Assembly (NCBI GenBank): GCA_003202005.1 | Contig: QJJF01000012.1 | Span: 1 to 64,000, forward strand | Reading direction: 5' to 3' | Length of the DNA stretch: 64,000 nucleotides | Source of the DNA: Williamsia faeni | GTDB lineage: Bacteria; Actinomycetota; Actinomycetes; Mycobacteriales; Mycobacteriaceae | In this document: one piece after another, positions 1-64,000 of the stretch | Numbering within the stretch: the stretch's first letter is position 1 | Layout of the letters: each line of letters starts with the position of its first letter | The notes under the pieces: generated by a model | Database searches by the model: none | What the model saw: only the letters and a program-made list of their open reading frames with translations | What the model was told of the DNA's origin: nothing | Program-made: the position numbers and the translations under genes

Positions 1-200
1 TCACCGTGACAGACACAGCACCTAAATTGGCACTAACAATCCATCGACACACTATCGAGTTCTCAAAGAACACACCCACAACCAACTTCGACACCCACAT
101 TGTGAGGCCATCCTGGAAGGGATACTTTGTTGTCTTACCGCAAGCTGTCTCGTTTCCGAGGCAACTTTTCAAGCTTACCCGACTCACATCCGGCCCGCAA
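1..200 (-). promoter_or_regulatory. rRNA operon leader and promoter
   Basis: On the minus strand a -35 box TTGCGG (195-200) and a -10 box TAAGCT (172-177) are separated by 17 bases and followed by GAAAAGTTGCC, the usual look of actinobacterial rRNA promoters. Further down is a boxA-like TGTTCTTTGAGA (61-72) inside the stretch ending GAACTCGATAGTGTG, which resembles the antitermination and processing leader just ahead of 16S rRNA in Gordonia, Rhodococcus and Mycobacterium. The 16S gene itself would lie just off the left edge. The promoter and boxA are seen; the identity of the downstream gene is inference from the leader. Confidence 0.75.
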
Positions 201-367
201 CTCGCCGCCTTCGCGGTCCGTCACCACCCGCGCTGAAACACCCCACTCGAAAGCGGATCTGATCCATAACTTGGGCGGTCAACGTTGTTCCTTCAAGGAA
301 AGAATCCCTGTCGGTGTTACCGGCCCCGGCGACTTGCTCTCCAGTGCCTCACTCGCTGACTCGACAA

Positions 368-397
368 AAGTTACGGGAACACACTGCGCCACGTCAA
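368..397 (-). promoter_or_regulatory. Possible upstream rRNA promoter
   Basis: TTGACG (392-397) and TAACTT (368-373) on the minus strand are spaced by 18 bases, about 200 bases upstream of the main rRNA promoter. Tandem rRNA promoters are common in this group, so this may be the distal one. The rest of 201-437 holds no convincing gene. Confidence 0.4.
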
Positions 398-437
398 ATC
401 GCCAGGTCAAGGGCATATTCGGGAATTCATCGCTTGT

Positions 438-2060
438 TCAGTTCACCTCCGGGTACCTCCCGGTGACGATCCGGGCGATGTTCCTCAGTGATTCCGACCC
501 GTCATCCCAGTATTTGCTGTGTGCCGCGGTGCTGATCCCCGGCCCGTTGTCGGAGGCGAAGACCCGAGCTCCGAAACCGCTGTCATGAGGATCAGTCCCC
601 AGCACGACCTCCACGGTGTTGATCCAGTCATTGCTCGCGACGGTGGCCCACACGCGTTCAGAGTTGGGCCGATCGTCGGGGCCCGTCAGGTTCAGGTCGT
701 TCACGTCGTCGGGACCGCCGAGGCCAGGACTGGCGACAAACACCAGGTCGTCGACGTTCAGTTCCCGGTCACCACTGGCCGCCTCCGCAGCGACAACCGT
801 CCCGTAGCTGTGGCTGACGATGGTGTTGTGTGACGCGGTGGCGCCTTCATGGGTCGCGCGCAGTCCGTCCTGCAGATCAACGAGCGGTTGAGCCCCGCGT
901 GCTGCCGGCGCACCGGAGCCGGCCGCGCCGATGTCTTGCGGGGCGTCGTACCCGAACCAGGCGATCGCCGCGGTATCTGTCGTTCCGTGTGGACTGGCGG
1001 CCCGGACCATCCGATCCGCACGGTCGACTCCCCCACCCATTTTGCTGAGATTGGACCCGGTACCCGGCACATACGTCACGACGTTGGCAGCAGTGTCCGG
1101 ATTGTTCACGGCGATCGCGCCGTGGCCGTTGGTATCGAGCTGCATCAGATAGCGCTTTTTCCCACCCTCCTCGTCTGCGAGCGTTCTCTGCATAGCACCC
1201 AGCGCAGCAAGGTCACGTGCCGCCCGGGCTCGAACCTCTTGCCCCGCATCATCATTCGCGATCACTTCGCGGGCGTTGGTCTCGAGCTCAACGAGGTATC
1301 GGCGGTTGAAGTGATCACGGTCGGCAATCGGTATCCCGTCCATGTTCCCGATGTCGCGATTGCTGTTCCATATCGCAGCCTTCTCGGCTGAGGTCAGGCC
1401 GTCCCAGAGTGTCTTGAGCAGATACGGATCGCTGGGCAGTTGGCGTCTGCCGTCAACAAGTTCCTGGACGCCTCCCCGCAGCGGGACCGGCGTGGTTGCC
1501 CGTTCCGAATTGAGTGCCAGCTCGCCGAGGGTTTTGGCGATCTGAACAGCCAGAGTTGAATCAGCTTGACCTACTACGTCCAGGGCCTCCATCAACCACG
1601 TCTGATGTCCGGCGGCCGTACTGTCCGCCAGCGCCTGTGCGTCGTGGATCGGCAGGTCGGCCGGGATGTCGGTGGGATAGCCGGGCCGGACGTCGGTCGG
1701 TGCTGTGACGCTGCCGTCGTCGGCTACCAGGTATCCGAGCCACATGATGGAGTTGGCCCGGTCACGAGCGACTCGGCAGGAGTGGACGATGTCGGGTCCG
1801 AGCCGGTTGATGTCGTCGGCGATGTCGAGGATGGTGATCGCCAGGCGACTGCTCGCTTGGGTTTCCGAATCAGCGCGGGCCTGCGACGCATCGGCGGCAT
1901 CCCCGTGCCAGCCCTGCATCGTGCTGGACACGACCCGTGAGATGTCATTCATCCGCGCATCGAATGCGTCAACTGCGGAATCGATCTCGACAGCGGTGTC
2001 GGATAGTGATTGGGCGTGGGTCAACCACGTGCGTACTTGCGGCACAGTCGGTTTGCTCAT
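438..2060 (-). CDS. DUF1023 alpha/beta-hydrolase, type VII secretion-associated
   Basis: A 540-residue protein. The N-terminal ~200 residues are helical with a central W-H-G (GWHGDAADA), like the WXG/LXG-type domains of type VII substrates. The C-terminal half is a DUF1023 alpha/beta hydrolase with the nucleophile elbow S-H-S-Y-G and a late His (AAHSKYW). It starts 3 bases after the small EspC/WXG-like gene, so the two are almost certainly co-transcribed. Proteins of this build are widespread in mycolic-acid actinobacteria next to small ESX-like partners and are thought to be exported. Hydrolase activity is inferred from the motif; the substrate is unknown. The rRNA promoters lie just beyond its 3' end in the same direction. 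Confidence 0.8.
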   Translation of the reverse strand: MSKPTVPQVRTWLTHAQSLSDTAVEIDSAVDAFDARMNDISRVVSSTMQGWHGDAADASQARADSETQASSRLAITILDIADDINRLGPDIVHSCRVARDRANSIMWLGYLVADDGSVTAPTDVRPGYPTDIPADLPIHDAQALADSTAAGHQTWLMEALDVVGQADSTLAVQIAKTLGELALNSERATTPVPLRGGVQELVDGRRQLPSDPYLLKTLWDGLTSAEKAAIWNSNRDIGNMDGIPIADRDHFNRRYLVELETNAREVIANDDAGQEVRARAARDLAALGAMQRTLADEEGGKKRYLMQLDTNGHGAIAVNNPDTAANVVTYVPGTGSNLSKMGGGVDRADRMVRAASPHGTTDTAAIAWFGYDAPQDIGAAGSGAPAARGAQPLVDLQDGLRATHEGATASHNTIVSHSYGTVVAAEAASGDRELNVDDLVFVASPGLGGPDDVNDLNLTGPDDRPNSERVWATVASNDWINTVEVVLGTDPHDSGFGARVFASDNGPGISTAAHSKYWDDGSESLRNIARIVTGRYPEVN

Positions 2061-2063
2061 CGC

Positions 2064-2366
2064 TCACAGGCTCAGCAAGCCGGTGATGGAATCCGCGTAC
2101 TGCTCGTCAGTGATTCCATAGGTCGATCCGGCGAGCGCGTTCTTCTGCGCCAGCGCATCAACGCGGGTGGCCACCGACTCGAACGCGGACTCGATCTGCT
2201 GTTCCGCGGTGGCGCAGGCCGCAGCAACATCAGACCCCGGCATACCCCGCAGCAAATCCGAGAACGCGCTGTGGACATCGATCGCCCGAATACCGCGCGC
2301 TGCCGCCAACAGATCTATCGCCAGCGTGACCAGCGCATCACGATCCACCTTGACCACTGTTGCCAT
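2064..2366 (-). CDS. EspC/WXG100-like small protein
   Basis: A 100-residue, mostly helical protein without a signal peptide. It resembles the EspC / DUF2580 type of ESX secretion-associated protein: alpha-helical hairpin, Gly-rich turn near residue 40 (LLRGMPGSDVA), and C-terminal Y-x3-D (YADSITG) close to the YxxxD/E export signal of type VII substrates. It sits directly upstream of the DUF1023 hydrolase and probably forms a secreted pair or chaperone-toxin pair with it. No ESX core genes (EccA-E) are in the window, so export would depend on a locus elsewhere. The family call is moderately sure; the role is inference. Confidence 0.65.
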   Translation of the reverse strand: MATVVKVDRDALVTLAIDLLAAARGIRAIDVHSAFSDLLRGMPGSDVAAACATAEQQIESAFESVATRVDALAQKNALAGSTYGITDEQYADSITGLLSL

Positions 2367-2490
2367 CAGATTCCCCCAAATCCTCGATGAACGAGGTTGA
2401 GGTTATTGACGCTGACTGACCGTCGAGGACTCTCCGGCCGCAATTGCGCAGCCCTTGTGGAATGTCCAACTTGCTGTTGACAAGGCCCGA

Positions 2491-2862
2491 CTATCGGCTC
2501 GGGAGTTTGGCGCCCATCTTCTCGGAGAACGCCTGTGTTGCTTTCATCGGGCGCAGCATGACGGTGAATTCGTCGACGAGGTGGTCCGGTGTTTCGTGGA
2601 TGAAGTCGCAGCCCTCGATGTCGAGGCCGTCGACCTTGGCTTTGAATACCAGGGCGGTGTAGCCGTCGAGCGGTGAATTCAGTTCTCGGACATAGGAAAA
2701 GTCCTCGAATGTGTCGAAGGCTGCGCGCAGGATCGTGTGGACGACGTCTCGCCCTTTGTAAGCGGTGAAGGCAACCGGACTGTGAAAGACGACGCGTTCG
2801 TCGAGCATGTCTGCGATGTCATCGATCCGGCGCTCTTCGACCGCCGCACGGAATGCATGCAT
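2491..2862 (-). CDS. SnoaL-like / NTF2-fold protein
   Basis: A protein of about 123 residues with the NTF2/SnoaL layout: an N-terminal helix (MHAFRAAVEERRID), then the conserved P-V-A-F-x-x-Y-x-G-R-D segment, and a C-terminal curved sheet (FIHETPDHLVDEFTVML). The ATG at 2862 is preferred because a strong AGAGGAGGT ribosome site sits just upstream; longer in-frame forms run into the neighbouring gene. It lies 25 bases after the FadD36-type ligase and is probably in its operon. Members of this fold include isomerases, hydrolases and non-enzymatic ligand binders, so the function stays open. Confidence 0.7.
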   Translation of the reverse strand: MHAFRAAVEERRIDDIADMLDERVVFHSPVAFTAYKGRDVVHTILRAAFDTFEDFSYVRELNSPLDGYTALVFKAKVDGLDIEGCDFIHETPDHLVDEFTVMLRPMKATQAFSEKMGAKLPSR

Positions 2863-2887
2863 GTTCCCGAACCTCCTCTGACGCCGC

Positions 2888-4291
2888 CTAGAGCAGCAGC
2901 TTCTTCTGCACCTTACCCATGGCGTTACGGGGTAGTTCATCAACTACGCGAATTTCCCTGGGCCGCTTGTGGTTCGAGAGCTCAGTCGCGACCAGATCGA
3001 TGAGCTGCGCCTCGTCGACGTCATCTCCGACCACCACGGCGACGATGCGCTGTCCCAGATCGTCGTCGGGCACACCGATCACCGCGACCTCCCGCACGCT
3101 CGGATGTCCGAGCAAGACGGTCTCGATCTCGCCGGCACCGATGCGGTAGCCACCCGACTTGATGAGGTCGATGGACGCGCGCCCGACGATTCGGTGCATC
3201 CCGTCCGGATCGATGACTGCAACGTCGCCGGTCGCGAACCAGCCGTCCTCGAGCCACGACTCTGCCGTCGCATCGGGCCTGTTCAAGTACCCCTTCGCCA
3301 CCATCGGGCCACGAATCTGGAGGTCGCCGATGGTTTCTCCGTCGTGCGGAACGTCGTTGCCCTGGTCATCGCGCAGCCGGGATTCGACGCCGGCAATCGG
3401 TAGGCCAACCCAGCCCGGACGTCGGTCACCATCGAACCGGGTGCTGATGGTGATGAGGGTTTCGGTCATCCCATAGCGCTCGACGATCTCGTGACCGGTC
3501 AATTCCTTGATCTTCTCGAACACCGGGACCGGCAGCGGCGCACTGCCGGACACCAACAATCGGGCCGACGCCAGCGCACGGGCGGACGGCTCGTCGGCGG
3601 CAATGCGCGTCCACACCGTCGGGACACCGAAGTACATGGATCCCGCCGCGGCCGCGTAGTTCTCGGCCGTCGGAGTCACCGTGTGCACGACTGCGCCACC
3701 AACCCTCAACGGACCGAGGATGCCCAGGATCAGTCCGTGGACGTGGAACAGCGGAAGACCATGCACCAGAACATCATTGAATGTCCACCCCCAGGCGTCC
3801 GCGAGTGCGTCGAGACCTGCTGCGATGGCGCGACGGGTCATCGGAACGCCCTTGGGCAGTCCGGTGGTGCCGGATGTGTACAACACAAACGCCGTCGAAT
3901 CCGGATGCGGTTCGGGATGACTGTGCCACGAGCGCGCGAACATCCGGACCGGAAGAACCTGCAGACCGCCGGTGTCCTCGGGGGCTGCACCGAGCCAGGC
4001 CTGCGCGCCGGAGTCGGTCAGCATGTGCTGCCGTTCGGTCGCACCGGAATCCGGGGGAACCGGCACCACGGCCACACCCGCGATCAGCGCGCCGACCACA
4101 GCAACCACGGTCTGCGCTGTGGGCTGCGCCAGGACCGCGATGCACCTGGCGCCGCGAATCCGCTCGGCGACGGAGGTGGCAGCCCCGATGAGGTCGCTGC
4201 GCGACAGGACGGTGTCGCCGAATGTGACGACTGCGGGTTCGTCCGCCCGGTTGGTGAGGGAAGCCTGGTTCAACGACGGAAAGAGCATCAC
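2888..4291 (-). CDS. fadD36: Acyl-CoA synthetase, FadD36-type (AMP-forming)
   Basis: A 467-residue ANL-superfamily ligase. Visible motifs: Y-T-S-G-T-T-G-L-P-K-G at 138-148, the Y-G-M-T-E adenylate motif at 273-277, T-G-D at 354-356, and the catalytic Lys near the C-terminus at 460 (GKVQKK). The length and N-terminal half (SRSDLIGAATSVAERI, VPVPPDSGATERQHMLTDSG) match mycobacterial FadD36, a short MatB-like acyl/malonyl-CoA synthetase. It would activate a carboxylic acid with ATP and CoA. The SnoaL-like gene follows in the same direction. Substrate choice within the family cannot be read from the sequence. Confidence 0.82.
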   Translation of the reverse strand: MMLFPSLNQASLTNRADEPAVVTFGDTVLSRSDLIGAATSVAERIRGARCIAVLAQPTAQTVVAVVGALIAGVAVVPVPPDSGATERQHMLTDSGAQAWLGAAPEDTGGLQVLPVRMFARSWHSHPEPHPDSTAFVLYTSGTTGLPKGVPMTRRAIAAGLDALADAWGWTFNDVLVHGLPLFHVHGLILGILGPLRVGGAVVHTVTPTAENYAAAAGSMYFGVPTVWTRIAADEPSARALASARLLVSGSAPLPVPVFEKIKELTGHEIVERYGMTETLITISTRFDGDRRPGWVGLPIAGVESRLRDDQGNDVPHDGETIGDLQIRGPMVAKGYLNRPDATAESWLEDGWFATGDVAVIDPDGMHRIVGRASIDLIKSGGYRIGAGEIETVLLGHPSVREVAVIGVPDDDLGQRIVAVVVGDDVDEAQLIDLVATELSNHKRPREIRVVDELPRNAMGKVQKKLLL

Positions 4292-4376
4292 CCGACCACT
4301 TTGTCATATCGCCAGTCCACGCCCGCTCGGACCGCAAACGCCTCGAATTGTCAGACCTCTTGGGCAGACTGAAGTG

Positions 4377-5105
4377 ATGAATCCTCACCCCGTCACAATC
4401 ACCGTCACCGGCCGCGCGCAGCGGCGGTTCAAGCCGAACCGGTGCACCGTGCACCTGTCGGTGCACTCTGATGGCAGCACTCGGGAAAAGGCGTCTGAAC
4501 CGGTGACGGCGGCGGTCAACACCGTCACAGACCTGTTGACCTCGCTCAGCGAGCAACCCGATTCGCCACTGCAGCGATGGTCCCTTGATCAGCTACGTCA
4601 CGACCGGTACCGGCCGTACCACAGCGAGGCAAAGAAGCGTCCGTGGGTGTATCGATCGACGGCATCGGTCAAAGCGATCTTCAAAGACTTCAGCGCACTG
4701 GGCACATTCATCGATGAGGTGTCGGAGATGGATGAGGTCGAGGTCGGCCGGATCAATTGGTGGCTCACCCCCAAGGCCACGGCCAAGCGGACCGCACAGG
4801 TTCGCGACCTGGCCGTCCGGAACGCACTCGCCAAAGCGCAGGGCTACACGCAAGGGCTCGGTTACAGCGAGTTCACTGCGGTGGCGATCGCCGACCCGGG
4901 CATGCTCGGCCTGACAACGGGCCGCCATGGATACGACGAATCCCCCATGCCCGTTGCGGCGCGCGTCATGGCTGCGCCCAGTGGATACAACGGCGACGTC
5001 GAGGAACGTCAGGTCATCGAACTCGAGCCTGATCGGATCACGATCTACGCCGACGTCGAAGCTCGATTTGAAGCGGTCAAGACCGAGGTGGAGACCCAAT
5101 CCTGA
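4377..5105 (+). CDS. SIMPL domain-containing protein
   Basis: A 242-residue protein with a SIMPL/YggE-like domain: the N-terminal V-T-I-T-V-T-G-R-A, the central K-A-x-A-K-A-Q-G-Y segment, and a C-terminal strand ending in D-V-E-A-R-F. It lacks an obvious signal peptide, unlike many periplasmic YggE proteins. The ATG at 4377 is chosen because the conserved domain begins immediately after it; upstream sequence in the same frame is antisense to the ligase gene. It is followed 15 bases later by an amidase, suggesting co-transcription. The molecular function of this domain is poorly defined. Confidence 0.75.
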   Translation: MNPHPVTITVTGRAQRRFKPNRCTVHLSVHSDGSTREKASEPVTAAVNTVTDLLTSLSEQPDSPLQRWSLDQLRHDRYRPYHSEAKKRPWVYRSTASVKAIFKDFSALGTFIDEVSEMDEVEVGRINWWLTPKATAKRTAQVRDLAVRNALAKAQGYTQGLGYSEFTAVAIADPGMLGLTTGRHGYDESPMPVAARVMAAPSGYNGDVEERQVIELEPDRITIYADVEARFEAVKTEVETQS

Positions 5106-5120
5106 TGGCATTCTGAACCA

Positions 5121-6809
5121 ATGAGCCCTGAATCGATCAGCACCGGCGGGTCGCTCGCAGTGGTCGAGACGTCCATCGAGGATCTGCGTCTGGCACTCGA
5201 GACAGGCGAGACGACCTGCGTCGAGCTGGTGGGGCGATATCTCGACCGGATCGATCACTACGACCACCACGGCATCCAATTGAACGCGGTGCCGGTGATG
5301 AACCCGGACGCGCTCGACGAGGCACGGGCCGCAGATCGACGGCGTCAGCGTGGCGAGCTCCTCGGGCCACTGGACGGCATCCCGTACACCGCGAAAGACA
5401 GTTACAAAGTGCGTGGGCTGACCGTCGCGGCCGGGTCGCCGGCGTTCAAAGATCTGATCGCCGGCGACGACGCGTTTGTCATCGCCCAGTTGCGTGCCGG
5501 TGGCGCCATTTGCCTGGGGTTGACCACGATGCCACCGATGGCGGCCGGCGGTATGCAGCGCGGACTGTACGGTCGTGCCGAAAGCCCTTACAACGCGGAC
5601 TTTCTCACGTCGTCTTTCGGTTCGGGTTCGTCGAATGGATCGGGCACCGCCACAGCGGCCAGCTTCGCCGCGTTTGGTCTCGGCGAAGAGACCTGGTCGT
5701 CGGGGCGCGCCCCGGCGTCGCACAATGGCCTGGTCGCGTACACCCCGTCCCGCGGTGTCATCTCGATGCGCGGCTGCTGGCCGCTATACCCGACGATGGA
5801 TGTTGTTGTCCCGCATACCCGCACGGTCGCCGACATGCTGGAGATTCTTGATGTCATCGTCGACGACGACTGCGAGGCGCGAGGCGACTTCTGGCGGATG
5901 CAGCAGGTGGCCACCATCCCCAGGGCCTCGGCAATCCGGCCACCGAGCTACCCCGCACTGGCAGTCGCCGCCGCGGTGCAGGGCAAACGGCTTGCGGTGC
6001 CGCGGATGTACATCAACGCCGACGACGCGGGTCGCGATCCGGTGCATACCCGGCAGTCGATCATCGACCGGTGGAGCTGCGCTCGCGCTGTGCTCGAATC
6101 GCTGGGCGCAACAGTGGTCGAGACCGACTTCCCTGTTGTCGAGAACCACGAAGAAGACCGGCCCGGAGCCAAGAGCATGGTCACCCGCGGATTGGTGCCG
6201 CCCGACTACTACGCCTGGGAGATGGAGATTCTGATGATGTGGGGGTGGCACGACTTCCTCGACGCCAATGGTGATCCGAACCTGTCGGCCTTGGCCGATG
6301 CCGACGGACCGCAGATCTTCCCCCAGCCCGTCGACGCACTCCCCGACCGATACGAGGTCGAAGACGAAGACTTCTCGATCACCGTCGAACGGGCCCAACT
6401 GGGTGTGCCCGCGTTGGAAGATCTCCCCGACCTGCAGCACTCATTGCAGGGCCTGGAGGCCACCCGAAAGCTGGACTTCGAGGACTGGATGCATTCCAAT
6501 GGCATTGATGCCGTGGTGTTCCCGACCCAATCGGATGTCGGTCCCGCCGACTCCGACGTCAATCCCGACTCCGCCGACATCGCCTGGGCCAACGGGGTGC
6601 GCTTCTCCAACGGCAATCTTGCGATCCGGCATTTCGGCATCCCGACCGTCACCGTCCCGATGGGTCTGATGGCCGACACCAAGATGCCGATCGGGCTGAC
6701 TTTCGCAGGTAAGGCGTACGCCGACAATCAACTACTGTCGATGGCGTCGGCGTTCGAGGCGGCTGCCGGCCCGAGGCCGGTCCCGCCGCGCACACCCGAA
6801 CTTTCGTAG
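5121..6809 (+). CDS. Amidase-signature family hydrolase
   Basis: A 562-residue amidase-signature enzyme. The Ser-cisSer-Lys triad can be placed: Lys92 in T-A-K-D-S-Y, cis-Ser171 in the S-G-S-S-N-G-S-G loop, and nucleophile Ser194 in E-E-T-W-S-S-G-R. The Gly-Gly that usually precedes the nucleophile (D-T-G-G-S-I-R) is Trp-Ser here, so this is a divergent subfamily. The length is normal to slightly long. The family hydrolyses amides, carbamates or aryl acylamides in the cytoplasm; the substrate is unknown. It is co-directional with the SIMPL gene and convergent with the SRPBCC gene 48 bases downstream. Confidence 0.82.
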   Translation: MSPESISTGGSLAVVETSIEDLRLALETGETTCVELVGRYLDRIDHYDHHGIQLNAVPVMNPDALDEARAADRRRQRGELLGPLDGIPYTAKDSYKVRGLTVAAGSPAFKDLIAGDDAFVIAQLRAGGAICLGLTTMPPMAAGGMQRGLYGRAESPYNADFLTSSFGSGSSNGSGTATAASFAAFGLGEETWSSGRAPASHNGLVAYTPSRGVISMRGCWPLYPTMDVVVPHTRTVADMLEILDVIVDDDCEARGDFWRMQQVATIPRASAIRPPSYPALAVAAAVQGKRLAVPRMYINADDAGRDPVHTRQSIIDRWSCARAVLESLGATVVETDFPVVENHEEDRPGAKSMVTRGLVPPDYYAWEMEILMMWGWHDFLDANGDPNLSALADADGPQIFPQPVDALPDRYEVEDEDFSITVERAQLGVPALEDLPDLQHSLQGLEATRKLDFEDWMHSNGIDAVVFPTQSDVGPADSDVNPDSADIAWANGVRFSNGNLAIRHFGIPTVTVPMGLMADTKMPIGLTFAGKAYADNQLLSMASAFEAAAGPRPVPPRTPELS

Positions 6810-6857
6810 CCAACGTAGAAGGGGAGTTCCACCGGAGTCGGTGCGACGCTTGCGCGA

Positions 6858-7292
6858 CTAGAGCGCGCTGAGCGTTTCGGTCATCTGTTTCTGCGTCTCA
6901 TCGGCGAGGCGTTTGAAGACCAGGGTGAAAACCGGGTCGGACAGCTTTGCGACACCTTTGAATTCGACATGAGCGTGATACGACACCGACGTCTTCGCCG
7001 GCCCCTGCGGGTGGATCGATATGTCGTCGACACTGATTGCCGTCTTGTTGACGCCCTCCAGGGTGACGCGATCGGTGTCGTCACGGGTGAGTTTGTATCT
7101 CAGATGGGTCTTGATCCCCGCGATCTTCGAGGTGTTGTCCCACTCGGTGCCGAGCACAACCGGCCCGGATCCCACTTGTGTGCATTTCTTCGTTCCAGGG
7201 TCCCACTGCTCCGCATTGGCAAAGTCGCGTAGATAGGCGCGAACCTTGTCAACCGGCGCTTCGACCGTGAACGTGCGTTGTATGTCGACCAT
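6858..7292 (-). CDS. SRPBCC (START/Bet v1-like) family protein
   Basis: A 144-residue SRPBCC/polyketide-cyclase-like protein: N-terminal beta strand with V-E-A-P-V-D-K-V, then W-D-P-G-T-K near residue 37, and a long C-terminal helix (FKRLADETQKQMTETL). The fold makes a deep hydrophobic cavity for lipid or aromatic ligands. It stands alone between the amidase (convergent) and the small membrane protein gene. Nothing in the sequence defines the ligand. Confidence 0.75.
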   Translation of the reverse strand: MVDIQRTFTVEAPVDKVRAYLRDFANAEQWDPGTKKCTQVGSGPVVLGTEWDNTSKIAGIKTHLRYKLTRDDTDRVTLEGVNKTAISVDDISIHPQGPAKTSVSYHAHVEFKGVAKLSDPVFTLVFKRLADETQKQMTETLSAL

Positions 7293-7385
7293 CCTTCAAC
7301 GGTAGACGAACCGCCGCGCTATGGCACCTGACCTGCACAGACAGTTTGGTCCGATCCCCGGAACGTCTCAGACGCATCCGGTGGT

Positions 7386-7721
7386 TCAGAACCGCCGATG
7401 CCGCGGGTCGGTGTTGTCGGCGATCCTGACGATCGACAGAAAGAACTCGAAAATCACGCGGGCGAAGACCACGTAGATCAGCCAGAACAGCGGTACCACG
7501 ACCAGCGCGGTCAGGATCAACAGAACTCCGACAGGTCCGCCATCCTCTTCACCGAACGCTGCAAATCCGGCGATGAGCGCGCCGAAAAAGTAGACCACGC
7601 CAAGGATCGAGACCACGACGAGCGAGATCGTGTATAGCACCGGGATCATTCGGAGTGTGACGAACTGTGTGAACTTGAGGTCGAAGAGGGATATCGCACC
7701 GGCAGGGGTGATGGGGAGCAA
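7386..7721 (-). CDS. DUF4282-like small membrane protein
   Basis: A protein of about 111 residues with the F-D-L-K-F-T-Q-F-V-T start typical of DUF4282 proteins, then two hydrophobic segments at roughly 27-54 and 66-92 and a final F-F-L-S-I-V-R-I-A-D-N-T. It should be an inner-membrane protein with two helices. The start is a TTG without a clear ribosome site, so the exact N-terminus is uncertain, but the conserved domain begins within 12 residues of it. It lies downstream of accD3 by 47 bases, measured from the accD3 stop codon, and could be its operon partner. Function unknown. Confidence 0.7.
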   Translation of the reverse strand: MLPITPAGAISLFDLKFTQFVTLRMIPVLYTISLVVVSILGVVYFFGALIAGFAAFGEEDGGPVGVLLILTALVVVPLFWLIYVVFARVIFEFFLSIVRIADNTDPRHRRF

Positions 7722-7768
7722 GTCTGACTATTGAATTACCGAAGACTTTATCTACCTCCGATTCACGG

Positions 7769-9280
7769 TCAGATGGTCACGTCACCAATCCGGCGACGGC
7801 GATCGGCGCGGCGTCGACGGCGTTCGTCGATGTCAAGTGCGTTCAGGGCAGTCAGTTCTCCGGAGAGGCGGACTCCAAGGTCCGGCAAAAAGTCCCGATC
7901 GTCAGGATGCGATTCACTCAGCACCACATCGACGATGCCCGAGGCATGCAGGTCCGTCGCTCGAATACCTTGCTGCGCAGCCAAATCCGCAGCGTGGTCG
8001 GTGTCGCGATACACGATCAGACTCGCACCTTCGGGCGGCAACGGTGACAGCCACGAGTTCTCCATCGCGATCACCCGATCAGCAGGGAACAACGCCAATG
8101 CCGCACCCCCGGCACCCTGCCCCAACAACACCGAAATCGTCGGCACGGTCAACTCGGTCAATTCAGCGATGCAGTGGGCGATCTCGTTGGCCAGACCACC
8201 CTCCTCGGCATCCGCCGACAGATCTGCGCCCGGCGTATCGATCACCGTCGCCAGCGGAAGGCCCAATCCCTGCGCCAACCTCATCCCTCGACGCGCCAGG
8301 CGGAGATCTGCCGGACCGATCAGTGCACCAGGCACCTGCCGATTCCGGTCCTGACCCACCACAACGGCAGTCTCGCCACCAAAACTGGCCAATGCCAGAA
8401 TGATTCCGCTGCGAGAGTCGCCCTCACCACCCCCGGCCAACTCGATTGACTCCACCGTCGAGCGCTTCAGCAGGTCGCTCACCCCGGGTCGATCGGCGGC
8501 GCGAGATGCCGTCACCACATCCCATGCAGCGGCCGCCGACACCGGCGCGCCATCTTGCAACACGGACTGCGAATCGCCATCGTGCTCCCGACCGTCCAGT
8601 AGACCCACGATCCGGGACACCGTGGCGCCCAGATCATCCACCCCGACAACAAGATCGATCCACCCGTGCGCCCGCAGGTTCTCCGACACCTGGACACCCG
8701 CCGGAAACTCCTCGCCGTAAAGGCCCTCGTAGACGCGTGGGCCGAGGAATCCGACCAGCGCACCGGGCTCGGCCAGCGTCACATGACCGAGCGAACCCCA
8801 CGACGCGAACACCCCACCGGTGGTCGGGTGCCGCAGATACACCAGGTACGGCAGACGCGCCGCCTTGTGGTCCACGACGGCAGCGGTGATGTTCACCATT
8901 TGCAGAAATGCCGGGGTCCCCTCCTGCATCCGAGTACCACCCGACGCTGGAAGTGCCAGTACGGCAAGTCTTTCGGCGGTGGCCCGCCGGACGGCCCCGA
9001 CCACCCGCCGCCCGGCCTCACGGCCGATCGAGCCACCCAAGAACCCGAACTCGCTCACCACCACCGCGATGCGCTCACCGGACACCGTGGCTTCACCGCA
9101 GAGAACCGATTCGTCCAGGCCGGTCTTCTCGCGTGCTCGCGTGATGTCGGCGGCGTACTTCGGGTCGTCGGGCAAGGTGGTCAACTCGATATCCCAGGGC
9201 TGCCAACTGCCCTCGTCCACCAGCTTTGCCAGTAACTCGACGGCCGCGATCCGCTCCGGTCTACCCGTTACATCGTTCAC
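7769..9280 (-). CDS. accD3: Acyl-CoA carboxylase carboxyltransferase, AccD3-type
   Basis: A 503-residue fused carboxyltransferase with both crotonase-like halves. The beta-like half has G-G-T-R-M-Q-E-G-T and H-P-T-T-G-G-V-F-A-S; the alpha-like half has D-T-P-G-A and G-Q-G-A-G-G-A-A-L. This pattern and length match AccD3 of mycobacteria (Rv0904c, about 495 residues). It would transfer a carboxyl group from a biotinylated AccA subunit to acyl-CoA; no AccA is in the window. In M. tuberculosis accD3 neighbours echA6, while here an EchA6-like gene is about 50 kb away. Confidence 0.85.
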   Translation of the reverse strand: MNDVTGRPERIAAVELLAKLVDEGSWQPWDIELTTLPDDPKYAADITRAREKTGLDESVLCGEATVSGERIAVVVSEFGFLGGSIGREAGRRVVGAVRRATAERLAVLALPASGGTRMQEGTPAFLQMVNITAAVVDHKAARLPYLVYLRHPTTGGVFASWGSLGHVTLAEPGALVGFLGPRVYEGLYGEEFPAGVQVSENLRAHGWIDLVVGVDDLGATVSRIVGLLDGREHDGDSQSVLQDGAPVSAAAAWDVVTASRAADRPGVSDLLKRSTVESIELAGGGEGDSRSGIILALASFGGETAVVVGQDRNRQVPGALIGPADLRLARRGMRLAQGLGLPLATVIDTPGADLSADAEEGGLANEIAHCIAELTELTVPTISVLLGQGAGGAALALFPADRVIAMENSWLSPLPPEGASLIVYRDTDHAADLAAQQGIRATDLHASGIVDVVLSESHPDDRDFLPDLGVRLSGELTALNALDIDERRRRRADRRRRIGDVTI

Positions 9281-9447
9281 GCCATCAACGTTAATCCTTC
9301 ACATCAGAAATTCTGGGCATCGCGCCAACGACACTTATTCTCCGCCTGCGTCGAAGCCTTCCGCCGGCCGCCGATCACGCGAATGCTCACCGGCATGAGT
9401 TCGAGTGCCCGACCCGCACGTTTCGTACAAGCATTGGAGACTTCCAC

Positions 9448-10821
9448 ATGAGCAGTACCAACCGATCCGTCGCCATCATCGGGGCCGGTCAAACCGGCAT
9501 CTCTGCCGCCGTCGGCTTCCTGAATGCCGGATTCGACGTCACCGTCTACAGCGACCGCAATCAGGCGAGCCTGTTCCGCGATGTGTCGGCCACCGGCACC
9601 GCGGTGACCTTCGGCCTCTCGCAGGAATCCGAAGCCGCATTGGGTGTCGACACCTTCGCGGGCCGCGCACCGCAGGTCACCGGCATCAGCGCGCGCACCA
9701 TCACCGGCAGCGGCCACGACTACACCGAACTTCTCGATTTCGATGCCGACTTCCCCGGGTTCGAGGCCATCGGTGTCGATACGCGTCTCAAGGTGGACGA
9801 GCGCATCACCCAGTTCCAGGAAAAGGGTGGCACGTTCATCGTCGAAGAGGTCGATCCGGACCGCCTCGACACGATCGCCGGCCAGTTCGACCTGACGTTG
9901 GTCGCCACCGGCAAAGCCGGGCTCTCCAAACTGTTCTCGGTGGACGAGGCCCGTTCTCCGTACAAGAGCCCCCAGCGCAGCCTCCTCCTGCTGACAGTCG
10001 AGGGCCTCGACCACGGACCCGACGTATTCGCGCACCGCAGTCCGGCCGGCGGCAAGCACCAGGCCTTCAACTTCGCTGATCAGGGTGAGGGCTGGTGGGG
10101 CCCGTACCTGCACAAGGACGCCGGACCGTCATGGTCATTCCTCGGCTGGGCACAGCCCGGCAGTGAATGGGAGCGGCGCTTCCAGTCGGTCACCGATGCC
10201 CACTCGGCACACAAGGTTGTCATCGACCTGCACCGCGAATACTTCGACTGGGACCTGCCAGAAGTGCTGCGCACCCGTGTCATCGCAGAGGATCCACATT
10301 CGTGGCTGCAGGGTGCCGTCACGCCGACCGTGCGTAACGCGCTGGGTCACACCGCAAGTGGACATCGCATCGCCGCCCTCGGCGACACCGCGGTGGCCTA
10401 CGATCCCATCACCGGTCAGGGAGCACAGAGTGGCTTCATCCAGGCTGCGCAGCTGGTCGCCGCGGCCAAGGACCACGAGGGCGAGTTCGACGACGCCTGG
10501 ATCACCGAGACCTACAACAAGTTCTTGACCAGCCGGGTCGACGCAGCCAACCTGGCAACCCGAATCTTCCTGCGCGATCCGGTATTCGCCGATTTCGCAG
10601 CGGTCCTGTTCCCGGCCGCGGCCACGAATCCGAAGTTCGGTGCCGCACTCTTCGGACTGTTGTCCGACCCGTCGCCCGTCCTGTCGATCAACTCGGTCGA
10701 CGACGCGAAGGCACTCATCACCGCGGTCGCCGGCGAGGACGCCGATTCCATCCTGGCAAAGTTCGCTCCGGCCGGCCGATTCTCCCGGTCCAAGCTCGGA
10801 GAGCTTGCGGTCGCGCACTGA
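9448..10821 (+). CDS. styA: StyA-type styrene/indole monooxygenase
   Basis: A 457-residue flavoprotein of the styrene/indole monooxygenase family. The N-terminal Rossmann motif I-I-G-A-G-Q-T-G-I-S-A-A (14-25), the internal S-P-Q-R-S-L-L segment, and the C-terminal G-D-T-A-V-A-Y-D-P-I-T-G-Q-G-A-Q-S-G motif are all present. The enzyme is an oxygenase that uses FADH2 made by a separate reductase (StyB) to epoxidise vinyl-arenes or indole. No styB follows it: a strong hairpin sits directly downstream and the next genes are unrelated. The nearest flavin reductase gene in the window is 13 kb away (23704-24318). GGAG precedes the ATG. Confidence 0.82.
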   Translation: MSSTNRSVAIIGAGQTGISAAVGFLNAGFDVTVYSDRNQASLFRDVSATGTAVTFGLSQESEAALGVDTFAGRAPQVTGISARTITGSGHDYTELLDFDADFPGFEAIGVDTRLKVDERITQFQEKGGTFIVEEVDPDRLDTIAGQFDLTLVATGKAGLSKLFSVDEARSPYKSPQRSLLLLTVEGLDHGPDVFAHRSPAGGKHQAFNFADQGEGWWGPYLHKDAGPSWSFLGWAQPGSEWERRFQSVTDAHSAHKVVIDLHREYFDWDLPEVLRTRVIAEDPHSWLQGAVTPTVRNALGHTASGHRIAALGDTAVAYDPITGQGAQSGFIQAAQLVAAAKDHEGEFDDAWITETYNKFLTSRVDAANLATRIFLRDPVFADFAAVLFPAAATNPKFGAALFGLLSDPSPVLSINSVDDAKALITAVAGEDADSILAKFAPAGRFSRSKLGELAVAH

Positions 10822-10868
10822 CATCGACGAGATCGATCGAAGCCCCCGCACGGACCCACGTGCGGTGA

Positions 10869-10907
10869 CAATGGGCCCCGGCATCAGCCTGATGCCGGGG
10901 CCCATTG
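10869..10907 (+). terminator. Strong hairpin after styA
   Basis: A perfect 18-base-pair stem with a 3-base loop: one arm runs 10869-10886 (CAATGGGCCCCGGCATCA), the loop is GCC, and the other arm runs 10890-10907, followed by CTTTGT. It lies 48 bases after the monooxygenase stop and 59 bases before the aldolase start, so it should end the styA transcript. The short T-run is typical of high-GC actinobacteria. Confidence 0.85.
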
Positions 10908-10965
10908 CTTTGTCGAACCTGAGTTTCTCCGGTGGCCGTGATCTCACACCGATAGCCTCGTCTCC

Positions 10966-11616
10966 ATGGACTTCGACGATCAGCGCGCTGCGCTGGTGAA
11001 CGCCGCGCATCGCCTGGCCCGCCGTCGCCTGGTGATCGGCACCGGGGGCAACCTGTCGATCCGCGTCGAGGACCGAGTTCTGGTGACACCCAGCGGTGCC
11101 GACCTCGAACATCTGACCTCGGATCAGCTCGTGGTCACCGACCTCGACGGAGCGGTCGTGGAAGACATGCGGTACACGCCGACGTCCGAACTGCTCCTGC
11201 ACCTGGCGATCTACCGGTCGACGAGCGCGAACGCCGTGGCTCATGCCCACCCGGTCGCGTCGATCGCCGTCTCGAACCTCGTCGATGAATTGCCGGCGGT
11301 GCATTACACCGCGGCGCTGATCGGTGGCGCTGTGAGGGTGGCACCGCATGAGATCTTCGGTACCCAGGAGCTGACGGACGCGGTGGCGAAGGCCCTCGTC
11401 GAGAAAACCGCCGCGCTGATGCGCAACCATGGATCGGTGGCGTACGGCGACTCGATCGAAACAGCTTGCGAACGAATCGAACTCGTCGAATGGCTGGCGG
11501 AGATCTACCTGCGGACCGCAGCGGTCGGAGCAGGTGCCGTCCTGGATCAGGAACAACTCGTCGCGGTCGCGATCGCTGCCGCGCAGCGTGGCTACTCGCC
11601 GATCAGCAGGAGATGA
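10966..11616 (+). CDS. Class II aldolase / adducin-family protein
   Basis: A 216-residue FucA/AraD-type class II aldolase. The substrate phosphate loop (T-G-G-N-L-S) is at 26-31, the catalytic Glu follows in T-S-E-L, the zinc ligands appear as H-A-H-P near residues 91-93, and the third His is in M-R-N-H-G-S. It should cleave a ketose- or sugar-acid-type phosphate retro-aldolically, using Zn2+. Its stop overlaps the start of the PfkB kinase gene (ATGA), so the two are translationally coupled, fitting a kinase-plus-aldolase route such as fuculose-like salvage. The precise sugar is not readable. Confidence 0.82.
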   Translation: MDFDDQRAALVNAAHRLARRRLVIGTGGNLSIRVEDRVLVTPSGADLEHLTSDQLVVTDLDGAVVEDMRYTPTSELLLHLAIYRSTSANAVAHAHPVASIAVSNLVDELPAVHYTAALIGGAVRVAPHEIFGTQELTDAVAKALVEKTAALMRNHGSVAYGDSIETACERIELVEWLAEIYLRTAAVGAGAVLDQEQLVAVAIAAAQRGYSPISRR

Positions 11617-12539
11617 CGATGCAGATCGTGACGTTCGGAGCGCACGTCCTCGATGTTGTGGTGCATCCGGTCGACAACATCCCGGAAGGCCAAGGTGCGG
11701 TGCTGGTTCCGCATATCAGGCTGGTCCCGGCGGGTCCTGCCGGCGGCACAGCGATCACGCTGGCGAAGCTGGGCGCGGCGGTGTCGACTGTCGGCGCGAT
11801 CGGACGCGACGACTCCGGCGATCTGCTGACCACGCTCCTGCAGCGGCACGGCGTTGTCACCGAATACCTTGTGCGCGTGGATGATCAACCAACGTCGATG
11901 AGTGTGCTGCCCATTCGGAGCAATGGTGACCGGCCGGCGCTGCACATGCCCGGCGCCAACCTCACCTACCCGTTGCACGACGTTCCACTCGATCTGCTCA
12001 CCAGCGCCGATCACGTGCACATCGGCGCACCGGAACTACTGAATCCGCCTGAGCTGGTGAAGGTTCTGGAAGCGATACACGCTGCCGGGGTCACGATCTC
12101 GGCCGACATCCTCGCACCGGGCGACCCCGGGGTCCTGGCCTGGATCGATCCGGTACTCCCGCACCTGGACTACCTGCTGCCCAACGACGAGCAGGTCCTC
12201 GGGTTCACCGGGGCCACCGATCTGCTCGACGGATGCCGCACCCTCATCGACCGTGGTGTCGGATGCGTGGCGGTCACGGCGGGCGCCGAGGGGGCGTGGG
12301 TCGTCACGGCGGCCGCCGCCGACAATGCCGCAGCGACCGCAGTCGAGGTCGTCGACACCAGCGGTTGCGGGGACGCGTTCTCGGCCGGCTTCATCGCCGG
12401 CCAGTTGGCAGAGTTCGGTCTGTTGCGATCGGCGCAGCTGGGCTGCGCGGTTGCCGGAGTGGTGGCCACCGGCCTCGGCAGCGATCACGGCGACTACGAC
12501 TGGGCGTCGCTGACGGCCACACTGCCGGCTGAGCAATAG
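11613..12539 (+). CDS. PfkB-family carbohydrate kinase
   Basis: A 308-residue ribokinase-like kinase. It has the N-terminal substrate-binding G-P-A-G-G-T-A-I-T-L-A-K-L-G segment and the C-terminal PfkB signature D-T-S-G-C-G-D-A-F-S-A-G-F with the catalytic Asp. The ATG at 11613 overlaps the aldolase stop. It would phosphorylate a sugar or sugar alcohol with ATP, presumably making the substrate of the upstream aldolase. Family members also include adenosine and fructose kinases, so the substrate is open. Confidence 0.82.
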   Translation: MTMQIVTFGAHVLDVVVHPVDNIPEGQGAVLVPHIRLVPAGPAGGTAITLAKLGAAVSTVGAIGRDDSGDLLTTLLQRHGVVTEYLVRVDDQPTSMSVLPIRSNGDRPALHMPGANLTYPLHDVPLDLLTSADHVHIGAPELLNPPELVKVLEAIHAAGVTISADILAPGDPGVLAWIDPVLPHLDYLLPNDEQVLGFTGATDLLDGCRTLIDRGVGCVAVTAGAEGAWVVTAAAADNAAATAVEVVDTSGCGDAFSAGFIAGQLAEFGLLRSAQLGCAVAGVVATGLGSDHGDYDWASLTATLPAEQ

Positions 12540-13356
12540 CTCCGGAGATACGCCCTGCTTTGTGGTCAATTCAATAAATTATTCCACGCGGAAATAGAAA
12601 ACAATCAATAAGACCGATGTGCCCGCACATCAGTTGGTAGTCGGATAACTCTCGAGAATCGTCCGCAATTGTTTTGATTATCGTCCCGGTCAGCTCCACC
12701 CTCGATCGATGCGACGTGACGCGTGGACGCCAGATCTGGCGCTCACGCGTTTCCTCCGAGCCGAACCGCCGCTTCCGCCGGTATCCAACCCGTTCGAGAC
12801 CGACGCAACTGCGGTCCGACCCCCCGCCGCCTGCAGAGCACTTCCCTGGCTCTACCTGGGCTTAAAGCCGAAACACCGGTCGCCACCGGACTCCGTTTCC
12901 CGAGCTCGCCGGGCTGGTTTCTCGACGTGCAGCCATCACGACACCCAACTCACTCACCCACCAACTTACACGCATAAGTAACTCGCGTGGGACCTTTCGC
13001 CAGATGCGCCCATCCGTCGTCACATCGACGCCCGAAGGCCCTCCGCACAGCCCGAAATACGCTCTGGCTAACACCGAATGTGCGTGATAATGTGACTTCC
13101 GCTACAAAGGATTGCCGTTTTCTTCGAGCCCGGAATACGGAAAACGCATTCTTTATGTAGCCCGAGCACTCCGCTCGGGGTGCGGACCGTTTCGAATTCC
13201 GTCGCAACAGCCGGCGACGGAATCGTCACGCACCCGGAGTCGCTCACGAGGTTGCCCACTTCCCGGCCGCGCCAGCGCGAGCCTGCTGCACCCGACACCG
13301 CCACCGCCACCGGCGTCACGTGAACTCAGCCAACCAGTCGAACAGATGGAGAAGTA
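12540..13356 (+). other. Long intergenic leader region, no gene seen
   Basis: An 817-base gap. The first ~150 bases are clearly AT-richer than the neighbours (AATTCAATAAATTATTCC). It carries a short inverted repeat GATGTGC/GCACATC (12616-12631), the shared operator at 12964, and then two potential hairpins ahead of the catabolic operon: CGTTTTC (13116-13122) with GAAAACG (13140-13146), and CCCGAGC (13161-13167) with GCTCGGG (13173-13179). No open frame here looks like a protein. I read it as promoter plus a long structured 5' leader for the gene at 13357. Confidence 0.6.
12964..12988 (+). promoter_or_regulatory. Shared operator, copy 1
   Basis: ACTTACACGCATAAGT (12964-12979) followed by AACTCGCGT. 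The core is an inverted repeat (CTTAC-N4-ATAAG) of the size used by TetR- or GntR-like repressors. Copies stand at 34307 and 56791. This one lies 393 bases upstream of the five-gene amidohydrolase/M24/CoA-transferase operon. The regulator is not identified. Confidence 0.65.
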
Positions 13357-14526
13357 ATGTCGCTTCACACCACCAGCGCATCGTTGTATCCACCGGAAGG
13401 ACTAGCTCCCCCGAAGGACCGTCGCGGACACGCCGTCGGCGACCTCGGGCTCCCCACCGGCACCCAGGTGTTCTCCGCGGACAATCACATCTCACTCGCA
13501 GACGACATCTTCTTCGAACGGTTCCCTGAGGAACTCCGCGAGAAGGCGCCCCGAGTGTGGTACGAGGAGGGCGCTTTCCAGTTGGGACGCAAGGGAAAAT
13601 CATTTCTCCCCGGCGACTTCAGTCACGTCCTGATGCAGTACGACCCATTGGTCGGCTCCGGCAGCGCCAATATTGAAGCCCGGCTCGACGAACTGGCCGC
13701 GGACGGCGTCTCCAAAGAACTTGCCTTCCCGAATGCCCTTCTGGCACTTCTGTATTACCCCGACCGTGATGTCCGGGAACGCGCGTTCCGGATCTACAAC
13801 GAATACATCGCCGACCTCCAGGAGCGCTCCGGCGGCCGGTTCTACGGTGTCGGGCTGATCAACTGGTGGGATGCCGCGGGTACCCGTCGCACGCTGGACG
13901 AGCTGAAGTCGTTGGGTCTCAAGACGTTCCTGATGCCGCTGTCGGCAGGCAAGGATCTCGAGGGCACTCCCATCGACTACGGCAGCACGTCGATGATCCC
14001 GGTATGGGATGCCATCGAGGAGTCCGGCGTCCCGTTGGCACACCACATCGGCGAAGCACCGCTCTCGGCTCCCTGCGAGGTCAATAGCGTCGCGGTCGGC
14101 ATGATGCACAACGTCGCGCCGTTCCGGGAGATGTTCGGCAAGTACATCTTCAGCGGCATCATCGATCGCCATCCCGGCCTCAAGATCGGCTGGTTCGAAG
14201 GCGGCATCAACTGGGTACCGTCTGCCATCCAGGACGCCGAACACCTACTGGCGTCGTTCCGTCATATGCTGAATCGTCCTGTCGAACACGATGTCCGGCA
14301 CTACTGGGACAACCACATGAGTGCCTCGTTCATCGTCGACCCGCTGGGCCTGCAGATGATCGAGCAGATCGGAATCGACCACGTCATGTGGTCGTCCGAC
14401 TACCCGCACAACGAGAGCAGCTTCGGATACTCCGAGAAGTCGATCGCCGCCGTGGTGGAAGCGCTCGGACCTGAGGACGCGGTCAAGGCCGTCAGTACCA
14501 ACGTGTCGAAGTTCCTGGGCATCTAA
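13357..14526 (+). CDS. Amidohydrolase family protein (ACMSD-like)
   Basis: A 389-residue TIM-barrel amidohydrolase of the ACMSD/decarboxylase clan. Visible elements: S-A-D-N-H at the end of strand 1 (the first Asp of the usual D-x-D-N-H is Ser), H-H-I-G-E in mid-protein, and S-S-D-Y-P-H near the C-terminus with the metal-binding Asp intact. Relatives decarboxylate or hydrolyse C-C bonds of aromatic acids and ring-cleavage products. It is the first gene of a five-gene operon, with the ribosome site GGAGAA before the ATG and the shared operator far upstream. The substrate is unknown. Confidence 0.8.
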   Translation: MSLHTTSASLYPPEGLAPPKDRRGHAVGDLGLPTGTQVFSADNHISLADDIFFERFPEELREKAPRVWYEEGAFQLGRKGKSFLPGDFSHVLMQYDPLVGSGSANIEARLDELAADGVSKELAFPNALLALLYYPDRDVRERAFRIYNEYIADLQERSGGRFYGVGLINWWDAAGTRRTLDELKSLGLKTFLMPLSAGKDLEGTPIDYGSTSMIPVWDAIEESGVPLAHHIGEAPLSAPCEVNSVAVGMMHNVAPFREMFGKYIFSGIIDRHPGLKIGWFEGGINWVPSAIQDAEHLLASFRHMLNRPVEHDVRHYWDNHMSASFIVDPLGLQMIEQIGIDHVMWSSDYPHNESSFGYSEKSIAAVVEALGPEDAVKAVSTNVSKFLGI

Positions 14527-14546
14527 AAAGAGAGCGACAGCAAACC

Positions 14547-15785
14547 TTGACATCATCTGTCTTGACCAGCAACAAAACGACTTTGAGGGTCCCAGACAAA
14601 CCCGACCTGGCCCGGATGCGTCGCGAGACCGGTGCCCGGATCCGGGCGGAGATGACCGAGCGCGGGGTCGACGCGCTGATCCTTCTCGGCAACAACGCGG
14701 TCGCCTACGCCACCGGCGTGAGCTGGCCGTTGGGTGACGCCGGGTTGTCACACGTCGAACGGCCGGTCGCGGTCATCCTGCCGGACGACGAATGGCCCTA
14801 CCTGTTCTTACCCATCCGCGATGGTGCACCGGCAGATTCGGTCTTACCCGACGATCATGTGCTCCCGCCTGTCTACCTCGAGTTCGACGAGGGTGTCGAG
14901 ACCTTCGCCCGCATCCTGGAAGATCTGGTACCCGCTGACGCGACGTACGCCGTCGACGAGAGCACCGGGGCGATGCTGCGAGCGGCAAAGCGTCTGTTCC
15001 CGTCTGGTCCACCGCGCGACGCCGCACTCATCATCGGTGCGGCCAAACTCATCAAGACGGTCGATGAGTTGTCGTGCATCAGAAATGCCTGTCGCATCAC
15101 GGAAGAGGCAATGGCCGAGGTGCAGGCCGCACTCTCACCCGGGATGCGGCAGATCGACCTGTCCGCGGGTTTTGTCCGGCGAGCCTTCGAGCGGGGCGCG
15201 ACAGCCAACATGCTCGACGCCATCTGGCAGGTGATGCCGTCGAGCAAAGACACCGGGGTGTGGACCACCCACGGCGATCTCGCACTCCCGCTGCTGACCA
15301 CCGAGCGTGAACTCGCAAAGGGCGACGTCCTCTGGGTCGACGTCAGCATCACGTACTCGGGCTACTGCTCTGATTTCGGACGCACCTGGATCGTCGGGCA
15401 AGATCCGACAGTGCGCCAGCAGGCCCAGTTCAGGCAGTGGAAGGACCTGATCACCGCGGTGTTCGAGACACTCCGGCCCGGCGTCACGCTCGAAGATCTC
15501 GCCAATGCCGCCATCGCGGCGAACGGTGGAACCAAACCCTGGCTTCCGCACTTTTACCTCGGGCACAGCATCGGTACATCCGCAGCCGAAATGCCCATGA
15601 TCGGAACCGATCTGGGTCCCACCTACGACAAGAACTTCATCCTCAAACCCGGGATGGTGCTTGTACTCGAGCCGGTTGTCTGGGAAGACGGCACCGGCGG
15701 CTACCGCAGCGAGGAGATCGTGGTCATCACCGAAGAGGGCTTCGCGCCACTCACCGACTACCCCTACACCCCTTATGGCGACTGA
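14547..15785 (+). CDS. M24 (creatinase/Xaa-Pro peptidase) protein, intact metal site
   Basis: A 412-residue pita-bread protein. The N-terminal creatinase-like domain spans about 1-170 and the M24 domain about 175-400. All five expected metal ligands are seen: Asp265 (VDVSI), Asp276 (CSDFGRT), His340 (LGHSIG), Glu375 (LEPVVW) and Glu389 (RSEEIV). It starts with TTG 20 bases after the amidohydrolase and overlaps the next gene by 11 bases. M24 members cleave Xaa-Pro or C-N bonds, but some (for example DMSP lyase DddP) do other chemistry. In this catabolic operon a non-peptidase role is likely; that is inference. Confidence 0.8.
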   Translation: MTSSVLTSNKTTLRVPDKPDLARMRRETGARIRAEMTERGVDALILLGNNAVAYATGVSWPLGDAGLSHVERPVAVILPDDEWPYLFLPIRDGAPADSVLPDDHVLPPVYLEFDEGVETFARILEDLVPADATYAVDESTGAMLRAAKRLFPSGPPRDAALIIGAAKLIKTVDELSCIRNACRITEEAMAEVQAALSPGMRQIDLSAGFVRRAFERGATANMLDAIWQVMPSSKDTGVWTTHGDLALPLLTTERELAKGDVLWVDVSITYSGYCSDFGRTWIVGQDPTVRQQAQFRQWKDLITAVFETLRPGVTLEDLANAAIAANGGTKPWLPHFYLGHSIGTSAAEMPMIGTDLGPTYDKNFILKPGMVLVLEPVVWEDGTGGYRSEEIVVITEEGFAPLTDYPYTPYGD

Positions 15786-16896
15786 AATCCTGGCCGATGA
15801 TCGCGCTCTTCGCACCGGACGGCGAGAGCGCGTACTGGCCCAGATGGAGGCGCATGACCTCGACATACTCGTCCTGGGTCGACAGGCCAATGTCCGATAC
15901 GTCACCGGCGCAACGCAACTGTGGGTAGCCGGTACCCGGCCCTTCGCACCGAACTGTGTCCTGTCCCGGGAGACCGGTGAGATCCATCTGCTCAGTACCT
16001 GGGATGAGGGCATTCCCGACGACATCCCGCACGATCACCTCTACGGAATCGCCTGGAACCCGATGAACATCATCGCGGTGCTCAAGGAGATCGACGGCGC
16101 TTCAACGGCCCGCAGAGTCGGAATCGACGCTCTCTCACCGGGTTTTGCCGAACTCCTGCCCCATGCGTTCCCCAACGCCGAGCTGATCGATGCGGAGGTG
16201 GCACTGCGGACCGCACGGCGGATCAAGACGGCTGACGAGATCACTTCCATCCGAGAGGCATTGGAAATCGCCGAGGTCGGTTTGGCGGCGGCGGTGGCCG
16301 AACTCCGACCGGGGGTCAGTGATCAGCGACTGACAGGTGTCCTCCTGGAGGCGATGGCCGCCGGCGGTGTCAGCACCCCGGCGACCCAGGACGGCGCCTG
16401 GGTCACCTCACGGGACCACCACGGGCGTCGCGCGACCGGAAGCGGTGACGTCGCCGCCGGCGACCTCGTCGCCTTTGCCGCCGGGGTCCTGGACAGGGGC
16501 TATACCGGTGAGGTCGGACGCACCTGGCCGGTCGGTGACGTCACCGACGACACCCGGGCCCTGTATCGCCGCTCAGAAGCCCTGCGTGAAGGCCTATTTG
16601 CCGCTTGTCGTCCCGGAGCCCCGGCGGGTGCTCTCCTGTCTGCATATGAGGCGGCCGGCGAGCCGCTGCCCGCCACACCTGTCGCGCATGGATTGGGCCT
16701 GGGCTTCGACCCACCCGTCGTGTCACCGCACCTGCCCGACACCAATGCATCGGAAATGCTCGAGCCGGGCATGGTCCTGGCCGTCACGAGCTACGTCTGG
16801 ACGCAAGGTATCGGCGCGGTCTTCGGTCGCGATGCCGTCCTGATCACCGATCACGGGCCCGAAGTTCTCACCGGCGCTCCCTGGTGGACCGGGTAG
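15775..16896 (+). CDS. M24-like protein with degenerate metal site
   Basis: A 373-residue paralogue of the preceding gene, with the same two-domain layout and G-R-T-W and H-G-L-G landmarks. By eye alignment four of the five metal ligands are gone: the two Asp become Ala235 and Glu246, the Glu of L-E-P becomes Thr338, and the last Glu becomes Arg352; only His305 is kept. It starts at an ATG overlapping the upstream gene by 11 bases. Such a copy cannot be an ordinary di-metal enzyme and may be the structural or regulatory half of a heterodimer with the intact neighbour. The pairing is inference. Confidence 0.75.
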   Translation: MATEILADDRALRTGRRERVLAQMEAHDLDILVLGRQANVRYVTGATQLWVAGTRPFAPNCVLSRETGEIHLLSTWDEGIPDDIPHDHLYGIAWNPMNIIAVLKEIDGASTARRVGIDALSPGFAELLPHAFPNAELIDAEVALRTARRIKTADEITSIREALEIAEVGLAAAVAELRPGVSDQRLTGVLLEAMAAGGVSTPATQDGAWVTSRDHHGRRATGSGDVAAGDLVAFAAGVLDRGYTGEVGRTWPVGDVTDDTRALYRRSEALREGLFAACRPGAPAGALLSAYEAAGEPLPATPVAHGLGLGFDPPVVSPHLPDTNASEMLEPGMVLAVTSYVWTQGIGAVFGRDAVLITDHGPEVLTGAPWWTG

Positions 16897-16962
16897 ATGG
16901 CCGGGGACACGGTCGAGCCGAACACAGTCGAGCCGAAGATCGAGGGAGTCAGCACAGCATGA
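16897..16962 (+). CDS. Possible 21-residue coupling ORF
   Basis: An ATG follows the M24-like stop codon directly (TAGATG), and the frame runs 21 codons to a TGA that overlaps the start of the crotonase gene (ATGA). The peptide contains a tandem T-V-E-P-N-T-V-E-P, made by an 11-base direct repeat GTCGAGCCGAA (from 16912). It may only serve to carry ribosomes to the next start. No homology is recognised. Confidence 0.25.
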   Translation: MAGDTVEPNTVEPKIEGVSTA

Positions 16963-17921
16963 CGGATTCACTTCCCAAACCCGAAGAGATCATTCTGTTC
17001 GAGAAGGACCGAAAGACCAAGATCGCGACGATCACCTTCAACCGGCCCGACCAGCTCAACGCCCCGACCGCGGCTGCCCGCCTACGCTACGGCGATCTGA
17101 TCCACCGCTGCAGCATCGACGACGACGTCAAGGTGCTGGTGGTGCGCGGTGTCGGTGACGACTTCGGTTCCGGTGCAGATCTTCCCGAGTTCATGGCCAA
17201 TCAGAACGCCGAGTCTCCCGAGGCCCGGCTCCGCGAGTTCAAGCTCGAGGAAGACGACGTCACGGCGCCACCCCGGGGGTCGTTTCGGTTCGGTGCGTCC
17301 GTCAGCTCGTGGTACGCCAATCCGCAGGCCGGGTGCCGAAGTCTGCAGGAGTTCAAGAAGATCAGCATCGTCGAGACCAAAGGCTATTGCTACGGCTGGC
17401 ATTTCTATCAGGCCGCGGATGCCGACCTGGTGATCTCGGCCGACGACACCCTCTTCGGGCATCCGTCATTCCGCTATCACGGCTGGGGTCCCCGGATGTG
17501 GACGTGGGCTCAGGCCATGGGAATGCGGAAGTTTCAGGAGATGGTCTTCACCGGACGTGCCTTCACCGCCGCCGAGATGGACGCCTGCGGCTTCATCAAC
17601 AGTGTTGTGACCCGCGCGGACCTCGAGGCGGAGGTCGAGAAGTATGCGACCTCCTGCGCCCGAACCCGCCCCACCGACACCGTTTTCATGCAGAAGACGT
17701 TCTTCGAAATCATGAAGCAGCAGCAGGGTGAGTACATGGGCAGCCTGATGTCGGCGTTCTTCGAGTCGATGGGCAGCAACATCGCGGCCGACGGCAACGA
17801 GGTGATGCTCGAGGACGAGGACACATTCGGGCGCGGCCTCAACAACACCGTGAAGGGCAACGACGACCAGTATCCACCGGAGTTCAGGCTGAGCAAGTCC
17901 GGTCGCAAGAAGAAGAAATAG
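16959..17921 (+). CDS. Crotonase-fold protein lacking both catalytic Glu
   Basis: A 320-residue enoyl-CoA hydratase/isomerase-superfamily protein, longer than the usual 260. The N-terminal F-N-R-P-D-Q-L-N-A and D-F-G-S-G-A-D-L-P (oxyanion and CoA site) are present. The two Glu used for hydration are not: the first is replaced at Tyr150 (GYCYGWHFY) and the second at Ser170 (FGHPSFRYHG instead of the usual P-E). It therefore probably does other crotonase chemistry such as C-C cleavage, decarboxylation or dehalogenation. GAGGGAG lies 11 bases before the ATG at 16959, and the CoA-transferase follows 5 bases after the stop. Confidence 0.8.
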   Translation: MTDSLPKPEEIILFEKDRKTKIATITFNRPDQLNAPTAAARLRYGDLIHRCSIDDDVKVLVVRGVGDDFGSGADLPEFMANQNAESPEARLREFKLEEDDVTAPPRGSFRFGASVSSWYANPQAGCRSLQEFKKISIVETKGYCYGWHFYQAADADLVISADDTLFGHPSFRYHGWGPRMWTWAQAMGMRKFQEMVFTGRAFTAAEMDACGFINSVVTRADLEAEVEKYATSCARTRPTDTVFMQKTFFEIMKQQQGEYMGSLMSAFFESMGSNIAADGNEVMLEDEDTFGRGLNNTVKGNDDQYPPEFRLSKSGRKKKK

Positions 17922-17926
17922 TCCCG

Positions 17927-20350
17927 ATGCCGACCGCGAATGCCGGACACCCGCTCGACGGGTATGTCGTTGTTGATCTGTCGACGGGTATCGCCGGGGC
18001 GTACTGCACCAAGTTGCTCGCCGATGGCGGGGCCCGCATCATCAAAGTCGAACCACCCGAGGGTGATCCGCTGCGCCGGTGGTCGGCGTCGGGTGCGCAC
18101 ATCGCAGCCGATACCGATGGCGCGCTGTTCAGCTACCTGGCCTCCTCGAAACACAGCGTGACGGTCGATCCGGACAACCCCGATGATCTCCAACTCCTGG
18201 AGAAGCTACTGACCGACGCGGATGCGGTGGTGTGGTCACGAGATTCGCGCATCACCGAGCGGCCGTCGTTGACCGCCGACGAGATCCATCGCAGGTATCC
18301 GCATCTGACCGTCACCGCGATCACGCCGTTCGGGCTCACCGGGCCGTGGAGCGATCGGCCCGCCACCGAGTTCACGCTGCAGGCATGGTCGGGTGGCATC
18401 GTCGGGCTCGGACGCGGATCACCCGATCGGGCGCCCGTCCACGTAGGTGGCCAGGTGGGTGAATGGCTCACCGGCGCGTACGCCAGCGCCGGCACGCTCA
18501 CGTCCAAAATAGGAACCAGCGGCAGCGGGATCGGGGATCTCATCGACGTGTCGATGCTGGAAACCGAGATCCTCTGTCTGACCTACTATTCCGTCAGCTT
18601 CTTCGACGCCCTGAAGCGCCCGTTCCGGACCACCCGTGCCGCAAGTGTTCCCGGAGTCGCCGCGGCCGCGGACGGTCTGGTGGCGCTGGGTTGCGGCACC
18701 ATGCAGCAGTGGTTCGACCTATGCGTCATGGTCGGTCACCCGGAGTGGATCGACGAGGAGTCGACGCTCTCCATCACCGAACGGGCGAATCAGCACGCAC
18801 CGGACATCTACGCGTGGCTCTCCGAACAGGATGTCGCCGGAATCCGCGACTTCGCCGGCGCCCTGCGTATCCCCAATGCCCCGGTCATCCACGGCGCGAA
18901 CGCCACCGAGCAGGACCACTTCTGCGAACGCGGGAGCTTCACCAAGAATCCGCGGGACGGATTCGACCAGCCGGCGTCACCTTTCCGGATGCAGCCGGCC
19001 GTGCTTCGCCCACCGGAATCGTCGCCCCGGCTCGGCGAACACACCGACCACTACCGGACAGGGCCGGCCCGCATTCGTCCCCGAGTCGAGAAACCCACCA
19101 CCGGCGGCAAGCTTCCCTTCGCAGGATTGCGGGTGCTCGACATGACCGCCTACTGGGCCGGTCCGTCGTGCACACATTTTCTGGCGATGCTCGGTGCCGA
19201 GGTGATCCATCTGGAGTCGACTCGCCGGCCCGACGGGACCCGGCTCATCGCGGGTGTGCCTGTCACAGAGGATCTGTGGTGGGAACGCTCCCCGATCTTC
19301 TCGGGCCTGAACACCAACAAGAAGAGCCTGACCCTCGACTTCCAGACCGACCGCGGGCAGCAACTGCTCCGTCAACTCGTGGGGACCGCAGACATCATCG
19401 TCGAGAACTACACGCCGCGGGTGCTCGATCAGATCGGAATCGACTTTGCCGGTGTCCATGCCCTGCGCCCCGACGCCATCATGGTGCGGATGCCTGGCTT
19501 CGGACTCGACGGACCGTGGCGGGAGAATCCGGCATTTGCGTATGTCATCGAGGATGCGTCCGGATTGACCTGGCTGACCGGGTATCCCGATCAAAATCCA
19601 CTCGAGCCGTATTCGCTGGGCGATCCGAATGCGGGGGTCCATGCGCTCAACGCGCTGCTGCTGGCGCTGGAGCACCGCACCCGGACCGGAGAAGGTGTCG
19701 CGGTGGAGGTGGCCATGGTTGACGCGGCGCTGGGCATCGCCGCCGAGCAGGTCACCGAATACTCGGCGTATGGAAACACCTTGCAGCGCGACGGAAACCG
19801 GGGACCCACTGCCGCACCGCAAAACCTGTATCTGTCAGCAGACGTCGATGAGTTCGGGCGAAACGACTGCTGGATCGCGGTGGCCGTGGCAACCGACTCT
19901 CAGTGGGCCGGACTGCACAAGGCGCTCGGCGGACCCGAGTGGGCGTTGGATCCCGCGCTCGACGATGCCGCCGGCCGTCGCCTCCACCACGACCTCATCG
20001 ACACCGAACTCGCCGCATTCTTCCTGACGATGACCAGCGACTCGGCCGTCGAATTACTCTGCGACGCCGGGGTACCCGCGGCCAAGGTCATGCAACCTCA
20101 CCGGACCACGGAGATCCCGCAGCTCACCTCGCGGCGATTCTACGAACAGGTGGACCATCCGGTGAACGGCCCCGCGGCGCACAGCACCACACCAATTCGG
20201 TTCACCGACACCATCGATCACTTCCACCGGGCACCCGCGCCGCTGCTGGGAGAACACAACCAACAGATCCTGCGGGAGCTCGGGCTCACCGATGACGAGA
20301 TCGATGCGTTGCAGGCCGACGGCATCATCGGCACGTCGCCCGACCGATAA
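17927..20350 (+). CDS. Double-domain family III CoA-transferase (CaiB/BaiF)
   Basis: An 807-residue fusion of two family III CoA-transferase domains (about 1-385 and 392-800); the usual chain is about 400 residues. Domain 2 keeps the acyl-carrying Asp at 566 (SLGDPNAG). At the matching place in domain 1 the residue is Glu179 (QVGEWLTG). The enzyme would move CoA between acyl-CoA and a free acid, with domain 2 catalytic and domain 1 perhaps structural, as if an interlocked dimer were made from one chain. It is the last gene of the operon and activates a carboxylate without ATP. The substrate is unknown. Confidence 0.85.
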   Translation: MPTANAGHPLDGYVVVDLSTGIAGAYCTKLLADGGARIIKVEPPEGDPLRRWSASGAHIAADTDGALFSYLASSKHSVTVDPDNPDDLQLLEKLLTDADAVVWSRDSRITERPSLTADEIHRRYPHLTVTAITPFGLTGPWSDRPATEFTLQAWSGGIVGLGRGSPDRAPVHVGGQVGEWLTGAYASAGTLTSKIGTSGSGIGDLIDVSMLETEILCLTYYSVSFFDALKRPFRTTRAASVPGVAAAADGLVALGCGTMQQWFDLCVMVGHPEWIDEESTLSITERANQHAPDIYAWLSEQDVAGIRDFAGALRIPNAPVIHGANATEQDHFCERGSFTKNPRDGFDQPASPFRMQPAVLRPPESSPRLGEHTDHYRTGPARIRPRVEKPTTGGKLPFAGLRVLDMTAYWAGPSCTHFLAMLGAEVIHLESTRRPDGTRLIAGVPVTEDLWWERSPIFSGLNTNKKSLTLDFQTDRGQQLLRQLVGTADIIVENYTPRVLDQIGIDFAGVHALRPDAIMVRMPGFGLDGPWRENPAFAYVIEDASGLTWLTGYPDQNPLEPYSLGDPNAGVHALNALLLALEHRTRTGEGVAVEVAMVDAALGIAAEQVTEYSAYGNTLQRDGNRGPTAAPQNLYLSADVDEFGRNDCWIAVAVATDSQWAGLHKALGGPEWALDPALDDAAGRRLHHDLIDTELAAFFLTMTSDSAVELLCDAGVPAAKVMQPHRTTEIPQLTSRRFYEQVDHPVNGPAAHSTTPIRFTDTIDHFHRAPAPLLGEHNQQILRELGLTDDEIDALQADGIIGTSPDR

Positions 20351-20355
20351 TTCCC

Positions 20356-20434
20356 CTCCCGCACACGAGCCGGAATTGCGAAGACGAGCACATACAGGTG
20401 GCTCTTCTTCGTATAGGTGGCTCGTGTGCGGGAG
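20356..20434. terminator. Inverted repeat between convergent operons
   Basis: Sixteen-base perfect arms, CTCCCGCACACGAGCC (20356-20371) and its complement (20419-20434), enclose a ~47-base loop that has its own stem CGAAGA (20379-20384) / TCTTCG (20406-20411). Two AGGTGGCTC copies lie in the right half. It fills most of the 100-base gap between the CoA-transferase and the convergent P450 gene, so a bidirectional terminator is the simplest reading. Confidence 0.6.
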
Positions 20435-20450
20435 CGGGGGTCGGGGTGCG

Positions 20451-21692
20451 CTACCAGGTGACCGGCAACTGATAGATCCCGTACGCCAGTCGATCGTGTT
20501 TGAACTCAACCTCTTCGAACGGAATCGCCAGCTTCAAGGTCGGGATTCGCCGAAGCAACGTCTGGAAGACGATCTGCAACTCCACCCGGGCCAATTGCTG
20601 GCCCACGCACTGGTGGACGCCGAAACCGAAGCCGACCTGTTGGCGGGCGGGCCGGAGAATATCCAGCTTCTCGGGCTCGGGGAACTCCCGGGCATCCCAG
20701 TTCGCCGGGGCGAGGTCGATGATGATGCCTTCCCCGGCCTTGATGGTCTTCCCACCGATCTCGATGTCCTCCACCGCAATTCGACGCTGACCGTTCTGAA
20801 TGATGCTCAGATAGCGCATCAGCTCTTCCACGGCGTTGGCGAGCACCTTCGGGTCATCGGAGTCACGCAGCAGCGCAAGCTGATCCGGATTCTGCAGTAG
20901 TGCCAGCGTGCCCAGGGAGATCATGTTGGCGCTGGTCTCGTGGCCGGCAATCAGCAGTCCGGTGCCCAGCTGGGCGGCCTCCCGCATGCTGAGTTCTCCG
21001 GCCCGGACGCGCTCGGCCAACTCCGTCACGATGTCCTCGGCCGGTTCCTCGAGCTTCTTCTTGACCAGTTTGATCAGGTACCTGGCCAAGCCGGTCCGAC
21101 CTTGTGCCGCCTCCTCGGCCGACGCGAATCGACTCACACTCGTGGTGGCGTGCGCCTGGAAGAACTCATGGTCCTCGTAGGGAACACCCAGCATTTCGGT
21201 GATCACCAGGGAAGGGACCGGCAGCGCCAGACCCTCGACGAGGTCCGCCGGCTGCGGGCCCGCCAGAATCGCGTCGATGTGTTCGTCGGTGATGCGCTGG
21301 ATCGCCGGGCGCATCGCGTCCACCCGTTTGAAGGTGAAGGGGCGGGTCAACATTCGGCGAAACTTCGTGTGTTCCTCACCATCGGACGTGAACACCGACC
21401 GTGGCCTGATATCAACCGTCGACAACATACCCTCGTTCCAGTGAGGGAAGCCCGGACGCCGATCGTCGACACTGACCCGCGGATCACCCATAAGCGCCTT
21501 GAGTTCCGGGTACCCCGTAACCAGCCACGGGGTACTGCCGTCCCAGATCCTCACTCGGCTCAGCGGCTCGGTATCCGTGAGCGCCCGGACCTCCGGTGGA
21601 GGGGCGAACGGACACTGCGCCGACCGCTCCATCGGATACGCCGGAACGTCTGACTTTTCTTGAATTGTGGTGCTGGGCAGCGAGTCGGTCAT
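20451..21692 (-). CDS. Cytochrome P450 (CYP105/107-like)
   Basis: A 413-residue soluble bacterial P450. The I-helix oxygen-binding motif A-G-H-E-T-S, the E-L-M-R of the K-helix, and the heme loop F-G-F-G-V-H-Q-C with the ligand Cys362 are all present. It is the last gene of the 13-gene operon and lies 61 bases after a [3Fe-4S] ferredoxin gene, its likely electron donor. It should hydroxylate a hydrophobic substrate using O2 and two electrons. The N-terminal half looks like the CYP105/CYP107 group; the exact family would need alignment. Confidence 0.88.
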   Translation of the reverse strand: MTDSLPSTTIQEKSDVPAYPMERSAQCPFAPPPEVRALTDTEPLSRVRIWDGSTPWLVTGYPELKALMGDPRVSVDDRRPGFPHWNEGMLSTVDIRPRSVFTSDGEEHTKFRRMLTRPFTFKRVDAMRPAIQRITDEHIDAILAGPQPADLVEGLALPVPSLVITEMLGVPYEDHEFFQAHATTSVSRFASAEEAAQGRTGLARYLIKLVKKKLEEPAEDIVTELAERVRAGELSMREAAQLGTGLLIAGHETSANMISLGTLALLQNPDQLALLRDSDDPKVLANAVEELMRYLSIIQNGQRRIAVEDIEIGGKTIKAGEGIIIDLAPANWDAREFPEPEKLDILRPARQQVGFGFGVHQCVGQQLARVELQIVFQTLLRRIPTLKLAIPFEEVEFKHDRLAYGIYQLPVTW

Positions 21693-21753
21693 GGGTCACT
21701 CCTTGAGAGTTGGCGGAAGATCGAGTGCGGTATGCAGGCACGCGGGGTTGCGC

Positions 21754-21948
21754 TCATTCCTCCACGTGGATGGCCATCGCGGGACATACCGACGCGGCTT
21801 CCCTGACATGAGCATGCAGTTCGGCGGGTGGGTGATCATTGAGCAGCTCGACGATCCCGTCGTCCTCACGCTGATCGAATACCTCTGCCGCCTCGAAGAC
21901 ACACTGCCCGGCAGCGATGCACTTGGATTGTTCGACAGTCACTTTCAT
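21754..21948 (-). CDS. [3Fe-4S] ferredoxin
   Basis: A 64-residue ferredoxin of the type that serves actinobacterial P450s: C-I-A-A-G-Q-C at 10-16 and a later C-P (SVCPAMAI). Three Cys with Ala at the variable position fit a [3Fe-4S] cluster. Its ATG overlaps the stop of the upstream SDR (ATGA) and it precedes a P450 gene, so it is the probable donor to that enzyme. No ferredoxin reductase gene is in the same operon; the NuoF-like gene at 43332 is a candidate. Confidence 0.87.
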   Translation of the reverse strand: MKVTVEQSKCIAAGQCVFEAAEVFDQREDDGIVELLNDHPPAELHAHVREAASVCPAMAIHVEE

Positions 21949-22805
21949 ACGGGCCTTCTTTCTCCATTGCTGTGGGCAGCGGCAGCCGATTTATCCGAGG
22001 GGGCCCGCTTCTTCAGCGGCTTGCCCGCGACGGTGCCACCATCGACGGGTAGGACCGTTCCCGTCACGTAACCGGAGCGATCGCTTGCGAAGTACAGGGC
22101 CACCTCGGCCACATCACCGGGTACGCCGTCACGCTTGAGGGGCCGGTCGGCCTTCATGGCCTCGCGCACGCGCTTGGTGAAACGCTCGCCCGCCTCCGGC
22201 TCCATCTTCGCCGCCGAGGTGGCAAGCAATGAGGTGGGAATGTTGCCCGGTGCAATGCAATTGACGCGGATGTCGTACTCGGCCAGTTCGATCGCCGCCG
22301 ATTTCGTGAAGTGGATGGCGCCGGCCTTGGACGCGCGATAAGTCATCACACCTCCGCCGGCCAAGACCCCACCCACCGAGGACACGTTGATGATCGACCC
22401 ACCGTTGTTGGCCGCCATGTAGCGTGCCGCGTTCCTCGTGCCGAGCATCACGCCCAAGAGGTTGACCCCCATCACGTGGTGGAAGTCGGCCAGGTCGTCC
22501 CGCAGGAAGTCCTTGTGCATGACGCCGGGGACGCCGGCGTTGTTGACCATGATGTCCAGTGCGCCAAACGTATCCACCGCTACGGTGACGAGCTGCTCGA
22601 CCTGTAGGGGATCGGACACATCGGTCGATTGGAAAATCGCCTGGTCGCCGAAGGCATTTGCCAGGGATTCGCCTCCGGCCCGATCTGTGTCGGCGATCAC
22701 CACGCGGGCCCCTTCGGCCAGGAACCGCTCGACCGTCGCGGCCCCGATACCGGCGGCCCCGCCCGTGACCACTGCAACCTTGCCTGACAGTTCGCCCATC
22801 GCCAT
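21945..22805 (-). CDS. SDR-family oxidoreductase
   Basis: A 286-residue classical short-chain dehydrogenase. It shows the NAD(P) loop T-G-G-A-A-G-I-G (residues 15-22), N-N-A-G in the middle, and the catalytic Y-x3-K in Y-R-A-S-K. The acidic residue D-T-D-R after strand 2 suggests preference for NAD(H). It starts at 22805, overlapping the hydrolase stop by one base, and ends overlapping the ferredoxin start. A longer frame upstream lies inside the hydrolase gene and is rejected. It probably oxidises an alcohol or reduces a ketone of the operon's pathway. Confidence 0.85.
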   Translation of the reverse strand: MAMGELSGKVAVVTGGAAGIGAATVERFLAEGARVVIADTDRAGGESLANAFGDQAIFQSTDVSDPLQVEQLVTVAVDTFGALDIMVNNAGVPGVMHKDFLRDDLADFHHVMGVNLLGVMLGTRNAARYMAANNGGSIINVSSVGGVLAGGGVMTYRASKAGAIHFTKSAAIELAEYDIRVNCIAPGNIPTSLLATSAAKMEPEAGERFTKRVREAMKADRPLKRDGVPGDVAEVALYFASDRSGYVTGTVLPVDGGTVAGKPLKKRAPSDKSAAAAHSNGERRPV

Positions 22806-23707
22806 CACTTCCGCTGTTCGGTCACGCGCGCACGCGCGCACTGGTTCTCGAAGAATTCGAGAAGGAGCCGGCTCACAGCGCCCGGTTGTTCGATCTGTGG
22901 GCAGTGGCCGGCCTGCGGAATAACCGCTGCCGTCCCGTCCCGCACGCGGTCGGCCAGTTGCTTGGCCCACCCCGACGGCAGGAGTTTGTCGCACTCACCT
23001 TCGACGACAAGTGTCGGTACAGCGATGCGTTCGTACGGCCGATCACCCACGAGCCGACCCGTGCCGGCACCGGCCGGCTGGGCCGGTGCATCCGGTCGCC
23101 GGAACCTGGCCGCCGCCACCGCTTCCCAGGCGCCTGGCGCTGTGGACGATTCGTAGCGGCGCCGGACAAAGTCCCCGTCCGCGGGATAGGAGGGGTCGTG
23201 GAACAGTGCTTCGACAATCCGGCGCATGGCAGGCATCGTGGCGTCGTAGTCGTACAGCGCCTGCATGTGCTCGTTCTGCTGGATCTCTCCACCACCGCAG
23301 ATGGCCACCAGGCTCCGCACCGGCAATAACGGATGGTCGGAGGTCTGGTCCGCCAACAGCATGACCGCACCCATCGAGTTTCCGACAAAGTGGGCGGAGT
23401 CGATGCCGAGCACCCGGCACCAGGCGGCGACGTGGCGGATGCGCAACCCGCGCCCGTCGTTGAAGTCGACTACCTTCGCCGAGTGACCGAAGCCCAGTAT
23501 GTCGGGGGCCAGGACGTGATACCTCGCGGCGAGAGCTTCGAGGATGCGTTCGAAACCCAATTCCGCACCGGCGCCGAACTCTCCGCCGTGCAGCAGCACC
23601 ACAGTCTTGCCTTCGCCGCCTTCGAGGTAGCTGGTGTCAAGTCCGTCGACCACCACCTGTTTGCGTGAAACAGGTTTGGGCGAAGGAAGACCGGCTGAGA
23701 TCGTCAC
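22805..23707 (-). CDS. Alpha/beta-hydrolase (meta-cleavage hydrolase-like)
   Basis: A 300-residue alpha/beta hydrolase with H-G-G-E-F-G near residue 40, nucleophile elbow G-N-S-M-G-A, a late acid in E-C-D-K-L, and the catalytic His in A-G-H-C-P-Q. The G-N-S-M-G elbow is typical of C-C bond hydrolases that split meta-cleavage products, but ester hydrolysis is equally possible. It overlaps the FMN reductase by 4 bases and the SDR by one base, so it is firmly within the operon. It is the second such hydrolase in the operon, besides the MhpC-like one. Confidence 0.8.
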   Translation of the reverse strand: MTISAGLPSPKPVSRKQVVVDGLDTSYLEGGEGKTVVLLHGGEFGAGAELGFERILEALAARYHVLAPDILGFGHSAKVVDFNDGRGLRIRHVAAWCRVLGIDSAHFVGNSMGAVMLLADQTSDHPLLPVRSLVAICGGGEIQQNEHMQALYDYDATMPAMRRIVEALFHDPSYPADGDFVRRRYESSTAPGAWEAVAAARFRRPDAPAQPAGAGTGRLVGDRPYERIAVPTLVVEGECDKLLPSGWAKQLADRVRDGTAAVIPQAGHCPQIEQPGAVSRLLLEFFENQCARARVTEQRK

Positions 23708-24318
23708 GACTGCCTACCGGCACTCGCAAACGTCAACACCTGCCCGGCCAGCATGTCCAGCTGGCCCCGAACTGCCTCGTCGGTCAATTCACCTGAGTCA
23801 TCCCAGATCTGATCAGCCGAATTGATGGCCACACCCAGTGGTGTCGGCCAGGCCCGCAGCGCGTGGCCGATGGACCTGAGCTGCCCGAGCGTGCCCACTG
23901 CCGCCTGCCATCCGTAGGCGCACGAGATACACCCCCAAGGTGTGTTGTCGAGGTACGTCCGGGGTTCGTCGCGCAGATCCTCGATGTAGTCGATCGCGTT
24001 CTTGATCAGCCCCGAGACCCCACCGTGGTAACCCGGAGACGACACGATGACCGCGTCGGCGCCGCGCAGGGAGTCGACGAGCTTGCGCGCCTGCGGTGTC
24101 CGATCCAATTCGTGCGGTGAGTACATGGGCATGTCGAGGTCGGTGCCGCTGTAGATCTCGGTGCGGCCACCCTGCCGTTCTATCGATTCCAGGCAGTACC
24201 GCAGCACCCGCTCGGTGGACGAGTTCGTCCGCAGAGTGCCGCCGAGCCCGACCACCAGGGGTCGGTCACCTCGCAACGCTGTTGGTCCGGTCGCCGTCAC
24301 CGCTGAGCTCTGAGTCAT
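23704..24318 (-). CDS. NADPH-dependent FMN reductase
   Basis: A 204-residue flavodoxin-fold reductase: N-terminal L-G-G-T-L-R-T-N-S-S-T phosphate-binding loop for FMN and S-P-G-Y-H-G-G-V-S-G-L-I-K-N-A-I-D at about 95-111, the flavin contact. The family (SsuE/ArsH-like) reduces FMN with NAD(P)H. In this operon it most likely supplies reduced FMN to the luciferase-like monooxygenase at 26266-27570. It starts 6 bases after the cyclase-family gene. Confidence 0.82.
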   Translation of the reverse strand: MTQSSAVTATGPTALRGDRPLVVGLGGTLRTNSSTERVLRYCLESIERQGGRTEIYSGTDLDMPMYSPHELDRTPQARKLVDSLRGADAVIVSSPGYHGGVSGLIKNAIDYIEDLRDEPRTYLDNTPWGCISCAYGWQAAVGTLGQLRSIGHALRAWPTPLGVAINSADQIWDDSGELTDEAVRGQLDMLAGQVLTFASAGRQS

Positions 24319-24324
24319 GATGGG

Positions 24325-25362
24325 CTACTTGATCGCGATTGGATTGACCGGAGATCCCACCGCACCGGTCACGCGCAAAGGTGGTGCGATCAATTGGAAC
24401 TCGTAGATGCCGTCCGCCGCGCAATCGGCGGCCAGTGCGTTCAGATCCCAGTACTCACCGAGCATCAAACCCATGTCCCGCAGACAGAGCATATGCATCG
24501 GAAGGAACGTGCCCTCCACCGCCGAGACCGGATCCTCGACCATCAGATTGTCCGAGGCAACTGCTGCGACCTCGTGATCGTGCAACCACGATGCGCAGGT
24601 CCAGTCGAGACCGGCTCCAGGTTCGGATCCGGCTCCGGTGGTGAGGAATCGCGCCCACCAGCCCGTTCGGACGAGGACGACATCCCCGCGTCTGATGGTG
24701 ACGCCCTGCGCCTTGGCCACGTCATCGAGCTCTGCCGGCGTGATCGGCTGACCGTGTTCGAGGTACAGGTCAGCTCCACGATGGCGGACGACGTCGAGCA
24801 GGACCCCTCGAGACGTGATCCCCTTGCCGTCCACCTTGTCGATTCCGCAGTGCTTGGCGCCCAGGCTGGTGACCGATTCGGCGGGAAAGTTGTTGTACAG
24901 CTTGTCCTCGTAGTACACGTGCGACAACGCATCCCACTGTGTCGCGGCCTGCAGTGGCATGATGATCATGTCGTCGTTGAACCGGAACGGGTTGTCCTCG
25001 CCGGCAAAGAAGCCACTCAGTTCCTGGCCCACCGAATTGATATCCCAGTCCGTGCAGTACTTGACCAGGGCTTCAGCGTCTCCGCCGTCCACAGTCATCA
25101 CGTGGACGGGGTTCTGACGGAACTTGAAAGCACCCTGAGGTCCGGACGATCCGAAGTCCACACCGAGCGGAAACACCTTGCCCTGCTTGGCCAGGGACGC
25201 CCCTTCGGCCACCTTGTCGGCGGTGATGAAGTTGAGGGTGCCGAGTTCGTCGGCGCTACCCCACCTACCCCAATTCCGGACTTCGTCGGCCACCCGGCGA
25301 AAATCTTTCATCGTGGACATGGTGGTCGGTTCGACGGTACTGACTCCACTGTGGTCGCTCAT
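24325..25362 (-). CDS. Cyclase-family (kynurenine formamidase-like) hydrolase
   Basis: A 345-residue protein of the metal-dependent cyclase/formamidase family. The signature normally written H-x-G-T-H-x-D-x3-H reads Q-A-A-T-Q-W-D-A-L-S-H here (138-148): both early His are Gln, while Asp144 and His148 remain. I recall a Q-W-D-A-L variant in relatives, so this may mark a subfamily rather than damage. Members hydrolyse amides, lactones or 1,3-diketone-like bonds. It overlaps the upstream SDR by 4 bases. The activity is uncertain. Confidence 0.78.
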   Translation of the reverse strand: MSDHSGVSTVEPTTMSTMKDFRRVADEVRNWGRWGSADELGTLNFITADKVAEGASLAKQGKVFPLGVDFGSSGPQGAFKFRQNPVHVMTVDGGDAEALVKYCTDWDINSVGQELSGFFAGEDNPFRFNDDMIIMPLQAATQWDALSHVYYEDKLYNNFPAESVTSLGAKHCGIDKVDGKGITSRGVLLDVVRHRGADLYLEHGQPITPAELDDVAKAQGVTIRRGDVVLVRTGWWARFLTTGAGSEPGAGLDWTCASWLHDHEVAAVASDNLMVEDPVSAVEGTFLPMHMLCLRDMGLMLGEYWDLNALAADCAADGIYEFQLIAPPLRVTGAVGSPVNPIAIK

Positions 25363-26240
25363 GTCAATTCCCTTGCGTCATCTGTATGTGCTTGATGGTC
25401 GGTGACCTGGATGGTTGTGACAAGTTCACGCATCTCGTTGTTGTTCACGATTCCGCCGTCGACCCAAACCACTTGGCCGGACACGTAACTGGCGGCATTG
25501 CTGCCCAGAAAGACCAGAACCGCGGCTTGTTCCTGCGGGCTCGACACGCGCCCCAACGGTTTGGGTATGTCGTCAAGATACTCCGGGCCGTATGCCGTGC
25601 GCAGCTGATCGAGTATCGGCGTCTCGGTCACACCCGGGGCCGTGCAATTGATTCGGATACCCTGCGCGCCAAGATGTTCAGAGTTCTGGATGCAATAGTG
25701 GATGATCGCCTCTTTGGACAATGTGTAGCCGCCGTTCGCGTGCGCCTGCGGGTGGTCGCGACACCATTGCACGCCGTCTGCCATCGATCTGGTGGCGAGT
25801 AGTTCGGCAACCGTGTCCCGGTTGTCGCGATACCCGGATGCAGCCATCGAGGACACACACGTGATCGACGACCCACTTGGCATCCGGCCGATCAACGACT
25901 CGGTCAGATAGCGCATACCAAGAAAGTTGATCGTCACCACGAGCAGCGAATTCCCGATACCGGACGACACCCCGGCAACATTGAACAGGGCATCGACCGC
26001 ACCACCGCCGAGTGCGGCGACGGTGCGGTCGATCGAGTCCCGATCAGCGAGGTCCACCTGGTAGAACTCGCTGATCGGAGAATCCGGTCCAGAAGAATCC
26101 GGCGCAGACACGTCGAGTCCGACCACCTCGGCCCCGAGCTCGGCGCACTGACGCGCGACCTGTTCACCGATGCCTGACGAACACCCGGTGACCACTACGC
26201 GGCGGCCGTCGTAGCGCAACAGCCGATCTAGGTGACCCAT
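25359..26240 (-). CDS. SDR-family oxidoreductase (3-alpha-HSD-like)
   Basis: A 293-residue short-chain dehydrogenase: T-G-C-S-S-G-I-G cofactor loop near residue 18, D-V-S after strand 2 (NAD preference), and a catalytic Tyr in Y-T-L-S-K. The short central region with F-N-V-A-G and the spacing resemble the 3-alpha-hydroxysteroid dehydrogenase/carbonyl reductase type. The ATG at 26240 gives the complete fold; the longer in-frame extension lies over the upstream gene. It probably interconverts a ring alcohol and ketone in the pathway. Confidence 0.82.
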   Translation of the reverse strand: MGHLDRLLRYDGRRVVVTGCSSGIGEQVARQCAELGAEVVGLDVSAPDSSGPDSPISEFYQVDLADRDSIDRTVAALGGGAVDALFNVAGVSSGIGNSLLVVTINFLGMRYLTESLIGRMPSGSSITCVSSMAASGYRDNRDTVAELLATRSMADGVQWCRDHPQAHANGGYTLSKEAIIHYCIQNSEHLGAQGIRINCTAPGVTETPILDQLRTAYGPEYLDDIPKPLGRVSSPQEQAAVLVFLGSNAASYVSGQVVWVDGGIVNNNEMRELVTTIQVTDHQAHTDDARELT

Positions 26241-26265
26241 GACCCGAATACCTGCGCCGTGACGG

Positions 26266-27570
26266 TCACTTCGCAGCCGCTTCTCTCGCAGCCTGCGCCG
26301 CCTGGACCCGGCCTTCGTTGATCTCGGCCATGGCCTCGGGAATCTCACTCGCGGTGAAGCTTCCACCACGACCGGTCGGCAGTCCACCGAACGAGTAGTT
26401 CGGGTCAAACTCCGGCGCCCGCGATTCCGGGCGACGCGCCTCGACCTTTTCGATGATCGGAGCGAGCCGCTCAGCTTTCAATTTGACGGCCTTTTCGTCC
26501 CGCTCGATGAACTCCGGCAGCACCTCTTTGCCCATGAGTTCAATCGATTCCATCGTCGCCTCGTGACAGCGCGGATTGAGCAGCAGGATGATCTCGTCGA
26601 CCCCGCTCTCCTCGTAGCCACGCAGGAACTCGCGGACCATCTCGGGTGAGCCGATGGCTCCGCGTCCCGGGCCGTAGGCGAGAGTGTCGTCATTGGCCAC
26701 CTCTTCGAGGTAACGCTCCCACACACCCGTGCGACCGGGAACGTGCTGTCCGGTCATGTAATAGTGCATGATCCCGAAGGAGAAGAAGCCGCCACCGAGT
26801 CCGAGCCGATCGAGTGCCTGCTTCTCGGTCGGTGCGACCATCATCGACAGGTCCCCGCCGATCGCGAGGATGTTCGGGTTGATCACCGGGGTCGACGGGA
26901 CGCCACGCTCTTCGAATTCCTTGTAATACGAGGCAACACGATCGCCGAGCGGTCCGGGACCGGTGTATGCGAAACTCAGTGCACCGATGGCCTTTTGCGC
27001 TGCCATCTGCACCGACGACGGGCGGGTACAGGCCACCCACACCGGCGGATGTGCCTTCTGGAACGGCTTCGGGATCACGTTGCGGGCCGGCATCTCGATG
27101 TGCTCACCCTTGAACCCGGTGAACGGTTCCTCGGTCATGCAGCGGATGGTCACCTCGAGGGCTTCCTCCCACTGTCCACGCTTGTCCGCCGGATCGATGT
27201 TGAACCCGGCGAGTTCGGCGACGGACGACGATTCACCGGTTCCGAATTCCACCCGGCTGCCGGAGATGAGATCGAGCGTCGATACGCGCTCGGCGACACG
27301 GGCGGGGTGATTGATCCCCGGCGGCAGGTGCATCACACCGAAGCCGAGTCGAATGTCCTTGGTGCGCTGGCTCGCAGCGGCAAGGAACATCTCTGGTGCC
27401 GTGGAATGGCAATACTCTTCGAGAAAGTGGTGCTCGGTGAGCCACACCGTCGAGAAACCCGCCTTGTCGGCGGCCTCCACCTCGGCCAGACCTTCCTGGA
27501 ACATCTTGTATTCGTCGTCCTGCGTCCAGGGACGTGGCAGCGCGAACTCATAGAACAGGGAAATCTTCAT
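26266..27570 (-). CDS. LLM-class (luciferase-like) flavin monooxygenase
   Basis: A 434-residue bacterial-luciferase-like TIM barrel. The N-terminal M-K-I-S-L-F-Y-E, T-E-H-H-F in strand 2, the G-F-G-V-M-H-L-P segment and R-V-E-F-G-T-G-E-S-S are characteristic. These enzymes bind F420 or FMN; the FMN reductase in the same operon favours a two-component FMNH2-dependent monooxygenase, for instance a Baeyer-Villiger-type or C-C cleaving step. It starts 2 bases after the KstD-like gene stop. The C-terminal ~60 residues (Ala/Glu-rich helix) extend beyond the usual domain. Confidence 0.83.
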   Translation of the reverse strand: MKISLFYEFALPRPWTQDDEYKMFQEGLAEVEAADKAGFSTVWLTEHHFLEEYCHSTAPEMFLAAASQRTKDIRLGFGVMHLPPGINHPARVAERVSTLDLISGSRVEFGTGESSSVAELAGFNIDPADKRGQWEEALEVTIRCMTEEPFTGFKGEHIEMPARNVIPKPFQKAHPPVWVACTRPSSVQMAAQKAIGALSFAYTGPGPLGDRVASYYKEFEERGVPSTPVINPNILAIGGDLSMMVAPTEKQALDRLGLGGGFFSFGIMHYYMTGQHVPGRTGVWERYLEEVANDDTLAYGPGRGAIGSPEMVREFLRGYEESGVDEIILLLNPRCHEATMESIELMGKEVLPEFIERDEKAVKLKAERLAPIIEKVEARRPESRAPEFDPNYSFGGLPTGRGGSFTASEIPEAMAEINEGRVQAAQAAREAAAK

Positions 27571-27572
27571 GG

Positions 27573-29411
27573 TTACCTCCGATGGGAATGAAGCGGTTGT
27601 GAAGGAGAAGCGGAATCATCTTGCGGTGTAGCGTCTTCGGCCGTACCCGGGTTGCTCGCGATGTGACGTGCGGCGACATATCCGAATGTCATCGCCGGTC
27701 CGATGGTGGCCCCGGCCCCGGCATAACTCCGGCCCATCACCGCCCCGGATGTGTTGCCTACGGCGTACAGGCCACCGACAACCGAGTTGTCGTCACGGAG
27801 CACGCGGGCGTACTCGTCGGTGCGGAGTCCTCCCGAGGTTCCAAGGTCGCCGAGGACCATCCGGAAGGCGTAGTAGGGCGGTTTGACCAACGGGTACAGG
27901 TTGGGGTTGGGCAATGTCGGGTCGCCGTAGTAGTTGTCGTAACTGCTGTCACCACGGTTGAAGTCGTCGTCGTGACCCCACTGCGCGAGTTCGTTGAAAC
28001 GCTCTGCGGTCCTGGTGAGTTCGTCGACCGGTACATCGATCTTGGTGGCGAGTTCTGCCAAGGTGGAACCTTCTTGGACAACTCCTGACTGCAACCACTC
28101 CTTCGGCATCTTGCGCCCGGTGGGAACCGGCGCGAACGGAATCTTCGGTAGTGGCAGGTGTCCCGCCACGACGTACTTCCCCCACGACCGCGAGTCGGTG
28201 ATCAGCCAGCAGGGAATGTGGGTGACACCCGTCTTCTCGCCGGCGATCATCGCGTGGCTGAAGTCCATGTACGGCGCCGCTTCGTTGCAGAACCGGCGGC
28301 CGGATCCGTTGACCACGAACTGCGACGGCATCATGCGTTCGTTGAGCATGAACTGCATCCGGCCGTCGGGCCATTGAATGGCCGGAAACCACCAGGCCTC
28401 ATCGAGGAGTTCGGTGCAGGCTCCGACCTTTTCCGCCGCCCGGATACCGTCACCGGTGGCCAGCGGATTTCCGAAGCTCCAATCGTCCTTCAGGACGGGT
28501 TGATGTTCCCGGCGCCAATCCATGTCGTGATCGAATCCGCCGGTTGCGAGAATCACGGCGCGGCGGGCTCCGATCCGCACCGCGGCGCCTTCATGCTCGA
28601 CCACCGCACCGAGCACCGTTCGATCAGGGCCTTCGATCAGCTCGGTCATCGGCGACTCCAGCCAGAGCGGGATGTCGTGTTCCTTCATGGCCAGCCGCAG
28701 TCGCGCCACCAGCGATTGCCCGATCGCCGCGATCCGGTCGCCGAACACGTGGGCCCGGAACATCCGCCACAGCAGTTTGAAGAGAACGACCTTGCCCTCC
28801 CATGACTGCCGGATCCGGTAGAACGCCCGCAGGTCCTTCGGCCCCAGCCACACCCCCTTCGGGGCAAGAGCCAAGGGTGTCAACAGGTTCTGTTCCTCGG
28901 CGCCGAGGACACGAAGGTCGATGGGCGGGACGTTGATGGTGCTCCCGCGCTCGGAACCACCCGGCAACTCCGGGTAGTAGTCCGCATAGCCCGGCTTCCA
29001 GACGAACTCGAGCCAGGAGCTCGACTTCTCCAGGAAGTCCATCATCTCGGGAGCGGACTTGACGTATTGCGCGATCCGTTCATCACTGACCAGACCACCG
29101 GTGATCGCCCGCAGGTAGTCTTCGACGCCGGACGGATCCGGCGAGTACCCCGCGCGGCGTTGGGCTGGCGCACCCGGAACCCAGATGCCACCGCCCGAAA
29201 GCGCGGTGGACCCGCCGAACTGCTTACCCTTCTCCACCACAAGGGTTTCCAGTCCGGCGTCGGCGGCCGCCAGTGCGGCGGTCATCCCACCTCCGCCGGA
29301 CCCGATCACCAGGACGTCGACTGTCATGTCGTAGGCATTCCCGGACCTGGCCGCGCCTACTTCAGAAGCCACAACGGTGTCCTCCCCTCCGGTCGTCGGT
29401 TGATGTGTCAT
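27573..29411 (-). CDS. KstD-like FAD-dependent dehydrogenase
   Basis: A 612-residue flavoprotein of the 3-ketosteroid-delta1-dehydrogenase/fumarate-reductase family. The FAD loop [10 protein letters not shown] and [10 protein letters not shown] follow a ~30-residue leader. The C-terminal signature [17 protein letters not shown] carries the Tyr that corresponds to the KstD catalytic Tyr. It would remove hydrogens next to a ring ketone, and with a suitable ring could yield a phenol. It overlaps mhpB by 4 bases (ATGA) at 29411, fitting a role just before ring hydroxylation. The true substrate need not be a steroid. Confidence 0.83.
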
Positions 29412-30361
29412 GGGCGGGCCTGGATCGCCTGCTGCGCCGATCGGATCGCAAACCCCGCAATCAATTCCGGCGCGGCACGGTAGTAGCGCACCGTTGTCTC
29501 GTACGGGCCCTGAGTCGCCATCGCCGCAAAGGCGGCCACCCACGTGCGGACCTCGTGCGCCGAACTGCCCGCGTCGGTGGTGATCCGCGCATTCGACCAT
29601 CCGTCGAACTCGTCGAGGCGGCCCGAGTCAACGATCGCCAGGAACTCCCGATCCCAGTCAGGGTTCAACGGCCGCAGCGGCCCGCGACCGGCGGCAAAGT
29701 CCCGGGCCGCCTCGATCACCGCAATCTGCCGGGCCGAACGTTGCTCCGGTGTCTGGCTGCCGCCGTGGATCATTCGATCCCGGACGCCGCCGGTTGCGGT
29801 GGCGAGTGTGGGAACCGGAGGATCATGGGACAGTCCGCCCGATCCGATGATGAGGACCCGTTGGTCCAACCCGGCCAGGTAGTTCCCCACCGCAATCCCC
29901 AGAGCCCGCACCCGGTGCAGTGGGCCCAGCGGCGCCGCAACAGAATTGACGAAGATCGGGATCACCGGCCGGGCCCGGGAGTCACCGAGCAAACGCTGCA
30001 AGGGCTGGATGGTGCCGTGGTCGACGTCCATCGATTCGGAGACCGCAACATCGACACCGGATTCGAGGACCGCCCGCGCACACGCGTCGGCAAGGTCGCG
30101 TGGAACATCGAGCGGATCAGCCGACGTCCCGTAGTCCCCGACGCCGCGGGCGGCGTTACCGATGCAGAAGGGTGGCATCACCCGGTAGAAGAATCCGTTG
30201 TAGTGGTCGGGCGAAAAGATCACCACCAGTTCGGGATCCCAGTCCCGGACGAAGTCCGCGGCCTCTTCCAACGCGGACCCGACCTCGTCGACGAGGTCCG
30301 GTGGGGTGCCCGGGAGCTCAAGCAGGGGGCTGTGCGACACGCAGCAGAGAGCCAGCGGCAT
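29408..30361 (-). CDS. mhpB: Class III extradiol dioxygenase, MhpB-like
   Basis: A 317-residue LigB-superfamily dioxygenase close in length to E. coli MhpB (314). It has the N-terminal [14 protein letters not shown] near residue 50, the acid-base His in D-V-D-H-G-T, and a further His in G-G-L-S-H-D-P-P. The family needs Fe(II) and splits 2,3-dihydroxyphenylpropionate-type catechols next to a hydroxyl group. The start at 30361, with a ribosome site GAAAGGGGT, overlaps the end of mhpA by 44 bases, which is unusually long. It works between MhpA and the MhpC-like hydrolase. Confidence 0.87.
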
Positions 30362-32039
30362 CGGTAACCCCTTTCGTTGATCCGTCGCGCCCCGATCCGA
30401 GGACGTCGAGTAGTGCGGCGCTGGTCTCCGGTGCCCGTTGCGCCACACACGCCGCGGCGATGCATCGATCCGGCCGCAGGAACAGAACCGAGTCGGTCTG
30501 CGCGTCGAACCAGCGCTTGACCTGACCGCCGGTGTCGCCGATCACGATCACGTCGGGATCGTCGTGACCGGTCCATTCGAGTTGGCACGTCGGCCGGGCG
30601 GTGATGAATGTGGCGCCCTGGGCCTTCCACAGTGCGAACTGCTCGTCCCCCAGAACCGTCCGCGGATGGTTGTTCCAGCACAGCACCGAAAACCAGGTGC
30701 CGAGAACATCATCGAGCAGAGCCCCGTGACGTTCTCGGGTGTCGACGCGCGGTTGGATGAACAGGGTCCCCACCGCTGATCGTGGCGGGCGGGGTTCGGC
30801 GTGGACGACCGCACCGTGCTCATAACGAGGCATCGGCTTGAATCGCATCGTCAGCACGTAGTTCTTGAGTGCGGGAAGCACCGACGCGCCACGGATCAGC
30901 AGGTCGCGGGCCGCGGCGACCCGGCGATTGGTCGGTGAGATGACCCGGCCGACCATGGTGGACAGGTCGATCATCGCCCGGGCATGGCTGCGGCGTTCGG
31001 TGTCGTAGGTGTCCAGAAGCGCATCGTCGGCGCGATCGGTCACCACCGCGGCCAGCTTCCATCCCAGGTTGGCCGCATCGCGGATCCCACTGTTGTATCC
31101 CTGGCCCTGCCACACCGGCATCAGATGCGCGGCGTCACCGGCCAGCAGTATCCGGCCCTTCCGGAACGCACCCGCGATCCGCGAGTGATGGGTGTACACC
31201 CGGCGCCGGATCACGTCGAGCCGGTCCGGGTACGGCACCAGTGGCGCAAGGAGTTTCGCGAGGAACTCCGGCCGCTGCGCCTCTTCGTCACTCTCATCGG
31301 CATGGATCATGAACTCGAATCGGCGAATGCCGTGCGCGATCGACACCGACACGTTGGGTCGCGCCGGATCGGCGGCGACCTCGATGTTCGGGTGGCCGAG
31401 CGGATCGGTCGCCAGATCGACGACCAGCCACCGGGTCGGTGATGTTGTCCCCTCGAACGACACCCCCATCAGGTGACGTGTTGCGCTGCGCCCGCCATCA
31501 CAGCCGACGACGTAGCTCGCGGTCACGGTCCTCGGGCCGTCGGTACCCGAGAGTTCGACGACCACACCGTCATCGGTGTCGTCGACGTCCGCCATCGGCG
31601 AGTTCCAGGCCACCTGAACATGATCGAAGCGATCGAGGCCGGCCAGTAGTTCCGCGTCGACCAACGGCTGCACGAACGCATTGCGTTTGGGCCATCCGAA
31701 TGAGGTGTCGGTCGGGGCGATTTCGGCCAGCAACCGGCGCTTGGCATCGACAAAGCGCAGGATCTGGTTCGGGCTGGTGTGCGGGAGTACCTGCTGCACA
31801 AGACCGATCGCCTGGAAGGTACGTAGGGATTCGTCGTCCAGACCCACCCCACGCGGGTAGTCGATCAGCGTCTCCCGCTCGTCGACCACCAGGGTCCGAA
31901 CATTCTGGAGGCCGAGGATGTTGGCGAGGGTGAGCCCCACCGGGCCGGCACCGACGATCACCACATCAACCTGGGTTGTCTGCGGGGCGTGACCGACCTG
32001 GTCCCCTTCGATTGCTCCACCGTCGATAGCCGATGACAC
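30318..32039 (-). CDS. mhpA: FAD-dependent aromatic hydroxylase, MhpA-like
   Basis: A 573-residue group A flavoprotein monooxygenase. The FAD fingerprint [11 protein letters not shown] (27-37), the D-G motif [10 protein letters not shown], and the second FAD contact [11 protein letters not shown] are all clear. MhpA adds a hydroxyl next to that of 3-(3-hydroxyphenyl)propionate using NADH and O2, giving the catechol for MhpB. Gene order mhpC-mhpA-mhpB-kstD-like suggests the phenol arises from an alicyclic ring. It lies 3 bases after the hydrolase gene. Confidence 0.87.
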
Positions 32040-32042
32040 GCG

Positions 32043-32906
32043 TCAGCCTCCCAACAGGAACTCGAGGTGGAGCGCGTTGAACGTCTTGGCATCCTCGTAT
32101 TGCGGCCAATGTCCGCAACCGGTCATCACCTCGAAGCGTGAGCCCGGGATCATCGATGCGATGCGGCGGCCTTCGTCGACGTTCGCGGTCGGATCGTCGC
32201 TGGTCCACAGCACCATCGTCGGTGCCGTGATACGTCCGTATTCGCTGGGCCCCAGCAGGTTCCGGGCTCTGATCTCCGGATCCTGCAGGGCCATGATGTC
32301 GCTCATCGCATCGACAAAGCCCGGCTGGCGGTAGATCCGCTGCCGGCTTGCGACGATGTCGTCGTAGCCTTTCGACTTGTCTGCCATCAGCCACTTGATG
32401 CGGGCCTGCACGGTCTCCCACGTCGGATCCTGCACGGCGGCCATCGACAAATCGATGATCCGTTTCATCACGACCGGGTCGGCCTGCGATCCGCCGGCGG
32501 TGTTCAGCACCAACCGGTTGATCCGATCCGGGTGGTCGGCGGCAACGCGCGCAGCCACCCAACCGCCGAGGGACTCGCCACTCAGGCTGGCCTGAGGGGC
32601 ATCGATGGCGTCGAGGAATCCCAGGAAATGGTCCACATAGTGCGGGATCTCGAGCGGGTGACCGGGTTTGTCGGTGTAGCCGTGGCCCAGCATGTCGATC
32701 GACCAGGTCGAGAAGTGCTCGGAGTGTGCCTCCAGATTGCGCACATAGGCTTCGGCGTGACCGCCGGATCCGTGGAGCAGAACCAGGACCGGCTTGCTGT
32801 GGTCACCGGTATGCAGGTAGCGGGTCCGAATACCACCAATCGTCAAGTATCCCTGTTCGAAGGCAACACCCTGCAGGTCGCCCCAGACGCTCTCATGTTC
32901 TGGCAC
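32043..32906 (-). CDS. mhpC: C-C bond hydrolase, MhpC-like
   Basis: A 287-residue alpha/beta hydrolase with the MhpC length (288 in E. coli). It shows H-G-S-G-G-H near residue 50, nucleophile elbow S-G-E-S-L-G-G-W, an acid in T-S-D-D-P, and the late His in G-C-G-H-W-P-Q. It would hydrolyse the ring-fission product of MhpB to 2-hydroxypentadienoate and an acid. The start is a GTG at 32906; a longer frame would overlap the upstream P450. The 17-base gap to the P450 and 3-base gap to mhpA place it inside the operon. No MhpD/E/F lower-pathway genes are present. Confidence 0.82.
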   Translation of the reverse strand: MPEHESVWGDLQGVAFEQGYLTIGGIRTRYLHTGDHSKPVLVLLHGSGGHAEAYVRNLEAHSEHFSTWSIDMLGHGYTDKPGHPLEIPHYVDHFLGFLDAIDAPQASLSGESLGGWVAARVAADHPDRINRLVLNTAGGSQADPVVMKRIIDLSMAAVQDPTWETVQARIKWLMADKSKGYDDIVASRQRIYRQPGFVDAMSDIMALQDPEIRARNLLGPSEYGRITAPTMVLWTSDDPTANVDEGRRIASMIPGSRFEVMTGCGHWPQYEDAKTFNALHLEFLLGG

Positions 32907-32923
32907 TGGGTATCTCCCGGTCG

Positions 32924-34126
32924 TCAGCGGATGATGGCGGGCATCGCGTCCCAACCCCGGACCGTCGAGGTCGGGGACAAGGTCGCGCGGGTGAGGTCTA
33001 CGTCCCATTCCGGGAATCGCTTAAGAATCTCTTCGAGCGCAATCCGTCCTTCCAGACGGGCCAGCGAAGAGCCGAGGCAGAAATGTGTGCCGATACCGAA
33101 GGCAAGGTGGGGGTGGGCTTCGCGATTGATGTCGAAAACATCACCGTTCGGCGGGAACTGGCGATCGTCGCGGCAGGCGGAGGCCAGCAGCAACATCATC
33201 ACGCTGCCCGCCGGTACGGTCTGGCCGTAGTATTCGACGTCGCGGGTCACATACCTCGACGCATGCGGTCCTGGCGGCTCGAACCGCAGCAGCTCTTCAA
33301 TCGCCCTGGGTATCAAGGAATTATCCTCGACGAGCTGGCGCCGCTGATCCGGATGCTCGGCAAGAACCTTGCCGGCCCATCCGATCAGCCGGGTGGTCGT
33401 CTCGTTGCCCGCTCCGGCAACCACATTGACATAGGTGAGCAACTCTGCGCGGGTGAGTTTGCGGGTCGTCCCGGTCTCATCTTCGAACTCGACGTTGAGC
33501 AATTCGGTCACGATGTCGTCGGAAGGATGTTTGGCGCGCCAGTCGATGTAGTCGGCGAAGATCTCACCGGTGTCGATCCCTTCCTCGGCGGCCTTCATCG
33601 GTTTGCCTGCCTCGGTACGCATCTGGGCATTGGCGTGTTCCCGGATGGCCACCTGATCTGACTCCGGGATTCCGATCAGCATCCCGATCACCCGCATCGG
33701 CATCTGCGCGCCGAGATCGGCGACGAAGTCGAACTCTCCGGCACCGATCAATGGATCAAGACTGCGAGCGCAGAACTCGCGAATCTTCGGCTCCAGCTCA
33801 AACACCTTGCGGGGCGTAAACATTCGAGCCAGGAGCTTTCGGTGAACGGTGTGGACCGGCGGATCCTCGAAGATCAGCACACCGGGCGGGATGTCGATGT
33901 TCGCCCTGATCAGCTCGAGAATCGCACCACGCGCAGAACTGAAGGTCGTGGGGTCTGTCAGCGCGCCGTGGACATCGGCGTAGCGACTGAGCAGGTAGAA
34001 GTCGTGTTCGCTGTTGTAGTAGAGCGGCACTTCTTCCCGGAGCCGACGAAACATCGGATACGGGTCGGCATTCAATTCCACGTCATAAGGATCGAAATGC
34101 ACATCGCTATTCGCACTCACCGTCAC
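32924..34126 (-). CDS. Cytochrome P450, first gene of 13-gene operon
   Basis: A 400-residue bacterial P450 with I-helix A-G-A-G-N-E-T-T-T, K-helix E-E-L-L-R and heme loop F-G-I-G-T-H-F-C with Cys350. The GTG at 34126 is chosen because GGGAGGGG stands 7 bases before it. It opens the operon, with the shared operator about 180 bases upstream, so it may catalyse the first attack on the substrate. It resembles bacterial CYPs that hydroxylate terpenoid or steroid skeletons, but family assignment by eye is weak. Confidence 0.88.
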   Translation of the reverse strand: MTVSANSDVHFDPYDVELNADPYPMFRRLREEVPLYYNSEHDFYLLSRYADVHGALTDPTTFSSARGAILELIRANIDIPPGVLIFEDPPVHTVHRKLLARMFTPRKVFELEPKIREFCARSLDPLIGAGEFDFVADLGAQMPMRVIGMLIGIPESDQVAIREHANAQMRTEAGKPMKAAEEGIDTGEIFADYIDWRAKHPSDDIVTELLNVEFEDETGTTRKLTRAELLTYVNVVAGAGNETTTRLIGWAGKVLAEHPDQRRQLVEDNSLIPRAIEELLRFEPPGPHASRYVTRDVEYYGQTVPAGSVMMLLLASACRDDRQFPPNGDVFDINREAHPHLAFGIGTHFCLGSSLARLEGRIALEEILKRFPEWDVDLTRATLSPTSTVRGWDAMPAIIR

Positions 34127-34306
34127 CGGATTACCCCTCCCTCTGTGCCGTCGACGCAATATCGGCACGCTTCGCAAACCACTCGGAGATCCGAAAAGTG
34201 GCCAATTTCGTCACACGATCGTTCCGGGGAGCAGCTTTCCCGAATTACGAGCATTCACTGCGCCGGGACATCAACTATTTGCAGAACTGGTTTGGACTGA
34301 ATGCGA

Positions 34307-34331
34307 GCTTACACGCGTAAGTGACTCGCGT
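34307..34331 (+). promoter_or_regulatory. Shared operator, copy 2
   Basis: GCTTACACGCGTAAGT (34307-34322) followed by GACTCGCGT. The arms CTTAC and GTAAG are perfect with a 4-base centre, and the flank TAAGTRACTCGCGT is the same as at 12964. It lies 181 bases upstream of the P450 that opens the minus-strand operon and downstream of the lacI-type gene. Confidence 0.7.
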
Positions 34332-34389
34332 CACGAAATTCTGAGAGATAGTTCCTGAACCGTTTGTGGAGTGCGCTGACCAGCGACGA

Positions 34390-35379
34390 TCAGGTCGATT
34401 GGCGCTGAATCAGCTCAAAGACGTTCGCACTGCTGGGATCCTCGTCCGGCTGATATCCGAGCTCGCGCATCATCGCGGCCACCGCGGCGTCGACAATCGC
34501 GCCGGCATGGATCTTCACCGAGGTCAGCGGAGGATTGCTGACGGGTCCCAGTGGGCTGGCCTCACCGCCGATGACAGCGAGATCCTCCGGGCACCGTAGA
34601 CCCGCCTCACGCAGCCCGTGGAGCACCACAAATGCGGCGTCGTCGCTCGCGGCATACACGGCGGTCACACCCTGCCGAGCCCACTCGGTGACGATCGTGG
34701 CCGCGTTGGCTCCGCTGGGCTCAAACGACCCGGCGGGGATTTCGGGAAGGCCCCGCTCGAGGGCTGCCGCCCGGATGCCGGCCCGCCGAAAGCCGTTCAA
34801 CGCCAGCTGCTTGGGCACGTCGATACCGGCGAACGCGACGTTGGTGTGCCCCTTGGACACCAGGTGGTCCACCACCAGTTCCCCGACCGCGAGGTTCAGA
34901 GAGTCGAATCCGTCGAGGTGAGTGTTGACCACGTCGATGTGCCGGATACCGGCGGCCTCGACGACGGCGCGCGGTTCGGCGGAGAGCGGAAAGATGCTGG
35001 TCACGGCTATCGGATTCAAATTGGCGATCGCGCCTGTCATGCTCGCCGGATCTTTGGTCTCGAACTGCAACGAGACGACCACGCCATGCTTGGCCAGCGC
35101 GTTTGTCAGGCGGCTGCCGACCTCGATCGGCAACTCACTCAGTGCCATGCGGGGCAACACGTAGAGCACCACTCCACTGCCACCCACCGCCAGGTTGCGG
35201 GCCGCCAGGTTGGGCCGGTAGCCGAGCGTCTCGGCGGCACTGCGCACCGCAGCCTGGGTCTGGGCGGAGATCTTCTGACCTGCGACGTTGTTGAGGACGT
35301 AGCTGACAGTCGCCGGTGAGACCTTGGCCAGTCGGGCGACATCGGCTTTTGTCGGCCTCGCCGGTCCCTTGACGCCCAC
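34390..35379 (-). CDS. LacI-family transcriptional regulator
   Basis: A protein of about 329 residues with an N-terminal LacI helix-turn-helix (T-K-A-D-V-A-R-L-A-K-V-S-P-A-T-V-S, then Y-V-L-N-N) and hinge R-P-N-L-A-A-R-N-L-A, followed by a periplasmic-binding-protein-like sensor domain. Two GTG codons lie at 35385 and 35379; the first overlaps the GGAGGT ribosome site, so the second is preferred. It sits between the 13-gene operon and the second KstD-like gene and is a natural candidate to control one or both. It is not obviously the reader of the ACTTAC repeat, which lacks the central CG palindrome usual for LacI. Confidence 0.85.
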   Translation of the reverse strand: MGVKGPARPTKADVARLAKVSPATVSYVLNNVAGQKISAQTQAAVRSAAETLGYRPNLAARNLAVGGSGVVLYVLPRMALSELPIEVGSRLTNALAKHGVVVSLQFETKDPASMTGAIANLNPIAVTSIFPLSAEPRAVVEAAGIRHIDVVNTHLDGFDSLNLAVGELVVDHLVSKGHTNVAFAGIDVPKQLALNGFRRAGIRAAALERGLPEIPAGSFEPSGANAATIVTEWARQGVTAVYAASDDAAFVVLHGLREAGLRCPEDLAVIGGEASPLGPVSNPPLTSVKIHAGAIVDAAVAAMMRELGYQPDEDPSSANVFELIQRQST

Positions 35380-35530
35380 TGCCACCTCCGGCCTCTCTCA
35401 TTCGATCGCCACCGCGGCCCGCAGAGCGCGATGTCGCAGGCAGGGTGCCTCTCTGTGCGAGATTATCAACACCGCCGCCACCACGCCGGGTGGAACTCCA
35501 CCCAAACCGGGCACAACGGACACCACTGGA

Positions 35531-37198
35531 CTACAGCGATCTCCCTGTTGCCGCCCTGTGACCTGCACGAAGACCCCAGACCATGCCGGGGCCGATCGTG
35601 CCGCCCGCGCCACCGTACGCGCGTCCCGTGACACCGGCCATGGCGTTGCCGACCGCAAAGAGTCCCTCGATCACTGCCCCATCGACGTGCAGGACCCGCG
35701 CATCACGATCTGTTCGCGGCCCACCCTTGGTGCCCATGGCACCCACCGTCACCGGGACGGCGTAGAAGGGGCCGGTGTCCAGCGGACCGAGTGTGCGTCC
35801 GGCCACGGTTGGCGAATTTTCGTCGCCCCACCATCCGTCATAGGCACTCGAGCCGCGGCCGAACTCCGGATCCACCTCCGCGGCGACATTACGATTCCAC
35901 TCCGCGACGGTTTCTTCCAGGCCGTCAGGATCGATTCCCACCTTGGTGGCGAGTTCACGTAAATCTTGTGATTCCGAAAACCATCCCGGAATTGAATCCT
36001 TCGGATCGACTCCCAGAAACCCGAAACGTTTGAAATGCAACGCATCAAAAACGATCCAGCCCGGATCGTTGACATAGCCACCTTTGGGGTCCAAATAGTG
36101 GAATGCCCCGGCCATCGAATTGTATTCTGAGGCCTCGTTGACAAATCGTTTACCGGCCCGGTTGACCATGATGCTGCGTGGACGCGTCCGCTCGAGCCGG
36201 ACGCTTCGGCTGCGCGGCCTACCATCGATCGTGTCGCCCGGGATCCGTACGATCGGCACCCACCAGGCTTCGCTCATGTTGCCGAGATCGGCACCGAGTG
36301 CCATCGCCATCCGCAGTCCGTCGCCGGTACCGTTCGGCGGCGACACCGGACCGTGCATCGGGCCGCGCAGGTAGGTCTTGACCAACGCCGGATCCCATTC
36401 GAATCCGCCGGTCGCCAAGATGACCCCGCTGCGGGCCCTGACCGCAAACTCCTTGTCTCCCTTGACCAGATGAACACCAACCACACGCCCGGACTCGGTG
36501 ATGAGGCGACGTGCCTGCGCGCCGGTCTCGGGGACGACACCGGCATCCAGCAATCCCCGGAGGAGGCCACCAATCAGCGCAGCACCTGCTACGCAGACAT
36601 CGGAGTCATCTGAAAGATCCACCGCCGCATTGAGTCTGGCCCTGGTCTCGGCGTCGAATCCAACGTTGCTCCAGTCCGCAGGGAAGGTGGTGATCCGATT
36701 CCGCCACTCCCCCAACCGATTGAGATCAAACGGGATCGGGCTCATGGATCGTCCGCCCGAAGGTCGACCGCCGGGCAACTCCGGTTTGTAGTCCGGAAAT
36801 CCGTCGGCGATCTCGAACCGGAGCGCACTGTGCGCCTCCACGAAGTCGACCACCGCCTCACCGGTTCGGACGAATTCCTCGACGAGGTCGTCGTCCATCG
36901 AGTCCAGCGACTGCGCCCGCAGGTAACTCAGCGCATCGTCGATGGTCAGTTCGCCGTCAGGGCTGCGATGATGTGCGGGGATCCAGGCGATTCCTCCCGA
37001 GACAGCGCTGGTCCCGCCGACGGTTGCCGCCTTGTCGTAGATCGCCACATCCGCGCCGGCATGCACCGCCGACAGCGCAGCCGTCATCCCGGCTGCCCCG
37101 GTGCCCAGAACGAGTACATCGACCTCGCGGTCAAACGACACTGTTTCCTCACCGGAGACACGTTCACCGACCGGATGACCACTATTGATGTCAGACAC
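35531..37198 (-). CDS. Second KstD-like FAD-dependent dehydrogenase
   Basis: A 555-residue paralogue of the KstD-like enzyme in the operon. It has the FAD loop V-L-G-T-G-A-A-G-M-T near residue 31, G-G-T-S-A-V-S-G-G-I, and a C-terminal A-Y-G-G-A-G-G-T-I-G-P-G-M that keeps the Tyr. It is shorter than its paralogue in the middle. The GTG at 37198 is spaced well from AAAGGA; an ATG two codons earlier is too close. Transcribed alone or with lacI. It should desaturate a cyclic ketone; two such enzymes hint at two ring desaturations. Confidence 0.8.
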   Translation of the reverse strand: MSDINSGHPVGERVSGEETVSFDREVDVLVLGTGAAGMTAALSAVHAGADVAIYDKAATVGGTSAVSGGIAWIPAHHRSPDGELTIDDALSYLRAQSLDSMDDDLVEEFVRTGEAVVDFVEAHSALRFEIADGFPDYKPELPGGRPSGGRSMSPIPFDLNRLGEWRNRITTFPADWSNVGFDAETRARLNAAVDLSDDSDVCVAGAALIGGLLRGLLDAGVVPETGAQARRLITESGRVVGVHLVKGDKEFAVRARSGVILATGGFEWDPALVKTYLRGPMHGPVSPPNGTGDGLRMAMALGADLGNMSEAWWVPIVRIPGDTIDGRPRSRSVRLERTRPRSIMVNRAGKRFVNEASEYNSMAGAFHYLDPKGGYVNDPGWIVFDALHFKRFGFLGVDPKDSIPGWFSESQDLRELATKVGIDPDGLEETVAEWNRNVAAEVDPEFGRGSSAYDGWWGDENSPTVAGRTLGPLDTGPFYAVPVTVGAMGTKGGPRTDRDARVLHVDGAVIEGLFAVGNAMAGVTGRAYGGAGGTIGPGMVWGLRAGHRAATGRSL

Positions 37199-37845
37199 GA
37201 GCATTTCCTTTCAATTCATCGGCGGCAATCGTGCGCCGATATTGTCGGAGAATCAATACGTTTTCTGCAGCGAAAATAATTGCCGTCCGCGAATCAAACG
37301 CCATGTGCACTTTCCCACTCGGAGTCCTCGACAAATAAATCGACCCGAAATCTTGTGCAGTTCGATTCATGCCGGAGAAACCCGCATTTCCAGAAATTCG
37401 ATCGAATATTTTCCAACGCTGAGGATTCATATTCCTCGCGAACCCGAATGACAGCCGTGGCCTGCTCGCCGAGCCGGGTATCAGGCATTTTCTCTCCCCA
37501 CGTCCTTGGTTCCAGACCCACAGCGCACCAGAAATCGACGAAAGCAGGGCGATGGAACTTCAGTACGGATGCCCCGATATCGGCTAGAATCAGGGGTCTC
37601 CGGCGGACTCACCCACCCTGACGAGCCGGTCGCTGATGACTCAAACCCTTGTTGCAGAATCGACCGAAGAGTAGCATTCTCGCAAACCACAGGATCCTTC
37701 TTCGGGAATGAAATAGCATTCCTAATACTGGGGCGCTCCGGCTCGAGGCCCATTTGAAAAGTTGTCGAAGGTACCCGCCGGGGCTCGTAAGAGACGGCCC
37801 CCAACGCACTTTCGACACAGTGACGGAAGAAAGGACACCTCACCC
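37199..37845. other. Divergent intergenic region, no gene seen
   Basis: About 650 bases between divergently transcribed genes. It is AT-richer than its surroundings. A GGAATG/CATTCC inverted repeat (37705-37722) lies about 125 bases before the P450 start and could be an operator. Open frames here have no recognisable protein features. A degraded gene or foreign fragment around 37500-37750 on the minus strand is possible but cannot be named. The ACTTAC repeat is absent. Confidence 0.5.
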
Positions 37846-39204
37846 GTGACCGCCGAACAATCCACCGAAGACCACCGATCGCGCGATGGTATCCATTTCG
37901 ATCGTCACACACCGCAGTACCGACACGAGTTCGAGTCGATCACCGAGGAGATGCATCAGAAGTGTCCCCTTGCCTGGACGGAGACCTACGACGGTCACTG
38001 GGTGGCCGCCGGCAACAATGAGGTCTTCGAACTGGCTCGCTCCCCTTACGTGTCGAACGACAACGACATCGAAGGCGTTCGTAAGGGGTACCGGGGAATC
38101 AGCATTCCCACACCGCAGCATGAGATGGCGGTCCGGGGTGGCATCCTCGAAATGGATGAACCCGAGCACCACCAGTACCGGCAGGTCCTCAATCCCTACC
38201 TGTCACCCGCCGCGGTGAAGCGGTGGGAACCCTTCATCCGCGAGGTTGTCGACGCCGCCATCGATGAGAAAATCGAAAGCGGGACAATCGATTTCGTGGA
38301 TGACCTGGCCAATGTGGTACCGGCGGTCCTCACGCTGGCCATGCTCGGGGTGCCACTCGAGAAGTGGTCGATCTATTGCGAACCGGTGCACGCCTCGGTG
38401 TACACACCCGTGGACTCACCCGATGCCGCACGGGTGTTCGAGATGTATCAGGAGATGGGCCTGGACCTGGCGGTCAACGTGGCCGAGATACGCGAGAATC
38501 CCCGCCCGGGTTTGATTCAGGCGCTGATCGACATGCGGATCGACGGGGAACCCGCCCCGGACATGGAAGTGTTCGGCATGCTGGGCCTCATCATCGGCGG
38601 CGGGTTCGACACCACCACGGCACTCACCGCACACGCCCTCGAATGGCTCTCGGAGAACCCCGACGAACGCACCCGTCTCAGTGAGGAGCGGGATGATTTG
38701 CTGAACTCTGCGACCGAGGAGTTCCTGCGGTACTTCACCCCGGCGCCCGGTGATGGCAGAACCATCTCAGCTGACTGCACGTACGCCGGGACCGACCTCA
38801 AAGAGGGTGAGCGGCTGTGGATTTCATGGGCGATGGCAAATCGTGACCCGGAAGTCTTCCCTGAGCCGAACAACATACAACTCGACCGCGGCGCCAACCG
38901 GCACTACAGCTTCGGACTCGGAATCCACCGTTGCGTCGGATCAAATGTCGCACGTACGGTGTTCAAGGCGATGCTGCTTGCGGTACTCGACCGGATGCCC
39001 GACTACCGCTGCGATCCCGACGCCGCCGTCCACTACGACACCATCGGTGTCATCCAGGGCATGCGCCACCTGCCTGCCACCTTCACGCCGGGCCCCAAGT
39101 TGGGCCCGGGTCTCGACGAGACCCTCAAGAAGCTCCAAAGACTTTGCGCCGAACAAGAACTCGCAACCCCGGTCACCCTTCGACGCGCGGAGACCAGCCG
39201 ATGA
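37846..39204 (+). CDS. Cytochrome P450, head of third catabolic operon
   Basis: A 452-residue P450 with I-helix G-G-G-F-D-T-T-T, K-helix E-E-F-L-R and heme loop F-G-L-G-I-H-R-C with Cys363. The C-terminus is about 40 residues longer than in the other two P450s here. The GTG at 37846 follows GAAAGGA by about 9 bases. Its stop overlaps the next amidohydrolase start (ATGA). A Rieske protein in this operon and a NuoF-like reductase plus ferredoxin downstream may supply electrons. Confidence 0.88.
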   Translation: MTAEQSTEDHRSRDGIHFDRHTPQYRHEFESITEEMHQKCPLAWTETYDGHWVAAGNNEVFELARSPYVSNDNDIEGVRKGYRGISIPTPQHEMAVRGGILEMDEPEHHQYRQVLNPYLSPAAVKRWEPFIREVVDAAIDEKIESGTIDFVDDLANVVPAVLTLAMLGVPLEKWSIYCEPVHASVYTPVDSPDAARVFEMYQEMGLDLAVNVAEIRENPRPGLIQALIDMRIDGEPAPDMEVFGMLGLIIGGGFDTTTALTAHALEWLSENPDERTRLSEERDDLLNSATEEFLRYFTPAPGDGRTISADCTYAGTDLKEGERLWISWAMANRDPEVFPEPNNIQLDRGANRHYSFGLGIHRCVGSNVARTVFKAMLLAVLDRMPDYRCDPDAAVHYDTIGVIQGMRHLPATFTPGPKLGPGLDETLKKLQRLCAEQELATPVTLRRAETSR

Positions 39205-40301
39205 GGACACATCCCGACGGCACCACCACGCCCGTCATCGACACCAGCGTGCACATCTTCTTCACCTCCAACAAGGACATGCGCAGCTTCCTGCGAGAAC
39301 CCTTCAAGAGCCGCGGCATACCGGACGCCGAGATGGATTGGTACGGCGCGCCCGGTGGTGAGTACGCGCCGGGCACCCGTGGACCCGATCGCGGCTACCC
39401 GGGCTCAGATCCGGCGCTGGTCGCGCAGCAGCTGTTCGTCGACCGCGGCGTCGACGTGGCCATCTTGCATCCGATGACCCGCGGCATTCTCCCCGATCGC
39501 CATCTGACCAGTGCGGTGCTGGCCGCACACAACGAGATGATGGTGTCGCGCTGGCTGGAATCCGCCGAGTTCGGTGACCGATTCCGCGGAACCATCCGAA
39601 TCAACCCCGAGGACGTCACCGGTGCCCTGCGGGAGATCGACCGCTGGAAGGACCATCCGCGTGTGGTCCAGATCGGCATCCCGCTCCAGTCACGCGAACT
39701 GTACGGGAAGCCACAGTTCTGGCCGATCTGGGAAGCCGCCGCGGACGCGAACCTCCCGGTGGCGGTTCACATCGAAACCGGCGAGAGCATCGCCTTCCCG
39801 CCCACTCCCTCAGGCCACGCCCGGACATACGAGCAGTACCTGGGTTTCATGGATCTGAACTACATCTATCACCTGATGAACATGATCGCCGAGGGTGTCT
39901 TCGAACGGATCCCCGGACTGAAGTTCGTCTGGGCCGATGGCGGCGCCGACCTGCTCACCCCGTTCATCTGGCGGATGGACACCTTCGGTCGCCCGCATCT
40001 CGAGCAGACACCGTGGGCACCCCGGATGCCCAGCGACTACCTGCCCAACCACGTCTACTTCGTGCAGAGCAGCATCGACGGTCCCGGCAACACCGACTTC
40101 GCCGGAGAGTGGTTCGGGTTCACCGGTAAGGACGACATGGTGATGTTCGGCTCGAGCTATCCCCATTGGCATTGCAACACTGTGGACGCGCTGCCCGACT
40201 CGTTGAGTCCCGAACAACGCGACAAGCTCTGCTGGCGAAATGCCGCCTCGATCTACGGCATCGACGTCGGGGCCGGGCTGGCCACCCGCGAGTTGGCCTG
40301 A
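39201..40301 (+). CDS. Amidohydrolase-like protein, degenerate metal site
   Basis: A 366-residue ACMSD-clan TIM barrel. Strand 1 has D-T-S-V-H, and a mid-protein H-I-E-T-G is kept, but the metal-binding Asp of S-S-D-Y-P-H is Ser319 (GSSYPHW) and the E-H-A-F-T-W segment of its neighbour reads D-G-G-A-D-L. It is translationally coupled to the P450 upstream and followed 10 bases later by an intact paralogue. I infer that it is a partner subunit of that paralogue rather than an independent enzyme. Confidence 0.78.
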   Translation: MRTHPDGTTTPVIDTSVHIFFTSNKDMRSFLREPFKSRGIPDAEMDWYGAPGGEYAPGTRGPDRGYPGSDPALVAQQLFVDRGVDVAILHPMTRGILPDRHLTSAVLAAHNEMMVSRWLESAEFGDRFRGTIRINPEDVTGALREIDRWKDHPRVVQIGIPLQSRELYGKPQFWPIWEAAADANLPVAVHIETGESIAFPPTPSGHARTYEQYLGFMDLNYIYHLMNMIAEGVFERIPGLKFVWADGGADLLTPFIWRMDTFGRPHLEQTPWAPRMPSDYLPNHVYFVQSSIDGPGNTDFAGEWFGFTGKDDMVMFGSSYPHWHCNTVDALPDSLSPEQRDKLCWRNAASIYGIDVGAGLATRELA

Positions 40302-40311
40302 AGGGAAAGCC

Positions 40312-41457
40312 ATGACCACCACCGAAGTTCACGAACGCACACCCGATACCGAGATGATCCCGGTCCGGGTTGTCGACTCCGACGTCCACCCGGTCCCACG
40401 CCGCCGCGAGCTGGTCGACTACATACCCGAGCCCTACCGGAGCCAGTACTTCCTCAGTCACAAAGTCGGGGACACGATCATCTACGACGCGCCCGACTAC
40501 GCGCACTCATTCGCGATGCGGGTCGACTCGTTCCCGGCCGACGGCGAGTTCCCGGGCAGCGATCCGGACCTGGCCTTCCACCAGCTGATCATCGACGCCG
40601 GCTCGGACATCGCAATCCTCGAACCGACCGTCAAGGCGGCGCGGCTCCCCGAAGCCACTGCGGCCCTCGCCACCGGCGTCAACACCTGGTTGGCCAACCA
40701 CTGGCTCGACCCCCACAACAACTGGCATCAGCGCTGGCGCGGTTCGATCGGTGTCGCCATCGACGATCCCGCCAGTGTTGTCCCGGAGATCGAGAAGTGG
40801 GCAGGGCACGAATACATGGCCCAGATCCTCATCAAGGCCGAGCCGCGACCGTCCTGGGGCAACCCGGCCAACGACCCGTTGTGGGCGACCGCAGTCAAGC
40901 ATGATCTGCCGGTCAGTTGCCATCTGGGCCGCGGCGCCTACGAGACGATGCCGATGCCACCGGTCGGATTCCCGAGCTACAACCACGATTTCATGGTCAC
41001 CTACTCGCTCCTGGCAGCGAACCAGATCATGAGCCTGATCTTCGACGGTGTCTTCGACCGGTTCCCGGCGCTGCGGGTGGTGTTCGTCGAGCACGCGTTC
41101 ACCTGGATCCTGCCGTTGATGTGGCGGATGGACGCCATCTACGAGGCCCGCAAGTCCTTTGTGTCGATCAAGCGCAAGCCGTCGGAGTACGTGAAGGAAC
41201 ACATCAAGTTCACGACCCAGCCGCTGGACTACCCCGAGGACAAGACCGAACTGACCCGCGCGTTCGAATGGATGGAGGCCGACAAGATCCTGCTGTTCTC
41301 CTCGGACTATCCACACTGGACGTTCGACGACCCGCGCTGGCTCGTCAAGCATCTCCCCCGGCATGCCCGCGACGCGGTGATGTTCCGGAACGGCATCGAG
41401 ACCTATCACCTGCCCGAATTCGTTCCGGCCCTCAAGAATCAGGTTCGGGTGCTCTGA
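40312..41457 (+). CDS. Amidohydrolase family protein, intact site
   Basis: A 381-residue ACMSD-clan amidohydrolase with D-S-D-V-H-P on strand 1, C-H-L-G-R near the middle, V-E-H-A-F-T-W, and S-S-D-Y-P-H-W with Asp332. It resembles metal-dependent decarboxylases and C-C hydrolases of aromatic acids. Ribosome site AAGGGAAAG before the ATG. Its stop codon ends 1 base before the ATG of the Rieske gene. With the degenerate paralogue just upstream it forms the second active/degenerate pair in this region. Confidence 0.8.
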   Translation: MTTTEVHERTPDTEMIPVRVVDSDVHPVPRRRELVDYIPEPYRSQYFLSHKVGDTIIYDAPDYAHSFAMRVDSFPADGEFPGSDPDLAFHQLIIDAGSDIAILEPTVKAARLPEATAALATGVNTWLANHWLDPHNNWHQRWRGSIGVAIDDPASVVPEIEKWAGHEYMAQILIKAEPRPSWGNPANDPLWATAVKHDLPVSCHLGRGAYETMPMPPVGFPSYNHDFMVTYSLLAANQIMSLIFDGVFDRFPALRVVFVEHAFTWILPLMWRMDAIYEARKSFVSIKRKPSEYVKEHIKFTTQPLDYPEDKTELTRAFEWMEADKILLFSSDYPHWTFDDPRWLVKHLPRHARDAVMFRNGIETYHLPEFVPALKNQVRVL

Positions 41458-41458
41458 G

Positions 41459-41866
41459 ATGCCGGACGAGACAACCCCGGACGAAACGAAACCGCCGCGG
41501 CTGGCCCAGGGACGCGAACACGTGGTTGCCACGGTGACCGAGATCCCGCCGGGCTCATCGAAGGTCGTCCCCATCGGACGCCACGGTGTCGGTGTCTACA
41601 ACGTGGGCGGCACCTTCTATGCGATCGCAAACTATTGCCCCCACGAGGGTGGGCCGCTGTGTTCAGGGCGGGCCCGCGGGAAAACCATCGTCGACGACAG
41701 CGTGCCCGGTGATGCGGTGATGGTCCGGGACATGGAGTTCATCTACTGCCCCTGGCATCAGTGGGGTTTTGAATTGTCCACCGGGACAACCGCAGTGAAG
41801 CCAGAGTGGAGTATCCGCACCTACCCCGTGCGGGTGGTCGGCGACGACGTCCTCGTCACCGCATGA
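41459..41866 (+). CDS. Small Rieske [2Fe-2S] protein
   Basis: A 135-residue protein with the Rieske ligands C60-P-H62 and C97-P-W-H100, and little else, so it is a stand-alone Rieske carrier rather than an oxygenase subunit. The loop between the two pairs is longer than in typical Rieske ferredoxins (34 residues). It lies directly between an amidohydrolase and a hydrolase in a P450-led operon and could pass electrons to that P450 or to an oxygenase encoded elsewhere. It overlaps the following gene by 4 bases. Confidence 0.83.
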   Translation: MPDETTPDETKPPRLAQGREHVVATVTEIPPGSSKVVPIGRHGVGVYNVGGTFYAIANYCPHEGGPLCSGRARGKTIVDDSVPGDAVMVRDMEFIYCPWHQWGFELSTGTTAVKPEWSIRTYPVRVVGDDVLVTA

Positions 41867-42765
41867 GCGCAGGAGAAACAGTGGCCGGTCCACAGAACAG
41901 CAGCATGGAGATCCACGGCGGCAATGTGGTCTACGAAATCCTCGGCACGTCAGACGAACTCATCGTCCTGACGCCCGGAGGGAGGTTCGGAAAGGACATC
42001 CCGGGTCTGCGACCGCTGGCACAGGCCCTGGTCGACGGCGGCTACTCCGTCCTGCTGTGGGACCGCCCCAACTGCGGGGCCTCCGACGTCCAGTTCTACG
42101 GCCCCTCCGAATCCCATATGCGGGCCGAGACACTCGCGGCGTTGTTGAAGGGACTAAGCCGCGGTCCGTGCGTCATCGCCGGCGGGTCGGGCGGCGCCCG
42201 TGATTCGATGCTGCTGTCGATCCTCTACCCGGACCTCGTGAGCAAGCTGGTGTTGTGGAACATCGTCGGCGGCATCTACGGCACGTTCAACCTGGGCGCC
42301 TACTACGTATTGCCAAGCTTGCAGGCGGTGCGCGGACTCGGTGTCGAGGGACTCGTACAGATGCGAGAATGGCGCGAGCGTATCGACGAGAACCCGGCCA
42401 ACGAGCAGCGACTGCTGGATCTCGACCCCGACGAGTTCGTGAAACTGTCCCTGCGGTGGCTCGGCACATACGTTCCGAAACCGGGCCAGACGATCCCCGG
42501 GGTCGACGACGAATTGTTCGACCGCATCACCGTTCCCGCGCTCATCATCCGGGGCGGGGAGAACGACCTCGATCACCCCAAGCGCACATCGTTGGAGGTC
42601 AGTTGTCTGATCCGAGGCAGCACCCTGATCGATCCGCCGTGGCCGGAGGACGCGTGGGAACGCGCGATGGAAGACCGGGCATCGGGTAAGTCGGGCGGCT
42701 TCAACATGTTCGACACGTGGGTCCAGGCAGCTCCCGACATCCTGAAGTTCTTGGCGGACTCATGA
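41863..42765 (+). CDS. Alpha/beta-hydrolase lacking the usual catalytic His
   Basis: A 300-residue alpha/beta hydrolase with the oxyanion segment T-P-G-G-R, W-D-R-P-N-C-G-A-S, and nucleophile elbow G-G-S-G-G-A. A late acid is seen in G-G-E-N-D-L. The place where G-H-x-P usually stands reads P-P-W-P-E-D-A-W, and the only His in the last 120 residues is in D-H-P-K. It may use another residue or have a non-hydrolytic role. Its ATG overlaps the Rieske stop; it ends the operon. Confidence 0.75.
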   Translation: MSAGETVAGPQNSSMEIHGGNVVYEILGTSDELIVLTPGGRFGKDIPGLRPLAQALVDGGYSVLLWDRPNCGASDVQFYGPSESHMRAETLAALLKGLSRGPCVIAGGSGGARDSMLLSILYPDLVSKLVLWNIVGGIYGTFNLGAYYVLPSLQAVRGLGVEGLVQMREWRERIDENPANEQRLLDLDPDEFVKLSLRWLGTYVPKPGQTIPGVDDELFDRITVPALIIRGGENDLDHPKRTSLEVSCLIRGSTLIDPPWPEDAWERAMEDRASGKSGGFNMFDTWVQAAPDILKFLADS

Positions 42766-42785
42766 GCCGGCACGACACGGCGCGC

Positions 42786-43259
42786 TCACACCGCGCGGAT
42801 GTGGACCTCGCAGTTGAGGGAGGCCTCGAGTGCGGTGTGAATACGGCTCTCCGGGACCCGGTCGAGATCAGCCTCGGCGATGTGGACAACCACCACGTCC
42901 CAGCCGTCCGGGCCGGCCGTCCGATCGATGTCTGCGGTCAGGCCGAATCCGGCAAGAACACCGTGTGCGTCGTCGTCGGTTCCCCGGCTGATGAAGGTCA
43001 CGACACCGGCACGCGGAACCACCCCAAAGACCTTCTCGCACAGATCAAGCCCTTGGTGATGCAGAACGTCGGGGTTGTCGCCGGTCATCAGGAGTTCGAT
43101 CTCCCGGCGGCCCGCCGGTGCCGATGCGAGGTCCACGTCGATCAGTTCGGCGCCCAGATGCACCGCTTCGGAGCGGAGCTGCGCCATGCCGTCCGATAAC
43201 TGCTGCCGCGTGAACACACCTTCGGGGTCAACGTTGATCCGTAACACCGCCGTTCTCAT
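42786..43259 (-). CDS. Conserved hypothetical protein
   Basis: A 157-residue protein of unknown family, with alternating beta strands and helices (TAVLRINVDPEG; ELIDVDLASAP; VVVVHIAEADLDRVP) and no Cys-rich, membrane or signal sequence. It lies alone on the minus strand between two plus-strand operons. The overlapping plus-strand frame is less convincing in composition. I do not recognise a function. Confidence 0.6.
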   Translation of the reverse strand: MRTAVLRINVDPEGVFTRQQLSDGMAQLRSEAVHLGAELIDVDLASAPAGRREIELLMTGDNPDVLHHQGLDLCEKVFGVVPRAGVVTFISRGTDDDAHGVLAGFGLTADIDRTAGPDGWDVVVVHIAEADLDRVPESRIHTALEASLNCEVHIRAV

Positions 43260-43331
43260 GGGGGTGAGCCTAGCCGTGCGACACGGCGGTGGGCGGCGGA
43301 TAGCCGTACGCGGCCAAGAGAATCGAGGGAC

Positions 43332-44651
43332 ATGAGTACTGCCCCCACCACAGTTGCCACCGACCGGCCGATACCGATCGCCGTCGCCTCCCTACCCGGG
43401 ATCGCCCCGCGATTGCTGCTCTCGGATCGTCGGGTCGAAGATCTTGCCGACTACCGCCGCAGCGGCGGCTATCAGCCCCTCGAGAATCCGGACCGGCTAC
43501 TCGGTGAGGTGGACGAGTCAGGACTGCGTGGTCGCGGAGGTGCCGGATTCCCGCTGGGGATCAAGTTGCGGTCGGTCCGAGAACACGGACTGCGCGCGGG
43601 AGAAGCCGTCATCGTCGCCAATGGTGAAGAGGGAGAACCCGCTTCGGTGAAGGACCGTTGGCTGATGCGGCACCGCCCTCACCTGGTCCTCGACGGTCTC
43701 CGGTTGGCAGCCGCCGTTGTCGGTGCCCGTCGGGGCCATGTCTACGTCTCCGACGCCGACGCCGCTGCGGCCATCGAAGCAGCATTGCTCGACGCCGCGG
43801 AGATTCTCGGCGACCTCGAACTGTCGGTGCTCGTGGTCGAAGCCGGATATGTGAGCGGCGAAGAGACCGCTGCAATCCGCGCGATCAACGGTGGTCCGGC
43901 CAAGCCCAGCGACAAACCACCGCGCCCATTCGAGCAGGGTGTGGCCGGGATGCCGACGCTGGTCAGCAATGTCGAGACGCTGGCACACATTCCGCACATC
44001 GCCCGCAACGGTGCCGCGTCATTCCGGTCTCGCGGAACCACGTCGTCGCCCGGCACATTCCTGGCCACTGTCACCGGCGCGGGCAAACCGCCTGTCCTGT
44101 ACGAGATCCCGCACGGATTGCCGTTCGCGGACCTGCTTGCCGTGCACGGTGTCGCATCCGACGACGTACGAGGCGTACTCATGGGCGGATACTTCGGCGG
44201 ACTGCTCAGCCGCGACGTCCTCACCGGCACCCTCGACCACGACAGCATCCGGTCACTCGGCGGCGGCCTCGGTTGCGGCGCCATCTCGTTGCTCACCGAT
44301 CAGTGCCCCGTGGCGGTCGCCGCATCGGTGATGCGCTACTTCGATCGAGAAAACGCCGGTCAGTGCGGATCGTGCTTCAACGGCACCGCGGCCATGGCGG
44401 CCGTCCTCGACGCCCTGCGCGACGGCATCGCCGGCGCCGATGACCTCGCCCGCCTCGAGCGGTGGTCGGTGGTCCTGCGCGGCCGCGGCGCGTGCGCAAC
44501 GCTGGATGCGGCCACCAATGTCGCCGCTACGGTGCTGTCCCGATTCCCGGACGCCGTCGCCGACCACCGGTCCGGTCGATGCACCACGTGCGACGAGGCG
44601 CCCTACCGCACGCTCAGACCATTTGCGGTCGAGATTGGAGCCCGGCTATGA
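43332..44651 (+). CDS. NuoF-like NADH dehydrogenase flavoprotein
   Basis: A 439-residue homologue of the complex I 51-kDa subunit. Present: the FMN motif G-R-G-G-A-G-F (67-73), NADH-site N-G-E-E-G-E-P (98-104), S-G-E-E-T-A (175-180), and the Fe-S segment with Cys345, Cys348 and Cys388. The first of the four usual cluster Cys is Ala343, while an extra Cys pair lies at 417 and 420. No other nuo genes are near. It overlaps a ferredoxin gene by 4 bases, so it most likely acts as NADH:ferredoxin reductase for the P450s nearby. That role is inference. Confidence 0.82.
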   Translation: MSTAPTTVATDRPIPIAVASLPGIAPRLLLSDRRVEDLADYRRSGGYQPLENPDRLLGEVDESGLRGRGGAGFPLGIKLRSVREHGLRAGEAVIVANGEEGEPASVKDRWLMRHRPHLVLDGLRLAAAVVGARRGHVYVSDADAAAAIEAALLDAAEILGDLELSVLVVEAGYVSGEETAAIRAINGGPAKPSDKPPRPFEQGVAGMPTLVSNVETLAHIPHIARNGAASFRSRGTTSSPGTFLATVTGAGKPPVLYEIPHGLPFADLLAVHGVASDDVRGVLMGGYFGGLLSRDVLTGTLDHDSIRSLGGGLGCGAISLLTDQCPVAVAASVMRYFDRENAGQCGSCFNGTAAMAAVLDALRDGIAGADDLARLERWSVVLRGRGACATLDAATNVAATVLSRFPDAVADHRSGRCTTCDEAPYRTLRPFAVEIGARL

Positions 44652-44887
44652 GGATTCGACTCGACCGCACGATCTGTGACGGATTCGGCACCTGCGCAAA
44701 GCATGCGCCCGAATACTTTTCGCTCGACGACTGGGACTACGCGTCGCTGATCGGCAACGGTGAGGTCCCACCGGAAGACCGTGATCAGGTCATGCGTGCA
44801 CTCATGGACTGCCCCGCACACGCGATCACCGAGATGTCAGACGTCCGGGCCGGTGACGGCGCCGGACCGGGCCCTGCGGCGCCGTAA
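44648..44887 (+). CDS. [3Fe-4S]-type ferredoxin
   Basis: A 79-residue ferredoxin with C-D-G-F-G-T-C at 10-16 and a later C-P (MDCPAHAI). The three-Cys pattern with a Phe at the variable position is typical of P450 ferredoxins in mycolic-acid actinobacteria. Coupled by ATGA to the NuoF-like reductase gene. It probably carries electrons from that protein to one or more P450s of the region. The tail after residue 65 is Gly/Pro-rich and probably disordered. Confidence 0.85.
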   Translation: MRIRLDRTICDGFGTCAKHAPEYFSLDDWDYASLIGNGEVPPEDRDQVMRALMDCPAHAITEMSDVRAGDGAGPGPAAP

Positions 44888-44932
44888 CCGCCGCCCGCCA
44901 CGATTTGCCCCTTGTGTGTCACACTCTGCCAA

Positions 44933-44947
44933 TGGCACACTATGCCA
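44933..44947. promoter_or_regulatory. Likely autoregulatory operator of the TetR gene
   Basis: TGGCACACTATGCCA is a perfect inverted repeat (TGGCA-N5-TGCCA) ending one base before the regulator start. A second palindrome GTGTGTCACAC stands at 44914-44924. Both would be well placed for repression of the TetR-family gene by its own product. Confidence 0.5.
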
Positions 44948-44948
44948 T

Positions 44949-45599
44949 GTGACCTCCGCCACTCATAGCAGTGCGGAACTGCCCAGGTACCAGCCACGAT
45001 CCACCGAGGAACGCGCCGAACAGACCCGGCGCGCCATCGTTGGTGCGGCGCTGGAGGCGTTCCGTACCCACGGATACGAGGCAACCACCATGGGCGCGAT
45101 CGCAGCCCTCGCCGGTGTATCACCACGCAGCCTGTACCGGCACTACGGAAGCAAAGGCCAACTGTTCGCCGAGACCGTCGCGCTGGGCTCCGAGGACCTC
45201 CTGGCCTACTTCGCGGCCAATCTCGACCGGATGCCACTACGCGAGGCGATCCTCGATGCCGCGTGCGGTGCAACCGTCGATGCAAACGAACAGAACCGGG
45301 CCCTACTGCACCTGGCATCAACTGAGCGTGAGATGTCACGATTCCTGCACATGACGACACAGCGGATGATTCCGCCGTTGGCCGACATCCTCCGCACCTC
45401 GGCCGGGGTCAGCATCGAGAATGCCGAACCGATCGTGTGGGAGACACGCGCCACCGCCCTCATCGGCGCCCTGACATGCGGCTTCCAGTATTGGGCGGCC
45501 ACCCCGGATTCCGATGTTCGAGAACAGCTTTCCCGAGCCGTCGACACCGTTCTACCCATTCTCCAGACCGCATCCGGCAATGAGGAGTCCGTTCGATGA
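44949..45599 (+). CDS. TetR-family transcriptional regulator
   Basis: A 216-residue TetR regulator with the N-terminal helix-turn-helix (I-V-G-A-A-L-E-A-F then T-M-G-A-I-A-A-L-A-G-V-S-P-R-S-L-Y-R-H-Y) at about 28-68 and a C-terminal ligand domain. It starts with GTG at 44949, immediately after an inverted repeat. It overlaps the next gene by 4 bases. As the only TetR gene in the catabolic region it is a candidate reader of the ACTTAC repeats, though its own promoter carries a different palindrome. Confidence 0.87.
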   Translation: MTSATHSSAELPRYQPRSTEERAEQTRRAIVGAALEAFRTHGYEATTMGAIAALAGVSPRSLYRHYGSKGQLFAETVALGSEDLLAYFAANLDRMPLREAILDAACGATVDANEQNRALLHLASTEREMSRFLHMTTQRMIPPLADILRTSAGVSIENAEPIVWETRATALIGALTCGFQYWAATPDSDVREQLSRAVDTVLPILQTASGNEESVR

Positions 45600-46075
45600 G
45601 ATATCAGCTCAATGTGGTGGCCCGAAGCGTCTCCGACGTTGTCCAGCACGCGGGTGGGTTCGTCTACGACCAGGTGATGGCCGGCTGGGATGTGACGGTG
45701 ATACTCACCGACAACTGTGACACCCGCCCCGTGAAAATTCTCGGTGCGGATGTCGCCGATCTCGAAAAGGCGCTTGCCACCGGTGGTCTCGGCCGCCATC
45801 CTCAGGCACTCGCCATTGCCGCCGACCTCTTCAAGAGCGATGACCGGGTTCAGGGCGGGGTGGTGAAGGCGATCGAAAGCGGCAACGTCGAGGTGTCCTT
45901 CTGGGGTGATTCGTGGCCACTCGATTCCGACGCCGGGTCCGACTCTGTGGTTCATCAGCTGAGCTCAGCCGCAGCGGCCTTCAAGTCTCACGCGCTGACC
46001 GCGGCCGCCATACCGTCCGACACCGCCGCCGCTGCCGAGGTGTTCCACAGCAACGCCCGACTACCGGCCGCCTGA
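45596..46075 (+). CDS. Hypothetical protein coupled to TetR gene
   Basis: A 159-residue protein of unknown function. It begins M-R-Y-Q-L-N-V-V-A-R-S and has an ordered alpha/beta first part (FVYDQVMAGWDVTVILTD) and an Ala-rich C-terminal end (SSAAAAFKSHALTAAAI). No membrane segment or known motif is visible. The 4-base overlap with the regulator gene shows co-expression, so it may be a partner or accessory to the regulator. Confidence 0.6.
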   Translation: MRYQLNVVARSVSDVVQHAGGFVYDQVMAGWDVTVILTDNCDTRPVKILGADVADLEKALATGGLGRHPQALAIAADLFKSDDRVQGGVVKAIESGNVEVSFWGDSWPLDSDAGSDSVVHQLSSAAAAFKSHALTAAAIPSDTAAAAEVFHSNARLPAA

Positions 46076-46115
46076 CCCAGTCCACAAGTACCAATTCAGC
46101 TGTCCGCCAAGTGAG

Positions 46116-46223
46116 ATGAGGCCCGCGTACATCGATCATGAAGTCGCCGAGCAGGTTGCGACAATCACCCTGGAAGGAATGAGGGCCAATGAATCTCTTG
46201 CGACCGGCACGGCCTGCGACTGA
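46116..46223 (+). pseudogene. Possible crotonase N-terminal remnant
   Basis: A 35-codon frame whose product reads like the first strand of an enoyl-CoA hydratase (V-A-E-Q-V-A-T-I-T-L near residue 10-19) and then ends. It lies in the 175-base gap before the first Mce-associated gene. A second short frame (46189-46254, 21 codons) ends overlapping that gene's start and may couple translation. Both could be chance. Confidence 0.22.
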
Positions 46224-46250
46224 TGCGCCGGGGGGCGCCTGGAGGGCACG

Positions 46251-47060
46251 ATGACCAAAATCGACACCACCGATCTGGCAGTACTGGAAGCCGAAGCGCT
46301 CGCCGAAGCTGCCGAAGCCAGTGCGGTAGCGGCTCGCGCCCGCGCCCGCGCCGCCCAATTGCGACGCCGATCCGAGGAATCATCGACTGATAGCGAGGTT
46401 GCAGACGAAGCGGTGCCTGACACTGCTGCCACCGTTGCCGCGCCAGAGGAGGTCGACACCGAGGATCTCGGCGCAGAAGATCTCGGCGCAGAAGATCTCG
46501 ACACGGAAGATGTTGCCCTCGACGAGGACACCGACAAAGGACCTGCGTCACATCGACGGTGGACACGGCTACGGCGGCCCGGCAAACGTGCGATCGCAAC
46601 CGCGCTCGCGGCGGTCGTGATCGTCGCGGCACTGGGCCTGAGCGGCTATCTGGCCTGGCAACACCGCGAGGTCACCAAGTCGCAGGACCTCGAGGCCGAG
46701 TTCGATGCCGCCGCGCGGCAGGGCGTTGTCACCCTGACCTCACTCGACTTCAATCAGGCGGCGGCTGACGTGCAGCGGGTACTCGACAACTCAACCGGCG
46801 CCTTCCTCACCGAATTTCAAAGTCGGGCCGACGATTTCACCAGTGTTGTCGAGCAGTCCCAGGTCACCACAAAGGGTCAGGTCAACGCTTCCGCGGTCGA
46901 GTCGATGACCGACGATTCCGCAGTTGTACTGGTGGCGGCCACCTCCGAGGTCACCAATGCCGCCGGCGCCAAAGAGGAACCGCGGTCATGGCGGCTGAGT
47001 GTCACCGTGAACAGAGTTGATGGAGATCTGAAGATGTCGAAAGTGGAGTTCGTGCCATGA
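46251..47060 (+). CDS. Mce-associated membrane protein 1
   Basis: A 269-residue Mas-type protein. The first ~95 residues are Ala/Arg- then acid-rich and disordered, including three copies of a D-L-G-A-E pentapeptide; a single membrane helix follows at about 103-127; the rest is an extracytoplasmic domain with F-x-x-A-A-x-Q-x-V-x-x-L-T-S-L and Q-S-Q-V-T-x-x-G, typical of Mce-associated proteins. It is coupled to the second such gene (4-base overlap). Mas proteins stabilise Mce complexes in mycobacteria. It faces the 3' end of the mce operon. Confidence 0.8.
46464..46508 (+). repeat. Three 15-base tandem repeats
   Basis: GATCTCGGCGCAGAA is present twice exactly and a third time with three changes, in frame within the Mce-associated gene, encoding a repeated D-L-G-A-E. 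It adds length to the acidic cytoplasmic tail and may vary between strains. Confidence 0.8.
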
Positions 47061-47632
47061 GCGAATCCAGCGCAGCGGTTACTCTCACCAAAGACCACGA
47101 AGAACCTGACGCAGTCGTCGAACAGTCGGACATCCAGCGGCCGACCCGTCGAGCCAGACTCGGCACCGTGGCACTTGCACTGCTGGTCGCCGCTTCTCTC
47201 ATCACGGCAGCGGCCACCTACTTCTTCTTGTACGCACCGGACAAGCACACCGATTCCGGCGCAAAGGAATCGGCGATCGCGGCAGCGAATTCCGGCACCG
47301 TCGCGCTGTTGTCGTACTCTCCGGACACACTGACCGAAGATCTTGCCGCGGCCAAGACCAACCTCACCGGTGAATTCCTGACGTATTACAACGAGTTCAC
47401 CGAAAAGGTCGTGGCACCGGCCGCCCAGCAGAATTCGGTGGACACCCGGGCCGAGGTCGTCCGATCGGCAGTGTCTGACATCGACAAGGATTCGGCGACG
47501 GTCCTGGTGTTCATCAACCAGACAACCACCAGCACAGACAAACCCGATCCCGCACTGACAGCCAGCAGCGTCCGCGTCACACTGTCCAAGGTGGACGGTA
47601 CCTGGAAGATTTCGGCCTTCGATCCGGTCTAG
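47057..47632 (+). CDS. Mce-associated membrane protein 2
   Basis: A 191-residue Mas-type protein with a short cytoplasmic start, one membrane helix at about 35-57 ([20 protein letters not shown]), and an exported domain containing [11 protein letters not shown] and the Q-N-S-V-D-T-R-A-E motif. It resembles its neighbour in domain plan. Its stop codon ends 3 bases from the end of the convergent mceF gene, so transcripts from the two sides must overlap. Confidence 0.8.
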
Positions 47633-47635
47633 GTT

Positions 47636-49021
47636 TCAGCTCTGCGGCAACATGCCCTGCCACGTTGTCTGTTTCTGCGAGTCCGCGACGTCGGTCTGCT
47701 GGTACAGCCCGCCATCCGGCCCGACGTAGGTGCCTGTGGTCGGCGAGTATCGCGCGGTGGCCACCCCCGGTGTGATGCCCTGCTGCTCCAGATTCGGGTC
47801 CGGCGGATAGTTGCCGAGTAGAGGTTGCGTGGGTGATACCGGCACGAATTCGTCGTCGCTGTTGCACAATTCGGCGGTTGCCGCCCGTTTACCCGGAACA
47901 CCGAGGCATGGAATGTTGCGCGCACCCCGGACCGCGATGTCGGAATCCTGCGGCAACTTGCAGTACAGACCTTCCGGTGTGTCGATAGTCGTGGTGTCCG
48001 ACGGTGGACGCCACTGATCCGGCGGCAGGAACCCCACCGTGCACGCCGGTGGATCCGAGACACCACTGATCCGGAAGTCGCCCAAACCGAGTCCGGCGGC
48101 ATTGTTCTTGGGTTGCACCGCCTGAATCATCGAGATGGACGGCGGCAGTAGCACCAGCAGCTGCTCGAGGGCCGCGTTGTAGGTGACCGCGAGCTGGCCC
48201 ACGGACGTGAGATTCGCCAGCAGGATCGGCAACGTGAACTCGACGGACCCGAGCAGGTTTGTCACCTCGTTCGAAAAGCCCGGTCCCGACGCGAGAATCG
48301 CGCGGATCTGCGGATCATTGATCCGCAGTTGGTTGGTGACTCCCGCCAGCGAACGACTCCAGATCTCGATCGCGTCTGCCGACCGTACCTGCGAGGAGAG
48401 CAACGGCTCGGCGTCCTCGATCAGGGTCCGAGTCGTCTCGCCCAGGTCGCTGAACTCGCCGGCCAACTTCGATGACGAGTCGATCAGGGATTGCAGCTCA
48501 TACCGCTGCCCACCGAGCCCCCGATACAACTCGTCCATCAGATCGCCGAGTTTGTCCTTCGGAATACTGCCGACGAGGTCACTGAGTTCGTCGAGCATCG
48601 GGCCGACCGGTTGCGGAATCTCGGTCCGCTCCGCGGTGATCACCGAGCCGTCGTGCAGATACGGGCCCGAATCCGTCGTGGGCCGCAGGTCCACGTACTG
48701 TTCACCGACAGCCGACATACTGCGCACCTGCGCCTGCAGATCCGCGGGGATCTTTGCGCTGCTGTCGATCGACAGCGAGGCGCGAACGCCGTTGTCGGTG
48801 AGACCAACCGAGACGACCCGGCCCACCTCCGCGCCTCGATAGGTGACGTTGCCGAATCGGTACAGTCCGCCGGCGGCGGGGAGATCCAGGGTCACCGTCA
48901 TCCGGCCGATCCCGAGCTGGGTCTGAATCTGCATGTACGAGAACAGCATCACGACCATCGCAATCACGGACATGAGCGCAAAGGCGACAAGCTGGAATCG
49001 AACGAACCCGGAAATGATCAT
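47636..49021 (-). CDS. mceF: MceF, mammalian-cell-entry family protein
   Basis: A 461-residue MCE protein and last gene of the operon. It has an N-terminal membrane anchor at about 7-30 (FQLVAFALMSVIAMVVMLFS), then the MCE/MlaD domain with V-T-Y-R-G-A-E-V-G-R-V and V-G-E-Q-Y-V-D-L, followed by a long helical region and a Pro-rich tail. Six MCE proteins are thought to build a lipid channel across the periplasm to the YrbE permeases. It overlaps mceE by 4 bases. Confidence 0.9.
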   Translation of the reverse strand: MIISGFVRFQLVAFALMSVIAMVVMLFSYMQIQTQLGIGRMTVTLDLPAAGGLYRFGNVTYRGAEVGRVVSVGLTDNGVRASLSIDSSAKIPADLQAQVRSMSAVGEQYVDLRPTTDSGPYLHDGSVITAERTEIPQPVGPMLDELSDLVGSIPKDKLGDLMDELYRGLGGQRYELQSLIDSSSKLAGEFSDLGETTRTLIEDAEPLLSSQVRSADAIEIWSRSLAGVTNQLRINDPQIRAILASGPGFSNEVTNLLGSVEFTLPILLANLTSVGQLAVTYNAALEQLLVLLPPSISMIQAVQPKNNAAGLGLGDFRISGVSDPPACTVGFLPPDQWRPPSDTTTIDTPEGLYCKLPQDSDIAVRGARNIPCLGVPGKRAATAELCNSDDEFVPVSPTQPLLGNYPPDPNLEQQGITPGVATARYSPTTGTYVGPDGGLYQQTDVADSQKQTTWQGMLPQS

Positions 49022-50139
49022 CCTTCACCCCCGGAGATCGGCGCACTCAGTGGATCACGGACGTAGCGGCCATATCCCGGATCTCCCACCGCAGCCTGGA
49101 CCACCGCGTTCGGATCTCCCAGCGGGGTACCCAAGAGAAGTTCGCGCTGCATCCGCTCGACGGTGAGGTCGACTGTGGCATGGAGATTGATGTAGTCGCC
49201 CCGGACAGCGCGGTCGATGGTCTTCTGACCATATGGATACACCGTTGCGTAGGCGATGGCCTTGTCCAGTTGTGGGCCGACGTCAGCCAGTGATCGCAGG
49301 GTGGGTGCCAGATTCTCCAGGTCGGTCACCAGATCGTCCTGCACTGCGGTGACGACGCCGCTGGTGGTGTCGCTGAACACCCGGAGCTTCTCGAGCGCGG
49401 TACTGATCTGCGGCCGCTGCGCCACCAGCACGTCCAACGCCGGCGGGATCTTCTGCAGGGCTTCGGTGAGGATGTCCCGTTGCGTGGCAAACGTTTCGGC
49501 CAGGCGGTTGGCGTTGTTGATGGTCGCCACGATGTTCTCACGCTGTTGATCCAGAGCACCGACAAATGTGTCGAGCCGGGTGATCAGGTCCCGAATCGCA
49601 TCCTCCCGGCCGCCGAAAGCCGTATTGAGGGACGAGATGATGGTGTCGATCTGCCCGAGACCACCGCCGTTGATGATCGTGGACACCGATGCCAGGGTTT
49701 GTTCGGTGGTCGGGTACGTGGCCGTGTCGTCGAGCGGGATCGTGGCACCGGAGACGAGGCTGCCGGTCGGCGGTACACCCAGCGGTGGATTCAGTTCCAG
49801 ATGGTTGGAGCCCAGCAGGCTCGTCTGACCGATGTGCGCTTGCACGTTCCCCGGAACCACCACACCTTTCTCGACCCACACCTCCACATTCGCGTGCCAT
49901 CCGGCGACGGTCATGTCGCCGATACTCCCGACGACCACGTCGTCGATCATGACCGGCGAATTCGATACCAACGTACTGACATCGGCCATCTGGACGTGGA
50001 AGAGCTGGGAGTCCGGACCACGCCCGGCGGCACCGGGCAACGGCAATGAATTGACGCCTTGCCAGCTACAGCCGGCCACCGTCAACACGACGCAGGCGAC
50101 GAGTGTGAGCAGGCGCGCATCGATGTGTCCCCGGCTCAC
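49018..50139 (-). CDS. mceE: MceE, MCE-family lipoprotein
   Basis: A 373-residue MCE protein with a lipoprotein signal peptide: hydrophobic core L-L-T-L-V-A-C-V-V-L-T-V-A-G followed by Cys24. This is the usual lipidated member (LprN-like) of mce operons. The MCE domain (V-S-N-S-P-V-M-I-D-D-V-V-V-G-S-I) and a helical domain follow. It overlaps both neighbours by 4 bases. Confidence 0.9.
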   Translation of the reverse strand: MSRGHIDARLLTLVACVVLTVAGCSWQGVNSLPLPGAAGRGPDSQLFHVQMADVSTLVSNSPVMIDDVVVGSIGDMTVAGWHANVEVWVEKGVVVPGNVQAHIGQTSLLGSNHLELNPPLGVPPTGSLVSGATIPLDDTATYPTTEQTLASVSTIINGGGLGQIDTIISSLNTAFGGREDAIRDLITRLDTFVGALDQQRENIVATINNANRLAETFATQRDILTEALQKIPPALDVLVAQRPQISTALEKLRVFSDTTSGVVTAVQDDLVTDLENLAPTLRSLADVGPQLDKAIAYATVYPYGQKTIDRAVRGDYINLHATVDLTVERMQRELLLGTPLGDPNAVVQAAVGDPGYGRYVRDPLSAPISGGEG

Positions 50140-51380
50140 GACGGCTGCCGTTCGATGGGCAGGAGCAGCGAATCAAGGGGATTCGTCGCTGCCGCCGGCT
50201 TCTCGGGCGTCGCCTTCGCCGGGACGAGGTCGGGTTCGGTGTAGATGATGTTGTCGGGATCAGCTGTCGGACCGAGAACCGGATTGACCGGGAACGGCAG
50301 GTAGTTGAACGCCAGCAGTGGCAGTACAGGTCCCAGATACTCTCGACACTTCTTGGCGCCTTCCTCCGACGTCAGGTTCTCGACAGCCGCGACGCCGGAG
50401 CAGATGAACTGGATCGGATTCGAGAAGTTGTTCAACGTGAAAACTCCTGCCTCCGTGCCGGTGTCAGGGTTGTAGATGTTGTAGAAGTTGGCCATGCTGG
50501 TCGGGAAGACATGCAGCAACTGTTCGATGTCGGCCCGGTGGTCAACCAGGTTCTGGGTCACATTCACCAGTCGCTGCACCTGTTCCGTTGCCTTGGTGCT
50601 GTTCGATGCCACGAATCGCTGGACCTCCACCACCGCGACGGACAGATCGGTCAGCGCCGCATCGAGATCGGATCGACTCTCGTCGAGCACACTCGTCAAC
50701 GTCGCGAGCCTGCCCTCGAACTGGACGATCTGTTCATCACTGCTGCTGAGCGTGGTGACGAAGGTTTGCAGGTTGTTGATGATGTCGACGATGTCGCCGC
50801 TGCCATCGGCAAGGATCCGTCCGACACCGGACAGCTCATTGACGGTCGCCCTGAGTTTGTCGCCGTTACCGTCCATCGCATCGGCTGTGCTGTCGATGAA
50901 GCGGCCGAGCGTGCTCTCCGAGAGTTCGCCGCTCGGTCCCAGATCTGTTGCCAACCGGGTCAATTGCGTCTTGATCTCATCCCACTCGATCGGCACCCCG
51001 GTCCGTTCGAGTGGGATGACACCGCCGTCGGGCATGACCGGACCTTCGGTTCGGTAGGCCGGGGTCAGCGCGACAACTCTGTCGGCGACCAGATTCTGGG
51101 CCACGATGATCGCCTGCGCGTCCGCCGGGATCTTCACCCCTCGGTCGACTTTCATGTCGAGGCGCACCGATGTCCCCTGCGGGTGGATCCCGGCGACGGA
51201 GCCGACCTTCACCCCGGCGACCTGCACCTCGTCGCCCTTGTAGATACCGGTTGCGGTGGTGAACACAGCACTGATCGCTCTGGGGCCGAACATCTTCTGA
51301 TAGGCGAACACCGATCCCGCGAGGAGCGTTGACAACAGCACCACTGCCATGACGGCTGCGGCGATCCGGGTACGTGTCAT
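50136..51380 (-). CDS. mceD: MceD, MCE-family protein
   Basis: A 414-residue MCE protein with an N-terminal hydrophobic anchor (about 6-27), the MCE domain (Y-K-G-D-E-V-Q-V-A-G-V-K-V-G-S-V), a long helical region with regular hydrophobic heptads, and a Pro/Ala-rich tail. Operon order and overlaps identify it as the fourth MCE subunit. It forms part of the lipid-transport tube with the other Mce proteins. Confidence 0.9.
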   Translation of the reverse strand: MTRTRIAAAVMAVVLLSTLLAGSVFAYQKMFGPRAISAVFTTATGIYKGDEVQVAGVKVGSVAGIHPQGTSVRLDMKVDRGVKIPADAQAIIVAQNLVADRVVALTPAYRTEGPVMPDGGVIPLERTGVPIEWDEIKTQLTRLATDLGPSGELSESTLGRFIDSTADAMDGNGDKLRATVNELSGVGRILADGSGDIVDIINNLQTFVTTLSSSDEQIVQFEGRLATLTSVLDESRSDLDAALTDLSVAVVEVQRFVASNSTKATEQVQRLVNVTQNLVDHRADIEQLLHVFPTSMANFYNIYNPDTGTEAGVFTLNNFSNPIQFICSGVAAVENLTSEEGAKKCREYLGPVLPLLAFNYLPFPVNPVLGPTADPDNIIYTEPDLVPAKATPEKPAAATNPLDSLLLPIERQPS

Positions 51381-52435
51381 CGGCCCGGTCCCGTCGATGC
51401 CCCGACCGGGATTTGTCCCCCTGGGATCGGGAACGGTACACCCGGTTCGATGCCGAATGCTTTGTTGATGAACGGCTGGATCATGTGTCCGTCGATGAGA
51501 TTGGCGACGAAAGCGTTGTAGAAGGGTCCGCTGGACACTGCCTCACCTTGGGTGAGCGCCACTTTCGCCAGGCCCGGCAGGGCCTGCCCGATGTTGTCGC
51601 GGTTCTTCTCGAGTAGCGCTGCAACGGAATTCAATCGGTCCAGGGTGGGGGCCAATTGCGCCTCGTTGTCGGCGACAAGACCCGACAACTGCTGGGAAAC
51701 CGCGGAGGTGTTCGCCAGCAGATCCACGATCTCCTGGCGCCGGTCCGCCAGAACTTCCAGCAACGAATTGGCGTTGAGGATGAGCGCGTTCAATTCGTCA
51801 CTGCGCTCGGACAGTATCGATGTGACCTCACTGCTGCTGCTCAGCAGGTCACGCAGCGATTCGTTCCGGCTGTTGATCGAGCGCGACAGCTCGCTCAAGC
51901 CATCGAATGTCGGACCCAGTTGGGGCGCAACCTGATCGATGGTCGACGACAACGTGTCGAGCGACTGGTTCAGGGCATCGGTGTCAATCGACGTGACATT
52001 GGTGGTCAGGTCTCCCAACGCATCGTTGAGTGAATACGGCGACGATGTCCGTGAGCGCGGGATGACATCTGAAGGATGCAGGACTCCGCTGCCGGCACTG
52101 TCCAGGGTGAGCATCCGCCGGCCCAGCAGTGATCCGGTCTTGATCTGCGCGGCGGTTTCGGTGCCGAGGCGGACACCGTCGTCGACCCAGAATTCCACCC
52201 GGACATCGCCCTCGTCCAGCGAAACCTTGGACACCGTACCGACTTTCACGCCCGACAAGATCACGTCGGCTCCTGACCGAAGCCCACCTGCCTCTTCGAA
52301 CAAGGCCGAATACGGCAGAGAGGTGAACCAGGTGATGTACTTCTGCCCCTGCAGGCCCACAGCCACCAGGAGCAATATCAGGACGACCCCGATGAAACCA
52401 TGTCTGGCGAGGCGACCACCGCGATACTTCAGCAT
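51377..52435 (-). CDS. mceC: MceC, MCE-family protein
   Basis: A 352-residue MCE protein. The start at 52435 is one base after the mceB stop and gives M-L-K-Y-R-G-G-R-L-A-R-H-G-F followed by an anchor helix (about 15-31), a normal MceC beginning. The MCE domain has L-R-S-G-A-D-V-I-L-S-G-V-K-V-G-T-V. A helical region follows. It overlaps mceD by 4 bases. Confidence 0.9.
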   Translation of the reverse strand: MLKYRGGRLARHGFIGVVLILLLVAVGLQGQKYITWFTSLPYSALFEEAGGLRSGADVILSGVKVGTVSKVSLDEGDVRVEFWVDDGVRLGTETAAQIKTGSLLGRRMLTLDSAGSGVLHPSDVIPRSRTSSPYSLNDALGDLTTNVTSIDTDALNQSLDTLSSTIDQVAPQLGPTFDGLSELSRSINSRNESLRDLLSSSSEVTSILSERSDELNALILNANSLLEVLADRRQEIVDLLANTSAVSQQLSGLVADNEAQLAPTLDRLNSVAALLEKNRDNIGQALPGLAKVALTQGEAVSSGPFYNAFVANLIDGHMIQPFINKAFGIEPGVPFPIPGGQIPVGASTGPGR

Positions 52436-52436
52436 G

Positions 52437-53462
52437 TCAGGGCGAGCACCTCCCGGTTGTCTGTTCGATCCACGGCAGCACCACAACCGCGCCTGTCGAA
52501 TCGGTTACGCGAACCGTGATCGCGCAGATGAAGTACTGGATGAAATTGCCGTAAGTACCTGTCCGCACGAGCTTTCGGAAGTTCTCGGGAGCCTTCTGCA
52601 GCGCAGTGTCGAGACGAGCCTTGTCGTCATCGATCAGCGGAGCCAAGCGGGCGAGTTCATCCACCGACTCGGCCAGCGGTGGGCGCGCCTGCGTGAGCAG
52701 GTCGGCCACCGCGGCGGTACCGGAATCGAGTGCCGTGATGGCGGAACCGATCGGATCGCGCTGTTGCGCAAGCTCCGCCACCAGTCGGTCGAGCCTGGAG
52801 ACGGTGGCAGAGAACTCGGGCCCGCTGCTCGCCAACGTGGCCATCACCGTGTTCAGGTTGTCGATCAGGTCCTCGATCACCACACCGTCGTCGGCAAGTG
52901 TCGAGACAAACGAGGAGGTCTTCGAGAACAGCGATCCCACCGTGGCCTCCTGGCCCTGCATGATCTGCAGCAACGACGACGTCAGACCGTTGACCTCCTG
53001 CGGACGCAGACCGTCGATCACCGGTTTGAGTCCACCGAGCAGAACATCGAGGTCCAGTGCGGGCGCGGTCTGTTCTTCCGGAATCTGCGCCCCCGGGGCC
53101 AGGATCCGGGTGGATCCCGCGCCGTCGGTGAGGTCGAGGTAGCGGTCTCCGACGAGGTTGAGGTACTTGACCGTGGCATCGGTGCCGGCGGTCAGATGAA
53201 CATTCCGGTCGGCGTTGAAGGTGACCATCACGTGGTGGTCATCTTGCAGAGATACCTCTTCGACCGTCCCCACCCGCACACCGGCAACCCGGACGGTGTC
53301 ACCTGGCCCGAGCTCCGAGACCTCTTCGAACCGTGCCGAATAGCTGTTGGTGGAACCGCTGCGGAAGTCGCCGAACACCACCACCAGAAAGGCCGACATG
53401 ACGATCATGACAATCGCAAAGATCCCGAACTTCACCGCCTGCGGGCTCCGGAGTACGGTCAT
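52437..53462 (-). CDS. mceB: MceB, MCE-family protein
   Basis: A 341-residue MCE protein with an anchor at about 13-30 (FAIVMIVMSAFLVVVF), the MCE domain (G-P-G-D-T-V-R-V-A-G-V-R-V-G-T-V-E-E-V; V-K-Y-L-N-L-V-G-D-R-Y-L), and a helical C-terminal half. It overlaps mceA by 4 bases. Length and position are standard for the second MCE subunit. Confidence 0.9.
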   Translation of the reverse strand: MTVLRSPQAVKFGIFAIVMIVMSAFLVVVFGDFRSGSTNSYSARFEEVSELGPGDTVRVAGVRVGTVEEVSLQDDHHVMVTFNADRNVHLTAGTDATVKYLNLVGDRYLDLTDGAGSTRILAPGAQIPEEQTAPALDLDVLLGGLKPVIDGLRPQEVNGLTSSLLQIMQGQEATVGSLFSKTSSFVSTLADDGVVIEDLIDNLNTVMATLASSGPEFSATVSRLDRLVAELAQQRDPIGSAITALDSGTAAVADLLTQARPPLAESVDELARLAPLIDDDKARLDTALQKAPENFRKLVRTGTYGNFIQYFICAITVRVTDSTGAVVVLPWIEQTTGRCSP

Positions 53463-54619
53463 CGAGCCCTGCCGTCCATGATCGGTCCGAACAGTGCCCG
53501 CTGCAGGCTGTCCACGTTGACCTCGAGTCCGCGCCGGTCACCCACAAAGGGATTCGCCCCGATATCGGCGACCACAAAGGGTGGCTTCTCCTGGTACCCC
53601 ACCGGCAGCACCTGACACTGCGGTCCACCCGACGCCGCGACTTTGGGCAGGTTGTTCGGGTAGGTGTACGGCTCGGTACCGAACAAGAAGTTCGCAGAGA
53701 GTCCGAGACCCGGTACATCGACGGGTTGTGAATCGGCGAGATAGGCCATGCCATCTAGCGAACAGGTGAGCGCCTCGTTGTATTCATTGGTCAGGGCCAA
53801 GGTCGGGACGAGGACTGCCAACGTCGAATCGAGCAGAGGCCCGTTGGCCCGAAGTACCCGGTCACCCACGTCCGCCAGCCCGATCACGCTGGTCAAGAAC
53901 GCATCCAGGTTCTGTTGCTCGTCGACGATCGACTGACTCAATCCGGTGGCATTGTCGACGGTGGTCACCAGCGCCGGAGCAGCGTCGGCGTATGTGTCGA
54001 GGACCTGCGGTGCCATCTCGAGGTCGTGTCGCAGCGCCGGAAGCCCGGGTTCGACGGCCGCCAGGAACGTGTCGAAGTCGACCAGCATCTGGCCGACCTG
54101 ATCGCCACGCCCGCTCAGCGCTGTGGAGATCGCACCCAGGGTCTCGTTCAGCTTGTCGGGCTCGATCTGGGCCAGCACCGAGGTCAGCTGTTCGAACACG
54201 GTGTTGAGTTCAACTGTGACACTCCTGGAATCGAGCACCTGCCCCGCGTGCATCCGTTCCGGCGACGGTGTCTGCGGCGGCAGCAACTCGACAAACTTTG
54301 CCCCGAACACTGTTGATGATGCGATCTCGACCGCCACGTTCTCCGGGATATCCTGCAGTGCAGACGGATTCATCGCGAGTTCGATCGACGCCTGACCATC
54401 GGGCATCGACTCGATCGAATCGACATGACCCACCGTGACACCCCGCATCTGCACCTTGGCGTCCGGATACATCACCAGGCCGGCACGTGGCGACTGGACC
54501 GTGACCCGGACCGTGTCGGTGAAGCCACCCCGGAACAGGGTCACGGCAACCACCAGTACGGCGATCACCAGCAATATCGATCCCACCCCGATCAGCGGGC
54601 GAAACACGTTCGACGACAT
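53459..54619 (-). CDS. mceA: MceA, MCE-family protein
   Basis: A 386-residue MCE protein, first of the six. Anchor helix at about 9-30, MCE domain with V-M-Y-P-D-A-K-V-Q-M-R-G-V-T-V-G and S-S-T-V-F-G-A-K-F-V-E-L-L-P-P, then the helical domain. The sequence looks closest to Mce4A-type subunits (sterol import) as I remember them, but I cannot prove the subgroup. It lies 10 bases after yrbEB. Confidence 0.9.
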   Translation of the reverse strand: MSSNVFRPLIGVGSILLVIAVLVVAVTLFRGGFTDTVRVTVQSPRAGLVMYPDAKVQMRGVTVGHVDSIESMPDGQASIELAMNPSALQDIPENVAVEIASSTVFGAKFVELLPPQTPSPERMHAGQVLDSRSVTVELNTVFEQLTSVLAQIEPDKLNETLGAISTALSGRGDQVGQMLVDFDTFLAAVEPGLPALRHDLEMAPQVLDTYADAAPALVTTVDNATGLSQSIVDEQQNLDAFLTSVIGLADVGDRVLRANGPLLDSTLAVLVPTLALTNEYNEALTCSLDGMAYLADSQPVDVPGLGLSANFLFGTEPYTYPNNLPKVAASGGPQCQVLPVGYQEKPPFVVADIGANPFVGDRRGLEVNVDSLQRALFGPIMDGRAR

Positions 54620-54629
54620 CTGGTTTCGC

Positions 54630-55475
54630 CTAACCCGACAGGTTGAAGTTGCCGTTGGCGCCGTAGACCGCCAGAGAGACCAGCAGTGTGACCGTGACGA
54701 CGGCGATCAGCGACATCCGCACAGCATTGCCGACCGCGACGCCGACGCCGGCCGGACCTCCACGGGCGAAGAAGCCGAAGTAGGTGTGGATCAGCAAGAT
54801 CATCAAGGCCATCAGGAATGCCTGCAAGAACGACCACAGTAGGTCGATCGGATTCAGAAAGGTCGAGAAGTAGTGCTGATAGAGCCCTGACGACTGGCCG
54901 AGGATCACCACGGTCGTGAACCAGCAGGCGACGAAGGACGCCGTCAATGCGATGGCGTACAGCGGTGCAAGCACGATCATGCCGGCAATGATGCGGGTTC
55001 CGACGACGTACTTCATCGGGTCGATGCCGAGGGATTCGAGGGCGTCGATCTCCTCGTTGATCCGCATCGCACCCAATTGTGCTGTGGCACCGGCACCGAA
55101 GGTGGCGGCGAGCCCGATTCCGACCACGACCGGGGCCGCGATCCGGACATTGATGAACGCCGACAGGAAACCGGTCAGTGCCTCGATACCGATGTCTCCG
55201 AGAGAGCTGTACCCCTGCACCGCCAGTGTGCTGCCGGTGGCAAGCGTCAGGAATCCGACAATCACGACGGTCCCACCGATGACCGCGAGGTTGCCGGTTC
55301 CCATGCTGGTCTCGGCGATCAACCGCAGCGTTTCCCGCTTGTACTGCCATGCCGCGCGAGGAGATCCGACCAGCGCTTTCGCGTAGAAGATCGTGTGATC
55401 GCCGATTGCGCCGAGCGTCTTCACCGGCCGGTTCAGTTCTTGGACCGTCCGGCCGTACATCGTGCTCGGTGTCAT
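54630..55475 (-). CDS. yrbEB: YrbEB permease subunit (MlaE family)
   Basis: A 281-residue integral membrane protein with the MlaE-family pattern: an amphipathic N-terminal part, about five to six membrane segments, and the cytoplasmic coupling loop M-R-I-N-E-E-I-D-A-L-E-S-L-G-I-D-P that should contact the MceG ATPase. No mceG is in the window, as usual for these operons. It lies 10 bases after yrbEA. Confidence 0.9.
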   Translation of the reverse strand: MTPSTMYGRTVQELNRPVKTLGAIGDHTIFYAKALVGSPRAAWQYKRETLRLIAETSMGTGNLAVIGGTVVIVGFLTLATGSTLAVQGYSSLGDIGIEALTGFLSAFINVRIAAPVVVGIGLAATFGAGATAQLGAMRINEEIDALESLGIDPMKYVVGTRIIAGMIVLAPLYAIALTASFVACWFTTVVILGQSSGLYQHYFSTFLNPIDLLWSFLQAFLMALMILLIHTYFGFFARGGPAGVGVAVGNAVRMSLIAVVTVTLLVSLAVYGANGNFNLSG

Positions 55476-55485
55476 GACGTCTCCC

Positions 55486-56295
55486 TCATCCGGCAGTCAA
55501 TTGCACGCCGACCGCGGTGACCACCACGTTGACCACGAACAGCGCCATGAATGCGTACACGACCGTCTCGTTGACCGCATTGCCCACCGACTTCGCGCCA
55601 CCGGACACCGTGAGCCCCCGGTAACACGCCACCAACCCTGCGATGAGGCCGAACAGAAGGGCCTTGATCGCAGAGATGACCACCTCATTGATTCCGGTGA
55701 GCAACGTTATGCCCGACGCGAAAGCACCTGGGTTGACGTTCTGGACGAATACGGAGAAGACATACCCGCCGACCACTCCGATGATGCACACCAGACTGTT
55801 GAGGAGTAGAGCCACCAGTCCGGAGGCCACCATTCGCGGAGTGACCAGACGCTGTACCGGATTGATCCCGAGGACCTCCATGGCGTCGATCTCTTCGCGA
55901 ATGGTCCGCGATCCCAGATCCGCACACATGGCTGTCGCCCCGGAACCCGCCACGATCAAGACGGTCACCATCGGGCCTACCTGCGTGATGGCTCCGAATG
56001 CCGCGCCGGCCCCACTCAGATCGGCGGCACCGAGTTCACGGAGAAGGATATTGAGGGTGAAGCTGACCAACACCGTGAACGGGATGGCGACCAAAATCGT
56101 CGGTACCAGCGAAACGCGAGCGACGAACCATGACTGCTCGAGCATCTCCTTGCCCTGAAAAGGTCTGCGGAACAAAAACTTCACCGCATCGACCGACATC
56201 ATGAACAATCCACCGACGGATTCGAATGGACCGGACAGGTCAGGGCCGCGCCAACCCCCGGGCCGGATGCCACTTCTGATGTACCACCCGGCCAT
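55486..56295 (-). CDS. yrbEA: YrbEA permease subunit (MlaE family)
   Basis: A 269-residue MlaE-family permease and first gene of the mce operon. Its coupling loop reads T-I-R-E-E-I-D-A-M-E-V-L-G-I-N-P, and the end A-V-N-E-T-V-V-Y-A-F matches mycobacterial YrbE-A proteins. The ATG at 56295 adds a ~19-residue leader before the conserved P-F-E-S-V-G-G-L-F; an internal start nearer 56200 cannot be excluded. The shared operator lies about 500 bases upstream. Confidence 0.87.
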   Translation of the reverse strand: MAGWYIRSGIRPGGWRGPDLSGPFESVGGLFMMSVDAVKFLFRRPFQGKEMLEQSWFVARVSLVPTILVAIPFTVLVSFTLNILLRELGAADLSGAGAAFGAITQVGPMVTVLIVAGSGATAMCADLGSRTIREEIDAMEVLGINPVQRLVTPRMVASGLVALLLNSLVCIIGVVGGYVFSVFVQNVNPGAFASGITLLTGINEVVISAIKALLFGLIAGLVACYRGLTVSGGAKSVGNAVNETVVYAFMALFVVNVVVTAVGVQLTAG

Positions 56296-57202
56296 CAGAA
56301 CGTCGAACCCTCACCGAAAGTCCATTCATGCCAACCACTTCCCCGCCCCATCGACACCGTTGGCAATTGCATCCGTTCACCTCACTGTGCAAGAGATCCA
56401 AAGTCGGCACCCATGTCGCCCAATGCTTGATGACATTGCCTACCAACTGATTTGGTATTTCTGCAGAACATTCCCAGATATCCGGGGTCCACAGAGCTCA
56501 GGATCAGACAACAACGGACCCCACCTGTCCAGCACCCCCCGAAGGTGCCGCCTGCCCCGAGGAGCAGGACATGCATATTCGAAGCGACCGGGCTGCGGGC
56601 CAAATCGAATGGTCACACACGTGCGAATGAACCAGTTCGCTGCACCACTAGTGTTGCAGCCCAGCCGATTTCACCTGGCGTCCAGCAACGCTCGCCAGAG
56701 GTATCAACCACTCCTCTCACGCCTCGAAGACACTCCTACAACCAAGTAGAGCGCGGGTATCGCACCCTCATTCACCTACCTGCGAGCTCAACTTACACGC
56801 ATAAGTAGATGATGTGAGCAAAATCGCAGAGTTTTTTCAAACAGGCCACAAATCGATCCGGCGGACCGTGCCGGCGGCCCCCCGCAAGTGTGGAGAATTC
56901 CGGTATCTTCTCGCCGATTACGCAGTGTCCCAACAAGAATGGGATCGATTACCGAAAACGTTCACCTGCCGACGGTTGTCCCATATATGCTCCGCACATC
57001 TGCAAGAGCCCCACTTCCGCACAAGGATGAACCCCTTGGGTCCACCTTTCTGTAGTCAGCGACGTCCATCCCGAGTACGGGAGTACCGACGATCGGCGAC
57101 CGAGAAAAGCGGCTCTTCAGTACGGGTCACCGTGACCTGGCCAAACCCTGACACCCGGTGTCCCAATCCGCACCCGGTGTCCGTCGGAGGAGGAAGAATC
57201 TG
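56296..57202. other. Divergent regulatory region, no gene seen
   Basis: A gap of 907 bases between the mce operon and the binding-protein gene. It is AT-richer than average and contains the third shared operator at 56791. A GTG-started frame at 56814-57206 has the composition of noncoding sequence. I looked for KstR-like (AAC-N2-GTT) palindromes and saw none. The region is best read as promoters plus long leaders for both flanking transcription units. Confidence 0.55.
56791..56806 (+). promoter_or_regulatory. Shared operator, copy 3
   Basis: ACTTACACGCATAAGT, identical over all 16 bases to the copy at 12964. It lies 412 bases before the start of the solute-binding protein gene and 495 bases from the mce operon start. 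Upstream GCGAGCT also precedes the copy at 34307. The bases after the core differ from the other two copies. Confidence 0.65.
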
Positions 57203-58588
57203 TTGAGAATTCATCGCATGCTTGTCGTCGCGATCGCGGCCGTGCTGCTGGTGGCCGGGTGTAGTGACCGCGGCGGGGACAGCGGCTCCGGAGACGGTGG
57301 CGGCGGAAGCGGAACCTCGTCCTCAGATTCCGCGTCGAGCTCGTTCGGTGACCTGGACGACGTATGCCAATCCGGCTCAGCCGCAGGCTCACCCACGCAG
57401 GGTGTCACCGATACCGAAATCAAGGTCGGTGTGTTCACAGATGTGGGCTTCACCCAGAACCCCGAGTTCGTCGACGCCGCGAAGGTCTTCACGTCCTGGT
57501 GCAACGAACAGGGCGGCATCAACGGCCGAAAAATCGTGGCCAACACACGCGACGCGAAGTTCATGGAAGCCCGCCAGCAGATGGTCAACGCGTGCCGCGA
57601 GGACTTTGTCCTTGTCGGTGGCGGTAGCGGACTGGACGGCCTTGGCGTCAAGGAACGACTGGGTTGCCTGCTGCCGAGCTTCCCGGCGCAGGTCGCGCAG
57701 ATCAACTCGGCCGGCGCCGATCTCGAAATCAGCGCCGACCCCAGCCTCACGCAGGGATACGACCCGTATTACGGCTTCCGCAGTTGGCTGATCAACGACA
57801 TGTATCCCGACTCCAAGAATGCTGTCGGATTTGTCAATGGCGACTCCCCGGTGACCAAGGTCTTGGGCGCACAGGCCGTCGAAGCGATGGAGGCGGCCGG
57901 CGCCGACATCATCTACAACGACATCTATCCGGCGATGGGTGTCTCCGACTGGACACCCTACGCACAGGCGATCAAGAGCAAAGGCGTGAAAGGCCTGATG
58001 TGGTACGGCGACTTCCGTCAGCTCGCCAAGCTCGAAACCGTCTTGACCGGAATGGATTACAAGCTCGAATGGATCGATACGAACAACAACGCCTATGGTC
58101 CGGAGTTCATCGACCTGGCCGGGACATCCATCGAGGCCCAGAACAACTACCTCGATCTCGGCGGCAACCTGCCTCTCAACAGTGACGAGCCTGCGATGAA
58201 GGACATGCTTGCGCTGTACAAGAAGTACGCACCGGACGCGAATCTGACGTTGCCGGCAATCCGCGCAATGTCGGCATGGTTACTGTTCGCCAAATCCGCG
58301 GCCAGCTGTGGTGACGACCTGACACGGACCTGCATTTACAACGCGGCCAAAAAGGAGACCGAATGGACCGGAGGTGGCCTGCATACGGCCCGCAATCTCG
58401 CCGTACCGGTGCCCCCCACACCGTGCTTCAACGTCGCCGAGGCCGAGCCCGACGGCTGGATTGCTCCCGATTTCGGGGCTGACCAGGGCCCGTACCGCTG
58501 CGATACCCCGGTGTACAAGTACACCGGCGACTACCCGACGCCGCCGACCTTGGCAGACGTCGGAAAAAGCATCGACGACATGCAGTAG
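57203..58588 (+). CDS. Branched-chain-type ABC solute-binding lipoprotein
   Basis: A 461-residue lipoprotein: hydrophobic signal, L-L-V-A-G-C lipobox with Cys20, a Gly/Ser-rich linker, then a type I periplasmic binding domain (LivJ/HmgX-like: V-G-V-F-T-D-V-G-F, W-C-N-E-Q-G-G-I-N-G). The TTG at 57203 is chosen because GGAGGAGGAAG stands 6 bases before it. No permease or ATPase gene accompanies it. Next to the mce operon and under a shared operator, it probably captures the substrate or a breakdown product. Such proteins in actinobacteria also bind aromatic and steroid-like compounds. Confidence 0.83.
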   Translation: MRIHRMLVVAIAAVLLVAGCSDRGGDSGSGDGGGGSGTSSSDSASSSFGDLDDVCQSGSAAGSPTQGVTDTEIKVGVFTDVGFTQNPEFVDAAKVFTSWCNEQGGINGRKIVANTRDAKFMEARQQMVNACREDFVLVGGGSGLDGLGVKERLGCLLPSFPAQVAQINSAGADLEISADPSLTQGYDPYYGFRSWLINDMYPDSKNAVGFVNGDSPVTKVLGAQAVEAMEAAGADIIYNDIYPAMGVSDWTPYAQAIKSKGVKGLMWYGDFRQLAKLETVLTGMDYKLEWIDTNNNAYGPEFIDLAGTSIEAQNNYLDLGGNLPLNSDEPAMKDMLALYKKYAPDANLTLPAIRAMSAWLLFAKSAASCGDDLTRTCIYNAAKKETEWTGGGLHTARNLAVPVPPTPCFNVAEAEPDGWIAPDFGADQGPYRCDTPVYKYTGDYPTPPTLADVGKSIDDMQ

Positions 58589-58595
58589 TCGCCGG

Positions 58596-59249
58596 TCAGA
58601 CGCCCTTGACGGCGTCGGCGATGGGAGTCTCGCCATTGACGAACTCGACTGTGGTCCCGACACTCGACGGCGTATCGAGGACTGCGGCCAGCACGGCGGC
58701 GACGTCGTCGCGGGTGATGTCGGCACGCTCGGCGCCACGTTCCTTGGTCGCAATACGCCCGGTGCCGGGCTCATCGGTGAGTGTGCTCGGGCCGACGATC
58801 GTCCACAGCAACGTGGTCTTGCGGAGATACTCGTCGGCCTGCGCCTTGGACTCGGCGTAGGCGAAGAACGAATTATCTTCCGGCACACCGTGGCCCGGTC
58901 CGGCACCGAAGTACGAGATGATGACATAGCGCGGCACATCGACCTTCAGCGCGGCGTCGATACTGCGGATCGCGGCATCCCGGTCAACGGCATACGTGCG
59001 CTGCGGGTTCCCGCCACCCGCGCCGGCGGCGAACACCACGGCATCATGTCCCCTGATCGCCTCCCCGATCTCGTCGGTGGACAGGTTCTCGATGTCGGCG
59101 ATCACCGGCTGAGCACCCGTCGCCCGGATGTCGTCGGCGTGGTCGGGGTTACGGATCAACGCGCTGACCTGGTGGCCCTCACCGGTCAGGAGCTTTGCCA
59201 GCTTGAGGGCGATCTTGCCGTGACCTCCGATGATGGCGATCTTTGACAT
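58596..59249 (-). CDS. NAD(P)-binding atypical SDR protein
   Basis: A 217-residue Rossmann protein of the NmrA/YwnB-like atypical SDR group. The cofactor loop G-G-H-G-K-I-A is at 8-14; later V-V-F-A-A-G-A-G and S-Y-F-G and an S-K-A-x-A-D-E-Y-L helix with the Tyr and Lys of the family. It stands alone, convergent with the binding-protein gene 7 bases away. Probably a reductase or redox sensor; the substrate is unknown. Confidence 0.8.
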   Translation of the reverse strand: MSKIAIIGGHGKIALKLAKLLTGEGHQVSALIRNPDHADDIRATGAQPVIADIENLSTDEIGEAIRGHDAVVFAAGAGGGNPQRTYAVDRDAAIRSIDAALKVDVPRYVIISYFGAGPGHGVPEDNSFFAYAESKAQADEYLRKTTLLWTIVGPSTLTDEPGTGRIATKERGAERADITRDDVAAVLAAVLDTPSSVGTTVEFVNGETPIADAVKGV

Positions 59250-59440
59250 GTGAATCCCTTCGTCGTCGATTGGGGCACGCTCTACTGTCTACGCACAGCC
59301 GGCCGCTGTTATTCCGACGGCATCAGTGCAGGGCGTCGCGGCCGCGTGTGCCCACCGATCCACCACTTCCGGCCATAGCCAGGTGTTGCAACGTGTGGGT
59401 GTGGCTGGGAGTTGTGGAACTGCCTGGTGGAGAATGCTTT

Positions 59441-60172
59441 TCAGTTGCCGGTAAAGGTCGGCGGACGTTTCTCTGCGCGAGCCGTACGCCCTTCGGCCAT
59501 GTCGTTGCTCTGCCATGCCCGCACCATCGCGGCCACGTGCTCGGCGGGGGCCTCGTCGCGAGCGCCGTCGTTGCCGAGGACCAGCTTGTAGTGCTGCAAT
59601 GTCAGCGGAGCAAGGTTTGCGATCATCGCTGCCCAGCGCTGCGCCTCGCCGAGATCGCCGATGCGATTGGCGAACCCGACCACCTGTGCCCGTTCGGCGC
59701 TCATCGATTCGCAGCCGAGCAGGATCCCCGCCGCATCCCCGGCTCCGGCCAGTGACACCAGACGTTTGATCGTCCACTCATCCACCGTCACACCGATTTT
59801 CGCCGCCGGGATGGCACAGAATGACGACGATGACATCACACGCAGATCGGCGGCGAGCGCCAATTGCAGACCTGCTCCGAGCGCGGGTCCGTTGATGGCC
59901 GCGACCACCGGCACCGGAATGTCCTCGATCAACCGCAGCATCGCCAGCAACTTGTCGAGAAACGACTGCTCGTAGACCGGGCCCGAGAGGTCGGCTCCGG
60001 CACAGAAAACGCTGCCCGCCCCGGTCAGGATCACGGCCCGGGCACCGGAATCGGCGGCATCGGTCAACGCCGCGGACAATGCGTCAACCATTTCGTGGTT
60101 CAACGCATTCCGCTGCCGCTCACGCCGCAGTTCAATGGTCAGCACTGCGCCGTCGCGGCTGGTCCCAATCAT
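59441..60172 (-). CDS. echA6: EchA6-type crotonase
   Basis: A 243-residue crotonase with strong likeness to mycobacterial EchA6 (R-N-A-L-N; G-A-G-L-Q-L-A; M-E/A-K-R-P-P-x-F end). Both catalytic Glu are replaced, as in EchA6: Gln in A-G-L-Q-L, and no acid in P-A-A-K-I-G. EchA6 of M. tuberculosis is described as an acyl-CoA-binding, non-hydratase protein linked to mycolate synthesis. It is encoded alone here, about 50 kb from accD3, its neighbour in M. tuberculosis. Confidence 0.8.
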   Translation of the reverse strand: MIGTSRDGAVLTIELRRERQRNALNHEMVDALSAALTDAADSGARAVILTGAGSVFCAGADLSGPVYEQSFLDKLLAMLRLIEDIPVPVVAAINGPALGAGLQLALAADLRVMSSSSFCAIPAAKIGVTVDEWTIKRLVSLAGAGDAAGILLGCESMSAERAQVVGFANRIGDLGEAQRWAAMIANLAPLTLQHYKLVLGNDGARDEAPAEHVAAMVRAWQSNDMAEGRTARAEKRPPTFTGN

Positions 60173-60201
60173 TCGGTCAGCGTACCGCTACTGTTCGACG
60201 T

Positions 60202-61320
60202 GTGAACGCTTACCCCTCCGGCGATCCCACCGAGACCGACGTGTTGGTCATCGGCGGCGGACAGGCGGGATTGTCCGCCGGGTACTACCTCGACAAGTTC
60301 GGTCTGCGGTCGCAGACGTTGATGGTCGACCACTCCCCCGGCCCCGGCGGTGCATGGCAATTCCGATGGCCCACACTGACTTTGGCCGGTGCCAACAATG
60401 TCCACGATCTACCGGGCCTGGGTTTGGCAGAGGCCCTGGGCACCGAATGCGATCAATGGCCGGCGGCCACCGCGGTGCCGGACTACTTCCGGCAGTACGA
60501 GCAGAAGTTCGGTCTCGATGTTCACCGGCCGGTCGACGTCCGATCCGTGTCGCGCCGAGGCGAAGGGTTCCAGGTCACCACGGCCGGCGGCGACGAGATC
60601 TCGGCGCGCACCATCATCAACGCCACCGGCACCTGGGACCGGCCCTTCGTCCCCTACGTCCCCGGCATCGAAACCTTCACCGGGACCCAGCTGCACACCC
60701 ACGACTACAAGATGCCCGCCGAGTTTGCAGGTAAGCGGGTGCTGGTGGTGGGCGCCGGTATATCCGCAGTTCAGCTCCTGATCGAGATCGCCCGAAAGGC
60801 CGAGGGAGTCCAGACATTCTGGTGCAGTCGGACCGAACCGACGTTCAACGACGAGCCATTCGACCCCGAGCGCGGACGAGCAGCGGTGGCGCGGGTTGAA
60901 GAGCGGGTTCGAGCCGGGTTACCGCCGGGTTCGGTGGTATCGGTGACCGGCCTGCCCGACAACGACTCTTTCCGGGCTGCACGCGCGGACGGAATCCTGG
61001 ACTGGCGACGGATGTTCACCCGCATCACACCCGACGGCGTCTGCTGGGACTGCGCCGTCGACGGTGTGGCGCCGCACCACCTCGACGTCGACATCATCTT
61101 CTGGTGCACCGGATTTCGCAGCGCTCTCGACCATCTGGCACCACTGCGATTGCGGGCGCCCGGCGGCGGGATCGTGATGACCGGACGTCTCGCCACCGTG
61201 GTCGAGGCGCTACCTCAACTGCAGTTGCTCGGCTATGGCCCGTCAGCATCCACGATCGGCGCCAATCGCGCCGGCCGCGAGGCCGCTCGCGTGGTGCAGA
61301 AGTACCTCACGCAGGGCTGA
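60202..61320 (+). CDS. Flavin-containing monooxygenase-like protein
   Basis: A 372-residue two-Rossmann flavoprotein: FAD loop G-G-G-Q-A-G-L-S at 18-25, NADPH loop V-V-G-A-G-I-S-A-V-Q about halfway, and the FMO/BVMO-family F-W-C-T-G-F-R near the end. It starts with GTG at 60202, divergent from echA6. The group (CzcO/TrkA-like oxidoreductases) includes N- and Baeyer-Villiger monooxygenases; the substrate is not known. Confidence 0.8.
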   Translation: MNAYPSGDPTETDVLVIGGGQAGLSAGYYLDKFGLRSQTLMVDHSPGPGGAWQFRWPTLTLAGANNVHDLPGLGLAEALGTECDQWPAATAVPDYFRQYEQKFGLDVHRPVDVRSVSRRGEGFQVTTAGGDEISARTIINATGTWDRPFVPYVPGIETFTGTQLHTHDYKMPAEFAGKRVLVVGAGISAVQLLIEIARKAEGVQTFWCSRTEPTFNDEPFDPERGRAAVARVEERVRAGLPPGSVVSVTGLPDNDSFRAARADGILDWRRMFTRITPDGVCWDCAVDGVAPHHLDVDIIFWCTGFRSALDHLAPLRLRAPGGGIVMTGRLATVVEALPQLQLLGYGPSASTIGANRAGREAARVVQKYLTQG

Positions 61321-61413
61321 TCCGGATCGCCAATGCGCTCCGAAAATGCGAACGGCGTGCTGCAATGAATGTGGTGGTCGGGCCGGGTCGACAACGATGT
61401 CGGGTGGTGACGC

Positions 61414-62430
61414 ATGCGAGCGTTTCGAACGAAGTTCATCGCTGCGGCAGTGGCGATGAGCACAGCGTTGGCCGTCGGGATTTGGTCGCCTGCCGCTGCC
61501 GGCCCCGAACCGGATGTCGCCCCGACCTCGTCGAAGTCACAGGTCCCCGATTTGACTGCCCCGGCGCAGGGCAGCCACCCGGACGCCTCGCGATACGTTC
61601 GCCAGAATCCTGGTGCGGTCCCCCCTGGTGTCAACGACTTCAGTTGTTTGCCATCACCGACCCGACCCCGGCCGGTGGTGTTACTGCACGGCACCGATTC
61701 GACCGCGTACTCCGATTTCGCAGCCCTCGGTCCCCGGCTCTCCGCGGCCGGTTACTGCGTCTTCGCACTGAACTACGGTGGACGCGACGGTGAGGCCAAC
61801 TACGGCACCGAAGACATCCGGAACAGTGCCGCCCAGGTCGCCGAATTCGTCAAACAGGTACGCACCGCGACGCACTCGGAACACGTCGACATCGTCGGAT
61901 ACTCGCAGGGCGCCACTGTCGGCCGCTACTTCATCAACAAACTCGGTGGGGCGCAAGTCGTCGGGCACTGGGTCGGCCTGGCTTCACCCAGCTATGGGAG
62001 CTCGCTGTACGGACTGGTAACAGTGGCAGGTCAGGTCCCCGGTGCGATGGATGAGGCAGTCACGATTCTTCCGAAAGAGTTGGTGTCCACCGCATTGTGG
62101 CAGCAGGCCCAGGGGTCTGCGTTCCTCGACGACCTCAACAACCCGTCCGACACCGTGCCCGGCGTCAAATACGTCACGATCGCATCGCTGGTGGATGAAG
62201 TGATCCAGCCGCCGTCCAATGTGGCCCTTCGAGATCCCGCGGCCACCAACCTCGTTCTTCAGGAGATCTGCCCAGGAGACCTGACCGGCCACTTCCGGAT
62301 GCCCTACGACGACGTCGCGATCAGACTTGTGATGGCCGCGCTCGACCCACAGTCAGGAAGCATCGGGGAGTGCGTTGATGTACCACTGGGAGCGGGCGTA
62401 CTGGACATGGTGATCGCGGAGAACTCCTGA
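61414..62430 (+). CDS. Secreted lipase / esterase
   Basis: A 338-residue exported alpha/beta hydrolase. A Sec signal peptide with cleavage likely after A-A-A (about residue 29) precedes a mature domain with L-L-H-G-T-D-S near 90, nucleophile elbow G-Y-S-Q-G-A, a late Asp in S-L-V-D-E-V, and a His in L-T-G-H-F. Resembles class 2 (EstA/LipA-like) lipases of actinobacteria. It has its own promoter region and is followed by a possible terminator. Confidence 0.83.
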   Translation: MRAFRTKFIAAAVAMSTALAVGIWSPAAAGPEPDVAPTSSKSQVPDLTAPAQGSHPDASRYVRQNPGAVPPGVNDFSCLPSPTRPRPVVLLHGTDSTAYSDFAALGPRLSAAGYCVFALNYGGRDGEANYGTEDIRNSAAQVAEFVKQVRTATHSEHVDIVGYSQGATVGRYFINKLGGAQVVGHWVGLASPSYGSSLYGLVTVAGQVPGAMDEAVTILPKELVSTALWQQAQGSAFLDDLNNPSDTVPGVKYVTIASLVDEVIQPPSNVALRDPAATNLVLQEICPGDLTGHFRMPYDDVAIRLVMAALDPQSGSIGECVDVPLGAGVLDMVIAENS

Positions 62431-62451
62431 ACGCTGTCCGCACTGCTCACA

Positions 62452-62487
62452 GCCCGATGTGGACGATAGCCACCGACCGCATCGGGC
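62452..62487 (+). terminator. Weak hairpin after the lipase gene
   Basis: Perfect 8-base arms GCCCGATG (62452-62459) and CATCGGGC (62480-62487) with a 20-base loop, 22 bases after the lipase stop. No T-run follows, so termination is possible but unproven. Confidence 0.35.
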
Positions 62488-62506
62488 AACAAGTCGTCGG
62501 CTCGCG

Positions 62507-62535
62507 TTGACATTTTGTTGTGTTTTCACAACACT
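62507..62535 (+). promoter_or_regulatory. Promoter with overlapping operator for XRE operon
   Basis: TTGACA (62507-62512) is a consensus -35 box. Seventeen bases later is a weak -10 (AACACT). The spacer holds a perfect inverted repeat TGTTGTG-TTTT-CACAACA (62516-62533), well placed for repression by the XRE protein it drives. The predicted transcript start falls at or next to the GTG at 62543, so the message may be leaderless. Confidence 0.55.
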
Positions 62536-62542
62536 GGCCACG

Positions 62543-62821
62543 GTGAGTCCCGTGAAGAAAGCAGGACATCTGCCGATCCACAACCGCATCGGCGTATTGC
62601 GTGCCGAGCGGCGGATGTCCCGCGCGCAGCTCGCCGAACTGGTGGGGGTCAACGTTCAGTCCATCGGATCACTGGAACGTGGCGACAACTTCCCCAGCCT
62701 CGACCTCGCCTTCCGGATCTGCGAAGTGTTCGCACTGCCGGTGGAAGCCGTCTTCAGTCGGCAGGAGTTCAGTGCCATGTCAACGCAGCTCTACCGCAAC
62801 AGCACCGGAGGTCAGCGATGA
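62543..62821 (+). CDS. XRE-family transcriptional regulator
   Basis: A protein of about 92 residues with one Cro/CI-type helix-turn-helix: R-I-G-V-L-R-A-E-R-R-M-S-R-A-Q-L-A-E-L-V-G then S-I-G-S-L-E-R-G. The usual C-terminal V-F-A-L-P-V-E-A-V-F follows. A second GTG three codons later is an alternative start. It overlaps the membrane-protein gene by 4 bases and probably controls the ABC transporter operon it heads. Confidence 0.8.
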   Translation: MSPVKKAGHLPIHNRIGVLRAERRMSRAQLAELVGVNVQSIGSLERGDNFPSLDLAFRICEVFALPVEAVFSRQEFSAMSTQLYRNSTGGQR

Positions 62822-63456
62822 ATAGTCCAGACCCCGTCACCAGAGGTCCTGCGGGACACCGATGGTGGCAACGCTACGAGACCATGCGAGCCGCGCAGCA
62901 CGACAGGTTTCTGCGTCGCTGGGCGAATCGGTTCCCGCGACTCCGGAATCGTCGGACCGCCAGGAGACTTGTTGTCGCATTGACGATCACGATGCTGCTC
63001 GTTCTGGCCGCGGCCATCGGGACCTTCTTCGCGAACGAGGCGATCATTGCGTTCGCCGCGCTGACCATTGGCGTGATGTTGCCGATCATCTGGATTCTCC
63101 GGGCGATCACACTCAATGTGAATGACGCGCCGGCCTCGTCACTCGACGAATTCCAGTTGGCCGGACGCAACGCCGCCCGCTCGATCGCCTACACGGCCTT
63201 GTGGGTGTTGATGTTCATCCCATACATCCTGCTGATGGCCGTCTCTCAGGGAGGCGACTCGAGCGTCAGCGGTGAGGTGATCTACGGAAGTGCACTTCTG
63301 CTGATCGTGCTTGTGGCGGGCGTGTCCTGCATTCCGTTGGGACTTGCCGCCTGGTGGTTGCAAGACCCCGATCCAGAAGATTACGAACCATATCCGCATT
63401 CAGGCACCTCAGACCTGGCCGAGAGTGCCACCGAGACAGGAGGACACGACGCATGA
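62818..63456 (+). CDS. Integral membrane protein of ABC operon
   Basis: A 212-residue membrane protein: Arg-rich cytoplasmic start, then about four hydrophobic segments (roughly 51-71, 74-95, 121-141, 153-178), ending in an acidic, Pro-rich tail. No motif identifies a function. Coupled by ATGA to the regulator before it and to the ATPase after it, so it may be a sensor or accessory part of the transporter. Confidence 0.72.
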   Translation: MNSPDPVTRGPAGHRWWQRYETMRAAQHDRFLRRWANRFPRLRNRRTARRLVVALTITMLLVLAAAIGTFFANEAIIAFAALTIGVMLPIIWILRAITLNVNDAPASSLDEFQLAGRNAARSIAYTALWVLMFIPYILLMAVSQGGDSSVSGEVIYGSALLLIVLVAGVSCIPLGLAAWWLQDPDPEDYEPYPHSGTSDLAESATETGGHDA

Positions 63457-64000
63457 CCAATCCTCTGATCGTCGACGGACTGACCAAACGGTACGGATCC
63501 CTCATTGCCTTGGATGACATGAGCTTCACCGTTGCCCCCGGCGAGATCTTCGGCTTCGTCGGTTCAAACGGTGCCGGAAAGTCGACCACGATGCGGATCA
63601 TCCTCGGCGTACTCTCCGCGGACTCGGGCCGTGTGATGCTGGGCGATTCCCCCATCGATCTCCATACGCGACGCCGCATCGGATACATGCCCGAAGAACG
63701 CGGCCTCTACCCGAAGATGAAAGTGGGCAAACAACTTTCATATTTCGCCCAGCTACACGGCTTGCCCCGCCGCGACGCCGACGACCAGGTCGAATATTGG
63801 GTGCGACGACTCGGTGTCGCCGAGCGCATCGATGACGACGTGAACAATCTGAGCCTGGGCAACCAGCAGCGGGTGCAGTTGGCAGCCGCGCTTGTCCACA
63901 ACCCGGACGTCCTTGTCCTCGACGAGCCCTTCTCCGGACTCGACCCCGTCGCGGTCGACGTGATGAGCGAGGTGCTGGAAGAAAAAGCAGCGCAAGGTGT
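63453..64000 (+). CDS. ABC transporter ATP-binding protein, cut by window end
   Basis: The first 182 codons of an ABC ATPase; the rest lies beyond the right edge. Walker A is G-S-N-G-A-G-K-S-T (about 36-44), the signature L-S-L-G-N-Q-Q-R, and Walker B V-L-V-L-D-E-P. The short A-P-G-E-I-F-G-F-V-G start is typical of ABC-2/NatA-like exporters. It follows the membrane protein with a 4-base overlap; a permease probably comes next. Confidence 0.87.
   Translation, partial: MTNPLIVDGLTKRYGSLIALDDMSFTVAPGEIFGFVGSNGAGKSTTMRIILGVLSADSGRVMLGDSPIDLHTRRRIGYMPEERGLYPKMKVGKQLSYFAQLHGLPRRDADDQVEYWVRRLGVAERIDDDVNNLSLGNQQRVQLAAALVHNPDVLVLDEPFSGLDPVAVDVMSEVLEEKAAQG

What the first reader, a model, noticed from the sequence alone, without database searches (positions are those of the whole stretch)
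12964..56806. One 16-bp repeat ties three distant loci into a putative uptake-and-catabolism regulon
ACTTACACGCATAAGT occurs exactly at 12964 and 56791, with a close variant GCTTACACGCGTAAGT at 34307. All three are in intergenic DNA ahead of catabolic or transport operons. The first two share a further flank TAAGTRACTCGCGT. Chance matches of this length in 64 kb are very unlikely. It suggests one repressor controlling the amidohydrolase/M24/CoA-transferase operon, the P450-Mhp operon and the Mce/binding-protein uptake locus. I do not recognise the motif as KstR, KstR2 or another well-known site.
Basis: partly seen in the sequence, partly recalled or inferred. Interest (0 to 1): 0.8.

Follow-up and report, generated by a model that had tools for sequence, protein, structure and literature searches.

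The report
LacI-type operator shared by three promoters
A 16-letter mirror-image DNA signal sits ahead of three groups of degradation and uptake genes in this bacterium, and comparison with relatives indicates that it is the docking site of a LacI-type switch protein encoded beside the middle copy.

Summary
The repeat is real. ACTTACACGCATAAGT occurs at 12964 and 56791, GCTTACACGCGTAAGT at 34307, all intergenic; the 5.52-Mb genome has no other copy with up to 2 mismatches. It is an imperfect 16-bp palindrome with central CG, the usual LacI-family operator shape. The likely binder is the LacI protein at 34390-35385, not the TetR. In relatives a like palindrome lies within 250 bp of lacI in 24 of 33 distinct orthologs, including 10 of 10 that adjoin the same P450 gene. 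A matrix from relatives' sites ranks the three window sites first. The TetR has no close homolog in the 12 LacI-bearing relatives tested. Against over-reading: AH1 and mce promoters of relatives lack the site, and sites 1 and 3 lie 377 and 396-495 bp from start codons. Best reading: a lacI-P450 control unit that captured a conserved catabolic island in this strain. Binding, effector and substrate are untested.

The parts
12964..12979 (+). Site 1: ACTTACACGCATAAGT operator, 377 bp before the AH1 start codon
   Evidence: (matrix score 18.6)
12977..12992 (+). Possible second overlapping operator of site 1 (AGTAACTCGCGTGGGA, 10/14), 13 bp on
   Evidence: P about 0.04, marginal
34307..34322 (+). 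Site 2: GCTTACACGCGTAAGT operator between lacI stop and P450b start (180 bp before the GTG at 34126)
   Evidence: (19.4)
34320..34335 (+). Second overlapping operator of site 2 (AGTGACTCGCGTCACG, 13/14), centres 13 bp apart
   Evidence: P about 0.00025
56791..56806 (+). Site 3: ACTTACACGCATAAGT operator between the divergent mce operon (495 bp) and a binding-protein gene (396 or 411 bp)
   Evidence: (18.6)
34390..35385 (-). LacI-family regulator, the proposed binder
   Evidence: (PF00356, PF13377)
32924..34126 (-). P450b, first gene of the site-2 operon (ORF listing start 34177; probable start GTG 34126)
20451..33008 (-). Rest of the presumed site-2 operon: MhpC-like hydrolase, MhpA, MhpB-type LigB, KstD-like FAD enzyme, luciferase-like monooxygenase, SDR, cyclase, FMN reductase, hydrolase, SDR, P450a
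   Evidence: operon inferred from same strand and short gaps
13357..20350 (+). Presumed site-1 operon: amidohydrolase AH1, two M24/creatinase proteins, enoyl-CoA hydratase, two-domain CoA-transferase III
47636..56295 (-). Divergent Mce operon (two YrbE/MlaE permeases, then six Mce proteins)
   Evidence: both permeases, first and last Mce tested; the four between by tblastn to annotated MCE genes of L152
57203..58588 (+). Periplasmic-binding-protein-like gene (PF13458); start uncertain
44949..45599 (+).

Best explanation
The repeat is the operator of the LacI-family protein encoded at 34390-35385. Supported by comparison: the operator goes with this LacI lineage and marks the promoter of the neighbouring P450 gene (P450b) in relatives. 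Inferred: without an inducer, LacI dimers sit on the three palindromes and hold down the P450b-mhp operon, the AH1-M24-CoA-transferase operon and the mce/binding-protein locus; a pathway compound binds the sensor domain and releases them together. At 34307 two overlapping operators 13 bp apart could hold two dimers. Inferred evolution: a lacI-P450b unit of the kind found in Mycolicibacterium was joined to a catabolic island that relatives have without this operator, and new operators arose ahead of its other promoters.
For: Shape: 16-bp even palindrome with central CG; PMC4052901 (passages seen) reports even palindromes for 1251 of 1303 LacI factors, with a CG centre in 1173. Footprint: a search for CG-centred palindromes that did not use the window's letters found ACTTACCCGCGTAAGT, ACTTACTCGCGTAAGT, GTTTACGCGCGTAAGC, GGTTACGCGCGTAACC/T and GGTTATGCGCTTAACC beside lacI in 9 of 15 loci, among some unrelated GC-rich palindromes. 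Targeted count: 24 of 33 distinct orthologs within 250 bp (26 reached 13/16, but I dropped L036, which lacks the CG centre there, and L058, which lacks the TTA/TAA core). All 10 distinct orthologs next to P450b (72-76% identity) have it in the shared gap. Reverse test: a matrix of those 24 sites, window excluded, scores 34307, 56791 and 12964 at 19.4, 18.6, 18.6; next in the window 7.75; none of 60 shuffled 64-kb sequences reaches 18.59 (maximum 17.3). Co-occurrence: strict pattern in 10 of 12 relatives with the LacI against 9 of 288 genomes without it; the reversed-pattern control is in 33 of 301 genomes by my count, so the 9 are background. The helix is VS[PT]ATV[ST]YVLN in the orthologs. 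P450b (74-75%) lies in the same stretch as AH1, P450a or CoA-transferase orthologs in 5 of 9 cluster stretches seen (L151, L180, L181, L184, L185), so LacI's conserved partner belongs to the same gene set.
Against: No binding or expression data. Nine of 33 orthologs lack the site within 250 bp, and the 33 include close species, so they are not independent. No matrix hit of 10 or more in 14 fetched cluster stretches, nor in 11 AH1-ortholog loci (L155-L165) and 11 binding-protein loci (L167-L177). Gaps to start codons in the window (180, 377, 396-495 bp) are long; PMC4052901 places over 75% of LacI sites 30-140 bp upstream, and relatives' P450b sites are about 25-45 bp away (read by eye). No site ahead of lacI itself here, although 72% of LacI factors in that paper are autoregulated. 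No sigma-70-like promoter was found at any site (tool tuned to TTGACA/TATAAT). The matrix sites were picked by likeness to the window motif and the co-occurrence pattern came from these genomes, so both tests are partly circular; one search is not.
Confidence: 0.8

Rival explanations
1. The TetR protein at 44949-45599, beside the mce genes, is the binder.
For: It lies inside the cluster, and TetR proteins bind palindromes of about this length (general knowledge).
Against: No homolog at E <= 1e-15 in the 12 LacI-bearing relatives (the tool warns that an empty answer needs a positive control, and the query does find itself in the own genome); none of 150 other family genomes has one at E <= 1e-25 (where at most 21 candidates per genome were scored). 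Of the three copies none is within 9 kb of tetR.
Confidence: 0.04
2. LacI controls only the P450b operon; sites 1 and 3 are bound without consequence or are relics.
For: Only site 2 has a conserved counterpart; sites 1 and 3 are far from start codons.
Against: Sites 1 and 3 are identical over 16 bp (19 with neighbours) in otherwise unlike DNA (by eye), and all good copies in the 5.5-Mb genome are in this gene cluster.
Confidence: 0.12
3. LacI acts as an activator or road-block/looping factor instead of a simple promoter repressor.
For: Long gaps between operator and start codon; three operators about 21 and 22 kb apart.
Against: Relatives' operators sit about 25-45 bp before P450b starts, as for steric repressors.
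Confidence: 0.1
4. Chance or a mobile repeat.
For: The palindrome is short; one isolated hit lies inside an ORF in G010, which has no LacI match.
Against: apart from the second operator the flanks of the three copies do not look duplicated (by eye).
Confidence: 0.02

Closest known systems
LacI-family local regulons of Ravcheev et al. 2014 (PMC4052901; passages seen)
   Same: One LacI gene, a few CG-centred even palindromes, targets clustered around the regulator gene.
   Different: Nearly 90% of those are local regulators of sugar use; here P450, meta-cleavage and Mce uptake genes. No autoregulatory site here. The word start 'mycobacter' does not occur in that paper's main text.
KstR/KstR2 cholesterol regulons (recalled)
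   Same: Control mce uptake plus ring-degradation genes as one catabolic regulon.
   Different: TetR-family factors with other operators; the window TetR reaches 22.4 bits against a cut-off of 280 on the KstR model.
CcpA/cre and PurR boxes (recalled)
   Same: CG-centred LacI-family palindromes; the relatives' half-site GGTTAAGC ends in TAAGC like cre.
   Different: Global regulators; different outer bases and recognition-helix residues.
Mycobacterium branderi plasmid NZ_AP022607 cluster
   Same: P450b 75%, M24a 70%, M24b 67%, AH1 69%, P450a 68%.
   Different: No LacI match and no like palindrome in the 33-kb stretch; two MarR genes instead.

Membership tests
LacI-family transcription factor | N-terminal LacI helix-turn-helix plus periplasmic-binding-like sensor domain | tested here: met
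   PF00356 60.3 bits (cut-off 27), PF13377 99 bits (cut-off 26.5)
LacI-family operator | Even palindrome of 16-22 nt with central CG | tested here: met
   16 bp with CG at the centre in all three, imperfect arms; defining numbers from PMC4052901
LacI-family operator | Site conserved beside orthologous regulator genes | tested here: met
   24 of 33 within 250 bp; 10 of 10 with P450b neighbour
LacI-family operator | Bound by the LacI protein | not testable with these tools
   needs a gel shift or footprint
[quoted passage not shown]
   180, 377 and 396-495 bp
KstR regulon | KstR-type TetR regulator | tested here: not met
   NF033703 22.4 bits against cut-off 280
Named LacI equivalogs (RbsR, CcpA, PurR and others) | Score above the NCBIfam cut-off | tested here: not met
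   best RbsR NF047341 101.6 bits against 382

The most novel reading that the evidence does not exclude
A lacI-P450 unit has taken over a conserved but, as far as my searches reach, undescribed Mce-linked ring-degradation island (P450s, KstD-like enzyme, MhpABC, two-domain CoA-transferase) by seeding operators ahead of its other promoters, using an overlapping double operator (13-bp step) that recurs beside distant members of this LacI lineage; relatives run the same island without that operator.
Probability: 0.5. Interest if true: 0.6.

Novelty: new member of a known kind. Interest (0 to 1): 0.47.

Why it matters
It gives a testable regulator, operator and three-operon regulon for a conserved actinobacterial catabolic island whose substrate is unknown: deleting one gene should switch the island on, and the inducer should point to the substrate. 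It also offers a LacI-family case outside sugar use and a traceable example of a regulator spreading its sites over an existing pathway.

Tried and rejected
TetR as binder: rejected. Promoter and terminator scans: uninformative. Congeners for footprinting: none of the 8 other genomes of the genus has the pattern or an AH1 match at E <= 1e-60, and their best MhpA matches are 32-36% identical, so the island is accessory within the genus. Near-DNA search of 30000-48000 in plasmids: no match. AH1-like and CoA-transferase-like genes next to LacI in several mycobacteria looked like support at first, but at 24-26% and 36-39% identity they are not the orthologs (AH1 orthologs are 65-80% identical and lie elsewhere), so I give them no weight. 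The binding-protein gene after site 3 has three paralogs of 70-72% in the own genome without a good operator copy, so mce may be the likelier target of site 3. A fourth own-genome candidate, C8:68772 ATTTATCCGCATAACT (score 17.0), is within what shuffled sequence yields (maximum 17.3). A second operator is marginal at site 1 (P about 0.04) and not supported at site 3. Literature: searches of the held PMC library showed no paper on this LacI, operator or cluster; I saw listings only, and only the top 10 of 34 and 12 of 275. RegPrecise itself was not available. Only PMC4052901 was opened (passages).
Full report
The repeat exists as described. With up to 3 mismatches, ACTTACACGCATAAGT has 3 matches in the window (12964 and 56791 exact; 34307 with 2 changes) against 0.10 expected. 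In the whole own genome no other copy has 2 or fewer mismatches. All three lie between genes: site 1 between a PfkB gene and the AH1 operon, site 2 between lacI and P450b, site 3 between the divergent mce operon and a binding-protein gene. The extra flank is shared by 12964 and 34307, not by the two exact copies.

What it is. The sequence is an imperfect even palindrome, ACTTAYRC|GYRTAAGT, with central CG. The survey PMC4052901 (passages) gives this as the usual form of LacI-family operators. A LacI gene (34390-35385) ends 67 bp from site 2.

Test in relatives. I collected orthologs of the LacI: 12 other genomes of 300 sampled in the family have one at 48-62% identity, and 20 named loci at 48-63% (L042-L061) came from genome contigs. 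From L027-L040 and L042-L061, 33 distinct proteins were tested after removing one duplicate (L043 = L027); second copies in a genome were kept, and L041 (35% identical) was left out. Searching only for CG-centred palindromes, without the window's letters, gave the operator beside lacI in 9 of 15 loci. Counting matches to the window consensus within 250 bp, 24 of 33 have a site (23 on the 3' side, 1 on the 5' side, L030); two further threshold hits were dropped (L036: no CG centre; L058: no TTA/TAA core), although L036 has a good site about 500 bp away. Whenever lacI adjoins the orthologous P450b (10 distinct loci, 72-76% identity) the site is in the shared gap, 10 of 10. In four loci (L027/L043, L028, L045, L047) a second site precedes a gene that leads into lacI; it is a transporter in the two tested, L027 and L045. 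In another branch the site precedes an aldehyde dehydrogenase (shown for L034, L040, L061; others by ORF size only).

Reverse test. A matrix from those 24 sites, window left out, puts the three window sites first (19.4, 18.6, 18.6), the next at 7.75, and no shuffled window of 60 reaches 18.59 (maximum 17.3). The sites were chosen by likeness to the window motif, so this is partly circular. The strict pattern RSTTAHGCGCDTAASY is in 10 of 12 LacI-bearing relatives and 9 of 288 genomes without the LacI (Fisher P 4e-12, same caveat; the own genome is left out and does not fit this strict pattern). The two LacI-bearing misses, G299 and G316, have sites that the pattern does not cover. The reversed pattern is in 33 of 301 genomes by my count, so hits without LacI are background.

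TetR. Its gene has no homolog at E <= 1e-15 in the 12 LacI-bearing genomes and none in 150 other family genomes at E <= 1e-25. The palindrome therefore persists without a close TetR relative.

The flank. Of 80 loci L042-L121 I kept the 39 with a primary site of at least 12/14 near lacI (consensus RSTKACNCGNGTMASY, written after seeing the paired sites, so post hoc). A second site of at least 10/14 lies exactly 13 bp away in 13 of these 39, against 0 to 2 of 78 positions at any other offset from 8 to 30. Nine of the 13 score 12 or more (L066, L068, L071, L077, L084, L090, L092, L101, L114); L091 and L102 appear to lie at the start of the coding sequence and may be spurious. Overlap of the palindrome ends raises the background at 13, so I ran a control for the window: for site 2 the second copy (AGTGACTCGCGTCACG, 13/14) has P about 0.00025; for site 1 (10/14) about 0.04; for site 3 (8/14) 0.35. 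The clear cases are distant homologs, 31-37% identical, in Streptomyces and one Actinoplanes-like genus. Of 14 distant loci that I chose for a closer look, 11 have the helix VSRATVSYVLN; three Paractinoplanes loci carry GGTTACACGTGTAAGT (matrix score 16.5) before lacI, the other 11 score 11.1 or less.

The regulated genes. Operon 2 holds P450b, an MhpC-like hydrolase, MhpA and MhpB-type enzymes (MhpA and LigB above NCBIfam equivalog cut-offs), a KstD-like dehydrogenase, a luciferase-like monooxygenase, an FMN reductase and P450a. Operon 1 holds an amidohydrolase, two M24 proteins, a hydratase and a two-domain CoA-transferase. Site 3 faces an uptake operon of two YrbE and six Mce proteins. I infer oxidation of a hydrophobic multi-ring or terpenoid-like substrate; this is inference, and my literature searches showed no paper on the cluster.

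What does not fit. None of the 14 fetched cluster stretches of relatives has a matrix hit of 10 or more, nor do 11 AH1-ortholog loci and 11 binding-protein loci. For AH1 this includes genomes with the LacI (G318, G142, G213). The mce promoters seen are from G034 and G215, which have no LacI ortholog, and G365, which was not tested for it; their lack of the site is thus weak evidence. In the window the sites are far from start codons (180, 377, 396-495 bp). Thus LacI as binder is strongly supported; control of operon 2 is well supported; control of operons 1 and 3 is supported by identity and confinement only. A M. branderi plasmid stretch with orthologs of operon 1 and P450b but no LacI in it has no like palindrome, in line with the site following the regulator.

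Verdict: a sound, ordinary kind of finding (a LacI local regulon) with an uncommon cargo and a plausible case of regulator capture; no binding shown.

Noticed in passing
window 13357-56295; L180, L181, L184-L191: A large catabolic island (AH1, M24a/b, ECH, CoA-transferase, P450a/b, MhpABC, KstD-like, luciferase-like, mce) is conserved in parts over many Mycobacterium and Nocardia-like genomes (AH1 at E <= 1e-60 in 62 of 400 other family genomes); substrate unknown.
   Followed up: partly
L066, L068, L071, L077, L084, L090, L092, L101, L114: Distant LacI homologs in Streptomyces and an Actinoplanes-like genus have paired operators 13 bp apart, overlapping by 3 bp, upstream of lacI (some).
   Followed up: partly
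L033 10509-11643; L027 7082-8230: Genes of the ecdysteroid-kinase-like/APH family lie beside this LacI lineage; in L033 one has an operator on both sides.
   Followed up: no
L043 8602, L028 11902, L045 8652, L047 41: Second operator ahead of a gene pair ending in lacI (first gene a transporter in the two tested), suggesting autoregulation in these relatives.
   Followed up: partly
L031, L032, L048, L055, L058: LacI copies without a convincing operator nearby; G336 and G278 each have a second LacI that keeps it (L040, L038).
   Followed up: no
own genome C8:68772 (L134): Weak fourth operator-like site ATTTATCCGCATAACT, score 17.0, between ORFs by my caller; within chance range.
   Followed up: partly
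L151 (NZ_AP022607): M. branderi plasmid carries the AH1/M24/P450 gene set without LacI or operator in the stretch, near two MarR genes and an MmpS/MMPL transporter pair.
   Followed up: no
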